Origin: Arcuatula senhousia
Taxonomy: Eukaryota > Mollusca > Bivalvia > Mytilida > Mytilidae
DNA: 64,000 nucleotides
Direction of reading: 5' to 3'
Assembly (NCBI GenBank): GCA_963971305.1
Contig: OZ020306.1
Location: forward strand, 4,208,842-4,272,841
The notes beneath the pieces are model-generated. The model did not search any database, was not told where the DNA came from, and saw only the letters and a program-made list of their open reading frames with translations. Positions within the stretch are counted from its first letter, which is position 1; every line of letters starts with the position of its first letter. Shown piece by piece: positions 1-64,000 of this stretch. Made by a program: the position numbers and the translations under genes.

Positions 1-419
1 TGAACGATCATCGCATCACTAGCCTGGGGTTGCCTCAGGAGGGGTCGGATGCTGTGACGAAGCGCTGGGTCAACCTGCAATTGAAAGATGGTATGAAAGA
101 TATCGATGATCTGGAGGCGGCGGTCGAAGTAACCTCGAAGGCGCTAGAGGCTGAGAAGAAACGTCTGGATCGTATCGAGAAAGAAGTGGTTAAGTGCTTA
201 CCCATGGCCGGCGGGAGGATGACGGGTGAAATAGATATGCAGGGTCATGCCATTCACAATCTTCCCGAGGGGACCGGTGCCGACGAGCCAATTACGAAAG
301 GATGGTATGCAAAGAACTGGCAGGACCTGGCCTTGGGGATGCAGAGAAAGATAAAACCCTCGAAGATCAGATGTTCGATAACCAGGAAAAGCTGGATGCC
401 CTCGAGACGTATGTTAGGC
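1..419 (+). pseudogene. Phage tail-fibre/spike-like protein fragment, open at the left edge and frameshifted
   Basis: The frame through position 3 is open from the window edge. It carries two copies of a tail-fibre-type repeat: one near 3-80 (H-R-I-T-S-L ... A-V-T-K-R-W-V), and one near 215-310 (G-G-R-M-T-G-E-I-D-M-Q-G-H-A-I-H-N-L, then T-K-G-W). A charged helical stretch rich in E and K, probably coiled coil, lies between them at about 110-190. This repeat style is known from phage and some eukaryotic DNA-virus or virophage-like fibre proteins. Near 335-345 the fibre frame turns into unrelated sequence, while another plus frame continues with coiled-coil-like composition (about 345-415), which suggests a single-base frameshift. 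The reading is then cut by the element that starts at 420. GC content is higher than in the rest of the window. The viral or mobile-element origin is inferred; the fibre-type repeat is seen directly. Confidence 0.5.
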
Positions 420-548
420 TCAAAAGGGTAAAAAAAAAATTCTCGACAGAATACATTTTGTCTACCAGATTTTCTCCTTCGAAAAGGAAGAGAAAATTTA
501 GCATGGACAAGGGCAAAATACAAAACGTCTACCAACCTAAATTTCCGC
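420..548 (+). repeat. Left terminal inverted repeat of the 3.4-kb element
   Basis: Matches the reverse complement of 3736-3867. The run after GGGT has 10 A's here against 13 in the right copy; otherwise the two look almost identical by eye. Flanked on the outside by TAGGC. Confidence 0.85.
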
Positions 549-610
549 TTCCAAAGCCAAGGCTACCGAATTAGAAAAAATACGCGGATCTTCCCAAAGA
601 AATACGCAAG

Positions 611-943
611 ATGGAAAGCAAAAGGACGGAAAAAGAGTACGAAGAAATCCTAGCCCCGATGCTTAAAATCCAAACGGTGGCGCAGGGCAAATTTTCTCGC
701 TACGCTAAAGGCCAAAAACCCGGCGAAATATGCACAGTCCTAGGCTACCCCCTATACGCTAAGTGCCCCCTCGACAGCGAAACCTGGTATTATATGGAAG
801 ATTCCCGCAGCGGGCTTCGCCTATGGTTCGATATCTGCAATTTCCTAGCAATCGACGCCGACGAGGAGGTAGAAATCCTTTCCTTCGCCCAAAAGCATTG
901 CATGGAAGGGTTAGGTGGGAAAAGAATCGCGGCAAGAGCATAG
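611..943 (+). CDS. Unrecognised 110-aa protein of the TIR element
   Basis: An ATG at 611 opens a 110-codon frame ending in TAG at 943, inside the TIR element and convergent with the 792-aa ORF. The N-terminus is charged (about residues 1-30). The centre has a G-x-x-C-x-V-x-G-Y start, a W-Y-Y strand and a G-L-R-L-W-F end (about residues 38-80). That pattern resembles two stretches in the C-terminal half of the 792-aa protein (residues ~566-615 and ~714-760), each with a G-x-x-x-x-V-x-x-(I/G)-G-x start, a Y-Y/Y-F core and a G-x-Y-Y end. The two proteins may therefore share a small beta-rich domain, an inference from pattern only. No function is assigned. Confidence 0.5.
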   Translation: MESKRTEKEYEEILAPMLKIQTVAQGKFSRYAKGQKPGEICTVLGYPLYAKCPLDSETWYYMEDSRSGLRLWFDICNFLAIDADEEVEILSFAQKHCMEGLGGKRIAARA

Positions 944-1017
944 GATGCGGATCCGAGCTTCCCCCCCCTAACCATCCTACAAGAATTTTTTCCCACCCAA
1001 CCAAGGGTAGAAAAAAA

Positions 1018-1233
1018 ATCCCATCGCCCCATAGCGTTTGATCCATCGCCTCCCATCGCCCCATAGCGTTAGATCCATCGCCCCATAGCGTTTGATCCAT
1101 CGCCTCCCATCGCCCCATAGCGTTTGATCCATCGCCTCCCATCGCCCCATAGCGTTTGATCCATCGCCTCCCATCGCCCCATAGCGTTTGATCCATCGCC
1201 TCCCATCGCCCCATAGCGTTTGATCCATCGCCC
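1018..1233. repeat. 32-bp minisatellite inside the TIR element
   Basis: About six tandem copies of a 32-bp unit containing CATCGCCCCATAGCGTTTGA, with one shortened unit near 1060-1082. It lies between the 110-aa ORF and the end of the 792-aa ORF, where a 3' intergenic spacer would be expected. ORFs read through it on the minus strand are by-products of the repeat. Confidence 0.9.
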
Positions 1234-1265
1234 ACCCTTAGCAGCCTTTTTTTTTACCCGACCGA

Positions 1266-3644
1266 CTAAGCACGGCAGGAGCTTTTTACCATTTCCACGG
1301 CCATCTCCCGACCCTTGGTGGGGGTAATCCTAAGCCCCTTGGGCACCAGGCTAAAGATCCCCTTTGGATTTTCGCCCACTTCCCGCATGGAAAAGTAGGA
1401 TCCTCGATAATATTTCCCATCCTTGCCCAGGTAGACGTGGGTCTCGCGGCGATTAAATATCTTTGTGCAAATACCCACGACCTCGATGGTGCAGCCCACC
1501 TCCAAGCTTTCGAGCCGGACCAAATCCTTAGGCTTGCCTTGGTAATCGATGGTGCGCAAGGCAAAAGGGTCTACTGGGGGCTCCTTCGAGCAAAGCCATT
1601 CTTCCGGCTCCCCACTTTCCTGCTGCAGGGTCTCCTTTTCGTCGACTTTCTGCTTTAGCAACGAGGAGGCAGAGAGGGTGGTGGCGGCATAGTAATATCC
1701 GCTATGGCTTGCCCTTCGCCATGCCTCTACTTTTATGGAGTAGATTTCCTTGCCGAGGAGGGAGTAGATTTTACGACCCTTATGCTTATCCTGGCGAATG
1801 TATCGCAAAATATTGGGGATCGATCGCTTGCTGGTTGGATCCGAATAGTAGACGCCTTGGTCGGTGTGCAGAAAATAGTATGCGCCGTAGCGACCATAGG
1901 ATTCCCCAATGGTGTGCACCCGGAAAGTCTTACCCACATCGCCTGGCCCAAATTTCCCCGGAGTCGACTGGTAAAGCGCTAAATAGGCGGTGTGGAGACG
2001 ATTTTCTTCCTCTTCTTTGCGACGCTTATCCAGGGCCTTTTGCTCCGCAACCTGGCGTCGAAGCTCCATCTTTTCCCCAATATAGCGCGCTCTCTCCTCG
2101 ACGACATTGGCATCCACAAGCTCCTTGGCCGCCGTCTTTTCCCCGATAAGGACTGGCTGCCGGATAATTTCCATCTCTTCGAAGCCAAATCTTCGCTTAC
2201 TACCCTTATTTGCCCGCTTGGTGGCGATATAAAAATTTAGGGGGCCGATCGGGGGCATGCCCATCTCTTCTGGGGTTTTGGGAGGCCCTTCCTCCGTCTC
2301 GCCCCAATGCTTGTAAATATGGACAGACTCCACCATGCGGATGCGAGGATCCTTGCAGCCCACCTTTTGGAAGCTTCGGGTGCCGATTTCGAGCATATCT
2401 TTCTCCTTATCCACATGCAAGTAAAGGATGTGGATGGGTAGGTCGAAGGTAAGCTCGCTCGCCATCCACTGCACGGCCGTGGCAAAATCTTCTTTTTGGG
2501 GGCATTTTCGAAAGATTCCTCCCACTTTCCCAGTATATTGGTTTGCCCAATGCGCGAGGAGGATTTGCCTCGTCTTTTTGCAGACGACCATGGTATTGGA
2601 TTTTACCTGCTCGGCCAGCGCCTCCCACTGCTTCCGCGGCGGGGTGGAAAAGCAAATATCTCTTACAAGGTACTTTTGCCACCGCCCCAGCACTTGCTCG
2701 ATATCTTGCATCGTCGGCACCACTTTGTAAAAGGTGGCCTCTACCCTGGTAAGTCCGTGCTCCAAGCTTCGCCCGATGGTCTCCCTTAGCCGGTTGCCCG
2801 GATTATTGCACCAATCCCAAAGATGGTAGCCCATATTGCCGGCCACGGATGCACTTTCCAGGCTTTGCACAAATTTGTTGTAGACTTTGCTGCGGATCGG
2901 ATGCCCACCATGCTCGTCCATATATGTAAGGCAATTGCCGCCCACGCTTTTGGTATTTCGCAGGATGGTGGGGGCGTCGGGGGCCTCTGGTGCATCTTCG
3001 CCATCCCCCATATCGTCGTCCTTGTCTGCAAAGGCATACTTATCGTCCAAATCCATAGCATTGTGCTTGCGATTTTGCATGCGAAAGCCATGGTTGGCCA
3101 GCATATGGTCGCGAAGGGTGGTGCGATCGAAGCTGCCTGCAAAATCCCTGGTTATATCCACGTCGTCTAGGAGAATCCCATGGTCCGAAAGAATATCCGT
3201 GCGAAGGGCATCCAGGACCCTATCGATGGACTCGTCCGGGCAAGCGATTTTAAAAGTCTGTCGGGGCCCGCGGATCCCATTAGCCTTTAGATCCTTTGTT
3301 TCCAGACCCATCTGGTCTAGGGCTTTCCTTACCATCTTGTTTTGCCAGCTGCATAGGCCATTGCTCTTCTTTTGCCCCGGGGCGCCCTCCTCGACGTATT
3401 GTTGGTCCATCGGTAGCGAGACGACGAAATTATCCACGAAAAAATCCGATATGGGCTGCAGGGTGTGTCCCTTCGCGCCGTACTTGTTGTAATCCAGGTC
3501 TCCCACTTTGGTCTCGCAATTCCGCATCGCCACGGTCGCCAAAATCTTCTCCGCCTTCCTCGATGTGCCGTCCATAACCGTCTTTCTGGGTACCCGGTCG
3601 CGTGTGTCTGCTTCCGGATATTCGAAAATCTCGACTTGTGCCAT
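1266..3644 (-). CDS. 792-aa protein of the TIR element, possible replication-initiator-like protein (unrecognised)
   Basis: An intact ORF with ATG at 3644-3642 and stop at 1266, filling most of the TIR element. I do not recognise the family with confidence. Visible features: an acidic linker (D/E-rich, residues ~198-225); a strand-like V-D-I-T-R-D-F (162-168); K-V-Y-N-K-F (253-258); L-T-R-V-E-A-T-F-Y (298-306); a basic and acidic coiled-coil-like stretch (~505-555); and two similar Y/G-rich modules (~566-615, ~714-760). The order 'R-x-D-x-x-x-D-like strand, then (V/I)-Y-x-K, then R-(V/I)-E' is reminiscent of rolling-circle initiators such as the phage CRI and plasmid Rep_trans families, but I see no clear HUH motif. 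Intactness and GC content unlike the host introns argue for recent activity. It could equally be a new transposase or a viral structural or replication protein. Confidence 0.6.
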   Translation of the reverse strand: MAQVEIFEYPEADTRDRVPRKTVMDGTSRKAEKILATVAMRNCETKVGDLDYNKYGAKGHTLQPISDFFVDNFVVSLPMDQQYVEEGAPGQKKSNGLCSWQNKMVRKALDQMGLETKDLKANGIRGPRQTFKIACPDESIDRVLDALRTDILSDHGILLDDVDITRDFAGSFDRTTLRDHMLANHGFRMQNRKHNAMDLDDKYAFADKDDDMGDGEDAPEAPDAPTILRNTKSVGGNCLTYMDEHGGHPIRSKVYNKFVQSLESASVAGNMGYHLWDWCNNPGNRLRETIGRSLEHGLTRVEATFYKVVPTMQDIEQVLGRWQKYLVRDICFSTPPRKQWEALAEQVKSNTMVVCKKTRQILLAHWANQYTGKVGGIFRKCPQKEDFATAVQWMASELTFDLPIHILYLHVDKEKDMLEIGTRSFQKVGCKDPRIRMVESVHIYKHWGETEEGPPKTPEEMGMPPIGPLNFYIATKRANKGSKRRFGFEEMEIIRQPVLIGEKTAAKELVDANVVEERARYIGEKMELRRQVAEQKALDKRRKEEEENRLHTAYLALYQSTPGKFGPGDVGKTFRVHTIGESYGRYGAYYFLHTDQGVYYSDPTSKRSIPNILRYIRQDKHKGRKIYSLLGKEIYSIKVEAWRRASHSGYYYAATTLSASSLLKQKVDEKETLQQESGEPEEWLCSKEPPVDPFALRTIDYQGKPKDLVRLESLEVGCTIEVVGICTKIFNRRETHVYLGKDGKYYRGSYFSMREVGENPKGIFSLVPKGLRITPTKGREMAVEMVKSSCRA

Positions 3645-3735
3645 TTATGGGGGGTAGAAGAAATTTTTAATATTATTCGCCGATGGCCATATTTTGGGGC
3701 GTGTGGTGGAAAAATGTCTACCCGGGCCGGGATTA

Positions 3736-3867
3736 GCGGAAATTTAGGTTGGTAGACGTTTTGTATTTTGCCCTTGTCCATGCTAAATTTTCTCTTCCTT
3801 TTCGAAGGAGAAAATCTGGTAGACAAAATGTATTCTGTCGAGAATTTTTTTTTTTTTACCCTTTTGA
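3736..3867 (-). repeat. Right terminal inverted repeat of the 3.4-kb element
   Basis: Inverted copy of 420-548, followed by the second TAGGC at 3868-3872. Confidence 0.85.
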
Positions 3868-4133
3868 TAGGCGTCATCTTGCTGCGGGGACTGCCTCCAG
3901 CAAAGTCCATCTTTCCCCGGTTTTCCCTTGCAAAGCTGCCCCTTCCTCCTTTTCAGTGGGACATTGCAGTATTTCTGCTTTTCGGGAGATGAAGTTGGTC
4001 TGCTATCTTCGCAGACGGAATCTTCGTTGCGATCCATAATTATCTTGGATGGCATCATTTTATTTATTCCATTCAATTTTTTAAATTTTTGAAGGTAGGA
4101 TGGTGATTTTTCTCGATCACCAAGCTTGTGCAT
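3783..4133 (-). CDS. Small basic protein of the virus-like island, reading into the TIR of the inserted element
   Basis: An ATG at 4133-4131 opens a lysine-rich, low-complexity frame with no recognised domain. After about 88 codons (near 3870) the frame crosses into the right TIR of the 3.4-kb element. Its target TAGGC sits where the gene's own stop would be, so the insertion appears to have removed the natural terminator and added TIR-encoded residues. A TATAAATA box lies 28 bp upstream of the ATG (4162-4169). The gene is convergent with the fibre-like fragment at 1-419, an arrangement typical of compact viral or mobile genomes. Function unknown. Confidence 0.45.
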   Translation of the reverse strand: MHKLGDREKSPSYLQKFKKLNGINKMMPSKIIMDRNEDSVCEDSRPTSSPEKQKYCNVPLKRRKGQLCKGKPGKDGLCWRQSPQQDDAYQKGKKKKILDRIHFVYQIFSFEKEEKI

Positions 4134-4161
4134 AGTATTACTAATATTGATTTTCGACCGG

Positions 4162-4169
4162 TATTTATA
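4162..4169 (-). promoter_or_regulatory. TATA box upstream of the small basic ORF
   Basis: TATAAATA on the minus strand, 28 bp before the ATG at 4133. The short leader and sharp TATA box fit a compact viral-type promoter. Function is inferred. Confidence 0.45.
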
Positions 4170-4410
4170 CTACCTAATTCCAGTACTTGCTTGGGAGAAG
4201 GTGTTTATTGCCTAAATAATTTGCAAATTTTTTTCCCGCATGCCTTCGGACCCTAGTAAAAATTATTGAAATCTCACCAGAAGCATATTCTAGGAAATCT
4301 GGAGGGTTCTTTCTCCTCTCCTTAGTTTACGGCGCGAATAAATTGAAAAAATGCTATTTTCCCCAAAAAATCAGGGGAGATAATTGACTAAGAATTACGC
4401 AAGAAAATAA

Positions 4411-4445
4411 TCTTTTCCGACGAGGCATCTCCTCATCGGAAAAGA
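4411..4445. terminator. Perfectly spaced 15-bp stem hairpin (terminator-like)
   Basis: TCTTTTCCGACGAGG, then the loop CATCT, then the near-exact inverse copy (14 of 15 pairs Watson-Crick, one C/A mismatch). It is the only strong simple hairpin in this stretch, at the outer edge of the GC-richer island. It may be a transcription-end or terminal structure of the virus-like unit. The role is inferred. Confidence 0.4.
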
Positions 4446-4595
4446 CCCTCCAAGCCTCAGATACCTCGCCCCAAAGCAATTTTCAGCATCCCTAAGACGC
4501 TCAAGACCCATTTGCATTCCCAGGCCCAAAAATTTGGAATTTATGCAGAATTTCTGCTTGAAAAATGGTTTTGACGCAGAATTGTCATTTCCTCA

Positions 4596-6619
4596 CTACT
4601 CTTGCTGAACAAGTTTTCTCTTTGCCTTTTCAAAATTATTATTGAAATTGAAAAGAATACCCAAGTAGTTATAAGAATCACAAATATCGAGTTCTTTATC
4701 ATTAAACATAAACTTTACATTTTGAGTAAATTTTCTTTTAGAGAATATCACTACTTTTGTCTTGTCGACATTAACATGAAGCTTCCATTCATTACAGTAA
4801 TCACTAAAAGAATTTAGCATATTTTGCATGCCTTCAACACTTTCCGAGATAAGAACAGTATCGTCTGCATAAAGAAGTAGGAAAACTCTTAAGTAATATT
4901 CTAACATATCACTACTTAAATTATCAATAAGACTTAATGATTCTATACCATTGGTTTGTAAAAAGCTTTCTAAATCGTTAATGAACAATGAAAATAGAAA
5001 GGGAGATAGGTTTTCTCCCTGACGAACCCCTATGTTACAAGCAAAAAAATCGGAGTAAATGCCATTTTTTGTCACACATGATTTAACATTCTGATAAAGG
5101 TTATATATAACATTATAACATTTTCCTTTTATATTATTTTTATGCAATTTTTGCCACAGTCCGGATCTCCAAATAGTATCGAACGCTCTACTAAAATCTA
5201 CAAAAGTACAAAAAATCTTTTTGTTCTTTGAAAGATATAAACTAATGAGTGATTGTAAAATGAAAATATTGTCAACAGTTGAGTGTAACTTTCTAAATCC
5301 AGCTTGAGAATGGGAAATTAGATTAACTTCATCTGAAAATCTAGCTAATCGATCATTCAAAATACCCGTAAATACCTTCCCAAGACAGCTCATTAAAGTG
5401 ATACCTCTATAGTTTTTTGGTTCTTTTTGACTCCCTTTATTTTTATATACCGGAGTTATAATACCAACAGACCAACTTTCTGGAACAATTCCCTTATCAA
5501 AAATAAAGTTAAACAATTTTACATATATAGGAATCATAACATGTAATGAGTATTTTATGTATTCGTTAGTTACACAATCAAAACCAGTTGCCTTATCATT
5601 TTGAAGATTCATTACAACATTTTCTATCTCTGCACTAGTTATAGGAGAATTCAAAATTTCATCATTTTCGAAATTAATTTCGTTATTTACTTCTATATCG
5701 GGAACCGCTTCATCGTCATCAGACGTATTCATTTCTTTAAAATATTCATACAATTCTTGCAATGATACATCAACCGTATTGCTCTTCTTTTCAGAGACAC
5801 GATTCAAAAGCTTCCAAAATTTTTTTGGATTAGCCTTTGAAGACAATCGGATTTCAGATGTTATCGTATCTTGAAATTTTTGAAAACCTTTGTTCATAGC
5901 ACTCTTGTAGTCCTTACTAGCATTAGCTAGAATTAACCGATTTATTTCAGTTTTCGTATCATTATATTGTTTTCTTGCTACATTGAACTCGCGCCTCTTT
6001 TGTTTGCAATTATCATCAAACCACGGACGATTATTGCTTTTGCTTACAGAAGATTTTTTTCGAACGATGCCAAAGGTTGCTTTAGCAGTATCATTAAGAA
6101 GTGTGTAAATACTATCAACTATCGCGTTAATATTCTCGACGTCGATTTCACTACTCGCATTCTGAAGATTACTAAGCTCATCGACCATAAAATTCAAATC
6201 AGTAAACTTTTCATTCTCAACAATGCGACCAATGAAATCATCAGATTTTCCGTGATCCCAACGCCTCGCTCTATCTATGTTATTCTTACTTATATCAGTT
6301 TCACGATTCCCTGTTTCTAAATGCATAAAATTATCTAGAGTTAAAAAAATCGGTTTATGAACGTCCGAGAACATGGATGAGAATTCCCCTATCTCAAATG
6401 CAGATATATAAGACAACAGGTTAGATGAACACAAGCAGTAATCTACTATAGTTAAGTCTTTACAAGTACGCTCACCCCTAAACTTATCATTTCCAACTCT
6501 ACCATTTATAATATATACATTATTTTTTCTACAAAAATCTAACAGTAATGTTTATGGCCATATGTATTAGGTCTACCTGTACAAGTACTTGTTCTTTCTA
6601 AAGGAAGACCAGCTCGTAA
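4596..6619 (-). pseudogene. L1-like LINE ORF2, second part: end of endonuclease plus reverse transcriptase, 3'-truncated
   Basis: Continues the ORF2 begun at 9729-10326 after an insertion. The first codons (6619 to about 6560) read G-R-P-N-T-Y-G-H-K, a conserved LINE endonuclease stretch, then a 2-bp frameshift near 6552-6558. The long open frame follows. It contains the endonuclease C-terminal S-D-V-H-K-P-I (catalytic SDxH), the RT block A F-V-D-F-S-R-A-F-D, G-V-R-Q-G-E-N-L-S-P, and the Y-A-D-D active site at 4860-4871. The frame stops at 4596 within the thumb region, so the rest of the protein and the 3' UTR are missing. Loss of the 3' end is unusual for LINEs, which normally lose the 5' end, and points to a later deletion or rearrangement. 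Confidence 0.85.
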
Positions 6620-6896
6620 CTAGGAAAAACTGTTTTAGCGCACTAAAACTGATGTCTCCCCTTCCTTAAAAACACAAGTTCAACCTTGAGGTCAAAAGGT
6701 CAAAGTCACAATGACATACATTGTACAACAAATTGTTTAATAATTACACATCTACATTCTAAAGCCCGATGTCAAAGGATAAAAAAGTTATGTCCTGGAA
6801 AGCTTTGCATGCCAAATTAGCATTTATTTGACATTGTAGTCACAGGTCAAGGTCATTAACATTAGTGACACATTGTTCCCATGATGACACATTATC

Positions 6897-8520
6897 ATGT
6901 CAATAAAAAGCTACGCCGAGCGCAGCATGATACGACCGCAACAAGTTGAACCCTGTTCGTTGGAGGCCCAATATGGATAGTCTATTGCTTTTGTCACATG
7001 AAGCCCATTGTGGACTTACAAAATTTTTTGACACATGCATCCTGTGGTGGACTTTAAAATGCATATTTGACACATATGTACTTACTTAAAAATCTATGAT
7101 CTAATACAAAAATAAGCCTTATTTATATACATGTATTTTAAAATTGACATTTTTGGCCCTTTGACCCCTTATTTCTCAAAAATTGTAAGAGAAATATTGC
7201 AAATTAAGACAGAGATTTTCATAAGGAATCCAATAAAAAGAGATTTTGAAAATTGGACCAAAATTTTCTTTTTAAATTTAATGAATAAAAAACATTCTAC
7301 ATCAGTTTTGTCAATACACCCGTTTTAGCCCCTTTTTTTATAAAACAACAGGGACCACAAACAGCAAATTCAATACCAACATTTATTTAGTGTATTAAAA
7401 CTTCATAACAATTGGCTGGCCCACTTCAACTTAATTTTTGGTATAAGACTATTTACCTTGACAAACTTTAAAAAATGGTGTTTTTTGCCCCTTTGACCCC
7501 TAATTTCTCATAAATGGTTAAAGATATTGCAAATCTGATTGAAAAACACAGGCAGGGATTTTTGCAAGGATTCAAAAGAAAAAAAGATTTTGAAAATCGG
7601 ACCACAAATAAAAAAGTCGATTTTTTGGGTGTGGCCCCTTTTTTGACCCCCTATAGCAATGTAACGGTGCAATTTTTATCAAAACCAGTGACACATTTAC
7701 TTGACAGAATTTAATGATGAACTCAAAAAAAAAGAATTTTCAAAATTGAATGAATAATAAACATTCTATAACAGTTTTGTCAATACACCCATTTGAGCCC
7801 CTTTTGACCTTTTTTTCTAAAACAGCAGGGGCTACAAACCCCAAATTCAATACCAACATTCCTTTACTGGATATAATCATCATATTAAAACTTCATAACA
7901 ATTGGCTGGCCCACTACAACTTTATTTTTAGTATATAACTATATGCCTAAACAGACTTTGAAAAATGGCGTTTTTGGCCCCTTCAACCCCTAATTTCTCA
8001 AAAACGGTTAGAGATATTTCAAATCTGATTGAAAAACGCAGGCAGGGATTTTTATAAGGATTCTAATGAAAAAAAGATTTTGAAAATCGGACCACAAATA
8101 AAAAAGTCAATTTTTTGGGTGTGGCCCCTTTTTGACCCCCTATAGCAATATAACGGTGCAATATATATTGAAACCGTTGACACATTTAGTTGACAGAATT
8201 TAATGATGAATTCATTAAAAAAAGAATTTTCAAAATTGAATGAATAATAAACATTCTACAACAGTTTTGTCAATACATCCGATTTAGCCCCTTTTGGCCC
8301 TTTTTGCTAAAACAGTAGGGGCCACAAACCCCAAATACGATACCAACCTTCCTTTAGTCGTTACAAACTTCATTTCCAAATTTCATATCAATTGGTCAAT
8401 ATTTACTCAAGTTATCGCACGGAAACCAAATGTCCACAGACGACGACGACGCCGACAACGACAACGACGACATCGCCATAACATTATACGATCGCAAAAA
8501 TTTTGCGGTCGTATAAAAAT
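6897..8520 (+). mobile_element. Pearl/Helentron-like non-autonomous element, copy 1
   Basis: Starts ATGTCAATAAAAAGCTACG and ends in a hairpin (8487-8516, GCAAAA/TTTTGC core) followed by GTATAAAAAT. The same start and end occur at 44327-45295, and the same end at 37475. The start region carries ATACGACCGCAA, the inverse of the terminal TTGCGGTCGTAT. The body has an internal duplication (about 7130-7700 and 7740-8280). Short GAC/AAC microsatellites precede the 3' hairpin. Non-coding. Confidence 0.65.
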
Positions 8521-8589
8521 CAAAGCTTTTTGTTTAAAGGATTAAAATATATATGGCCCAGACATGTTTAACCTGTAAAAATAGCATCA

Positions 8590-9640
8590 ATTTTATCTTG
8601 AAGTCAAAGGTCAAGGTCATAAGATCATTCTGGTAGGCGACCCATCATCTCATGGTGATACATGCACATGTCAAATATTATAGACCTATGTCAAAGAACA
8701 AAAAAGTTATGACACAGACGCACTTTCCATGTAAAATTAGCATTGATTCAACCTTTAGGTCAAGGTCATATGAAGGTCATTCAGGTTCACACCACATCAT
8801 CCTATGGTGATACATTCACATGCCAAATATAAAAGCCCTATGTCAAAGAACAAAAAAGTTATGGCCCGGAAGACTTTGGATGTAACATGAGCATTAATTT
8901 GATCTTGAGGTCAAGGTCATATGAAGTTCATTCTGGTATGCAACACATGTCTCATGGTGATACATCCACATGCCAAATATCAAAACCCTTTGTCAAAGAA
9001 CCAAAAAAGTTATGGCCCGGAACACTTTGGATGTAAAATAAGCATTAATTTGACCTTGAGGTAAAATGTCAAGGTCATATGAAGGTCATTCTGGTATGCA
9101 ACACATCGTCTCATGGTGATACATTCACATGTCAAATATTATAGCCCTAAGTCAAAGAACAAAAAAATTAAGGCAAAGACACACTTTCCATGTAAAATTA
9201 GCATTAATTTAACCTTTAGGTCAAAGGTCAAGGTCATACGAAGGTCATGATGGTACACGACACATAGTCTTATGGTGATACATCCACATGCCAAATATCA
9301 AAGCCCTATGTCAAAGAACAAAAAAGTTATGGCCCGAAACACTTTGGATGTAAATTAGCATTAATTTGATCTTGAGGTCAAAGGTCAAGGTCATATGAAG
9401 TTCATTCTGGTACGCAACACATTGTCTCATTGTGATACATCCACATGCCAAATATCAAAGTCCTTTGTCAAAGAACAAAAAAGTTATGACCCGGAACACT
9501 TTGGATGTAAAATTAGCATTAATTTGACCTTAAGGTCAAAAGTCAAGGTCATTCTGGTACGCGACACATCGTCTTATGGTGATACATCCTCATGCCAAAT
9601 ATCAAAGCCCTATCTCAAAGGATAAAAAAGTTATGGCCCG
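8590..9640. repeat. ~155-bp tandem repeats in the composite insertion
   Basis: About seven diverged copies. Each contains AAAAAAGTTATGGCCCGGA, 'GGTCAAGGTCAT', 'CATGGTGATACAT' and 'CCAAATATCAAAGCCC'-type blocks. Typical of the tandem cores of bivalve pearl-like elements. Confidence 0.75.
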
Positions 9641-9728
9641 GACATGCTTTGTATGAGAAGAAGAAGAAGAAGAAGAAGAACTGACACAAAAACAATATGT
9701 CTCCCCCTTCTGGGAAGGGGAGACATAA

Positions 9729-10326
9729 TAAATTTTCATAGTCATACATAAAAGTTATAAGATCTGGATCATCATACAAATCAAAAATATCTAATAATGA
9801 TTCATCAGGTTTCACAAAATCTGTCAAATTACTTGTTTTAGCATTAAAGTCACCTAGAAGACAAATTTTTTCACCAGATTTATAAAAATCAAACATTTCA
9901 GATTCTATCTCAGTAAAAGCCTCATCTGATGCATACTTAGTATTTTCTGGAGGAATATAAATACAGCCTAATAATAGATCAAATTTTAACCTATTACTTT
10001 TCATTCTCATCCATAAAACAAAATCTGAATCAGAATCTAAGAATTCAATGATTTCATTTAAAGAACTTTTATAAACAATAATGAGACCACCTGATTTTTT
10101 TGAACATTTCTTTCTATGTTTTGCCTTAGAATAATATTCTTCAGGCAAATCTAACTTATCATAAATATCAGTTTTTGTTTCTTGAAATAAAAGTATATCA
10201 TAACTCTTAATAAATAACAAAAAATCTGGATTTAACAACTTTGATTTAAGTCCACAAACATTCAGACAGCATATTTTCAGTTTATTTAAATGACAAAATT
10301 CTTTATTTAAAGTACATTTTTTCTCT
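9729..10326 (-). pseudogene. L1-like LINE ORF2, first part: N-terminal endonuclease
   Basis: The minus frame opens after a TAG near 10326, just behind ORF1. It reads C-C-L-N-V-C-G-L (the usual endonuclease start), L-L-F-Q-E-T (catalytic Glu) and C-L-L-G-D-F-N-A-K-T (catalytic Asp/Asn), all typical of apurinic endonucleases of LINEs. The frame then runs into the composite insertion at 9728. The remainder of the endonuclease and the RT are at 4596-6619. Confidence 0.85.
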
Positions 10327-10340
10327 CTATCCCGCCTGTC

Positions 10341-11435
10341 CTACTTGAATCTGACATGCTGATTTCCAGTTAAATTTCTATCTTGTCCTCTGGCTGCCTG
10401 CTCACCTGGCACAAAACGCTGACCATCTACATAAAGCTTGTCAACCACTAAAGTTGCTCGTTTACCTTGGTCTCTAAATTCTTTCATTATCGGAACAAGC
10501 TCCTTACGCCGATTGCTAATTTCCTGTGGGTACTGTGTGTAGACTTTTTGTGGTTTGCCCCTCAGGTTTTCTTGTGCTGCTTTGATAACGGATTCTTTGT
10601 CCTTAAAATGAACAAATCTAGCCACTATTCCTCGTGTTTTTCTATGGTCATTATTTCTTTTGAGACGATGGACATTTTGGAATTCAATCGTGTCAGTCAA
10701 CTTCAGTTCATTTACAATGAAGTGTCGCAAAACAGCTTCGGTGTCTTCTTTAATGTTTGGGTCTGGACTAAATGTTTCAGGTATGTTTTCAAATATGAGA
10801 TTGTACTTCATAGATCTTGTTTGCTGTTCTAAAAGGGTTTCATGTAGATCGTTCGTTTGTGTTTCTAACTCTCTGCGGGAGAACTCTAAATCTGATATTC
10901 TATTATGAAACTGTGCCATATCAGTATCATTAACAGTTAATTTTCGATCCTGGTTCTGAACAGTTTGCTTTAACTGATAAATATCTTTATCAACCGCATC
11001 AAATTTTCGCTCAATAATTGATAATCTTTCACATACGCTATCAAGCAGATCCAGTTTTTTTAACCTCATCTGTATATCTTGCAATATAACTGGTAAATTC
11101 GGTTGTAAATTGAACCCCTGTACTCCATCATCACTTGAAAATTGATTTGTTGACATTGTTGATACGGGATAACCTTGACCTTGTCCCGTGACAATTGGAT
11201 GTGTATTCGGTTGTACCAAATTGTGAACCGGCGTTGAAGTGTACATATTTTGCATCGGTGGTTGTAAGGTGTGATATATAGAACCGGGTGAAGATATAAC
11301 TGGTGGTGGTCCATATAAGGCCTGGTTGGCGTTGTGTACTGCGTTATAGGTTAAATTGTTTTGGGGTGTTGTGGGTGTGTTCGACTGCATGCTGGACTCA
11401 CTTAAATTCAGTCGCTTTCGCTTCGGTTTACCCAT
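10341..11435 (-). CDS. L1-like LINE ORF1 protein (RNA-binding, coiled-coil plus RRM)
   Basis: 364 aa, intact. It has a basic N-terminus (K-P-K-R-K-R), a P/T/Q-rich linker (about residues 15-110), a long coiled coil (~115-205), then S-M-K-Y-N-L-I-F-E-N-I-P-E (208-220), which opens the RRM typical of L1 ORF1p (Transposase_22), and a basic C-terminal domain. ORF1p trimerises on and chaperones the LINE RNA. ORF2 follows within about 15 bp. ORF1 is intact, but the element is dead because ORF2 is split, frameshifted and truncated. Confidence 0.85.
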   Translation of the reverse strand: MGKPKRKRLNLSESSMQSNTPTTPQNNLTYNAVHNANQALYGPPPVISSPGSIYHTLQPPMQNMYTSTPVHNLVQPNTHPIVTGQGQGYPVSTMSTNQFSSDDGVQGFNLQPNLPVILQDIQMRLKKLDLLDSVCERLSIIERKFDAVDKDIYQLKQTVQNQDRKLTVNDTDMAQFHNRISDLEFSRRELETQTNDLHETLLEQQTRSMKYNLIFENIPETFSPDPNIKEDTEAVLRHFIVNELKLTDTIEFQNVHRLKRNNDHRKTRGIVARFVHFKDKESVIKAAQENLRGKPQKVYTQYPQEISNRRKELVPIMKEFRDQGKRATLVVDKLYVDGQRFVPGEQAARGQDRNLTGNQHVRFK

Positions 11436-12056
11436 AGCACTGTTCTCGGAAGACCAAAATTTGTATCTGCAAACTTCTTCATAAAGTCGACACTATACAT
11501 TGTCTATAAACAGTTGAGACTTCTTCAGACTATGCAAATCCAACGTTTTTCTTCCGGTCAGCACACGCCCGCCCATCACTATCCGCCATGTTTTTTTCTT
11601 TCACAAATGCTTTAGAAACATACTTTGATAATTAGCGTTACTTATTTGGCCAACAAAAAAGTATGTGTTTCCGGTTTCATCCCTGAAAAAAATGGGGTCG
11701 GTAAATAATTTAAGAAAGGATAGTAAGCATTTTTTTTTTAATTTTTTTACCTTGAGTTAATGGGGAGTTGATTTCAAGTTTAACGGTGCTTAAGGAAAAA
11801 TATCAATAAAAGGCTAGGATCGGCATGATAAAATAAGGGTAGGTAGGGAAACCTGCAACACACATTTTTTATTTGGCCTCATCTAAAGTACAAGCTAAAT
11901 AGTTTATAGTACTTTGCTATATGATGCAAATACGCCATCATCTTTACGTATACACTGTATATAGGTTTGAGGTTGAATTGGCTCAAGGCAGTTCTATTAA
12001 TCGACTATGATACACATCCAATAACAATCCCAAGTTTTTAAAAGGTTAGATGTACT
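11436..12056. other. LINE 5' region and unassigned AT-rich sequence
   Basis: The first ~150 bp are probably the LINE 5' UTR. No ORF, promoter or repeat could be supported in the rest. Confidence 0.4.
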
Positions 12057-12585
12057 TTAAGGTTCATCTGTACACTTCGGAAAAAATGACAGATATTTTA
12101 CGTCTTTTTTCAGTCTATGTGGAGCCTAAACTGCACATTCAATTGCTTAATAAGACATAGCAGCGACTAGATAAATATTTTTGTATAAACTTTTAGTAAT
12201 TTGTACATATACACTATACACTTGGTCCGTTTTGCCGGGGCATTTTCTTTGCGCTTTTCAGTGCACCCAAATATAGCCAATTATCAACAATGCCCTGTCA
12301 TTTGGCCTCCAGATTTCATTATTGGTGTTATTAAATCTACTCACAATCGGTTTTATGGAATGTTATTTAGGGGTAATTCATACTTTATTTATGGAACAAT
12401 TTGAACGGAAAGAAAATGAATAGAGAAAACTTGTAAACTGGAAGGGAAAATGATCGACAATTTTATATCTAGACGCTGCTACACTTCATTTTGTGTTTCT
12501 ATTTGTCGTTTAAGTCGTACATCATGAGACTAGAAAATAGGTCAAATATCTGTCATTTCATTCGAAGTGTAACCATGAACCTTAA
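12057..12585. mobile_element. TTAA-bounded MITE, copy 1
   Basis: Begins TTAAGGTTCATCTGTACACT and ends with its inverse AGTGTAACCATGAACCTTAA. The inverted repeats extend about 43 bp inwards, including TGACAGATATTTT. TTAA at both ends fits a TTAA target duplication as in piggyBac-type elements. The terminal sequence matches the MITE at 33893-34437. No coding capacity. Confidence 0.75.
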
Positions 12586-12673
12586 TTAAAAGATCGCATC
12601 TGTTCTGTTTTCATGATACAAAAATGAAAATACGAGTTTAAAATGTTTTTACCACCCTGTAGGTTGATTGAAA

Positions 12674-12915
12674 TTAATTTATCAAGAGATCAGATACAAT
12701 ATCACTACTCGTAAATGGTTCTTCTTCATCTGTCCGGATGTTGCACGTGTCTTGTGGTCCCGCTTGTGACTTCGTCAGCGATTCCCTTAAACAGATCCCG
12801 TCCCCTATTGTAACGACACCAAGAACGGCAAGTTCGTCGTCTGATAATTGCTTGGCGATTTTTATATCAATTTTTTTTGTTCAAGAAAAAGCTCGGCGAG
12901 AGTGCCCTTATCCAT
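12674..12915 (-). pseudogene. Fragment resembling a small SAM-like domain protein, frameshifted
   Basis: An ATG at 12915 opens M-D-K-G-T-L-A-E-L-F-L-E-Q. After a shift of one frame near 12855-12865 the sequence continues I-A-K-Q-L-S-D-D-E-L-A-V-L-G and T-I-G-D-G-I-C-L-R, ending in TAA at 12674. The spacing of the helical segment and 'LGVxTIGDRxRLR'-type ending are reminiscent of SAM domains. It is broken and may be part of a mobile element or a retrocopy. The fold assignment is an inference. Confidence 0.35.
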
Positions 12916-13080
12916 ATTAAACAGAATCGCCTGACCATACTTGCCATTTTGTTAGGCGGTGAGTGTAAAATTTAATCTTACAAAAAAATCCGAGTTCGGA
13001 AATGGTCGTTGATTTCCGATTTCCCCCGAGTTACAACCACTTAAAAGAGCACCCAATGTTGTAACGACAGCGTATAATCA

Positions 13081-13607
13081 TAGATCTGTATATTAAATAG
13101 ATTTGCAAATTGGTGAAATCTCACAATATCTCATGCAAATAAACGAGATTTCAAAAAAAATAAACAATTTGAAAAGTACAACTTTATACTGTAATATCTC
13201 AAAAACCATTTAAGATTTTTAAATGATTCTTTTTTACAGCCATCCTTAAATGTTTTAAGATTTTACATGTGTTAAGATAATTTCTATAACATTTGGCACT
13301 TTAGAGGAGTTTCAAAAGAGCTCATACTACCCTAGTTTTTATGAAAATTCAATATTTTACAAAATTTTCGTAAAGTTTTCACTTTAAATTGTCACAAAAT
13401 GTTTATTTCTCAACCAAATTAAATAAAATTTTCACACAGATATTCCTTAATCTTTTCTCTGTTTAATGCAATTTATTCTGATTAATTCCATAGAAAGGCA
13501 TTAGAGAAGTTCGAAAAATAAACCAACTCTCATTTATCAACCAGTGATATTTTCACACATATACTGGACAATTAACAAGTTGCAAATCTATTTAATATAC
13601 AGGTCTA
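13081..13607. mobile_element. MITE inserted in the AT-rich satellite
   Basis: The left end TAGATCTGTATATTAAATAG and right end CTATTTAATATACAGGTCTA are inverted repeats with one mismatch, and continue into ATTTGCAA/TTGCAAAT. One satellite unit (GTTGTAACGACAGCGTATAA) lies just left of it, and the main array resumes directly on the right, so the element landed inside the array. Confidence 0.75.
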
Positions 13608-14460
13608 TGGTATAATGTTGTAACCACATAGTATAAAGTTGTAATCACATATTATAATGGTGAAAGTACTGAGTATAATGTTGCACAAACTTAGTATAAT
13701 GTTGTGACAGCAAAGTATAATGGTGTAATCACAGAGTATAATGTTGGAAAGACAGTGTATAATTATGCAACCACAGAGTAAAATGTTGTAACCCAAGAGT
13801 ATAATGTTGAATAGACAGCCTATAATGATCCAACGACTGAATATAAAGTTGTAACCACATAGTATAATGTTGTCACCACGGTGCATAATGTTGTAACGCC
13901 TGACTATAATGTGGTAACGACATCGTATAATTTTGTCTCGACAGCGTAAAATGATGAAATGACAGAGTATAAAGTTGTAAGGCCCGAGTATAATGGTGTA
14001 ACGCCTGTGTATAATGGTGTAATAGCTGAGTATAATGGTGTAACGCCTGAGTATAATGTGATAACTACAGAATATAATGCTGTAACGACAGTGTATAATA
14101 TTGAACAACAGAGTAAACTAAAGAAAGGACTGAGTATAATGTTAAAACTGCATAGTATGATGCTGTAATGACTGAATATAATAAAGTAACGAAAGAATAT
14201 AAAGTTTTAAGGACTGTGTATAATGTTGAAACGACTTAACATAATGTTGACCCGACTGAGTATAATGTTGACACGACTGAACATAATGTTATAACGACTG
14301 AACATAATGTTATAACGACTGAGTATAAATATTCTAACCGCTGAGTATAATGTGGGTACGACTGAATATAATGTTGTAAGGACTGAATATAAAGTTGTAA
14401 CGACTGAGTATAAAGTTGTAACGACTGAGCATAATGACGTTACGACTGAGTATAATGATG
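13608..14460. repeat. 21-bp AT-rich satellite
   Basis: About 40 diverged copies of a ~21-bp unit of the form GTATAATGTTGTAACGACTG. It begins before the MITE (a unit is visible at 13050-13080). ORFs on either strand through it are by-products of sparse stops. Confidence 0.9.
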
Positions 14461-14492
14461 GTGACCAACATAAGGCAGTCCTGGCGTTCCAT

Positions 14493-17455
14493 ACCCAATA
14501 ATGAACTGGTACCTATCTGCTTCTATGAACGTCATTCAAATGCCCCATTAGTACCTCTTTGCTTCTATGAACGTCATTCAAATGCCCCACTGGTACCTAT
14601 CTGCTTCTATGAACGTCATTCAAATGCCCCATTAGTACCTCTTTGCTTCTATGAACGTCATTCAAATGCCCCATTAGTACCTCTTTGCTTCTATGAACGT
14701 CATTCAAATGCCCCACTGGTACCTATCTGCTTCTATGAACGTCATTCAAATGCCCCATTAGTACCTCTTTGCTTCTATGAACGTCATTCAAATGCCCCAT
14801 TAGTACCTCTTTGCTTCTATGAACGTTATTCAAATGCCCCATTAGTACCTCTTTGCTTCTATGAACGTCATTCAAATGCCCAATTAGTACCTTTTTGCTT
14901 CTATGAACGTCATTCAAATGCCCCATTAGTACCCCTATGCTTCTATGAACGTCATTCAAATGCCCCATTAGTACCTCTTTGCTTCTATGAACGTCATTCA
15001 AATGCCCCACTGGTACCTATCTGCTTCTATGAACGTCATTCAAATGCCCCACTGTTACCTATCTGCTTCTATGAACGTCATTCAAATGCCCCATTAGTAC
15101 CCCTATGCTTCTATGAATGTCATTCAAATGCCCCACTGTTACCTATCTGCTTCTATGAACGTCATTCAAATGCCCCATTGGAACCTCTCTGCTTCTATGA
15201 ATGTCATTCAAATGCCCCATTGGAACCTCTTTGCTTCTATGAACGTCATTCAAATGCCCCACTGGTACCTATCTGCTTCTATGAACATCATTCAAATTCC
15301 CCATTTGAACCTCTGTGCTTCTTTGAACGTCATTCAAATGCCCCATTTGTACCTCTCAGCTTCCTTGACATTTGAATGCCCAATAATGAACTGGTACCTC
15401 TTTGCTTCTATGAACGTCATTCAAATGCCCCACTGTTACCTATCTGCTTCTATGAACGTCATTCAAATGCCCCACTGGTACCTATCTGCTTCTATGAACG
15501 TCATTCAAATGCCCCATTAGTACCCCTATGCTTCTATGAACGTCATTCAAATGCCCCACTGTTACCTCTCTGCTTCTATGAACGTCATTCAAATGCCCCA
15601 TTAGTACCCCTATGCTTCTATGAACGTCATTCAAATGCCCCACTGTTACCTATCTGCTTCTATGAACGTCATTCAAATGCCCCACTGGTACCTATCTGCT
15701 TCTATGAACGTCATTCAAATGCCCCACTGTTACCTATCTGCTTCTATGAATGTCATTCAAAAAAGCGAACAAAACCTTATGACAAACAAATATCTGTACT
15801 TATCTGAGAGATGGAAATCCCAATATTTGTCTATGACTGCATGATATGTTTATTCTTAAGCGGTTTTGCGGTTTTTTATACCCAGAAGATGGAAGGAACT
15901 TAAAATGCGTTTTGGTCCAATGAAAAAATGCAGAAAGGAACCGCTACAAACCCACCATCCACACTGCGGCATACGTAGTCGGAGACGGATGACTTGAATG
16001 GTTTCACCAGAAATGTACATGAATAAAATAAAATCCGAAAGCCACTAATTGTTGTGTCGCAGGTACCAGTGGGGCATTTGAATGACGTTCATAGAAGCAA
16101 AGAGGTTCCAATGGGGCATTTGAATGACGTTCATAGAAGCATATAGGTACCAGTGGGGCATTTGAATGAAGTTCATAGAAGCATATAGGTAACAGTGGGG
16201 CATTTGAATGACATTCATAGAAGCAGATAGGTACCAGTGGGGCATTTGAATGAAGTTCATAGAAGCATATAGGTAACAGTGGGGCATTTGAATGACGTTC
16301 ATAGAAGCAGATAGGTACCAGTGGGGCATTTGAATGACGTTCATAGAAGCATAGGGGTACTAATGGGGCATTTGAATGATGTCATAGAAGCAGATAGGTA
16401 ACAGTGGGGCATTTGAATGACATTCATAGAAGCATAGGGGTACTAATGGGGCATTTGAATGAGGTTCATAGAAGCAGATAGGTAACAGTGGGGCATTTGA
16501 ATGACGTTCATAGAAGCAGATAGGTACCAGTGGGGCATTTGAATGACGTTCATAGAAGCAGATAGAATGAATGTCATTCAAATGCCCCTTTGGAACCTCT
16601 CTGCTTCTATGAACGTCATTCAAATGCCCCACTGGTACCTCTCTGCTTCTATGAACGTCATTCAAATGCCCCACTGGTACCTATCTGCTTCTTTGGACGT
16701 CATTCAAATGCCCCATTGGAACTTCTCTGCTTCTTTGAACGTCATTCAAATGCCCCATTAGTATCCTCTGCCTCTATGAACATCTTGGTACCTCTCTGCT
16801 TCTTTGGACAGTTCATCATTCAAATGCCCCATTGGTACCTCTTTGCTTCTATGAACGTCATTCAAATGCCCCATTGGTACCTCTCTGCTTCTATGAACGT
16901 CATTCAAATGCCCCATTTGTACCTCTCTGCTTCTAGGAACGTCTTGGTACCTCTTTGCTTCTATGAACGTCATTCAAATGCCCCATTAGTACCTCTCTGC
17001 TTCTTTGAACATCATTCAAATGCCCCATTGGAACCTCTCTGCTTCTTTGAACGTCATTCAAATGCCCCATTAGTACCCCTATGCTTCTATGAACGTCATT
17101 CAAATGCCCCACTGGTACCTCTCTGCTTCTATGAACGTCATTCAAATGCCCCACTGGTACCTATCTGCTTCTATGAACGTCATTCAAATGCCCCATTGGA
17201 ACCTCTCTGCTTCTCTGAACGTCATTCAAATGCCCCATTGGAACCTCTTTGCTTCTATGAACGTCATTCAAATGCCCCATTAGTACCTCTTTGCTTCTAT
17301 GAACGTCATTCAAATGCCCCATTTGTACCTCTCTGCTTCTTTGAACAGTTCATCATTCAAATGCCCCATTTGTACCTCTCTGCTTCTTTGAACAGTTCAT
17401 CATTTAAGTGCCCCATTTGTACCTCTCTGCTTCTTTGAACAGTTCATCATTCACA
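14493..17455. repeat. 42-bp satellite with two strand switches
   Basis: The unit contains CTTCTATGAACGTCATTCAA and ATGCCCCA(T/C)T(A/G)GTACCT. It runs in one orientation at 14493-15765 (about 30 copies). A ~300-bp unique stretch follows (15766-16062), then the opposite orientation at 16063-16566 (about 12 copies) and the first orientation again at 16567-17455 (about 20 copies). Variant units (Tyr to Phe codon, dropped segments) cluster, showing local amplification. Because 42 is divisible by 3, several frames stay open on both strands. None has a plausible protein or start. Confidence 0.9.
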
Positions 17456-18206
17456 TGCAGACTTTTTGGCATGGTTAACTGAGAATTGTAAACACAAATA
17501 ATGCTAACTATTTATTTGAGTGATATAAGATATAAAAATAATATGTAAGTGATGCTTGCTATATTCATTTTTTTTTAATAACAACACTTGTCTTTAGGAC
17601 ATAGGACATGGTAACTATGTCTTAAGTTGTCAATCACAGCCATTGTGATCTTAAAATAATTCCATATAGTGGCTGAAAAATTATAATTTGGTGAAAAACT
17701 GTAAATAACATGCAAATTTTGAGTTTTTTGTCAAAATACTATGAGCAACACTGACTACCACTACAATTTTTTGTGTAAATGATCATTTAAAAAAACCCGA
17801 AACTAACAAACCACAAAAATATCATTGTGGTAAACTGTATGGCTCATAGTCAAATTTGCCAAAACCACTCGAATTTTACATGATTTAAACACTTTTTCAC
17901 AAAAAAGTGCATTTTGGCAGAATTTGATGACATTAACAATGTTATGTAATAAATGAGACTTTGGTAAAAATGTTATTTTACTTTTATACCTTATTCACCT
18001 AAGAACTAATCTAGAAAAGTTTTATGTCAATTCAATATTTCTAAAAACATGCAGAATTTCACATGAATTTGGTGGCCAAGTTTAGCTTTTATTATATCTT
18101 GTCCTTTTATACAAATGAGAATAAACAAAAGTTTTAAATTTCATTCTTACATTTTTTTCAACAAAAAAGCAGTTTTTAACTACGGTATCTGTGTGCATTA
18201 TCTTCA
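17456..18206. other. 3' flank / 3' UTR of NPEPL1
   Basis: AT-rich and without ORFs. On the minus strand an AATAAA lies at 18088-18093, about 115 nt past the stop codon, and is a candidate poly(A) signal. Another AATAAA lies near 17508. Which one is used cannot be told from the sequence. Confidence 0.4.
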
Positions 18207-18371
18207 TCAAGAGGCAGTAGTACGTAGTTTTTTGTTGGAATCCTCAGAATCAATGTCCATAACTTCTTGGATTGACACAGCAGGGCCGACATATTGCAGA
18301 AGAGGATTCTGGGATTGACTACCAAAGAGAGTTGTTAATAAAGCTACTCCATATCCTGTCGCTCTTTCACC
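18207..18371 (-). CDS. NPEPL1: NPEPL1 coding exon 12 (residues 465-518 and stop)
   Basis: G-E-R-A-T-G-Y-G-V-A-L-L ... N-P-L-L ... D-S-N-K-K-L-R-T-T-A-S, then TGA at 18209-18207. The K-K-x-R tail parallels the basic tail of vertebrate NPEPL1. Confidence 0.93.
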   Translation of the reverse strand, partial: GERATGYGVALLTTLFGSQSQNPLLQYVGPAVSIQEVMDIDSEDSNKKLRTTAS

Positions 18372-21300
18372 CTACAATATTCAAACTAGTATACAGACAT
18401 TCAGAATAGTCAATGATGAAATAGTACTATATCACTGCCTAAAATTTTCTCTAATAGTTTTTCTGAGTTTTAGCTTTCACAAATACCAATTAATCTGTGA
18501 AATATTTATATATATAATCTTAATTTTTCACAAAAATCATTTCGCCAATTACTATGAAATCTTAATATGCATATCTACATATAATACATACAAATATCAG
18601 GATCAGGGTCACACAGCATGTTAACAGTTGTGTAGACAATAATCTCAAGTGTATCAGCTGCCTAGCTATTATACTTTTCAAGAAATTCATTTTCTACAAA
18701 AGTCTGACAAACAAGAAAATGTGCCAAACAGACAAAGTTCCCTGCCTTTATAGCCCCTCTCTAGATTTTCCATGGAAATCCATGGAATTCTATGGAACAC
18801 CTCCATGGAATTCCATGGAAAAACTTTCCATGGAATTCCATGGAGTATTGGAACATGGAAATCCATGGAATATTTTCCATGGTATTCAATGGAATTTTTC
18901 CCATGGTATTCCATGGTTTTCCATGGATTTCCATGGAAAACCATGGAAAGATATGTTCAAATACTCCATGGAATTCCATGGAAACTTGTCCATGGCCTGG
19001 TCAACCATGGAAAATAATAATAGGTTAACAGGTCTGCTGGAAGTCTTCTCATATCATGATTGCCTATTCACCTTGAAGTAATAACTTAATATCACCAGAA
19101 TTCTGGTACATAAATCTTTGTTTACTTCTTACATAATAAAGGATCAAATTATTCATTAATATAATATTTATTTATTTTTTGTTTTGTTCTTTGATGACTT
19201 ATAAGTGTCTTTTTTGTACTTTCAAAAAAATGTTTACAGCATAATATCAAAGAAAAAACTTTTAAACCCAATAAGCTTCAAATCATGGTTATCATCTTTT
19301 ATTGATATTAAATTGAGGCTATAATTGTCAGAAACAACATGAAACTTGACCTAAATCAATAATGAAATACTTAAACATGTTGAAGTGGTCAAGTTTTAAC
19401 TTTATTTACATTTTAATTACTCATTATAAAATATATGCTTATTCAGATTCCTTCTAAAGTTTGGGCAGTAGTATGATGCACATGCATGTAATATGGATAC
19501 AGTGTAGAATTATTTTCGTTCGCGCAAGAACAAGACGCTGTATGGCACGTTACAATGAAAGCAAAAACTAAATTGTTTCAAACTATTTCAAAGGGGTCAC
19601 AATTGGGGGAACGCCTGCGACGGCTAAAAGTTGAGATTTTATCTCAACTTAAAAATCATAATTGAACTCACATGGCTATAGTTTACTTCTTCTCAGCCTT
19701 ATATTATAGAAAAGTATTATCATTTACACACACCATGCCAATTTATTTCAAAATCTTGATGTTCTATGATGTTTCATGCTTAATTTGATTATAGTTCTTC
19801 TTTCTATGAGTTTCCATGTGTTAAAATTTCTAAGACCATTTCCATGACTTAAATTTTTTTTTCCCATGGATATCGATGGAACTTTTTCCATGATTTATCA
19901 ACTTTCCATGGAAATCCATGGAAATATATTTCTTACTGCTGAACATGGACAATTTTCCATTGAATCCATGGAAAAACATGGAAAATAACTCATTTTATCA
20001 TGGAAAAACTTCTCATCATGGAAGGTTTAAGGATGGGGGATCAGAGCCAGCATCTAAAGCATATGTTGTGATTAGCATCACAAGGTGCACCTACCATACA
20101 AATATGGCACAAAATTGTCAGAAAGTGGGAATGGACTTTAATCTTTCTTCTGTAAGTGGTCATCCATGCGGAATATATAGGTCGAACCCAGCCTATGAAG
20201 CATGCATTGTGCTTTTTTTTTTCAAATAACAGATAATTTATTGCACTAATAGCTGTTACAATTATTTGCTAATTACAGCTTTCATTAGCAAATTTCCCTT
20301 TTGTTAGTATCTATATGTCAGGGTCATATAGATAAGTTATTTCTTGTTAAATAGTATTAGTCTCATACAGAATACATATGCATAAATACAAACAAAAATA
20401 AACATATACAAGACTATTAGATAGATTAAAGAAAAAATATGAAAACCTGAACACACTCTTTCGCTTTTTAGTATTGATTAATATGTACTTTTAAATTCCG
20501 TTATTTACGCTTTAGTGATTTTCTATTAAGTCACGAGGGACTAAAGTTTATGAATGGGTCATTCATTGATTTATTATGTCAAGCAAAGTGTGTGTGTGTT
20601 ACAATTTCAATTCAATTTCAATTTATTTATTGCTCGAACTCAATTACAATAATTGGTTTAGGCACAATGGATAATAGAAGTATATATATAATAAAGTATA
20701 ATAAACACAATGATGATGAAATTTAGACAATTTACAATGTAAATATATATTGGTTTTATATTAATTTGTGGTTTCTTATTTCTAAACAGTTTGATATAAA
20801 GTTGGAAAACATCTTCAGTACAAATGAAAAATTGTTATTGAGTAGAAGTTTTACTTTTTCATTGTTGCTCATAAAATTGTATTGTTTGTATATGGAACTT
20901 ATTTTGTTACTAAAATCATCTCTCTGTGTCTTATAAAAATTGCAATAAAAAAGAAAATGAAATTCATCTTCAACAGAGATATTACATATTGGACATATTC
21001 TTTGTTCTAAAGGTATTTGAAGATGTCTCCCTTTTTCAATCATTAACTGATGAGAGCTTGTCCTAAGTCTGCAAATCATGGCCCTATCCAATACATTGGT
21101 CAGTTTATCAACATAAGCTGGTCTCTCCCCACTTTCGTAGACTCCCATAAAGAAATTTAGTTTGGCATTATTCTTTAAATTTGAATTTTGTGTTTGTTGG
21201 CACGTATCTTTAATTCTTTGCTTGACTTGATTTAAATTTGCTTTGAGCATAAAATTATTACTGTTCAAATAACTAAAACCCAGTGAGTTTAAAATATTGT

Positions 21301-24300
21301 GGACTTTCTTGATCCATGGGTTTGTATTTTTTGTGAGGTTATAAATGTCGTATGCTAGACTGTTTATATTATTAATTAAATGATTATAAAATCCTAAAAT
21401 TGCAGAGCTTATTTTACTTGTGATGGGTAATCTAGCTAATTCTGCTCGACACGCATCATTAGAAGTTTTACAATGAACTCCAAGAATTTCTTTAATGAAT
21501 TTGATATGGAACTTTTCAATAAAATTTGATGTATCATTTTTAAGAGAAAAATCTATGCCCCAAATTTCACAACAATAAAGTAAAATAGGAGAAACAAGAG
21601 AGTCAAATAGTTTTTCTAGGAGTCTACAGGGATTATTGAGACCAACACATTTTTTAATCTTAAAATATGCTTTTCTTGCTTTATCGATTAAAATATCGAT
21701 TGCAGCATTAAAATTACCATTATCTTTCATAGATATTCCCAAATAAGTATATTCAGTTACAGTCTCAATTACAGAATTATTAAAATTGAATGCATTTTTG
21801 AATGTTTTACCATTTGAGTTAAATACTAATACTTTTGATTTTTCTGTATTTACTTCAAGTTTCCATGATTTGCAGTAGGACTCTAAATTATTCAGACAAT
21901 TTTGTAAACCTAAATCACTTTCTGACAATAAAACAATGTCATCAGCATATAGGAGTATATTAAAAGAGGAGTTACCAATGACCACTGGATCAGTATTGGG
22001 CTGATTTAAATGATTAACCAAATCATTTATAAAGAAATTAAACAGAATAGGGCTCAGCACATCTCCTTGCTTAACCCCACGTTCAGATATACAGCTTTGA
22101 CTTAAACCGTTTCCAAATTTTATTCGATATAATGTATCAGTATACATTGAAATAAGAATCCTAGAAATTTTAGGAGGAAAATTTTTCTGAAGAATCTTAT
22201 AAAAAAGACCTGTCCTCCAAACAGTGTCAAATGCTTTCCGCAAATCAATGAAAGCAGCAAAAACTTTTTTATGCTTAAGTTTTTTTGTATCGATAATTGA
22301 TTTTAATGTAAAAATATGATCAGATGTTCGGTGGTTACATTTATAATTCAGAGTTTGATTGGATTTTAAGTTAATTTTTATGGGTAAGTTAGTAAATTAA
22401 GCATCTTTCGAAAGGATTAGTGTAATGCTTTTTTTGTTTTTCTAAAAAGGAAAGGAAATATGTCTAGAGTTCAACAAGTTACTAAGAGTTAACATTCATT
22501 TAGCATAAGTTCAACTCTTTTCAAAAGGCTAGTAAATAATTTAGGTTTCGTTTTCTTGGCTATGTTAGAATACCTAGAAAATTCTTTATTAAATATCTCA
22601 AAAGTGTCTAAATGTTTTGTTCTAAGTTCCGAAAGACAAAAAGATTTATAAATAGAAAAACCAAGGATAGAAAGGATGACATTAAAGTCAGAGTAGTTCT
22701 TGTCTTGTATCTTATACCCTATTACAAAGTGTACAAGACTTATTTCCCTGTTAAAGCTCAGCTTTTTAAAAATAATATTAACTTTTTCCCATAAATTTTG
22801 TAACAGCTTACATCTAACAAACAAATGTTCATAATTATCAATTTCATTGCAAAAGGGACACATAGGAGTTTGTGTTATATGCCATATAAAAAGTTTTTCT
22901 TGGCAAGATAAAATATTGCTCATAAGCTTCCATCGGAAGATCTTTAAGTTGTTTAGTAATAAATTTTCATGAAAAAATAAGAAGCATGCATTGTGCTTAG
23001 CATCACTGGGTGCACTTAACTTTCATAGTTGACAGCCAGTAAGTAATCATCAATGTCCTGCTCTGATGTGACAATAACTTACTTGACCTGTCATTTTGAA
23101 GCACTTGTAAAGTACCTAGCATTAGCCTAATCCCTTGCTCATTAACGATAGAAGAAGAAGAAGTATGTCTCACCTGCAGACAATATTGGAATATTTATTC
23201 CTTGTTAATTCCTCCATCTAACATGAATTAATAGACAATTAGGGAACATAAAACTATAATTTCTAAAATACCAAAAGCAATAAAAATCCATAAGGATACT
23301 CACTGGTCTTGTTTTTGTATTTCTGTCATTTTTTTGGAATCCTCTGGTTTTTACCATCAAAAGAAGGTTAAAATTTTTGCCCACAAACCCCAATTTTCTT
23401 GTTATTAATGTCTTTAATGTCATTTATCTTGAAAATGAGGTCACAAACCTATCAATTTTTTTTCTTATTTTATACCATTTACTAATATCTTTTCATTTAA
23501 GGTATCAAATTTGAACCTTGTTTATTTTCAATGATGGTAGCTAGCATCCTTAAAGGTCATTCATGCTCAACTAAAAACCCCAGCTGGTCAAGGTCAAAAG
23601 TCGAAGAGTCTAGCTCTGATGCAAAACATATCAAGGTTAATCAACCTAGGATTTATAGTTCCTGAGATATGGAGGTGCTAAAAAAACTTTATGCATTGAA
23701 AATTGTTATTGTGCAATTTCTAAATACCTAATAATTTTAAAAAATTAGAAATTAAACAACTATGAAATTCAGGATTTAATGACTCTATACATTTCTAGAC
23801 ATTGATGATTATTATACACTTTGTACCTGTATCTGGTTTTTGAAAACAGATCCTCACTTAATTAGTTTTAATGTTTTGTGCTATTTCTAGAAACATCAAC
23901 TTACAGAATATGCTGGTGCAGCCATATCAATATGTAGCCACATCCCTGGGTAGGTAAATCCTAAGTGTGATCCTATAAATAGCCCAGCACAGGAAACTTG
24001 GGCATTACTTCTGTCCTACAATTAGAAAGGTGTGATCCTATAAATAGCCCAGCACAGGAAACTTGGGCATTATTTCTGTCCTAAAATTAGAAAGATGAGA
24101 TCCTATAAATAGCCCAGCACAAGAAACTTGGGCATTACTTCTGTCCTACAATTAGAAAGGTGTGATCCTATAAATAGCCCAACACATGAAACTTGGGCAT
24201 TACTTCTGTCCTATAATTAGAAAGGTGTGATCCTATAAATAGCCCAGCACAGGAAACTTGGGCATTATTTCTGTCCTAAAATTAGAAAGATGAGATCCTA

Positions 24301-27300
24301 TAAATAGCCCAGCACAGGAAACTTGGGCATTACTTCTGTCCTACAATTAGAAAGGTGTGATCCTATAAATAGCCCAACACATGAAACTTTGGCATTACTT
24401 CTGTCCTATAATTAGAAAGGTGTGATCCTATAAATAGCCCAGCACAGGAAACTTGGGCATTACTTCTGTCCTAAAATTAGAAAGGAGACATCTCATATAT
24501 AACCCAACACAGGAAATCAAAGCATTACTTGACTTACCTGACGTCAGCCTTTTACACTTCCCAGCATCTTCATTATTTTTTGTTCTATGTACAGCATTTC
24601 TCCATGTCAGAGTAGCTATTTTTGACCTAAAAAGGGCCATAACCCCAGTAATGGAGTATTTGACAAATTCAACCCAAAGGAGAATTTTGCAAAGCTTTTC
24701 ATTCTGAAGAGCCTAGGGATGTGAATAAAAGTTACACTGCTAGGACTTCACAATGGAATGAGAAGCTTTAATAAAAATATGGAAAGCAAATTTTGAGCAT
24801 ACATCAATAGAAAGCCAACTTTTTCAGCTCTTTAAAATTACAGACAGTTAAGACAAATTAATAATCAGTAAACATAAACAATCCATTGAATGAACAAACA
24901 AACATTTGACTTGTAGAGCTGAGACGGTATTGTCTTTTCTAAGTGCACTCTTAAGGTAGATCGGGTGTCTAAAAAGTTATCCATAGAATTTTCTTAAATT
25001 TTAACCACAGTTAGTCCTAGACTGGTACTTTAAATCTCGTTAAAAGAATTAAAACTTCACCACGAGAATTTTTGTAGAAACAACTTTGAAAAATGGATGA
25101 TTTCAGTACTTTTTATATAGGACCAACAGGGAAATTTCAAATTTCTTTTACCTAAAAAAAATCCACTCCATAGATTTTTCTTTAAATTTTTGAAAATCTT
25201 TGTTTTCGACGTATTTTTAAATATAGTAAATAAAAAATAAAGTTCACCATCAAAATTTTTGAAAAAAGTGAAAAATGTGTTTTTTCCCTTATATTTCTAT
25301 ATAAATTATCTCCCCTTGAAAAGTACTGGAAAATATTGAAAGTCGCAAAGAAGGTGTATTTAACCCTAATTTTTGTTGTAATTACCAATTTTAATGTTTA
25401 CCTAGCACGATAGAAATCAATTAGAATAACAAGCATTATAAATTCTAAAGTTATGATAGATGTGCAAAAAAGATGCTCAGTAATAGACACCCCATCTACC
25501 TTAAGGTATGATTACTGTTTTAAAAAAAAACATCATTTTACTTTGTGTAAAAACTTAAATTAACCACTCTTTTCAAAAAATGAAATTCAGTAATTATCCT
25601 CCTTTGTATACAATCACTTATTTAATCGTTCAAAATTAAAATCACAAAAATAAACGATAAAGAGATGTGGAATAAGTGTCAATTCAAACATCACAATGGA
25701 AAACAGCCAGCCATCTTCAACATGACCAGAGGTCACTGCTCACTGTCTTGCATTGGCCCAAGATTAAAAATACAATACATAAGATTCAAACAAATCCCTA
25801 GATTATCAACGAAAGACACATTTCTGAAGATAGAACAAAGAACAGATAGTTGACAGGGACAAACAAAAGCTTTGACAAAGATTCCTGGCTTAGGACAGGC
25901 ACATATAAAATGTGGCGGGGTTAAACTAGTTTTTGGGCCCAACCTTCTTTAAAAACCTACTTTATCTTCTAAAAGATTCAAAATTTTATAATAAATGCAT
26001 AAAATATTCACATTATCATCAGAATTACCATAAATAACAATGGGGGACCCCACTGTACCTATTTTAAGCCATAAGTAAACTGTTACCCACATCCTTAGAT
26101 CCTTCAGATTTTTTCTATCCTTTATGGTTGCTGAGTTATAAGCCATTTTAAGTGATTTACCATATGTTTTATTTTAATTAACAGCAGCCATATTTTAATC
26201 AAATCTTTTCAAAATGAGGATCGTTTGTTGCCAACATGCCATGACTCATTCCTGCAAGGTTTAAGTTTGATTGGTTCAGTGAATTTATAGGAGAATGTTT
26301 TATAAATTCTTTATGGACATGGACCACAGACGAGTCACAACAATAAACAATGACAACAAACTCATAGTGATGGCATAAGCAAATATATAGTGAAGCCTAT
26401 GCCAGATTGTTTTAAATGTGGTTATTATCAGGCTCAAAATCATTGGAGGCATTTTTTTTTGGTGGATTTTATGAAAAACAAAAAAATGTGTCAAACAGAC
26501 ACGGTGCCCTGCCTTTAAATTTATCAAACAGCTAAACAACTTTTTTTTTCCAGATCGTTATTTCCATTTCTTTTGCTATATTGGCTAATTTCTTGCCCAA
26601 TACATGGTTCTGAGTACCTATTCTAATACAAATACAATACAAATACAAATTTTTATTAGCCAATTATGGGCACACAAAGGGTTCCCAGAATTGGGATAGC
26701 AGATCAAATATTTCAACAGGAAAGCATGAATTGATATTTTTTATAGGGTAGTGCGGAATGTGACCCCCTCCTAACCCCCTCCCCCTTTAGTGCACAGCAA
26801 TACCAATCCCTGATTTGAATAATAACTTACAGCTACAGAGTTTTTCATGTCAGCCACTGAGCTGGAAAATTCACTATAGTGTAACTCTGGAGAATATGGT
26901 ACTGGGTGAACAAGGTCCCCAGATATTCTTCCTGCACTGACACAAGCCAATTCTAAATCTTCGTTGTTTGTCAATATACTGGCATGGTATTTACCTAAAC
27001 ATAGAGACACAGAATAAGCTATACACAGAGACAGGATATTTACCTAAACATATAAACATGGTATTCACCTAACCATGTTTAGAGAATATGGTACATGGTA
27101 TTACATTCTCCTGCCTGCCGGCCTTACATTCAAAATTTTATAACCCAGATTTTTACTATTTGAAATCTGGCCAAGACTCAACCAGTTTGATGAATTAAAG
27201 TTTTGAACTTAAGCAGCTGATAAATGGACATTTGCTTCCCAAAAAATGTGTGTGGTTCCATTTTTTAATTACTATGGTTTCATTATTCACTGGCTTATAA

Positions 27301-30300
27301 GATAAACTTAGGATACCTGTGGCTATTCCCTGCGCTCCTGTCAACGTCGCCATATCAACAATTATATCCGCTTTCAGGTCCTTCCTTGCATAGGCCACCT
27401 ACATAAAATAAAGTACAAACTAGAAATACTGTGAGCTCACAAATAAATACCACCACCCCTCCCATTTGCTATGGGAAATCCCAAAAATCATTCTGATCAA
27501 ATTTAAAATGGTAGGTGCACATCTAAATTATGTCACAAAGATTGTCTGTAGGTTTCAGGAAATCCTATCAAGGGGTTTAGGACGAGTTGCGGATAAGAGA
27601 TTGGTACCCTGAAGTGAAACGGAAGGACAGACGGACACCCCTATCACTATATACCCCCCACTTTTCAAGTGGGGGGTATATTAATAAATCCCTTGAAACA
27701 GAACCTAGAGTAAGAAAACTAATTAGAACTCACAATCTAACAAGAGGCTCCCAGAAGCCTGAATGAAATGCCTGAATTTTAGGACATATGGCAAAAAGTT
27801 CACAACTTTATTGACATTTAAATCACCATGAACTGTCATCGATTACCTTAATGCAATTAAGTGTAAAGCTCTATTAGTTGATCATTTTAGCTATCAAAGC
27901 TTTTTATTATTGTCTGCAGTCTGCCAGCTATAAGACATAAACAGTTATATATATAAACATTTAAAGGATTATAACTCCTATAAGAAGTCAATTAAAAAAC
28001 ACATCATATCAAGTTTTTGTAGGGCTTTACTAACTTTACAATATTATAATTGAAAGATTTTTCTAGCTTTTCCAGTTTGCAATTCAATGCAGGGAAATGC
28101 TGTGACAAAAGTCAATTTCCACATTCTAAGGGGAATAACTCCCAAAAGGAATGGTCATACAACTTTGACCCTGTTAATTTTTTTGTAGATCTTAAAGTGC
28201 TTAACAACTATCTTGTAAACTTTTTTAAGATAGTGCGTTAAATTAGTGCAAAGTTTGGATAAAATCAAGACAAAGGGCAATAACTCCTAAGATCCTGGTA
28301 AGATTTTCTTCAAATTTTCACGGCAGGTAGATTGAGAGGTACAGCACACTTTTGCATCCTATCAGAATTATGATATCTGTCACTGTTTTTGAGTTATTTG
28401 CAAAAAAATTACAATTTACCTTATGTTCTATTTTTAGCGAGAGCAGCCATATTTTTCAACAAATCAAAAATCCAATGAATAATATCTACCACACATACTA
28501 ATAAACAGCTATACCAAGTTTGATTGCAATTAAACCTATGGTGTCTGAGGAGTTAACTATTTTAATATAATGAGGAAAAGTTGTAACAAGAGTTAACACT
28601 AAAGTATGTCTCGCCTGCCGGCACCATCAGAAACAATTATTCTTTCTTACTTCTACTATATTTTGAATTTACATGGATTTTCAGTTCCTGAGATCAAAAG
28701 ATGTTTATAGAACTTAAACATTGCAAATATACGCAATAAAAATAATCAAAGTCACTCAACCGGAAAATCAAGGTCAAGGTCAAAAGATGGGGATGCAACT
28801 GTGCTAAGCTACTACTGGGGCATATGTATACCAAGTTTTATCAACCTAGGACCTATAGTTCTTGAGATATGGATGTGCTCGCAAAACTTTTCAATTGCTA
28901 TTATATGTATTGAAAATTGTCAAAGTCACTCAACCAAAAAATCAAGGTCAAGGTCAAAAGATGGGGATGCAACTGTGGTAAGCTACTACTGGGGCATATG
29001 CATACCAAGTTTCATCAACCTAGGATCTATAGTTCTTGAGATATGGAGGTGCTCGCAAAACTTTTCCATTGCTATTAGATGTATTGAAAATTGTCAAAGT
29101 CACTCAACCGGAAAATCAAGGTCAATGTCAAAAGATGGGGATGCAACTGAGCTAAGCTACTACTGGGGCATATGCATACCAAGTTTCATCAACCTAGGAC
29201 CTATAGTTCTTGAGATATGGAGGTGCTCGCAAAACTTTTTCATTGCTATTATATGTATTGAAAATTGTCAAAGTCATTCAACCGGAAAATCAAGGTCAAG
29301 GTCAAAAGATGGGGATGCAACTGTGCTAAGCTACTACTGGGGCATATGCATACCAAGTTTCATCAACCTAGGATCTATAGTTCTTGAGATATGGAGGTGC
29401 TCGCAAAACTTTTCCATTGCTATTATATGTATTGAAAATTGTCAAAGTCACTCAACCGGAAAATCAAGGTCAATGTCAAAAGATGGGGATGCAACTGAGC
29501 TAAGCTACTACTGGGGCATATGCATACCAAGTTTCATCAACCTAGGACCTATAGTTCTTGAGATATGGAGGTGCTCGCAAAACTTTTTCATTGCTATTAT
29601 ATGTATTGAAAATTGTCAAAGTCATTCAACCGGAAAATCAAGGTCAAGGTCAAAAGATGGGGATGCAACTGTGCTAAGCTACTACTGGGGCATATGCATA
29701 CCAAGTTTCATCAACCCAGGACCTATAGTTCTTGAGATATGGAGGTGCTCATAAAACTTTTCCAAAAAGTTAACGCCGCCGTCGCCGCCGTCGTCGCCGC
29801 CGCCGGTAAAGTAACACCTATGTCCCGCTCTGCTTCGCAGGCGAGACAAAAATGGTAAGTTTTTATGTTCTAGGGGGATAACTCTTAAAAGGAACAATCC
29901 TACAACTTTGCCCTGTTACATCATTTATATTTCTTGATGTACTGAACAATATGGAATTTAAATTCTCAAATATTTCTTCTATGGTTTTCAAGATATTGGG
30001 CTAAATAAGTGCAAAAATTGGAAAAAAAATCAGAAAAAGGGCAATAACTCCTACATTGGTTATTGGATCTTCTTCAAAATTTCAGGGCAGGTAGAACTTG
30101 AAGTGCTAATCTCTTTAACTTTTCCAGAATTGTGATATCTGTGACCATTTTTGAGTTATTAATTTTATCCATATGTTTTATTTTTAGCCATTGCAGCCAT
30201 TTTTTTTTATGATTCAAAAATCCAAACAATCGTTTTGAAGCAACCATACCAATTAACAACTTAACCAAGTTCGGTTACAATAGTTTATTTGCAAATTAGC

Positions 30301-33300
30301 TTCTGATTTTATTCCAGAATCGATTTAATTTTACATGTACTTTTGTATAATTGCTACGAAAAAATGCATTGGTTTCCAAATGGCATACAAGGCAGACAAG
30401 CCTAGGACTTATCAGTAATAGAAAAGTAAAATTAAATCGATTCCAAAATAAAATCCCAAGCTAATTGGCAAATAGACTATTGAACATATGGTGTCAGAGG
30501 AGTTAACCTTTCAAAAAGTTAATGGACAACGGACAACAGATGATGGACACAGACGGACAGATGACAGATGCCAAGTGATGGCAATATCTCACATGACCTT
30601 TCGGGTCAGGTGAGCTAAAAAAAGGAATGCAATATGTTTGAAATGAGATATGAACCTTTGCCAAGACAGAGTGAAAAGAATTCACCAAAATATACCAGGG
30701 CCACATACATGTTAAGTTTAAAAGTGGTATTGCTTACAAGATAAGTGGACAGACAGATATACTTTATTTCTATATACCCCCAAGCTTTGTTTGAAGATGG
30801 ATTAATGAGCTTTAGATGTACTTCCCTACACAGAAAGTTTTACTTGATAAGAATGGAAGATAGACAGTCAGACCTACTTTACCAGTAAATAATAAATCCT
30901 ACCCCATCTCCTAACACCAATCTTCCCTCAGCATCTGTGTTGTTTATTTCTACAGTCCTACAATAAAAACAAGCATTCTGAGAGTCATATATTTCTGAGA
31001 GCCTCATATTTCAGTCACTGGTAACAACTTGTCAAACAAATGAATACCTAAACTTGATCAGTTTAGTATCCACAAGGAACAATAAACAAGAGGCTCCCAG
31101 GAGCCTGAATCGCTCACCTGGTCTAAGCTGTATGTTTAAGCAAAAAACAGCTTTTCTCTATCTGCAATAGTTTTCATTCTATAGACAAAAAACCACTATT
31201 TTTTGCCTTTTAGAGGCTGTAACCCCTGTAAGGGATCATCTGACAACTTTGACCCTATGGAGACTTTTCTATAGCTATATGAGCTGAACATTTCAGCAAA
31301 CAACAGCTTTTCTCAATCTGCAATAGTTTTCATTCTTACTATAGGCCAACAAGGAAATGTGTCAAGATGACACTGATGCCCCGCTGGCAAATAAAATAAA
31401 TGACATTTTGACACATTACAAAAATATGTTGTCAGATTCCTATGATTTAGTGCGGAAAACTTATTTTTACAAAATTTGCCAAGTTCAAGGGCCGTAATTT
31501 AGGCCAAAATCAGTGGACCGGAACGTAACTCAAACTTGATCTGTAACTCATCATGGTAGACTCACATACCAAAAATCTTTTGAATATATGGAAGGATGTG
31601 GAAAAAAAGTACGGAAAACTTATTTTTACAAAATTTGCCAAGTTCAAGGGCCGTAATTTAGGCCAAAATCAGTGGACCGGAACGAAACTCTAACTTGACC
31701 TGTAACTCATCATGGTAGACTAACATACCAAAAATCTTTTGAATATATGCAAGGATGTGGAAAAAAAGTGCGGAAAACTTTTTTTTACAAAATTTGCTAA
31801 GTTCAAGGGCCGTAATTTAGGCCAAAATCAGTGGACCGGAACGAAACTTGAACTTGACCTGTAACTCATCATGGTAGACTCACATACCAAAAATCTTTTG
31901 AATATATGCAAGGATGTGGAAAAAAAACGCGGAAAACTTTTTTTTTACAAAATTTGCTAAGTTCAAGGGCCGTAATTTAGGTCAAAATCAGTGGACCGGA
32001 ACGAAACTCGAACTTAACCTGTAACTCATCATGGTAGACTCACATACCAAAAATCTTTTGAATATATGCAAGGATGTGGAAAAAAAGTGCAGAAAACTTA
32101 TTTTTACAAAATTTGCTAAGTTCAAGGGCCGTAATTTAGGTCAAAAACAGTGGACCGTAACGAAACTCGAACTTGACCTGTAACTTATCATGGTAGACTC
32201 ACATACCAAAAATCTTTTGAATATATGTAAGGATGTCGAAAAAAAGTGCGGAAAACTAAAGTGTGACGGACGGACGGACCGAAAAACTATATGCCCCCCA
32301 ACAAAGTTGGCGGGGCATAAAAACACTATTTTTCGGCTTTAAGGGGCTGTAACCCTTATAAGGGATCATCTGACAACTTTGACCATATGACGACTTTTGT
32401 GGAGCTAAATGATTTGAACATTTAAGCAAGCAACAGCTTTTCTCTATCTGCAATAGTTTTCATTCTATAAGCCAAAAATGGGGCATGTAATGGGATATTA
32501 AATGATACCCCGCCACGTGATAATATCAAAAGTTCATAAAATTTGATTTCAAAGTGGCCTATCTCCAAAAATTGTTTTTGAGAGCATGCTGGAAATTGAA
32601 CTTGACCTGTATTTTATTGTACTCAATAGCTGTACAAAATATTATTCAAATCCTTTGACGCGTTTTCAAGTTATTGGTCGGAAACCTTCGGGGACGGACG
32701 GACAGACACCAAAAAAAACTGAAGGTATAATATAATACCCTGCCACTTCTTGTGGCTGGGTATAAAAACAAAAAACTAGAGGCTCCCAGGAGCCTGAATC
32801 GCTCACCTGATCTCTTATGCCAAATTTTGAATAAATTTCACAAACTTTCAAGTATACAAAGTTGCAAAACAATCCTTTAAGTGGTTTCAGAGAAGATTTT
32901 TGGAAATCAGTTTAAATGAATAGAAAAAAACAGTTAAAGGGCAATAACTCCTTTAAGGACCTTTTGATGCTGAACAAGAAAAGTTGCTTCGGAATTTTTC
33001 TATCTCTTATACTTTTCGAGTTATAAGCCAAAAACAATGGTCTGACCCCCCTGTTCTATTTTTAGCAATGACGGCCATGTTGGTTGGTCGACATGTATAT
33101 AATTCACAAACTTGGTAGACTCATCCTAAAGATCAAGTGTACCAAGTTTCAAAGCAATCCCTTCAGTGGTTTCAGAGAAGAAGATTTTTGAAAATCAGTG
33201 TAAATTTATGGAAAAAAAAAACAGTTAAAGGGGAATAACTCTTAAACAGCTGATCTGACAATTTTGACCCTGAAATCATTTTTGTAGATCTGAATGAGCT

Positions 33301-36300
33301 TAACAATTCTGCAATGCTAACTTTTCCTCTAGCTCTAACGGTTTTCAAGATATAGTCCAAAAACTGCAAAAATGGTCAATTTTGATGATTAAAGGGCAAT
33401 AACTCCTATAAGGAGTCGTTTCACAACTTTGACTCAATGGAGTGATTTGTAGAGCTTTTCATGCTGAACAAGGATGGTTGCTTCGGATTTTCTCTATCTC
33501 TTATACTCTTCGAGTTATAAGCCAAAAACAATGGTCTGACCCCCCTGTTCTATTTTTAACAACAGCGGCCATGTTGGTTTGTCAACATTTATATAATTCA
33601 CAAACTTGGTAGAGGACATCCTAAAAATCAAGTTTACCAAGTTACAATGCAATCCCTTCAGTGGTTTCAGAGAAGAAGATCTTTGAAGAAAAGTAAACGG
33701 ACGGACGACGGACGCTTAACGATGACAATAGCTCACCTGACCCTTCGGGTCAGGTGAGCTAAAAATGCTATTTTTTACCTTTAAGGGGCTGTAACCCCTA
33801 TAAGGGATCATCTGACAACTTTGACCAAATGGAGACTTTTGAAGAACTTTTGATGCTGAAGCAGTAGGGTGGCATCAGATTTCATTTATCTCTTAAGGTT
33901 CATCTGTACCTTTCGTTAAAAATAGCGAAATTTTCTACCTATTTTTTAGTATATGCAGAACAAAAACTACAAATAAAATAATAAAATAAAGCATAGCTGG
34001 ACCTAGATATGGTAATTTCTGATTCAATTTCTATCAATTTTTCATTTTAAGTTCCTTAAAAATAAAGATCTCTTTTTTTTCCTGTTCAGATTTTAAATTG
34101 AAAAAGGACAAACTATCCCTATTGTGCCTCTTACATGAAACGAAGTGAACACTTTTAGTTAGATCCCTTATTGATAGTTGCATGAAATTTGAGGCCACAA
34201 GAAAGGGTGAAAGTGATATTAGCCTTAAATCGGATGTTTTTAAAAGCGGAGAAAAAAGAGATCTCTTAAACAAAGGATTTTTTCTGGATGAATTCATAGA
34301 AAAAAGGTAAGAATTTTTAATATCTAGGTCCAGCTACACGTTATATTTCAATTTTATGTGCAGTTTTGGCTGTGCATATATTGGAAATAAATTAAAAATA
34401 ACGCCATGTTTTAAGGAAAGGTACAGATGAACCTTAAACTTTTTGATTTACAACCAAAAAACAGTGGTCTGTCCCCCCTGGTCTATTTTTAGCAACGGCG
34501 GCCATGTTTTTTGAACACCCTAGAAAACAACCATACCAAGTTTCATCACTTTCTGTCAAGCGCTTTCAGAAAAGAAGATATTTGAAAAGTTGAACGGACA
34601 GATGACGGAAGACGGAGGACAGACGGACGCCAAGTGACAACAATAGCTCACATGGCCTTAGGCCAGGTGAGCTAAAAAGTGTAGAAAATACAATTGCAAT
34701 GAATTTTCAAACTTCAAAGGGACATTGCTCCCTTAAAAATTTGTAGACCGGCACGAAACTCCAACTTGATTTGTAACTCATCAAGGTAAACTCACAGACC
34801 AAAAATCAGTTCATTATCTATAAGCGTTTAGAAAAAAAGTGCGGAAAACTGAAATTTTAGTGAATTTTCAAAGTTCAAAGGGCCATAACTCCCATAAAAA
34901 AATTTGTGGACGGGCACAAAACTCAAACTTAATCTGTAACTCATCATTGTTAAATCACATACCAAAAATCAGTTCATTATCTATAAGTGTTAAGGAAAAA
35001 AGGGCGGAAAACTGATATTTTAGTGAATTTTCAAAGTTCAAAGAGCCATAACTCCAATAAAAATCAAAACTTCATCTGTAACTCATCAAGATAAACTCAC
35101 ATACCAAAAATCAGTTCATTTTCTATAAGCGTTTAGAAAAAAAGTGTGGAAAACTGAGGTGTGACAGACGGACGGACAGAGCGCAAACCTATAGTCCCCT
35201 TCAGCTTTCGCCGGTAGGGGACTAGAAACCTATAGTCCCCTTCGGCTTTCGCCGGTAGGAGACTAAAAATTTCATTAGCCTTACTTTAACATCCTAGCAC
35301 CAATCTCAACATTTGTAATCTTTTAAAAGTCTCATTAGCCTTACTTTAACAAACTAGCATGCTTATCAACATTTGTTATTGTTTAAAAAGTCTCATTAGA
35401 ATTAATGCGGAAAACTTTCAAAATCCACTTACCCTGGGTTTAATTTCACTTAAGCCGGGTAACAGGTAATGGGAATCCTAGAACCCTGTCTTTTAATAGT
35501 TTCTTTACTTACAATCCAGAGTACATAGTAAATACATCATCTGGGCGACAAGCTTCAGGTCCAACAGCATTCTCAGCTAAACATAACACAGCATGTAAAT
35601 TCTCTTTAAATCCCTACAATAAAAGTAAAAATATTCACTGCTTTAATCTTCACTTAACAGCACCGCATTTAAATTCTGTTTAAATCCCGAAAAATAAAAG
35701 TAACGAGAGTTAACACTTAAGTGTGTCTCGCTTGGGGCACCATCAGAAACAATAATTTTTTCTTACTTCCACTATATATTAAATTTTTAAGGATTTTCAA
35801 TTTCTGAGATCAAAAGGTTTTAATCTTTTAGTTTTAGTTTAAAGAACTAAAACATTACTAATATATGCAATAACAAGAATATGTCCAACAGACATAATGC
35901 CCCATCTTGCAACATTTATTTTTTTTCTGCAAAAAGTAAACCATAACGTTGTTCCAAGAGTTATTATATGGATTTTAACAATTCTTCTATAAGTGATCAT
36001 TCATGCAGAAAATACAGGTCACAGCCAGCATCTGAAGCATACATTCTGCTTAGCATCACTAGGAGCACCTACCAAACCAATATAGTTGATGAGGCACATG
36101 TCAGTAAGTGGGAATGGACTATATCCATTCTTCTGTAAGAGGTCATCCATGCGGAAAATATAGGTTAAATCCAGCATCCGAAGCATGCATTGTGCTAAAC
36201 ATCACAAGGTGCACCTACCATACCAAAATGATTGATGTGGCATATGTCAGTAAGTGGGAAAGACTAAAACCCTTCTTCTGAAAGTGGTCATTCATGCAGA

Positions 36301-39300
36301 AAATATAGGTCACATCCAGCATCCGAAGCATGGATTGCGCTTAGCACCACTAGGTGCACCTACCATACCAATATGATAGATGTGGCATTTGTCAGTTAGT
36401 GGGAATAGCCTTTAACCATTTTTCTGAAAGTGGTTATTCATGCGGAAATAAAGGTAATAACAAAACTATCGAACTTGAATGATCAATCTCATAGTCCAGA
36501 GAAAATGACAAAACGAATCAGTCATACCGGAGAATTGGTGGATCGCAATGGTCCTGACTTGGTACAGGCATTTCAAACGAAATGCGGAAAATATAGGTCA
36601 CATCTAGCATCCGAAGCATGCATTGTGCTTAGCATCACTAAGTGCACCTACCATACCAATATGATTGATGTGGCATTTGTCAGTAAGTGGGAATTGAATT
36701 TAACCATTTTTCTGAAAGTGGTCATTCATGCGGAAAATATAGGTCACATCCAGCATCCAAAGCATGCATTGTGCTTAGCATCAATAGGTGCACCTACCTT
36801 AGCAATACTTTAAACTTATCTTTGCAGGTACTTATTTTCATGATTTTATGATTTCACCCAAGTTCGCGGGTACATGTGGCATTTTTACGAATTCAGCTCA
36901 TTATTCTATTCATTTCATACAATTTATTTCATTTCGCGGTATTTAATATAGCGAAAAATGCTTGACCACGAAATCCATGAAAATAAATACCTCACGAAAA
37001 TAAGTATGTTTACAGTATGTTTGATGTGGCACTTGTCAGTAAGTGGGAATTTTCAAATACGAGGATTTGGGACGGACGGACAAAAAGTTGACTGACTAAA
37101 GGACCCAAACACTATATGCCCCTCTACTTTCTGAGGCGGGGCATCAACAGTTGATTTTTTGGGCGTAACCCGTCTTTGCCCTACTGTAGAAATGTAACTG
37201 TAAAATATATATCAACACCATTGACACATTTTGTTGACAGAATTTAATGAAGAATCAAATAAAAAAGAATTTTCAAAATCTAATGAATAATAAACATTCA
37301 ACAACAGTTTTGTCAATTCACCCGTTTTAGCCCCTTTTGGCACTTTTTATCTAAAACGGTAGGGGCCACAAACCTCAATACATTTCCAAAATTTTATAAC
37401 AATCAGTCCATATTTACACAAGTTAGCACACAGAAATCAAATGCCCACAGACGACATTTTGCAGTCGTATAAAAATGAGCACAATTAGTTTAGAAGATTA
37501 TTTTACCAGTTTAACTGCTGCATAAAAAGCTCCCAGAATTCCTGCTGCCCCTCCACAGTCACGCTTCATTCCACACATGCCTGTCTGAAAAAAAAACAAA
37601 CCAAAAGTTTGAAAACAAATGTTCACTGTAGTTAAAAAGGTTCACATAGGACTTTAATTTGCTCTGTCATTCAACTATTTTTTCAGGTTCATAAAGGACT
37701 ATAATTGGCCCCTTCAATGAGCAGGTTTATAAGGTACATAAAGGATTATAATTGTCACTGGCAATGAGTAGGTTTATAAGTTTTATAAAGGACTATAATT
37801 GGCCCTGTCAATGAGCTGGTTCATAAGGTTCATAAAGGCCTATAATTTGCTCTGTCAATGAGCTATTTTGTAAGGTTCATAAAGGACAAAAATTGGCCCT
37901 GACAATAAGCTGGTTTATCAGTTTCACAAAGGGCCCAGGAGCCTTAATAACTCATATGGCTTTAATGATAATATACTTAACAACATAAGAAACACACCAC
38001 TTCCATTCATTTTCTTTGACTTAAAAAGATTAATAGCAAATTTCTAATAAAGTGGTTATCAGAATGATCTGAATTTTCGGCACAACATGTGTGGGGTCCT
38101 TAACACCAATTCTGCAAAAATTCAAAAAAAATCTGATTTTTCGTTTTAAATTTTTTTTTAAATGAATTTATTAGCCTAAAAATGAAAAATTCACCAATTT
38201 TTTATTTTTTTTATGCCTATCCAAAGCGTAACCAAAAAATGGGAAATAAAGCTTAAATTTCACAAAAATTGTCCAAACTTATCAGAAACATGCATTTTTA
38301 AATTGATCAATCTTGTACTTTGTTTTTGCGACTTCTTTATAAAAAGTTCATGCCGTTAGCACACTGGTGCCAAGAAACAGAGGTACCAATGGGGTATCTG
38401 AATGTCAAAAGTCCAAAAGGGCAGAGACAAAACCAGTAAACACCAACAAGAACGGGACAAAGTTTTGTTGAAAGTTTTCCTTGAGAGTCAATTTCAAGAT
38501 GCAGATCTAAATATGAAGCAGACTTCCTAGAATCCTTAGTGTCCTTAATCTCAAGTTCCTGAGAATATATAAGATGGAGAAAGTCATCAAATCGAGAATT
38601 GTTCAGTGAAAGGACATGTCAATATAACGGAAAGTGAGATTAAAAGAGAGAACTAGTCTACCATCTTTTTTGTTTAGAAGTGATTGTAAGAAGTCTGCTT
38701 CATATGAATGAAGGATTGAATCAGCAAGCAAAGGTGCACAATTTCAGTTATAATGGCTTGGTTTATATTGAATTTGGTTTGATCTATCATTTAGCATAAA
38801 AGAATTAATAAAACTTTCAAAATCTTTAAAGAATCCTGGATGGAAAGAAGTGGTGTGTTATTTGTGTTGCTGAGTATAGAATGAAAGGATCTTTTATAAA
38901 TATTTAGGGCTTCTAAGGAAAAAAATTCCTAATAGAGTCACTATACAACTTCAGCCTATAAAGGCTTTTGTGGAGCACACTAAGTTGAACATTTACATGC
39001 AAGCAAGCTAAAGCTTTTTAATGTATTTTCTTATTTTCAATCTATAGGCTAAAACAAACAATTACGATAATAATTACTCCTTTAAAGGGTCTTCTGACAA
39101 CTTTGACTTAATGGAGACCTTTGTAAAGCTTGATGAGCTGAACGTTTAAGAAAGCAACAACTTTTTCTTTCTGCAATAGTTTTATTCTGTAAAGCAAAAC
39201 CAAGCAGGAAATAACATAAATAACTTAACATGAATTGCAATTAAATTATCCTCTTGACCTAGTCCCAAACAGGAAGTAGAAGTCCAACAGGTATGAAAAT

Positions 39301-42300
39301 CCCTTAATTAGGACCTACAGTTTGTCACATTGAACCATCCTACCAGGTTTTAAATCATTCTAAAGTATGGTTTCTGAGAAAAACTTGACCAACATGCAGA
39401 CATCAAAGTAAAACTAAATGCCCTCCATTTAATTGTGAAATTTTTAATATTTTTATGTAAAATGACCTAACTACTATTAATTTTCATAAAAAAATTGACA
39501 ATTATGCCCCCCTCTTTTCATTGAGCTCTGGATCCAACCCTGAAGAGCACTATTTTTCACCTTTAAAGGACCATAAGCCCTAAAAGGGATCATCTGACAA
39601 CTTTGACCTATAAAGGACTAATGGACTATAATTGGTCCTGTTATTGAGCTAGTTTATAAGGTTAATAAAGGACTATAAGTCTTATGAACATTTCAACAGC
39701 AACATTTTGTATCTGAATCTAGTTTGAAATTTCAACAGTTTTTTCTTAATCTAATTGTATAGCATGTCAGTAATAAATCTTTAAAAACTATCATATTTAT
39801 TGTTTCTAGTTAACTCAGTTAAGAGCTAAATCCTTTTATTAAATCAAGTTTGACTCCCAGATAATGGAGTTTTAGAAATGAAACATCTTTGAAATATTAA
39901 GTCATAAGCATATTATTTTTTTTCTATCTACAGTTACACCGGTGAAGCTCAACGCGAATTAATTCTCATTCGCACACTACTGATATCAGTGTTTTGTGGT
40001 GTTACATCGTGATTCACTGATTTAATAATGTTCTTTCCTTCAACATTTTAAGAGGAATAACCTCTAAAATGATCAGTATTACAATCTTGACCTTATTTCA
40101 TATTTTGTAGATCATGATGTGCTTAACAATATGCAATTCATATTTCTTAAATATATCATAAAGATTTTAAGATATTGAGCTTAAATCATTTATGTAAGTG
40201 CAAAACTAAAAAAAAATTAAAATAAAAGGGCAATTACACTTTCATGGGTTGTTGGGTCTTCTTCAAAATTTCAGGGCTGGTTGTTAATGTATTGAGTTGT
40301 TGATCACTTTTTTTCTCCATAAAAATTTAAAAATCTGTCACCCTTTTTGAGTTATTAGCATAAAACTGCAATTTACCCCCAGTCACAGTGGCCATGTTTT
40401 ACAACCAATCAAAAATCCCCACATCAGTTCTAAGCACTGAATGCTAATGAATAACCGTATCCAAGTTTGTCAGAGGAGTTAACGTTTTAATAAGTTTACG
40501 GATGGACGGACGGATGAAGGACGCCAAGTGATGACAATAGCTCACATGACCCTTTGGTCAGGTGAGCTAAAAAGGTTAACATTGGCCAAATCAGTGTAAA
40601 ATTGCAAAGTCACTTGACCGTGACTGCAGGAGCATACAGTTAAATGCCCTTGAAATTGATCTGTACTGATGCTAATGCAACTGCATACCAAATATCAATG
40701 GTGTATCACAACTGCTTCATGTTAAACAGACGTAAGAAAAAATGTTAACATTTAGCTAAATCAGTATAAAATCTCAAAGTCACTTGACCCTGACTGCAGG
40801 ACCATACAGATAAATGCCCTTGAAATTGATCTGTACAGATGCTAATGCAACTGCATACCCAATATCAATGATGTACCATAACTGCTTCATGCTAAACAGA
40901 CTTAAGAAAAAAGGTTAACATTGACCAAGTCAATATAAAATTGCAGTCAGTAGACTGTGACTGCAGGAGCATACAGATGAAATGCTTTCAAAACTGATCT
41001 GTACTGATGCTAATGCAACTGCGTACCTAATATCAATGTTGTACCATAGCTTGTTCACATAAAACAGACGCAAAAACTTAAACAATTTTGGGCGCCACCA
41101 TCAGAATCACCATACCTAAGTCTCGCTTTCCGCGACATTCGTCGCACGCGAGACCAAAAAACACCTATCTGGGAGTAGATTTGCTAACACTGCCAATAAA
41201 ACAGCTGTGTTTCAGAGTTGTTTTGCGGTGTTACACCCAAAGTACACCACGTCAATTGCTGTGAATCACGTTTTTTTTTTTCACAAAATATTACGATAGA
41301 GAACTAATTGGCGTTGAGCTAACTGTAACTGATTGAGTGTATGAGTGTTGAGGTAAGTAATACTTACTTTAGTTTTAATGCATAGACCACCAGTATCAAA
41401 TACAATTCCTTTGCCTACCCATGCTATTGTTTTAGTTGCATTGCTGGGTTTGTGGCTAAGTACAGCTAGAGCTGGAGGGTTGACTGCAGCCTTCCCTACA
41501 TTGAACAATCCTAAAAGACAAAAGTTAGTTTTTACATTGAACAGTCCTAAAAGACAAAAGTTAGTTTCTACATTGAACAATCCTAAAATACAAAAGTTAG
41601 TTTCTACATTGAACAATCCTAGAAGACAAAACTTAGTTTCTACATTGAACAATCCTAAAATACAAAAGTTAGTTTCTACATTGTACAGTCCTAAAAGACA
41701 AAAGTTAGTTTCTACATTGAACAATCCTGAAAGACAAAAGTTAGTTTCTACATTGTACAGTCCTAAAAGACAAAAGTTATTTCTACATTGTACAGTCCTA
41801 GAAGACAAAACTTAGTTTCTACATTGAACAATCCTAAGACAAAAGTTAGTTTCTACATTAAACAATCCTAAGACAAAACTTAGTTTCTACATTGAACAGT
41901 CCTAAAAGACAAAAGTTAGTTTCTACATTGAACAATCCTTAAAGACAAAAGTTATTTCTACATTGAACAGTCCTAAAAGACAAAACTTAGTTTCTACATT
42001 GAACAATCCTCAAAGACAAAAGTTAGTTTCTACATTGAACAATCCTCAAAGACAAAAGTTAGTTTCTACATTAAACAATCCTAAAAGACAAAACTTAGTT
42101 TCTACATTGAACAATCCTCAAAGACAAAAGTTAGTGTCTACATTGAACAGTCCTAAAAGACAAAAGTTAGTTTCTACATTGAACAATCCTAAAAGACAAA
42201 AATTAGTTTCTACATTTAACAATTATAAAAGACAAAAGTTAGTTTCTGCATTGTACGATCCTTAAAGTTCAAAGACAAAAGTACGCCCCACCCCAACTGA

Positions 42301-45300
42301 GACTACTCATATTGAATTCTATAAAGGGGTCTTTAACATGCATCCTGTTTTGTTCTTCCCATTCACAGGACAGTCTCCCCATACACAGGACAACAATTCC
42401 TTGCCCCTAAGCTTTCAAAGGACTAGCATTGTTTTTTGAGATGATGAAATGTTTACCCCTGACAAGGATTGAACCACAAGTGTTGGTGTAAGCAGTCCAA
42501 TGTGTTGACACCACAGGATCTCTCATTAATGTAATAAGGGGTTCAATTGATTTGTTAACACATGGATATTGCCCAGAGTAGAACTAATATATACATCAAG
42601 CTTGTAAGTGCAATATATTTTTTTAAAAGATAATATACTTCAAAATTCTTATATTGAACTTTTAGCTTAGGATATGACATCACCAATATTCAAACTAGTG
42701 CTAAGCTGGAAAATAACTGGAAATTAACTTTTAGTTATTTTCTCAAGGAAGTATGCTACTATACAAAACTAGATAATGTGTCTATGAGCCACAGGATGGC
42801 CCTCCCGTTCTTGAAATATCATTGACCCTCAATGTGTATTACCTGGGATATGGACCTTTACCAAGAAATTGATCAAAAGTGTTCATGTGTAAAATATAGG
42901 TCGCTGTGACCTTATTTCTGATGGGTGGTGTTATGTACCAAGACTCATCGAGAAGTGAAATATTATTGACCCCTAACATGTAGTATTCAAGATATGGACC
43001 ATAACCAAGAACTTAACCAAAGTCATTAATGCGTAAATATAGGTCACAGTGACCTCATTTCTAGAGGATGGTGTCACTTTACCCAAGACACATCTAGTGG
43101 TGAAATATCATTGACCCCCAACATCCAGTATCCAAGTTATGGACCTTAACCAAGAACTTAACCGAAGTCCTTCATGCATAAAATATAGATCACAGTGACC
43201 TAATTTTTATTGGGTGGTGTCATGTTACCCAAGACACATCTAGTGGTGAAATACCATTGACCATCAACATGTAGTATCTGAGATATGGACCTTAACCAAG
43301 AACTTAACCAAGTTCATTCATGCGTAAAATATAGGTCACAGTGACCTAATTTCTAGTGGGTGGTGTCGCCTCACCTAAGACACATCTAGTAGTGAAATAT
43401 CATTGACCCCCAACATCTAGTATCCAAGTTATGGACCTTAACCAAGAACTTAACCGAAGTCATTCATGCGTAAAATATAGGTCACAGCGACCTTATTTCT
43501 AGTGGGTGGTGTCACCTTACCTAAGACACATCTAGTAGTGAAATATCATTGACCCCCAACATCTAGTATCCAAGTTATGGACCTTAACCAAGAACTTAAC
43601 CGAAGTCATTCATGCATAAAATATAGGTCACAGTGACCTAATTTCTAGTGGGTGGTGTAGCCCTACCCAAGACCCATCTGGTGGTGAAATATCGTTGACC
43701 CCCAACATCTAGTATCCGAGTAATGGACCTTAACCAAGAACTTAACCAAAGTGTTACGGACGGACGTACGGACGTACGGACGTACGGACGGACGGACGGA
43801 CGGACAAGGGTAAAACTATATGTCCGATCCACATACGTGGTCGGGCCATAAAAAACTAATTTATCATGAAAATCATTCATTTGATTTTCTTAAAAATATG
43901 GAGGAGGTTATTTGTTTTATCTCTACACCTGAATGCTTACTTCTATCACTAACTGACAGAATAAAATATACCTCCAAAGCCTCTCTCATCTAGTTCCTTC
44001 CCAGATATAACAATTGGTTTTATTCCCAATTCTTTCCCTACACTTGATACCTCCTGCAAAGAAAACAAACAATGGTAGCATAAAAATTACTTCTGTTCAT
44101 ATGCTCAATTTTTTGTTGAGTCTATGATGAGAACAGGAAAAGAGGAACAAAGAGAAAATGAATCCAACAACAAGTCTTTGTAGATTGATTGATTGATAGG
44201 AGTTTGCTTTGTGTTCTGTCGGTGATTGTTCAGCCATCATCAGGACAAAAGTTGTAGAGCCTGAAAATAGGCTATAGAGTCTGTAATATTTATCAGAACA
44301 ATAAGTCACTATTAAGTAAATAATTAATGTCAATAAAAAGCTACGCCGAGCGCAGCATGATACAACCACAACAGTTGAACCCTGTACATTGGAGGCCCAA
44401 TATGGATCGTCTATTGGTAATCACATGCAACCCATGGTGGACTTATACAGCGTTTTGACACATGCATCCTGTGGTGGACTTTAAAATGCATATTTGACAC
44501 ATATATAATTTACATTTACATTTAATAGAAAAAATCTTTTTCTATATTAATTGAAATTTTTGACCCGATTTTAGCCCCTTTTGGCCCTTTTTTCTAAAAT
44601 GGTAAGGGTCACAAACCCCAAATGCAATTAAAGCTTCCTTCAGTGGATATAATCATTATATTAAGACTTCATAATAATTGGCTAGCCCACTACAGCTAAA
44701 TTTCTTGTGTAATTCCATTTGCGTTGACCAACCTTTAAAAATGGCGTTTTTTGCCCCTTCGACCCCTAATATCTCAAAAACAGTAATAGATATTGCAAAT
44801 CTAATTGAAAACCCCAGGCAGTTTTCACAAGGATTCCAATGAAAAAAGATTTTAAAAATCGGACCACAAATAAACAAGTTGATTTTTTGGGCGTGGCCCA
44901 TCTTTGGACCCCTGTAGCAATGTTACAGTACAATATACATCAAAACCATTATCACATTTAGTTGACAGAATTTAAAGAGGATTACAATAAAAAAAGAATT
45001 TTCAAAATCGAAAGAATAATAAACATTCTACAACAGTTTTGTCAATACACCCATTTTAGCACCTTTTGGTCCTTTTTTCTAAAACGGTAGGGGCCACCAA
45101 ACTCAAATACATTAGGAACCTTTCTCTAGTGGTTACAAACATCATATCAAAATTTCATAACAATTGGTCAATATTTACTCAAGTTATCGCATGGAATCCA
45201 AATGTCCCCAGACAACGACAACAACGATGACGAAGACACCAACGACATCGCCATAAAATTATACAATGGCAAAAATTTTGCGGTTGTATAAAAATATTAG

Positions 45301-48300
45301 AATGCTGTGAATTCATTTATATTCATAGATATGAACTTTGATGGATTCCCTCAAAAAGACATTTTGTTTGGTTTTTAACTTTGTGGTTTGGACATGTTAC
45401 TAGAAGGAATCAATGTAAAATTAATACTTTGTTAGATTCTTTTGGCTGACCTCCATGAAACCTGTCCACAGTTGTACCTCAAGCCCTATGAATAATAATG
45501 AAACCCCATTACATAAAACTTGTCAACTTTCTCATTTTCTCAAAATTATTTCAGAGAAAACAATAGATTCATGTGTGAGATAATTACCTCTAAGAATCTC
45601 CCAGTGTGCATAATGTTACATGGTATGTCAACAATTTTAGCAGCCAGCCTTATTCCGTGGGCTTGAGCTGATAAACAGTCGATCTCAGATTGTGAGAGTG
45701 GAGTCTGACTGTCTTCGTTAACCAGCAGATACTCGACTGTCACCTTGCTATCACCTGCTTCAGATGATTTCCCATTGTATAATGGTAGGGCTCGAGCTAC
45801 AGCACAGCCAAGTGCAACAGCATCTTTCTTTTCACATACAATCTACAACAATAATCATCTTGTTATCAGGTTAAAATATCTATTAAATTCTAATACTCAA
45901 GATTCATTTAATTTTGTTGTGATCAATTTTCTCCAAAAATATCTTGTTGGATTTTAGATTGTGCGGTTTAAACATGTTCCTAGAAGGAAACAACATACAA
46001 TTTACACTTCGTTGGGTTCTTATTTTTGTGGGGGACTTCTACCCATGAAAATGTGTACCCAACAAAATAATGATACCACACAGTAAAACTTAAATGTAGA
46101 TGAAACAAGTTTTTACTATTTATTCAGTTTCCACATTTCTTCAGACAAACAGAGTATCAATAAAACAGATAAATGTTATAAAATATCTATGATCAACTTT
46201 TCCCATGTAAAACTAGAGGCTCCCAGGTGCCTGAATCTCTCATCTGATCTCTAATGCTATTTTTTTACCTAGTTTGCACCATGATCTACATGTACCTGGT
46301 AAGTATCATTAAGTTAGGTTAGAAAACACTCTAAAGATCAATTACACTAAGTATTTCATTGCACTTTAGGATTGGGCTTGATATGTAGTTTATTTTCAAT
46401 CAAGGGCCAATTGAAAAACAGCAAGCAGCGACCACTGGTCACATTGAAGGCTGCTGGCTGTATTTTATTTTGGATTTTTTAAATTGGCATTTATATTGTA
46501 GGTTGTGTTGGTACACTTATTCCACATCTCATTTTCTTCTAAGTTACAAAGCTTTATAAAAAATTTCAGATAAAATTAATAGAAAACAGTGAAAGGGAGA
46601 TAAGTCTTAAACAGTTAATCTGACAATTTTGACCCTGAATCTTTTTTGTAAATCTCAATGAGCTTAACAATTTGTCAATACTAACTTTTCCTCCAGCACT
46701 TAAGGTTTTCAAGATAAAGTAAAATAAAGTGTTAACACAGAGATATGTCTCGCCTGTCACAGCTGGACACTGTACAAAATGAAGTTAAAAAATGCAAATA
46801 CTTTTAAAAATTGACTACAGTAGTAGCAATTACTCATAAAATTGATCTGTGGTGATGCAAATGCAATTGTATACCAAATATCACTGGTGTACCATATGCA
46901 TTACTTGTTCAAGTAAAAAAGATGAAGAAAAAACATTCACATTTATGAAAATAAGTAAAAAATCTCAAAAAGTATAGTCCCTTACTGCAGGAGCATACAG
47001 ACAAGTGTCCTTAATGATCAAGTGAATAACCTTCTATCATATTTGACTTACCACTAAGTACCTTCTATCATATTTGACTTACCACTAAGTACCTTCTCAT
47101 ATTTGACTAACCACTAAGTACCTTCTCATATTTGACTAACCACTAAGTACCTTCTATCATATTTGACTAACCACTAAGTACCTTCTCATATTTGACTAAC
47201 CACTAAGTACCTTCTATCATATTTGACTAACCATTAAGTACCTTCTATCATATTTGACTTACCACTAAGTATCTTGTATCATATTTGACTTACCACTAAG
47301 TACCTTCTATCATATTTGACTTACCACTAAGTACCTTCTATCATATTTGACTTACCACTAAGTACCTTCTCATATTTGACTATGCTTACCACTAAGTACC
47401 TTCTATCATATTTGACTTACCACTAAGTACATTCTCATATTTGACTATGCTTACCACTAAGTACCTTCTATCACAGTTGACTTACCACTAAGTACCTTCT
47501 ATCATAGTTGACTTACCACTAAGTACCTTCTATCATATTTGACCTACCACTAAGTACCTTCTATCATATTTGACTTACCACTAAGTATCTTCTATCATAT
47601 TTGACTTACCACTAAATACCTTCTATCATAATTGACTGTGCTTACCACTAAGTACCTTCTATCATAGTTGACTTACCACTAAGTACCTTCTATCATAGTT
47701 GACTTACCACTAAGTACCTTCTATCATATTTGCCTTACCACTAAGTACCTTCTATCATATTTGACCTACCACTAAGTACCTTCTATCATATTTGACTTAC
47801 CACTAAGTACCTTCTATCATATTTGACTTTTTATATATCATAAGATGCTATTGATTGGACTTTAAGATTGACAAAAATCAAGCATTTTAAGGCCTTATTA
47901 TTAATCTGTGTGGTTTAAAACCTTCTATCATATTTGACTGTGCTTACCACTAAGTACCTTCTATCATATATGATTTACCAATAAGTACCTTCTATCATAT
48001 TTGACTTACCACTAATTACCTTCTATCATATTTGACTTACCACTAAGTACCTTCAATCATATTTGACTATGCTTACCACTAAGTACCTTCTATCATATTT
48101 GCCTTACCACTAAGTATCTTCTATCATATTTGACCTACCACTAAGTACCTTCTATCATATTTGACTGACCACTAAGTACCTTCTATCCTATTTGACTGAC
48201 CACTAAGTACCTTCTATCATATTTGACCTACCACTAAGTACCTTCTATCATATTTGACTGACCACTAAGTACCTTCTATCATATTTGACTTACCACTAAG

Positions 48301-51300
48301 TACCTTCTATCATATTTGACTTACCACTAAGTATCTTCTATCATATTTGACTTACCACAAAGTACTTTCTATCATATTTGACTTACCACTAAATACCTTC
48401 TATCATAATTGACTGTGCTTACCACTAAGTACCTTCTATCATAGTTGACTTACCACTAAGTACCTTCTATCATATTTGCCTTACCACAAAGTACCTTCAA
48501 TCATATTTGACAATGCTTACCACTAAGTACCTTCTATCATATTTGACTTACCACTAAGTACCTTCTATCATATTTGACTTACCACTAAGTACCTTCTATC
48601 ATATTTGCCTTACCACAAAGTACCTTCAATCATATTTGACAATGCTTACCACTAAGTACCTTCTATCATATTTGACTTATCACTAAGTACCTTCTATCAT
48701 ATTTGACCTACCACTAAGTACCTTCTATCATATTTGACCTACCACAAAGTACCTTCTATCATATTTGACCTACCACTAAGTACCTTCTATCATATTTGAC
48801 TTACCACTAAGTATCTTCTATCATATTTGACCTACCACTAAGTACCTTCTATCATAGTTGACTTACCACTAAGTATCTTCTATCATATTTGACTTACCAC
48901 TAAGTACCTTCTATCATATTTGACTTACCACTAAGTACCTTCTATCATATTTGACTTACCACTAAGTATCTTCTATCATATTTGACCTACCACTAAGTAC
49001 CTTCTATTCATATTTGACTTACCACTAGGTACCTTCTATCATATTTGCCTTACCACAAAGTACCTTCTATCATATTTGACCTACCACTAAGTACCTTCTA
49101 TCATATTTGACTTACCACTAAGTATCTTCTATCATATTTGACTATGCTTACCACTAAGTACCTTCTATCATAGTTGACTTACCACTAAGTACCTTCTATC
49201 ATATTTGACCTACCACTAAGTACCTTCTATCATATTTGACTTACCACTAAGTACCTTCTATCATATTTGACTAACCACTAAGTACCTTCTATCATATTTG
49301 ACTTACCACTAAGTACCTTCTATCATATTTGACTTACCACTAAGTATCTTCTATCATATTTGACTTACCACTAAATACCTTCTATCATAATTGTCTGTGC
49401 TTACCACTAAGTAACTTCTATCATATTTGACTGACCACTTAGTACCTTCTATCATATTTGACTATGCTTACCACTAAGTACCTTCTATCATATTTGACTT
49501 ACCACTAAGTACCTTCTATCATAGTTGACTTACCACTAAGTACCTTCTATCATATTTGACCTACCACTAAGTACCTTCTATCATATTTGACTTACCACTA
49601 AGTATCTTCTATCATATTTGACTTACCACTAAATACCTTCTATCATAATTGACTGTGCTTACCACTAAGTAACTTCTATCATATTTGACTTACCACTAAG
49701 TACCTTCTATCATATTTGACTTTTTATATATCATAAGATGTTATTGATTGGACTTTAAGATTGACAAAAATCAAGCATTTTAAGGCCTTATTATTAATCT
49801 GTGTGGTTTAAAACCTTCTATCATATTTGACTGTGCTTACCACTAAGTACCTTCTATCATATATGATTTACCAATAAGTACCTTCTATCATATTTGACTT
49901 ACCACTAATTACCTTCTATCATATTTGACTTACCACTAAGTACCTTCTATCATATTTGACTTACCACAAAGTACCTTCTATCATATTTGACTATGCTTAC
50001 CACTAAGTACCTTCTATCATAATTGACTTACCACTAAGTACCTTCTATCATATTTGACTTACCACTTAGTACCTTCTATCATATTTGACCTATCACTAAG
50101 TACCTTCTATCATATTTGACTTACCACTAAGTATCTTCTATCATATTTGACTATGCTTACCACTAAGTACCTTCTATCATATTTGACTTACCACTTAGTA
50201 CCTTCTATCATATTTGACTTACCACTAAGTACCTTCTATCATATTTGACTTACCACTAAGTACCTTCTATCATAGTTGACTTACCACTAAGTACCTTCTT
50301 TTCATATTTGACTTACCACTAAGTACCTTCTATCATATTTGACCTACCACTAAGTACCTTCTATCATATTTGACTTACCACTAAGTATCTTCTATCATAT
50401 TTGACTTACCACTAAATACCTTCTATCATATTTGACCTACCACTAAGTACCTTCTATCATATTTGACTTACCACTAAATACCTTCTATCATATTTGACTT
50501 TTTATATATCATAAGATGTTATTGATTGGACTTTAAGATTGACAAAAATCAAGCATTTTAAGGCCTTATTATTAATCTGTGTGGTTTAAAACCTTCTATC
50601 ATATTTGACTGTGCTTACCACTAAGTACCTTCTATCATATATGATTTACCAATAAGTACCTTCTATCATATTTGACTTACCACTAATTACCTTCTATCAT
50701 ATTTGACTTACCACTAAGTACCTTCTATCATATTTGACTTACCACAAAGTACCTTCAATCATATTTGACTATGCTTACCAATAAGTACCTTCTATCCTAT
50801 TTGACTGACCACTAAGTACCTTCTATCATAGTTGACTTACCACTAAGTATCTTCTATCATATTTGCCTTACAACTAAGTACCTTCTATCATATTTGACTT
50901 ACCACAAAGTACCTTCAATCATATTTGACAATGCTTACCACTAAGTACCTTCTATCATATTTGACCTACCACTAAGTACTTTCTATCATAGTTGACTTAC
51001 CACTAAGTAAATTCTATCATATTTGACTTACCACAAAGTACCTTCTATCATATTTGACTATGCTTACCACTAAGTACCTTCTATCATATTTGCCTTACCA
51101 CTAAGTATCTTCTATCATATTTGACTTATCACTAAGTACCTTCTATCATATTTGACCTACCACTAAGTACCTTCTATCATATTTGCCTTACCACAAAGTA
51201 CCTTCAATCATATTTGACAATGCTTACCACTAAGTACCTTCTATCATATTTGACCTACCACTAAGTACCTTCTATCATATTTGACTTACCACTAAGTACC

Positions 51301-54300
51301 TTCTATCATATTTGACTTACCACTAAGTACCTTCTATCATATTTGACCTACCACTAAGTACCTTCTATCATATTTGACTATGCTTACCACTAAGTACCTT
51401 CTATCACAGTTGACTTACCACTAAGTACCTTCTATCATATTTGACTTACCACTAAGTACCTTCTATCATATTTGACTTACCACTAAGTACCTTCTATCAT
51501 ATTTGACCTACCACTAAGTACCTTCTATCATAGTTGACTTACCACTAAGTACCTTCTATCATATTTGACTTACCACTAAGTACCTTTCATCATATTTGAC
51601 CTACCACTAAGTACCTTCTATCATAGTTGACTTACCACTAAGTACCTTCTATCATATTTGACTTACCACTAAGTACCTTCTATCATATTTGACTTACCAC
51701 TAAGTACCTTCTATCATATTTGACCTACCACTAAGTACCTTCTATCATATTTGACTTACCACAAAGTACCTTCTATCATATTTGACTATGCTTACCACTA
51801 AGTATCTTCTATCATATTTGACTTACCACTAAGTACCTTCTATCATATTTGACCTACCACTAAGTACCTTCTATCATATTTGCCTTACCACTAAGTACCT
51901 TCTATCATATTTGACCTACCACTAAGTATCTTCTATCATATTTGACTTATCACTAAGTACCTTCTATCATATTTGACCTACCACTAAGTACCTTCTATTC
52001 ATATTTGACTTACCACTAGGTACCTTCTATCATATTTGACTTACCACTAAGTACCTTCTATCATATTTGACTTACCACTAGGTACCTTCTATCATATTTG
52101 ACTTACCACTTAGTACCTTCTATCATATTTGACTTACCACTAAGTACCTTCTATCATATTTGACTTACCACTAAGTACCTTCTATCATAGTTGACTAACC
52201 ACTAAGTACCTTCTATCATATTTGACCTACCACTAAGTACCTTCTATTCATATTTGACCTACCACTAAGTACCTTCTATCATATTTGACTTACCACTAAG
52301 TACCTTCTATCATATTTGACCTACCACTAAGTACCTTCTATTCATATTTGACTTACCACTAGGTACCTTCTATCATATTTGACTTACCACTAAGTACCTT
52401 CTATCATATTTGACTTACCACTAAGTACCTTCTATCATATTTGACCTACCACTAAGTACCTTCTATTCATATTTGACCTACCACTAAGTACCTTCTATTC
52501 ATATTTGACTTACCACTAGGTACCTTCTATCATATTTGACTTACCACTAAGTACCTTCTATCATATTTGACTTACCACTAAGTACCTTCTATCATATTTG
52601 ACCTACCACTAAGTACCTTCTATCATATTTGACTATGCTTACCACTAAGTACCTTCTATCACAGTTGACTTACCACTAAGTACCTTCTATCATATTTGAC
52701 TTACCACTAAGTACCTTCTATCATATTTGACTTACCACTAAGTACCTTCTATCATATTTGACCTACCACTAAGTACCTTCTATCATAGTTGACTTACCAC
52801 TAAGTACCTTCTATCATATTTGACTTACCACTAAGTACCTTTCATCATATTTGACCTACCACTAAGTACCTTCTATCATAGTTGACTTACCACTAAGTAA
52901 ATTCTATCATATTTGACTTACCACAAAGTACCTTCTATCATATTTGACAATGCTTACCACTAAGTACCTTCTATCATATTTGACTTACCACTAAGTACCT
53001 TCTATCATATTTGACCTACCACTAAGTACCTTCTATCATATTTGCCTTACCACTAAGTACCTTCTATCATATTTGACCTACCACTAAGTATCTTCTATCA
53101 TATTTGACTTATCACTAAGTACCTTCTATCATATTTGACCTACCACTAAGTACCTTCTATTCATATTTGACTTACCACTAGGTACCTTCTATCATATTTG
53201 ACTTACCACTAAGTACCTTCTATCATATTTGACTTACCACTAGGTACCTTCTATCATATTTGACTTACCACTTAGTACCTTCTATCATATTTGACTTACC
53301 ACTAAGTACCTTCTATCATATTTGACCTACCACTAAGTACCTTCTATTCATATTTGACCTACCACTAAGTACCTTCTATCATATTTGACCTACCACTAAG
53401 TACCTTCTATTCATATTTGACCTACCACTAAGTACCTTCTATTCATATTTGACTTACCACTAGGTACCTTCTATCATATTTGACTTACCACTAAGTACCT
53501 TCTATCATATTTGACTTACCACTAAGTACCTTCTATCATATTTGACCTACCACAAAGTACCTTCTATTCATATTTGACCTACCACTAAGTACCTTCTATC
53601 ATATTTGACTTACCACTAAGTACCTTCTATCATATTTGACCTACCACTAAGTACCTTCTATCATAGTTGACTTACCACTAAGTATCTTCTATCATATTTG
53701 ACCTACCACTAAGTATCTTCTATCATATTTGACCTACCACTAAGTACCTTCTATCATATTTGACTTACCACTAAGTACCTTCTATCATATTTGACCTACC
53801 ACTAAGTACCTTCTATCATATTTGACTTACCACTAAGTACCTTCTATCATATTTGACTTACCACTAAGTACCTTCTATCATATTTGACTTACCACTAAGT
53901 ACCTTCTATCATATTTGCCTTACCACAAAGTACCTTCAATCATATTTGACAATGCTTACCACTAAGTATCTTCTATCATATTTGACTTATCACTAAGTAC
54001 CTTCTATCATAGTTGACTTACCACTAAGTACCTTCTATCATATTTGACCTACCACTAAGTACCTTCTATCATATTTGACTTACCACTAAGTACCTTCTAT
54101 CATATTTGACTTACCACTAAGTATCTTCTATCATATTTGACTTACCACTAAGTACCTTCTATCATATTTGACTTACCACTAAGTACCTTCTATCATATTT
54201 GCCTTACCACAAAGTACCTTCAATCATATTTGACAATGCTTACCACTAAGTACCTTCTATCATATTTGACTTATCACTAAGTACCTTCTATCATATTTGC

Positions 54301-57300
54301 CTTACCACAAAGTACCTTCAATCATATTTGACTGTGCTTACCACTAAGTACCTTCTATCATAGTTAACTTACCACTAAGTACCTTCTATCATAGTTGACT
54401 TACCACTAAGTACCTTCTATCATATTTGACTTACCACTAAGTACCTTCTATCATATTTGACCTACCACTAAGTACCTTCTATCATAGTTGACTTACCACT
54501 AAGTACCTTCTATCATAATTGACTGTGCTTACCACTAAGTACCTTCTATCATAGTTAACTTACCACTAAGTACCTTCTATCATAGTTGACTTACCACTAA
54601 GTACCTTCTATCATATTTGACTTACCACTAAGTACCTTCTATCATATTTGACCTACCACTAAGTACCTTCTATCATAGTTGACTTACCACTAAGTATCTT
54701 CTATCATATTTGCCTTACCACTAAGTACCTTCTATCATATTTGACCTACCAATAAGTACCTTCTATCCTATTTGACTGACCACTAAGTAGTACCTTCTAT
54801 CATATTTGACTTACCACTAAGTATCTTCTATCATATTTGACTATGCTTACCACTAAGTATCTTCTATCATAATTGACTTACCACTAAGTACCTTCTATCA
54901 TATTTGACCTACCACTAAGTATCTTCTATCATATTTGACTTACCACAAAGTATCTTCTATCATATTTGACTATGCTTACCAATAAGTACCTTCTATTATA
55001 TTTGACTTACCACAAAGTACCTTCTATCATATTTGACTTACCACTAAGTACCTTCTATCATATTTGACTTACCACTAAGTACCTTCCATCATATTTGACT
55101 TACCACTAAGTACCTTCTATCATATTTGACCTACCACTAAGTACCTTCTATCATAGTTGACTTACCACTAAGTACCTTCTATCATATTTGACTTACCACT
55201 TGGTACCTTCTTTTCATATTTGACTTACCACTAAGTACCTTCTATCATATTTGACCTACCACTAAGTACCTTCTATCATAGTTGACTTACCACTAAGTAC
55301 CTTCTATCATATTTGACTTACCACTAAGTACCTTCTATCATAGTTGACTTACCACTAAGTACCTTCTATCATATTTGACTTACCACTAAGTACCTTCTAT
55401 CATATTTGACTTACCACTAAGTAACTTCTATCATATTTGACTTACCACTAAGTACCTTCTATCATATTTGACCTACCACTAAGTACCTTCTATTCATATT
55501 TGACTAACCACTAGGTACCTTCTATTATATTTGACTGTGCTTACCACTAAGTACCTTCTATCATATTTGACTTACCACTTAGTACCTTCTATCATATTTG
55601 ACCTACCACTAAGTACCTTCTATCATATTTGACTTACCACTTAGTACCTTCTATCATATTTGACTTACCACTTAGTACCTTCTATCATATTTGACTTACC
55701 ACTAAGTACCTTCTATCATATTTGACTTACCACTAAGTACCTTCTATCATATTTGACTTACCACTAAGTATCTTCTATCATATTTGACTATGCTTACCAA
55801 TAAGTACCTTCTATCCTATTTGACTTACCACTTAGTACCTTCTATCAAATTTGACTTACTCATGTTACTACTAAGTACCTTCTATCATAGTTGACTTACC
55901 ACTAAGTACCTTCTATCATATTTGACTTACCACTAAGTACCTTCTATCATATTTGACCTACCACTAAGTACCTTCTATCATATTTGACCTACCACTAAGT
56001 ACCTTCTATCATATTTGACTTACCACTTAGTACCTTCTATCATATTTGACTTACCACTAAGTACCTTCTATCATTTTTGACTTACCACTAAGTATCTTCT
56101 ATCATATTTGACTATGCTTACCACTAAGTACCTTCTATCATATTTGACTATGCTTACCACTAAGTACCTTCTATCATATTTGACCTACCACTAAGTACCT
56201 TCTATCATATTTGACTATGCTTACCACTAAGTACCTTCTATCACAGTTGACTTACCACTAAGTACCTTCTATCATATTTGACTTACCACTAAGTACCTTC
56301 TATCATATTTGACTTACCACTAAGTACCTTCTATCATATTTGACCTACCACTAAGTACCTTCTATCATAGTTGACTTACCACTAAGTAAATTCTATCATA
56401 TTTGACTTACCACAAAGTACCTTCTATCATATTTGACAATGCTTACCACTAAGTACCTTCTATCATATTTGACTTACCACTAAGTACCTTCTATCATATT
56501 TGACCTACCACTAAGTACCTTCTATCATATTTGCCTTACCACTAAGTACCTTCTATCATATTTGACCTACCACTAAGTATCTTCTATCATATTTGACTTA
56601 TCACTAAGTACCTTCTATCATATTTGACCTACCACTAAGTACCTTCTATTCATATTTGACTTACCACTAGGTACCTTCTATCATATTTGACTTACCACTA
56701 AGTACCTTCTATCATATTTGACTTACCACTAGGTACCTTCTATCATATTTGACTTACCACTTAGTACCTTCTATCATATTTGACTTACCACTAAGTACCT
56801 TCTATCATATTTGACCTACCACTAAGTACCTTCTATTCATATTTGACCTACCACTAAGTACCTTCTATCATATTTGACCTACCACTAAGTACCTTCTATT
56901 CATATTTGACCTACCACTAAGTACCTTCTATTCATATTTGACTTACCACTAGGTACCTTCTATCATATTTGACTTACCACTAAGTACCTTCTATCATATT
57001 TGACTTACCACTAAGTACCTTCTATCATATTTGACCTACCACAAAGTACCTTCTATTCATATTTGACCTACCACTAAGTACCTTCTATCATATTTGACTT
57101 ACCACTAAGTACCTTCTATCATATTTGACCTACCACTAAGTACCTTCTATCATAGTTGACTTACCACTAAGTATCTTCTATCATATTTGACCTACCACTA
57201 AGTATCTTCTATCATATTTGACCTACCACTAAGTACCTTCTATCATATTTGACTTACCACTAAGTACCTTCTATCATATTTGACCTACCACTAAGTACCT

Positions 57301-60300
57301 TCTATCATATTTGACTTACCACTAAGTACCTTCTATCATATTTGACTTACCACTAAGTACCTTCTATCATATTTGACTTACCACTAAGTACCTTCTATCA
57401 TATTTGCCTTACCACAAAGTACCTTCAATCATATTTGACAATGCTTACCACTAAGTATCTTCTATCATATTTGACTTATCACTAAGTACCTTCTATCATA
57501 GTTGACTTACCACTAAGTACCTTCTATCATATTTGACCTACCACTAAGTACCTTCTATCATATTTGACTTACCACTAAGTACCTTCTATCATATTTGACT
57601 TACCACTAAGTATCTTCTATCATATTTGACTTACCACTAAGTACCTTCTATCATATTTGACTTACCACTAAGTACCTTCTATCATATTTGCCTTACCACA
57701 AAGTACCTTCAATCATATTTGACAATGCTTACCACTAAGTACCTTCTATCATATTTGACTTATCACTAAGTACCTTCTATCATATTTGCCTTACCACAAA
57801 GTACCTTCAATCATATTTGACTGTGCTTACCACTAAGTACCTTCTATCATAGTTAACTTACCACTAAGTACCTTCTATCATAGTTAACTTACCACTAAGT
57901 ACCTTCTATCATAGTTGACTTACCACTAAGTACCTTCTATCATATTTGACTTACCACTAAGTACCTTCTATCATATTTGACCTACCACTAAGTACCTTCT
58001 ATCATAGTTGACTTACCACTAAGTACCTTCTATCATAATTGACTGTGCTTACCACTAAGTACCTTCTATCATAGTTAACTTACCACTAAGTACCTTCTAT
58101 CATAGTTGACTTACCACTAAGTACCTTCTATCATATTTGACTTACCACTAAGTACCTTCTATCATATTTGACCTACCACTAAGTACCTTCTATCATATTT
58201 GACTTACCACTAAGTACCTTCTATCATATTTGACTTACCACTTAGTACCTTCTATCATATTTGACTTACCACTTAGTACCTTCTATTCATATTTGACTAA
58301 CCACTAGGTACCTTCTATTATATTTGACTGTGCTTACCACTAAGTACCTTCTATCATATTTGACTTACCACTTAGTACCTTCTATCATATTTGACCTACC
58401 ACTAAGTACCTTCTATCATATTTGACTTACCACTTAGTACCTTCTATCATATTTGACTTACCACTTAGTACCTTCTATCATATTTGACTTACCACTAAGT
58501 ACCTTCTATCATATTTGACTTACCACTAAGTACCTTCTATCATATTTGACTTACCACTAAGTATCTTCTATCATATTTGACTATGCTTACCAATAAGTAC
58601 CTTCTATCCTATTTGACTTACCACTTAGTACCTTCTATCAAATTTGACTTACTCATGTTACTACTAAGTACCTTCTATCATAGTTGACTTACCACTAAGT
58701 ACCTTCTATCATATTTGACTTACCACTAAGTACCTTCTATCATATTTGACCTACCACTAAGTACCTTCTATCATATTTGACCTACCACTAAGTACCTTCT
58801 ATCATATTTGACTTACCACTTAGTACCTTCTATCATATTTGACTTACCACTAAGTACCTTCTATCATTTTTGACTTACCACTAAGTATCTTCTATCATAT
58901 TTGACTATGCTTACCACTAAGTACCTTCTATCATATTTGACTATGCTTACCACTAAGTACCTTCTATCATATTTGACTCACCACTAAGAACCTTCTATCA
59001 TATTTGACTTACCACTAAGTACCTTCTATCATATTTGACTTACCACTAAGTAACTTCTATCATATTTGACTTACCACTAAGTACCTTCTATCATATTTGA
59101 CTTACCACTATTTACCTTCTATCATATTTGACTTACCACTAAGTATTCCTCTCCACCTTTGACACAACTTTTGACCAGTTTGGTAAGTGCATGGGATCTT
59201 GATGGTGTATTGTGACGACTGCATTTAACTGGAAGCTGAGCCAAAGTAGCATTATTCAACCACAAGGAGCATATGTCAGCATTAGATGCCAAAGCTTTCT
59301 TAAAAGTCTGAAATAAAAAAAAGTAAATACTGTTAACTACATTTAACATAGAAACTTCAGCACAATCAGTACTTCCTACTGTTTCTCTCATATCATACAT
59401 GTCAAAGCTAATACTTCCTACAGTTTCCCTCATATCATATGTGTCAAAGCTATTACTTCCTACTGTTTTTCTCATATCATACATGTCAAAGCTATTACTT
59501 CCTACAGTTTCCCTCATATCATATGTGTCAAAGCTAATAATTCTTACTGTTTCCCTCATATCATACATATCAAAGCTATTACTTCCTACAGTTTTCCTCA
59601 TATCATACATATCAAAGCTATTTCTTCCTACTGTTTCCCTCATATCATACATGTACATATCAAAGCTATTTCTTCCTACTGATTCCCTCATATCATACAT
59701 ATCAAAGCTATTTCTTCCTACTGATTCACTAATATCATACATATCAAAGCTATTACTTTCTACCATTTCCCTCTTATCATACAAATCAAAGCTATTACTT
59801 CCTAATGTTTCCCTCATATCATACATGTCAAAGCTATTACTTCCTACAGTTTTCCTCATATCATATGTATCAAAGCTATTACTTCCTACAGTTTTCCTCA
59901 TATCATACATGTCAAAGCTATTACTTCCTACTGTTTCCCTCATATCATACATGTCAAAGCTATTACTTCCTACAGTTTTCCTCATATCATATGTATCAAA
60001 GCTATTACTTCCTAAAGTTTCCCTCATATCATCTTGTCAAAGCTATTACTTCCTACTGTTTCCCTCTTATCATACAAATCAAAGCTATTACTTCCTAATG
60101 TTTCCCTCATATCATACATGTCAAAGCTATTACTTCCTAAAGTTTCCCTCATATCATCTTGTCAAAGCTATTACTTCCTACTGTTTCCCTCATATCATAC
60201 ATGTCAAAGCTATTACTTCCTACAGTTTCCCTCATATCATACATGTCAAAGCTATTACTTCCTACTGTTTCCCTCATATCATACATGTCAAAGCTATTAC

Positions 60301-62270
60301 TTCCTACAGTTTCCCTCATATCATACATGTCAAAGCTATTACTTCCTACTGTTTCTCTCATATCATACATGTCAAAGCTATTACTTCCTACTGTTTCTCT
60401 CATATCATACATGTCAAAGCTATTACTTCCTACTGTTTCTCTCATATCATACATGTCAAAGCTATTACTTCCTACAGTTTCCCTCATATACATATCAAAG
60501 CTATTACTTCCTACTGTTTCCCTCATATCATACATGTCAAAGCTATTACTTCCTACAGTTTCCCTCATATCATACATATCAAAGCTATTACTTCCTACTG
60601 TTTCTCTCATATCATACATGTCAACGATATTACTTCCTACTGTTTCCCTCATATCATACATGTCAAAGCTATTACTTCCTACAGTTTACCTCATATCATA
60701 CATGTCAAAGCTATTTCTTCCTACAGTTTCCCTCATATCATACATGTCAAAGCTATTACTTCTTACTGTTTCCCTCATATCATACATGTCAAAGATATGA
60801 CTTCCTACTGTTTCCCTCATATCATACATGTCAAAGCTATTACTTCCTACAGTTTCTCTCATATCATACATGTCAACGCTATTACTTCCTAGTTTCCCTA
60901 ATATCATCTTGTCAAAGCTATTACTTCCTACTAATTCCCTCATATTATACTTGTCAAAGCTATTCCCTCATATCATATGTGTCAAAGCTATTACTTCTTA
61001 CTGTTTCCCTCATATCATACATGTCAAAGCTATTACTTCCTACAGTTTCCTTCATATCATACATATCAAAGCTATTACTTCCTACTGTTTCTCTCATATC
61101 ATACATGTCAAAGCTATTACTTTCTACTGTTTCTCTCATATCATACATGTCAAAGCTATTACTTCCTACTGTTTCTCTCATATCATACATATCAAAGCTA
61201 TTACTTCCTACTGTTTCTCTCATATCATACATGTCAAAGCTATTACTTCCTACTGTTTCTCTCATATCATACATGTCAAAGCTATTACTTCCTACTGTTT
61301 CTCTCATATCATATGTGTCAAAGCTATTACTTTCTACTGTTTCCCTCATAGCATACATATCAAAGCTATTATTTCCTACTGTTTCTCTCATATCATACAT
61401 GTCAAAACTATTATACAATTATAGCTTAAGTATGAGGTCTATACAAGAATATATCGCCAAACAGATCCTTATTGACCAATAACCGAGTTCGAGGTCAATA
61501 TGCATAGATCTGTTAGCCAAAATATTCTTGTGTTGACTGAACCAAAAGCTATACATGTAATCTGTAGCTTAGACAGATATTCTCACTTGACTTCAATGTC
61601 AGAGTACTATATCTTAGACAGATATTCTTACTTGACTTTAACATGTTTAACTTCAGAGTACTGTATCTTAGACAGATATTCTAACTTGACTTAAACGTCA
61701 GAGTACTATATCTTAGACAGATATTCTCACTTGACTTCAATGTCAGAGTACTATATCTTAGACAGATATTCTTACTTGACTTTAACATGTTTAACTTCAG
61801 AGTACTGTATCTTAGACAGATATTCTAACTTGACTTCAACTTCAGAGTACTATATCTTAGACAGATATTCTCACTTGACTTTAACTTCAGAGTACTGTAT
61901 CTTAGACAGATATTCTAACTTGACTTCAACTTCAGAGTACTATATCTTAGACAGATATTCTCACTTAACTTTAACTTCAGAGTACTGTATCTTAGACAGA
62001 TATTCTCACTTGACTTTAACTTCAGAGTACTGTATCTTAGATAGATATTTACCTCTTCATTGACTCTGGGTTCTAACTTGACTTTAACTTCAGAGTACTG
62101 TATCTTAGATATATATTTACCTCTTCATTGACTCTGGGTTCTAACTTGACTTTAACTTCAGAGTACTGTATCTTAGACAGATATCGAGGTTGTCCAATTA
62201 TAGTCACAGCATTTTTCTCAGGGTCCGACTTAGACAAGGAACTAGAATACTGTAAAACTGCAGCAACCAT
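18207..62270 (-). CDS. NPEPL1: NPEPL1, probable M17 leucyl aminopeptidase (12 coding exons)
   Basis: Joined exons give 1557 nt, 518 aa plus stop, against about 523 aa for vertebrate NPEPL1. M17 peptidases are di-metal exopeptidases that release N-terminal residues, usually as cytosolic hexamers. Conserved stretches include R-V-N-E-E, C-S-R-H-N-T-P-S, G-I-R-L-A-A-K-I-V-D, V-G-K-A-A-V-N-P-P-A-L, G-K-G-I-V-F-D-T-G-G, M-K-R-D-C-G-G-A-A, N-N-T-D-A-E-G-R-L and M-A-T-L-T-G-A-Q-G-I-A-T-G. Metal ligands and catalytic residues are K253, D258, K265, D276, D335, E337 and R339. Their spacing equals that of bovine LAP (K250, D255, K262, D273, D332, E334, R336). The N-terminal domain and S-R-H-N block separate it from LAP3. 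Every intron is GT-AG and phases agree across all joins. No stop, frameshift or lost residue is seen, so the gene looks functional despite 40 kb of intronic repeats. Confidence 0.95.
18755..19015. repeat. Cluster of CCATGG palindromes
   Basis: About 25 copies of TCCATGGA-type palindromes joined by AT, AAT or AAAAC spacers, e.g. TTCCATGGAATTCCATGGAA. Each unit equals its own reverse complement, so the block has no strand and can fold in many registers. A smaller, more decayed cluster lies at 19860-20010. A pearl-like 5' start (GTGCCAAACAGACAAAG) directly precedes it at 18720. Confidence 0.85.
19860..20010. repeat. Second, degraded CCATGG palindrome cluster
   Basis: Eight or so CCATGG or near-CCATGG palindromes, more diverged than 18755-19015, with mutated copies such as CCATTGAATCCATGG. 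Confidence 0.7.
20756..22390 (-). pseudogene. 5'-truncated LINE: reverse transcriptase and C-terminal zinc motif
   Basis: The open frame extends upstream of the first Met to about 22390 (C-N-H-R-T-S-D-H-I-F-T-L, normally in the RT fingers). It then has F-A-A-F-I-D-L-R-K-A-F-D (block A), G-V-K-Q-G-D-V-L-S-P, the Y-A-D-D active site (about 21945) and, near the C-terminus, C-P-I-C ... H-F-L-F-Y-C (zf-RVT type). The stop is at 20756. The 3' end carries an AATTGA-type repeat tail at 20610-20640. No internal stop is seen, so it is a fairly young but 5'-truncated copy. Confidence 0.85.
22486..22975 (-). pseudogene. C-terminal end of another LINE ORF2 (zf-RVT region)
   Basis: The open frame reads F-R-W-K-L-M-S-N-I-L ... 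M-C-P-F-C-N-E ... E-H-L-F-V-R-C ... L-W-E-K-V. This is the C-x2-C ... H-x4-C zinc motif that follows the RT in many L1/Tx1-like LINEs. Truncated at the 5' side close to the 22981 target duplication, as expected from abortive reverse transcription. Confidence 0.75.
23905..24015 (-). CDS. NPEPL1: NPEPL1 coding exon 11 (residues 428-464)
   Basis: D-R-S-N-A-Q-V-S-C-A-G-L-F-I-G-S-H ... P-G-M-W-L-H-I-D-M-A-A-P; donor GTAAGT, phase 0. The first half with its acceptor is repeated eight times upstream in intron 10. The copy at 24015 is assigned because only it is contiguous with the second half of the exon. Confidence 0.93.
24016..24545. repeat. 65-bp array copying the exon 11 acceptor and exon start
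   Basis: Eight tandem copies, starting within exon 11 itself (23964). Each holds (minus strand) CTAATTGTAG, then GACAGAAGTAATGCC and on to GGATCACAC: the last ~14 bases of the intron and the first ~51 of the exon. Alternate units share markers (T/C in TGTCCTA(C/A)AAT, CACAGG/CACATG), showing higher-order amplification of two- or three-unit blocks. Confidence 0.93.
24951..25504. mobile_element. TTAA-bounded MITE, copy 2 (different TIR)
   Basis: Starts TTAAGGTAGATCGGGTGTCT and ends with the inverse AGACACCCCATCTACCTTAA (one mismatch). AT-rich, non-coding, 554 bp, in NPEPL1 intron 10. Confidence 0.75.
25505..26830. other. Rest of NPEPL1 intron 10
   Basis: Contains a short pearl-like 5' start near 26486 (TGTGTCAAACAGACACGGTG) and a 'TACAAATACAAATTTTTATT' stretch at 26625-26660 that may be a LINE 3' tail. 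Nothing else recognised. Confidence 0.4.
26831..26994 (-). CDS. NPEPL1: NPEPL1 coding exon 10 (residues 373-427)
   Basis: Acceptor ATGTTTAG, then GTAAATACCATG: the exon itself begins with GT. Encodes K-Y-H-A-S-I-L ... G-D-L-V-H-P ... V-A-D-M-K-N-S-V-A; donor GTAAGT, phase 0. Two diverged copies of the acceptor follow in the 322-bp intron 9. Confidence 0.95.
26995..27316. repeat. NPEPL1 intron 9 with two extra copies of the exon 10 acceptor
   Basis: On the minus strand, ATGTTTAG/GTAAATATCCTG lies at about 27035-27053 and CATGGTTAG/GTGAATACCATG at about 27057-27077. Both match the true exon 10 junction ATGTTTAG/GTAAATACCATG at 26983-27002. Confidence 0.75.
27317..27398 (-). CDS. NPEPL1: NPEPL1 coding exon 9 (residues 346-372 plus 1 nt)
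   Basis: V-A-Y-A-R-K-D-L ... D-M-A-T-L-T-G-A-Q-G-I-A-T, split Gly before GTATCC (phase 1). This loop lines the substrate pocket in M17 enzymes. Confidence 0.95.
28581..29850 (+). mobile_element. Pearl-like element with 174-bp dimeric tandem core
   Basis: Begins GTTAACACTAAAGTATGTCT, then CGCCTGCCGGCACC; ends TTCGCAGGCGAGAC, the inverse of the start GTCTCGCCTGC. The core (28745-29755) has about 5.7 copies of a 174-bp unit, alternating in two variants (ACCTATAG/ATCTATAG and AAGGTCAAGGTC/AAGGTCAATGTC). A GCC/GTC microsatellite precedes the 3' end. The long open frame here results from unit length being a multiple of 3. Confidence 0.75.
30278..30482. mobile_element. Short MITE with ~55-bp terminal inverted repeats
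   Basis: The left arm runs from CAATAG through AATCGATTTAATTTTAC; the right arm is the inverse with a few mismatches. About 205 bp in all, nested in the 27738-30617 element. Confidence 0.75.
30903..30957 (-). CDS. NPEPL1: NPEPL1 coding exon 8 (residues 327-345)
   Basis: Contains N-T-D-A-E-G-R-L, the M17 active-site signature with ligands D335 and E337 and catalytic R339. Donor GTAGGA, phase 0. At 55 bp it is the shortest exon. Confidence 0.95.
31340..32323 (+). mobile_element. Nested pearl-like element with five 158-bp repeats
   Basis: Starts AAATGTGTCAAGATGACACT, then GATGCCCCGC. It has five-plus copies of a ~158-bp unit (GTGCGGAAAACTT ... GGACCGGAACG ... ATGGTAGACTC), then GTGTGACGGACGGACGGACC, and ends in a hairpin GCCCCCCAACAAAGTTGGCG followed by GGGCATAAAAA. 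Confidence 0.8.
32478..32766 (+). mobile_element. Nested short pearl-like element
   Basis: From GGGGCATGTAATGGGATATT to a terminal hairpin ATACCCTGCCAC/GTGGCTGGGTAT followed by AAAA, with GGGGACGGACGGACAGACA before it. One body unit only. Confidence 0.65.
32776..33765 (+). mobile_element. Nested complete pearl-like element, same family as its host
   Basis: Starts CTAGAGGCTCCCAGGAGCCT. It has two ~470-bp body repeats (AGTTATAAGCCAAAAACAAT and TTTCAGAGAAGAAGAT in each), then CGGACGGACGACGGACG, and a perfect 13-bp-stem hairpin at 33731-33759 with loop TTC, followed by TAAAAA. Confidence 0.75.
33893..34437. mobile_element. TTAA-bounded MITE, copy 3 (same family as 12057-12585)
   Basis: TTAAGGTTCATCTGTACCTT at the left, inverse AAGGTACAGATGAACCTTAA at the right. 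The paralogous body repeats at about 33000 and 33500 show the uninterrupted site (TCTCTTATACTTTTCGAGTT), so the target carried a single TTAA-like tetramer that is now on both sides. Confidence 0.85.
34678..35270 (+). mobile_element. Pearl-like element with duplicated 3' terminus
   Basis: About three ~160-bp units (GTGCGGAAAACTG ... ACTCATCA ... AAAAATCAGTTCATT), then GTGTGACAGACGGACGGACA. Two consecutive copies of the 3' end follow: CTATAGTCCCCTTC(A/G)GC, TTTCGCCGGTAGG(G/A)GACTA (35190-35228 and 35229-35270). Confidence 0.7.
35513..35613 (-). CDS. NPEPL1: NPEPL1 coding exon 7 (residues 294-326 plus 2 nt)
   Basis: G-F-K-E-N-L-H-A-V-L-C-L-A-E-N ... R-P-D-D ... Y-S-G; ends in two bases of the Leu327 codon before GTAAGT (phase 2). 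A degraded second copy of the acceptor and exon start lies at 35656-35703. Confidence 0.95.
35656..35703. repeat. Degraded copy of the NPEPL1 exon 7 acceptor region
   Basis: Matches 35587-35630 (exon 7 start plus polypyrimidine tract) at most positions: GCATTTAAATTCTGTTTAAA against GCATGTAAATTCTCTTTAAA. The AG of the acceptor is mutated, so it should not splice. Confidence 0.7.
35885..37143 (+). mobile_element. Pearl-like element with ~145-bp tandem units
   Basis: Starts AATATGTCCAACAGACATAA, then TGCCCCATC. It has five to six units (GTCATTCATGCGGAAAATAT ... GCATTGTGCTTAGCATCAC ... GTGCACCTACCATACCAATA), then GGGACGGACGGAC, and ends GCCCCTCTACTTTCTGAGGC, GGGGCATCAA. The LINE block at 20215 interrupted another member of this family. 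A partial 5' end of a different pearl family is at 35700-35880. Confidence 0.75.
37144..37475 (+). mobile_element. 3' fragment of the pearl-like family seen at 6897 and 44327
   Basis: Shares TTTTGTCAATTCACCCGTTT, AACGGTAGGGGCCACAAACC and the end TTGCAGTCGTATAAAAAT with the other copies. 5' part missing. Confidence 0.7.
37507..37584 (-). CDS. NPEPL1: NPEPL1 coding exon 6 (residues 268-293)
   Basis: 26 codons between CAG and GTAAAA, phase 0; contains M-K-R-D-C-G-G-A-A with metal ligand D276. Confidence 0.95.
37640..37930. repeat. ~58-bp tandem repeats in NPEPL1 intron 5
   Basis: Five copies of a unit with GGTTCATAAAGGACTATAAT and TGGCCC(C)TGTCAATGAGC. Two more diverged units lie at 39603-39675. 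Confidence 0.75.
38371..38410. repeat. Single diverged unit related to the 42-bp satellite
   Basis: AACAGAGGTACCAATGGGG, then TATCTGAATG, matches the minus-oriented satellite unit AGAGAGGTACCAATGGGGCA, then TTTGAATGA (14493-17455). It sits at the downstream edge of the reverse transcriptase remnant at 38440-38760. Confidence 0.55.
38440..38760 (-). pseudogene. Degraded reverse transcriptase remnant with R-Y-I-D-(D) block
   Basis: In broken frames: S-Y-E-A-D-F-L-Q-S-L-L, then S-F-N-L-T-F-R-Y-I-D followed by a 2-nt deletion in the catalytic D-D. It continues V-L-S-L-N-N-S-R-F-D-D, E-L-E-I-K-D-T-K-D-S and S-A-S-Y-L-D-L-H-L-E-I-D. This block is a common reverse-transcriptase type in invertebrate genomes (I believe Penelope-like, not certain). 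The lost catalytic residue and further 3' decay make it dead. Confidence 0.65.
38761..39930. other. Unassigned repeat-derived sequence in intron 5
   Basis: Body fragments of pearl-like families (GGGATCATCTGACAACTTTG at 39586) without clear ends. No gene seen. Confidence 0.4.
39932..41338. mobile_element. Probable TIR element split by pearl-like insertions
   Basis: Left end CAGTTACACCGGTGAAGCTC, then AACGCGAATTAATTCTC; the right end is the inverse of CAGTTACAGTTAGCTCAACG, CCAATTAGTTCTC. An inner pair (GTGGTGTTACATCGTGATTC at 39985 and its inverse near 41235-41275) adds support. Between them lie a pearl-like 3' end (40030-40572, GGTCAGGTGAGCTAAAA) and a ~185-bp-unit element (40573-41155) ending in a GTCTCGC/GCGAGAC hairpin. 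Confidence 0.4.
41368..41510 (-). CDS. NPEPL1: NPEPL1 coding exon 5 (residues 220-267, catalytic)
   Basis: Acceptor CTTTTAG, completes split Gly220, then L-F-N-V-G-K-A-A-V...; ends I-K-T-K before GTAAGT (phase 0). Carries metal ligands K253 and D258 and catalytic K265. The acceptor and first 15 exon bases are repeated in the upstream intron. Confidence 0.95.
41511..42265. repeat. 36-bp array copying the exon 5 acceptor
   Basis: About 21 copies. Each holds (minus strand) AACTAAC (branch-point-like), TTTTGTCTTTTAG (polypyrimidine tract and AG) and GATTGTTCAATGTAG, the first 15 bases of exon 5. The first seven or so units next to the exon are exactly 36 bp; farther units vary (35, 32 bp). Confidence 0.95.
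42765..43853 (+). mobile_element. Pearl-like element with ~145-bp repeats and a long ACGG/ACGT microsatellite
   Basis: Seven copies of a unit with TAGTATCCAAGTTATGGACC, AAAATATAGGTCACAGTGAC and GGTGGTGTCA. Then GTTACGGACGGACGTACGGA and further ACGG/ACGT units (43752-43805), then a 3' hairpin CGATCCACATACGTGGTCGG followed by GCCATAAAA. A textbook pearl layout. Confidence 0.8.
43972..44053 (-). CDS. NPEPL1: NPEPL1 coding exon 4 (residues 193-219 plus 1 nt)
   Basis: E-V-S-S-V-G-K-E-L-G-I ... D-E-R-G-F-G, then one base of a split Gly codon before GTATAT (phase 1). Confidence 0.93.
44327..45295 (+). mobile_element. Pearl/Helentron-like element, copy 2 of the 6897 family
   Basis: Start ATGTCAATAAAAAGCTACG and end GCGGTTGTATAAAAAT as at 6897-8520, but one internal duplication shorter. 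Lies in NPEPL1 intron 3. Confidence 0.75.
45588..45842 (-). CDS. NPEPL1: NPEPL1 coding exon 3 (residues 108-192)
   Basis: 85 codons, I-V-C-E-K... to ...G-R-F-L-E, donor GTAATT, phase 0. Contains V-T-V-E-Y-L-L-V and A-A-K-I-V-D-I-P-C-N, the hinge into the catalytic domain. The largest coding exon. Confidence 0.95.
45843..47027. other. First part of NPEPL1 intron 2, exon 3 side
   Basis: 45843-46210 shows nothing recognisable. 46212-46715 is a 5' pearl fragment (CTAGAGGCTCCCAGGTGCCT). 46716-47025 is a 5' fragment of the GTCTCGCCTG family. The satellite then begins abruptly. Confidence 0.5.
47028..59136. repeat. 12.1-kb satellite of 31-bp units copying the exon 2 splice donor
   Basis: Roughly 390 tandem copies. 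On the minus strand each unit carries TACTTAGTG/GTAAGTC, identical to the last 9 bases of exon 2 and its donor at 59137. AAATATGATAGAAGG then follows. Variants: GTAGGT (from CCTACCAC), GTAAGC (37-bp units with ATGCTTACCAC), and donor-dead GTCAGT or GTTAGT forms. Three 92-93-bp non-repeat spacers (47828, 49721, 50499) and multi-kb higher-order blocks are embedded. No coding function. Confidence 0.97.
59137..59307 (-). CDS. NPEPL1: NPEPL1 coding exon 2 (residues 51-107)
   Basis: Acceptor TTTTTATTTCAG, then T-F-K-K-A-L...; ends E-E-Y-L-V before GTAAGT, phase 0. Contains the C-S-R-H-N-T-P-S signature of NPEPL1. Its donor is the seed of the 12-kb satellite. Confidence 0.95.
59390..61415. repeat. 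42-bp array in NPEPL1 intron 1
   Basis: About 48 copies of a unit with TGTCAAAGCTATTACTTCCT and ACTGTTTCCCTCATATCATA. 42 is divisible by 3 and stops are rare, so several frames on both strands stay open for hundreds of codons. The array ends about 75 bp before the exon 2 acceptor, which is not part of the unit. I see no protein-like features. Confidence 0.95.
61560..62120. repeat. 45-bp array copying the coding end and donor of NPEPL1 exon 1
   Basis: Next to exon 1 there is one 68-bp duplicate containing the exon end and donor (GAAGAG/GTAAATAT at 62047-62058). It is followed by about 11 units of 45 or 54 bp that repeat only exon codons 30-44 (CTGTCTAAGATACAGTACTC, TGAAGTTAAAGTCAAGTTAG on the minus strand). 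Confidence 0.93.
62121..62270 (-). CDS. NPEPL1: NPEPL1 coding exon 1 (residues 1-50)
   Basis: ATG at 62270-62268; ends ...R-V-N-E-E before GTAAAT (phase 0). The ATG is the first conserved Met and the protein then matches the family length. TTTTTTTATCAG just upstream (about 62275-62287) looks like an acceptor, so a non-coding 5' UTR exon probably lies farther upstream. The last ~47 nt plus donor are duplicated in the intron. Confidence 0.9.
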
Positions 62271-64000
62271 TTTACCTGATAAAAAAATCATAAAATATAG
62301 AGAGTAAAAACATTTACAGTAAACAATTAACTATTACAGCTTGTATATTTTAGCCCATATGTAGGACTGTATCATTCTAAACATACATGCCACAACAACT
62401 AGACATACATGTGTATGCATATGCATTTCATTTAAATTTGACATTATAATGAACACATTAAATTTTCAATCTAGAACCAATTCCAGGGCAGATTTTTAAA
62501 ATTTAACTGTCATTTATATAAATGTATGTAGGTTGCATCTTAGGTCAAAAGAAGACCAGAAAACTCTTCCTAAACTGATCTAGATATAAAATTTTAAAAA
62601 TCATGCAACAAATGCTGAAAGAATAACACAACAATTTGGTGATATTAAAGGGGTTAACACTGGAAGAATCTTTCAAAAGGGGAATTTCAAGCCCCCAACC
62701 AATACACCCCCATTTTCATTACACCCCTTACCAAAACGCCCATAATAAAATAAGGCACCTCGTTTCAGTTTAAGAATAAAGGTCATACTGGTATATTTGG
62801 TATGCAGCTTCAGATAAGGTCTCTTATGGTGGGATGCAATACTTTATTTGTACTAACACATTTCAATAAATGCGTTATTGAATGTGTGGGATGCATTTTT
62901 TCAGGTCTGTCGCTTACCAACTTCCTGTTTAACAAGCCGACTTAGAAGTTTTTAGGGTAAAAAAATGGAAAATTTTTCGCAACAGATTTCTCACCTTCTA
63001 TTAATCCTAGGCTTTTGATATTTGGTATGCAGCTTATAGTTCATGTAGGGGTCTCATATGGTGGGATGTGTTTTCAGGTCTGTGGCTTACCTACTTTCTG
63101 TTTAGCAAGCGGGCTTAGAATTTTTTATGCTTGGCGGGGGACTCAGGAATTCCATTCTTGTTTTTCTTATTTTTCATCCGCCTTATGGAAATTATCTCTG
63201 ACAACTTTTTTTTCAATTTCGAGGACTACCACCCCTGGACATACAGTTTTGTCGGGTATTTATACGCATTGTGTATTTATACGCATTGTGTATTTATACG
63301 CACATGGTAATTTGTAAACACAAACATGAGATCGTTTCAATTTCTTTTTCTTAGAATGAAGAAAGGTAATAAAAAATGAGATTTTATTTTTATTTTGAAG
63401 CAATATTCCTTAATTTTGAATTATGTTATTACTTTTATATAGTTTACATTACTTCTGCTATGACAAAGTACCACCTTGTCGGTAAAACTAAAAATTTTCC
63501 AGGCACACTTTTTGGAAACAGCCTATATTTTGACATGTTTTCCGGAAATGACCAAAGGTCAATACAAAGTGTACCATGACTTCATTTGCATAAAGGGGGA
63601 TAAATTGTGATAACCTACTTTTTGACTGCGTACAAAAAGCCGACATTCTTATGTTGACAAAAAAGTTGGGTGCTCCTGTTCAGTACCATTTTTTAGAGCT
63701 TTATGTTATGTTATTCAAAAAATGAAAATTATGCAAAATAGAGGAAACATTCAGCTATTTGGTTGTGAACTTTTATTAAAAAAATTATGTTGTTAAAGAA
63801 GTTTTTGGCAATTATAACCCTTAGGTGCGTAGAAAAGGCCGAGAGCATTGTATCTACAAGTTTATAATGAAACCCCGCTGTAGTACACTTTTCGATTAAG
63901 GCAATTTGACCAATCGTATAATATACGATTGGAACAACCTACATGAAGATGTAATTTCCTAAAAAAACTGCGACTGCATTTAGAGTAAACCATGTAAACC
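62271..64000. other. 5' flank of NPEPL1
   Basis: No gene recognised. Contains a ~225-bp tandem duplication (62798-62955 and 63023-63126), three 18-bp repeats of GTGTATTTATACGCATT (63255-63305), and a 23-nt palindrome at 63910-63932. A non-coding first exon and promoter of NPEPL1 may lie here or beyond the edge; I could not place them. Confidence 0.5.
63910..63932. promoter_or_regulatory. Perfect palindrome with CCAAT at each end
   Basis: Two 11-nt arms CCAATCGTATA and TATACGATTGG around a single A. Inverted CCAAT boxes suggest a factor-binding site or a cruciform-prone motif. Function is not shown by the sequence. Confidence 0.3.

What the first reader, a model, noticed from the sequence alone, without database searches (positions are those of the whole stretch)
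23905..62270. Six splice junctions of one gene have each seeded their own tandem array
In NPEPL1, copies of the gene's own exon-intron junction lie next to that junction at exon 1 donor (61560-62120), exon 2 donor (47028-59136), exon 5 acceptor (41511-42265), exon 7 acceptor (35656-35703), exon 10 acceptor (27035-27077) and exon 11 acceptor (24016-24545). Each unit spans the boundary, and unit lengths differ (31, 36, 45/68, ~45, 65 bp), so this is not one invading satellite but the same event repeated at different junctions. Copy numbers from 1 to ~390 look like successive stages. I know of no described process that targets tandem duplication to splice sites; the nearest known idea is intron gain by tandem duplication of AGGT-containing exon segments. 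Possible routes: nick or R-loop repair at junctions, template switching, or bias because exon edges are conserved anchors.
Basis: partly seen in the sequence, partly recalled or inferred. Interest (0 to 1): 0.93.

Follow-up and report, generated by a model that had tools for sequence, protein, structure and literature searches.

The report
Splice junctions copied into tandem arrays
In a mussel-like gene, short stretches straddling exon edges have been copied over and over into the neighbouring introns, and a sample of other genes in the same genome suggests such arrays gather at exon edges; similar cases, called mirages, are known from lancelets.

Summary
The minus strand carries a complete 12-exon NPEPL1 gene (518 codons, 11 GT-AG introns; best match Mytilus californianus, 86%). 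Six of its 22 junctions have junction-spanning copies in the adjacent intron; exon 2's donor is followed by 384 units of 31 bp. Two cases (exons 7, 10) are decayed, and most exon-1 units have lost the donor.

Among 257 junctions of 135 myosin, dynein and chaperonin exons, drawn by family and not by repeats, 9 of 26 local minisatellites span a junction; uniform seeding predicts 1.2 (P 5e-6; strict count 7, P 2.5e-4). Density falls from 0.91 per kb at junctions to 0.07 beyond 100 bp. Against this: P is 0.03 if long-period arrays count as seeds, and a base-by-base control shows no excess.

'No described process' is wrong: such minisatellites were named 'mirages' in amphioxus. Likely origin: small tandem duplications at exon edges, then unequal exchange. 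Copies show no sign of being kept for splicing. Why exon edges are hot is unknown.

The parts
18207..62270 (-). NPEPL1 gene (M17 aminopeptidase-like), 12 coding exons, 518 codons
   Evidence: exon map with GT-AG at 11 of 11 introns; Pfam PF00883 and PF18295; homologs
61568..62184 (-). array at exon 1 donor: two 68-bp units spanning the donor (one is the exon itself), then ten 45/54-bp units without it
   Evidence: junction test P 0 of 2000
47029..59145 (-). array at exon 2 donor: 384 units of 31 bp, 9 exon bases + 22 intron bases
   Evidence: 98 of 98 exact genome hits of the unit lie here; internal structure
41496..42267 (-). array at exon 5 acceptor: 21 units of 36 bp holding CTAAC, a pyrimidine tract, AG and about 15 exon bases
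   Evidence: junction test
35656..35703 (-). one decayed copy of the exon 7 acceptor region, AG lost
   Evidence: P 0.001
26983..27076 (-). decayed array at exon 10 acceptor, unit about 25 bp
   Evidence: TRF 67% match; P 0.010
23965..24516 (-). array at exon 11 acceptor: 8 units of 65 bp including the exon's own (14 intron + 51 exon bases), plus a decayed unit at the far end
   Evidence: P 0 of 2000

Best explanation
These are 'mirages': minisatellites born by small tandem duplication of a segment that straddles an exon edge. Shown: the exonic part of the units is conserved coding sequence, so the exon came first; the arrays are local; they lie on the intron side; and at array level local minisatellites in the sampled exons are concentrated at and beside junctions, donors and acceptors alike. 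Inferred: the first copy comes from a small tandem duplication with almost no microhomology, most simply a staggered break whose two ends are filled in and joined; unequal exchange and segmental duplication then enlarge the array; selection keeps the exon copy and tolerates the rest because splicing still uses the exon-proximal site. The copies are by-products, not maintained splice sites. What makes exon edges prone to the first event (lesions linked to transcription or splicing, nucleosome edges, the base-composition step) is not shown.
For: Spanning copies at 6 of 22 NPEPL1 junctions. Sample: 9 of 26 local arrays span a junction against 1.2 expected (P 4.8e-6), and against the density of the 0-100 bp zone alone P 6e-4; densities 0.91 (spanning), 0.48 (0-25 bp), 0.15 (25-100), 0.064 (100-300), 0.069 per kb (>300); strict count 7, P 2.5e-4. 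Of 10 local arrays with >=95% match and unit >=20 bp, 7 span a junction (cut-off chosen afterwards), which points to birth rather than survival. The two fresh two-copy spanning cases, 25 and 103 bp, carry 1 bp over whole copies, as expected with little microhomology; small tandem duplications made that way at breaks with 3' overhangs are described in mouse cells (PMC8355091, passages). Intron-2 array: 48 consecutive units recur unchanged 110 units on. Splice dinucleotides in copies are no better kept than others: GT 362 of 384 (rank 14 of 30), AG 20 of 21 (rank 16 of 35), AG 8 of 8. Arrays that abut a junction without its splice site are enriched too (3 arrays at 0-25 bp).
Against: Base-level control: 243 of 6000 random intronic positions have a spanning copy nearby against 11 of 246 junctions (P 0.41); these controls include positions inside junction-born and dispersed arrays, and many-copy arrays count many times. 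Counting 15 long-period arrays as possible seeds raises expectation to 4.3 (P 0.03 for nine, 0.15 for seven); twice as many junctions gives P 9e-4 and 0.012. Decayed copies alone are not clearly in excess: 4 junctions against about 1.8 expected from 39 of 5431 controls outside arrays (product by hand). Two spanning cases and one donor were assigned by eye. The break model rests on two fresh duplications. No RNA, reads or population data.
Confidence: 0.55

Rival explanations
1. Chance: the introns are full of minisatellites, some fall on junctions, and this gene is an extreme case picked from many windows.
For: Base-level control shows no excess; 49% of this gene is array; P only 0.03 if long-period arrays count as seeds; the window was chosen for the feature.
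Against: Array-level excess in exons drawn without regard to repeats (9 against 1.2); density falls tenfold within 100 bp of the junction; 14 of the 15 long-period arrays in the sample match other places and so are dispersed elements, not local seeds, while 21 of 23 local arrays tested match nowhere else in the sampled sequence.
Confidence: 0.15
2. Persistence, not birth: duplications arise everywhere, but DNA beside exons is old and its exon copy is conserved, so duplications there last longer and stay recognisable.
For: Density declines with distance from the junction; one copy of each spanning unit is under purifying selection (inference).
Against: 7 of the 10 local arrays with >=95% match and unit >=20 bp span a junction, too young for survival to matter much; the 25-100 bp zone, also old sequence, has a sixth of the spanning density.
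Confidence: 0.17
3. Selection for the copies: extra donors and acceptors help splicing (decoys, exon definition, U1 binding), so junction-spanning arrays are kept.
For: Most copies still hold intact splice dinucleotides: 362 of 384, 20 of 21, 8 of 8.
Against: Other dinucleotides are kept equally well; ten of twelve exon-1 units lost the donor; arrays abutting a junction without its splice site are enriched as well.
Confidence: 0.07
4. Assembly artefact: the arrays are collapse or stutter errors.
For: No raw reads could be seen, so the copy number of the 12-kb array is unverified.
Against: Units carry graded divergence and internal order; units differ between junctions; similar arrays were found at nine other junctions.
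Confidence: 0.03
5. One dispersed satellite or mobile element invaded the gene and happens to resemble splice sites.
For: Other arrays in these introns, with periods near 146-174 bp, do match other places.
Against: The exon-2 31-mer occurs only here (98 of 98); the NPEPL1 junction units match nowhere else in the sampled sequence; units contain this gene's coding sequence.
Confidence: 0.01

Closest known systems
'Mirages': minisatellite-like tandem repeats spanning exon-intron boundaries in amphioxus (globins BflGb6 and BflGb9, PMC3087553; Adh3, TnC and PGBD5 as told in PMC3087553 and PMC3902484; passages read)
   Same: Tandem copies of a gene's own exon-intron boundary, at 5' and 3' boundaries, unit length differing from gene to gene, many but not all copies with AG/GT, homogenised within the array.
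   Different: Here in a mollusc, six junctions of one gene, up to 384 copies (the cases read have up to 7), and a count of the excess over random placement. In amphioxus normal splicing was supported by RT-PCR and length instability was reported; neither could be tested here.
[quoted passage not shown] potato RdRp PMC4974935, review PMC3443670; passages)
   Same: A tandem duplication; in the potato case it crosses an intron-exon boundary and copies the acceptor signals.
   Different: There a new intron results. Here the introns exist already and the copies stay inside them; whether any intron of this gene is new was not tested.
Small tandem duplications from fill-in at staggered breaks (CST, Pol alpha-primase, end-joining; PMC8355091, passages)
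   Same: Duplications of tens of bp with little microhomology.
   Different: Induced with nickases in mouse cells; no tie to splice junctions in the passages read.
Dispersed tandem arrays of bivalve mobile elements (for example satellite-like repeats on Helentrons in oyster, PMC7492417, search listing only)
   Same: Tandem arrays in bivalve genomes; the 146-174 bp arrays of this window and sample look like this sort.
   Different: The junction arrays are local, short-unit and made of the gene's own exon edge.

Membership tests
Mirages (exon-intron boundary minisatellites) | Tandem repeat unit contains the exon-intron boundary of the gene beside it | tested here: met
   Exons 2, 5, 10, 11 and the 68-bp units of exon 1; not met by ten of twelve exon-1 units
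Mirages (exon-intron boundary minisatellites) | Both donor and acceptor boundaries affected | tested here: met
   NPEPL1 2 donors and 4 acceptors; sample 6 donors and 3 acceptors
Mirages (exon-intron boundary minisatellites) | Unit length and sequence particular to each boundary (reported 10-72 bp in Adh3, 150-160 bp in globins) | tested here: met
   Units 25-68 bp in NPEPL1, 25-146 bp in the sample; no shared unit
Mirages (exon-intron boundary minisatellites) | Regular splicing not disturbed | not testable with these tools
   No RNA data; an intact reading frame results if the exon-proximal sites are used
Mirages (exon-intron boundary minisatellites) | Length instability between alleles and in somatic cells | not testable with these tools
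   One assembly only; a 48-unit exact repeat at lag 110 units shows past growth
[quoted passage not shown]
   Intron positions of relatives were not available as gene structures
Dispersed satellite or mobile-element array | Unit found at unrelated places of the genome | tested here: not met
   31-mer: 98 of 98 hits in the window (whole genome); other NPEPL1 units: no match elsewhere in window plus 108 loci (a sample)
Small tandem duplication by break fill-in | Little or no microhomology at fresh duplications | tested here: inconclusive
   1 bp over whole copies in the two fresh two-copy spanning cases L034 and L042; only two cases

The most novel reading that the evidence does not exclude
Exon-intron junctions are a germline hotspot for small tandem duplication in this bivalve, at donors and acceptors alike, through lesions linked to transcription or splicing. 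The same process made the amphioxus mirages, so it acts in distant animal lineages, has seeded thousands of arrays per genome, lengthens introns and supplies raw material for new introns.
Probability: 0.3. Interest if true: 0.85.

Novelty: new member of a known kind. Interest (0 to 1): 0.62.

Why it matters
If junctions really are duplication hotspots, mutation is not blind to gene structure: exon edges would be places where introns grow and splice sites multiply. That makes an open question (why boundary minisatellites arise and whether they feed intron gain) testable in a genome where 13 of 257 sampled junctions carry a spanning copy, four of them a decayed one. NPEPL1 exon 2 is also a natural test of how splicing picks one donor among hundreds of near-identical ones.

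Tried and rejected
One search, a first junction test, let the query overlap its own target and was discarded; one search replaces it.

A satellite origin was rejected for exon 2 on the whole genome and for the other units on the sampled sequence. Selection on the copies was looked for and not found.

The base-level control shows no excess. I keep it as a negative result and rank the array-level test above it, because one many-copy array fills many base positions while it can hold a junction only at its end, and because the control positions include parts of junction-born arrays.

Assignments by eye: L046 and L101 counted as spanning although the TRF interval starts about 20 bp off; L020's donor added by hand. 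Left as not spanning: C5:58993950 (starts at +5), C9:2949631 (starts about 22 bp in), C5:58932632 (L021, abuts the acceptor), C5:59018612 (80 bp away). The donor predicted for L107 is probably about 30 bp off; its copies also hold the likelier site.

Rows dropped: 135 exon matches allow 270 junctions; 256 had a predicted site above the score floor and one (L020) was added by eye. Matches used: PF00063 57 of 87, PF03028 36 of 36, PF00118 42 of 53 (left out: an intronless copy, one long open copy, and nine others not fetched to save letters). Two exons (in L074, L075) were fetched because arrays had been seen near them; both proved not spanning. 'Local' was set as period under 150 bp less three named dispersed arrays; two local arrays (L034 and C5:42031156) do match another place in the sample, and three with period 12 were not tested. 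PF00664 (70 matches) was meant as a fourth family; none was fetched.

Literature: searches are word searches of open-licence PMC papers whose listings I read; they showed no mollusc case of boundary minisatellites. Subscription papers are not held.

Full report
What the gene is. The minus strand of the window carries a complete gene for NPEPL1, an M17 aminopeptidase-like protein. Twelve exons join to an open frame of 518 codons with GT-AG at all eleven introns. Pfam gives the M17 catalytic domain and its second N-terminal domain; the best listed relative is Mytilus californianus NPEPL1 at 86% identity. The assembly has 1,036,387,356 bases in 1803 contigs and the window is C4:4208842-4272841. 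The host is thus a bivalve near the mussels; no record names it.

The six junctions. For each of the 22 junctions I took 20 bases either side and looked for a junction-spanning copy in the next 150 bp of intron, against 2000 random intronic positions outside arrays and exons. Exon 1 donor, exon 2 donor and the acceptors of exons 5, 7 and 11 reach P<=0.001, exon 10 acceptor 0.010, and the other 16 have P>=0.09. With a 500-bp reach e2, e7 and e10 fade to between 0.01 and 0.05. The exon-2 donor is followed by 384 units of 31 bp, 9 exon and 22 intron bases. The exon-5 acceptor is preceded by units of 36 bp (21 in the array), each a compact acceptor with a branch-site-like CTAAC, a pyrimidine tract, AG and about 15 exon bases. 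The exon-11 array has 8 units of 65 bp, 51 bases of each exonic, the exon's own unit included. At exon 1 the 68-bp unit spans the donor, but ten further units are like that unit less 23 bp with the donor gone. Exons 7 and 10 show only decayed copies.

Exon first, array second. The exonic part of the units is coding sequence of a conserved protein, so the exon is the source (inference). The arrays are local: the exact 31-mer occurs 98 times in the genome, all here, and the other NPEPL1 units have no match elsewhere in the window plus 108 loci. Genome-wide searches for those other units did not complete.

Placement within this gene. Five of 15 short-unit arrays contain a junction, 0.455 expected (P 4.8e-5); with the six long-unit arrays, 5 of 21 against 1.33 (P 0.007). 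This window was picked for the feature, so a sample was needed.

The sample. I drew exons by protein family: myosin head (57 of 87 matches), dynein heavy chain (36 of 36) and TCP1 chaperonins (42 of 53). A splice-site finder that recovered 11 of 11 acceptors and 11 of 11 donors of NPEPL1 placed their junctions. In 226,643 bp with 257 junctions there are 41 arrays, 26 local and 15 long-period or dispersed; 14 of the 15 match other places, 21 of 23 local ones tested do not. Nine local arrays span a junction where uniform seeding predicts 1.2 (P 4.8e-6). By the strict rule (junction inside the TRF interval, with the L020 donor added by eye) it is 7, P 2.5e-4. Density per kb is 0.91 for spanning, 0.48 at 0-25 bp, 0.15 at 25-100, 0.064 at 100-300 and 0.069 beyond; against the 0-100 bp zone alone P is 6e-4. 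The cases: 63-bp units at a myosin donor (L020), an exact 25-bp duplication at another (L034), 103 bp at a dynein acceptor (L042), 56 and 104 bp at dynein donors (L046, L068), 88 bp at a chaperonin donor (L076), and at myosin exons 97 bp (L108, acceptor), 146 bp (L115, donor) and 72 bp (L101, acceptor). Four more junctions have a decayed spanning copy (L021, L079, L107, L116 donors), so 13 of 257.

What speaks against it. Base by base, random intronic positions have a spanning copy as often as junctions: 243 of 6000 against 11 of 246, P 0.41. This measure gives a many-copy array many votes and its controls include parts of junction-born arrays, so I rank the array-level test higher, but both are told. 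If the 15 long-period arrays are counted as possible seeds, expectation rises to 4.3 and P to 0.03, or 0.15 for the strict seven; with twice as many junctions P is 9e-4, or 0.012. Decayed copies alone are not clearly in excess (4 against about 1.8 from 39 of 5431 controls). NPEPL1 stands above the sample (6 of 22 against 13 of 257, P 0.0017), but it was picked for that. Three families are not the genome.

How it probably works. Of the ten local arrays with at least 95% match and units of 20 bp or more, seven span junctions (cut-off set afterwards), which points to birth more than survival. The two fresh two-copy spanning cases carry 1 bp over whole copies; that suits fill-in of a staggered break followed by end-joining, as described for small tandem duplications in mouse cells (PMC8355091, passages), better than slippage between long repeats. 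Two cases are few. In the exon-2 array 48 consecutive units recur unchanged 110 units on, a mark of segmental duplication, and of twelve bins from the exon outwards the first eight differ from the consensus by 0.8-1.1 bases per unit while three of the last four differ by 2.4-2.7 and one by 1.0. Splice dinucleotides in the copies are kept no better and no worse than others, so I see selection neither for nor against the copies. Arrays just outside a junction, without its splice site, are denser too, which favours place over function. Donors and acceptors are both hit (8 and 7 over NPEPL1 and the nine sample cases), which speaks against a purely U1- or 5'-based cause. Why exon edges are prone is open.

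Known ground. Tandem repeats spanning exon-intron boundaries were described in amphioxus and named 'mirages': Adh3 (Canestro et al. 2002, not held; known here through citing papers), globins BflGb6 and BflGb9 with units of 150-160 bp at both boundary types (PMC3087553, abstract and passages), and PGBD5 and TnC (PMC3902484, passages). The globin paper calls the generating mechanism unclear and proposes mirages as a route to new introns. A potato gene shows a boundary-crossing tandem duplication that made a new intron (PMC4974935, passages). My word searches of the held library showed no mollusc case. I therefore file this as a new member of a known kind: another phylum, a far longer array than the cases I read, several junctions of one gene, and a first count of the excess.

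Noticed in passing
59370-61413: A second array fills most of intron 1: about 49 copies of a 42-bp unit that does not contain a junction but ends 63 bp from exon 2.
   Followed up: partly
14507-17440: Large 42-bp-unit array downstream of the gene's stop codon, with an inner segment (16061-16565) in the opposite orientation; its unit matches two other places in the sampled sequence.
   Followed up: partly
1-4000: GC-rich stretch (51% against about 34% beyond) with a 792-aa open frame (1266-3644, minus) without any Pfam match at E<=0.1, and a 32-bp array at 1019-1232.
   Followed up: partly
4596-6551, 9615-10340, 20756-22396: Reverse-transcriptase frames (RVT_1) and an endonuclease frame on the minus strand, LINE-like; the last lies in intron 11 of NPEPL1.
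   Followed up: partly
28739-29764, 35976-36807, 40569-41070, 42812-43752: Arrays with periods of 146-174 bp that match other places in the sampled sequence, unlike the short-unit arrays; similar ones at 31449-32257 and 34700-35063 had no match in the sample.
   Followed up: partly
41511-41811: The 36-bp exon-5 unit is a multiple of three, and the last eight or so units read open in frame with exon 5, so use of an upstream acceptor copy would add 12-residue repeats instead of a frameshift.
   Followed up: no
48001-62000: The intron 1 and 2 arrays give the gene's sense strand a G-over-C skew of about 0.5 over some 14 kb, a feature thought to favour R-loops (recalled, not tested).
   Followed up: no
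13610-14457: Degenerate 21-bp array of about 40 copies (71% match) beside the 42-bp array.
   Followed up: no
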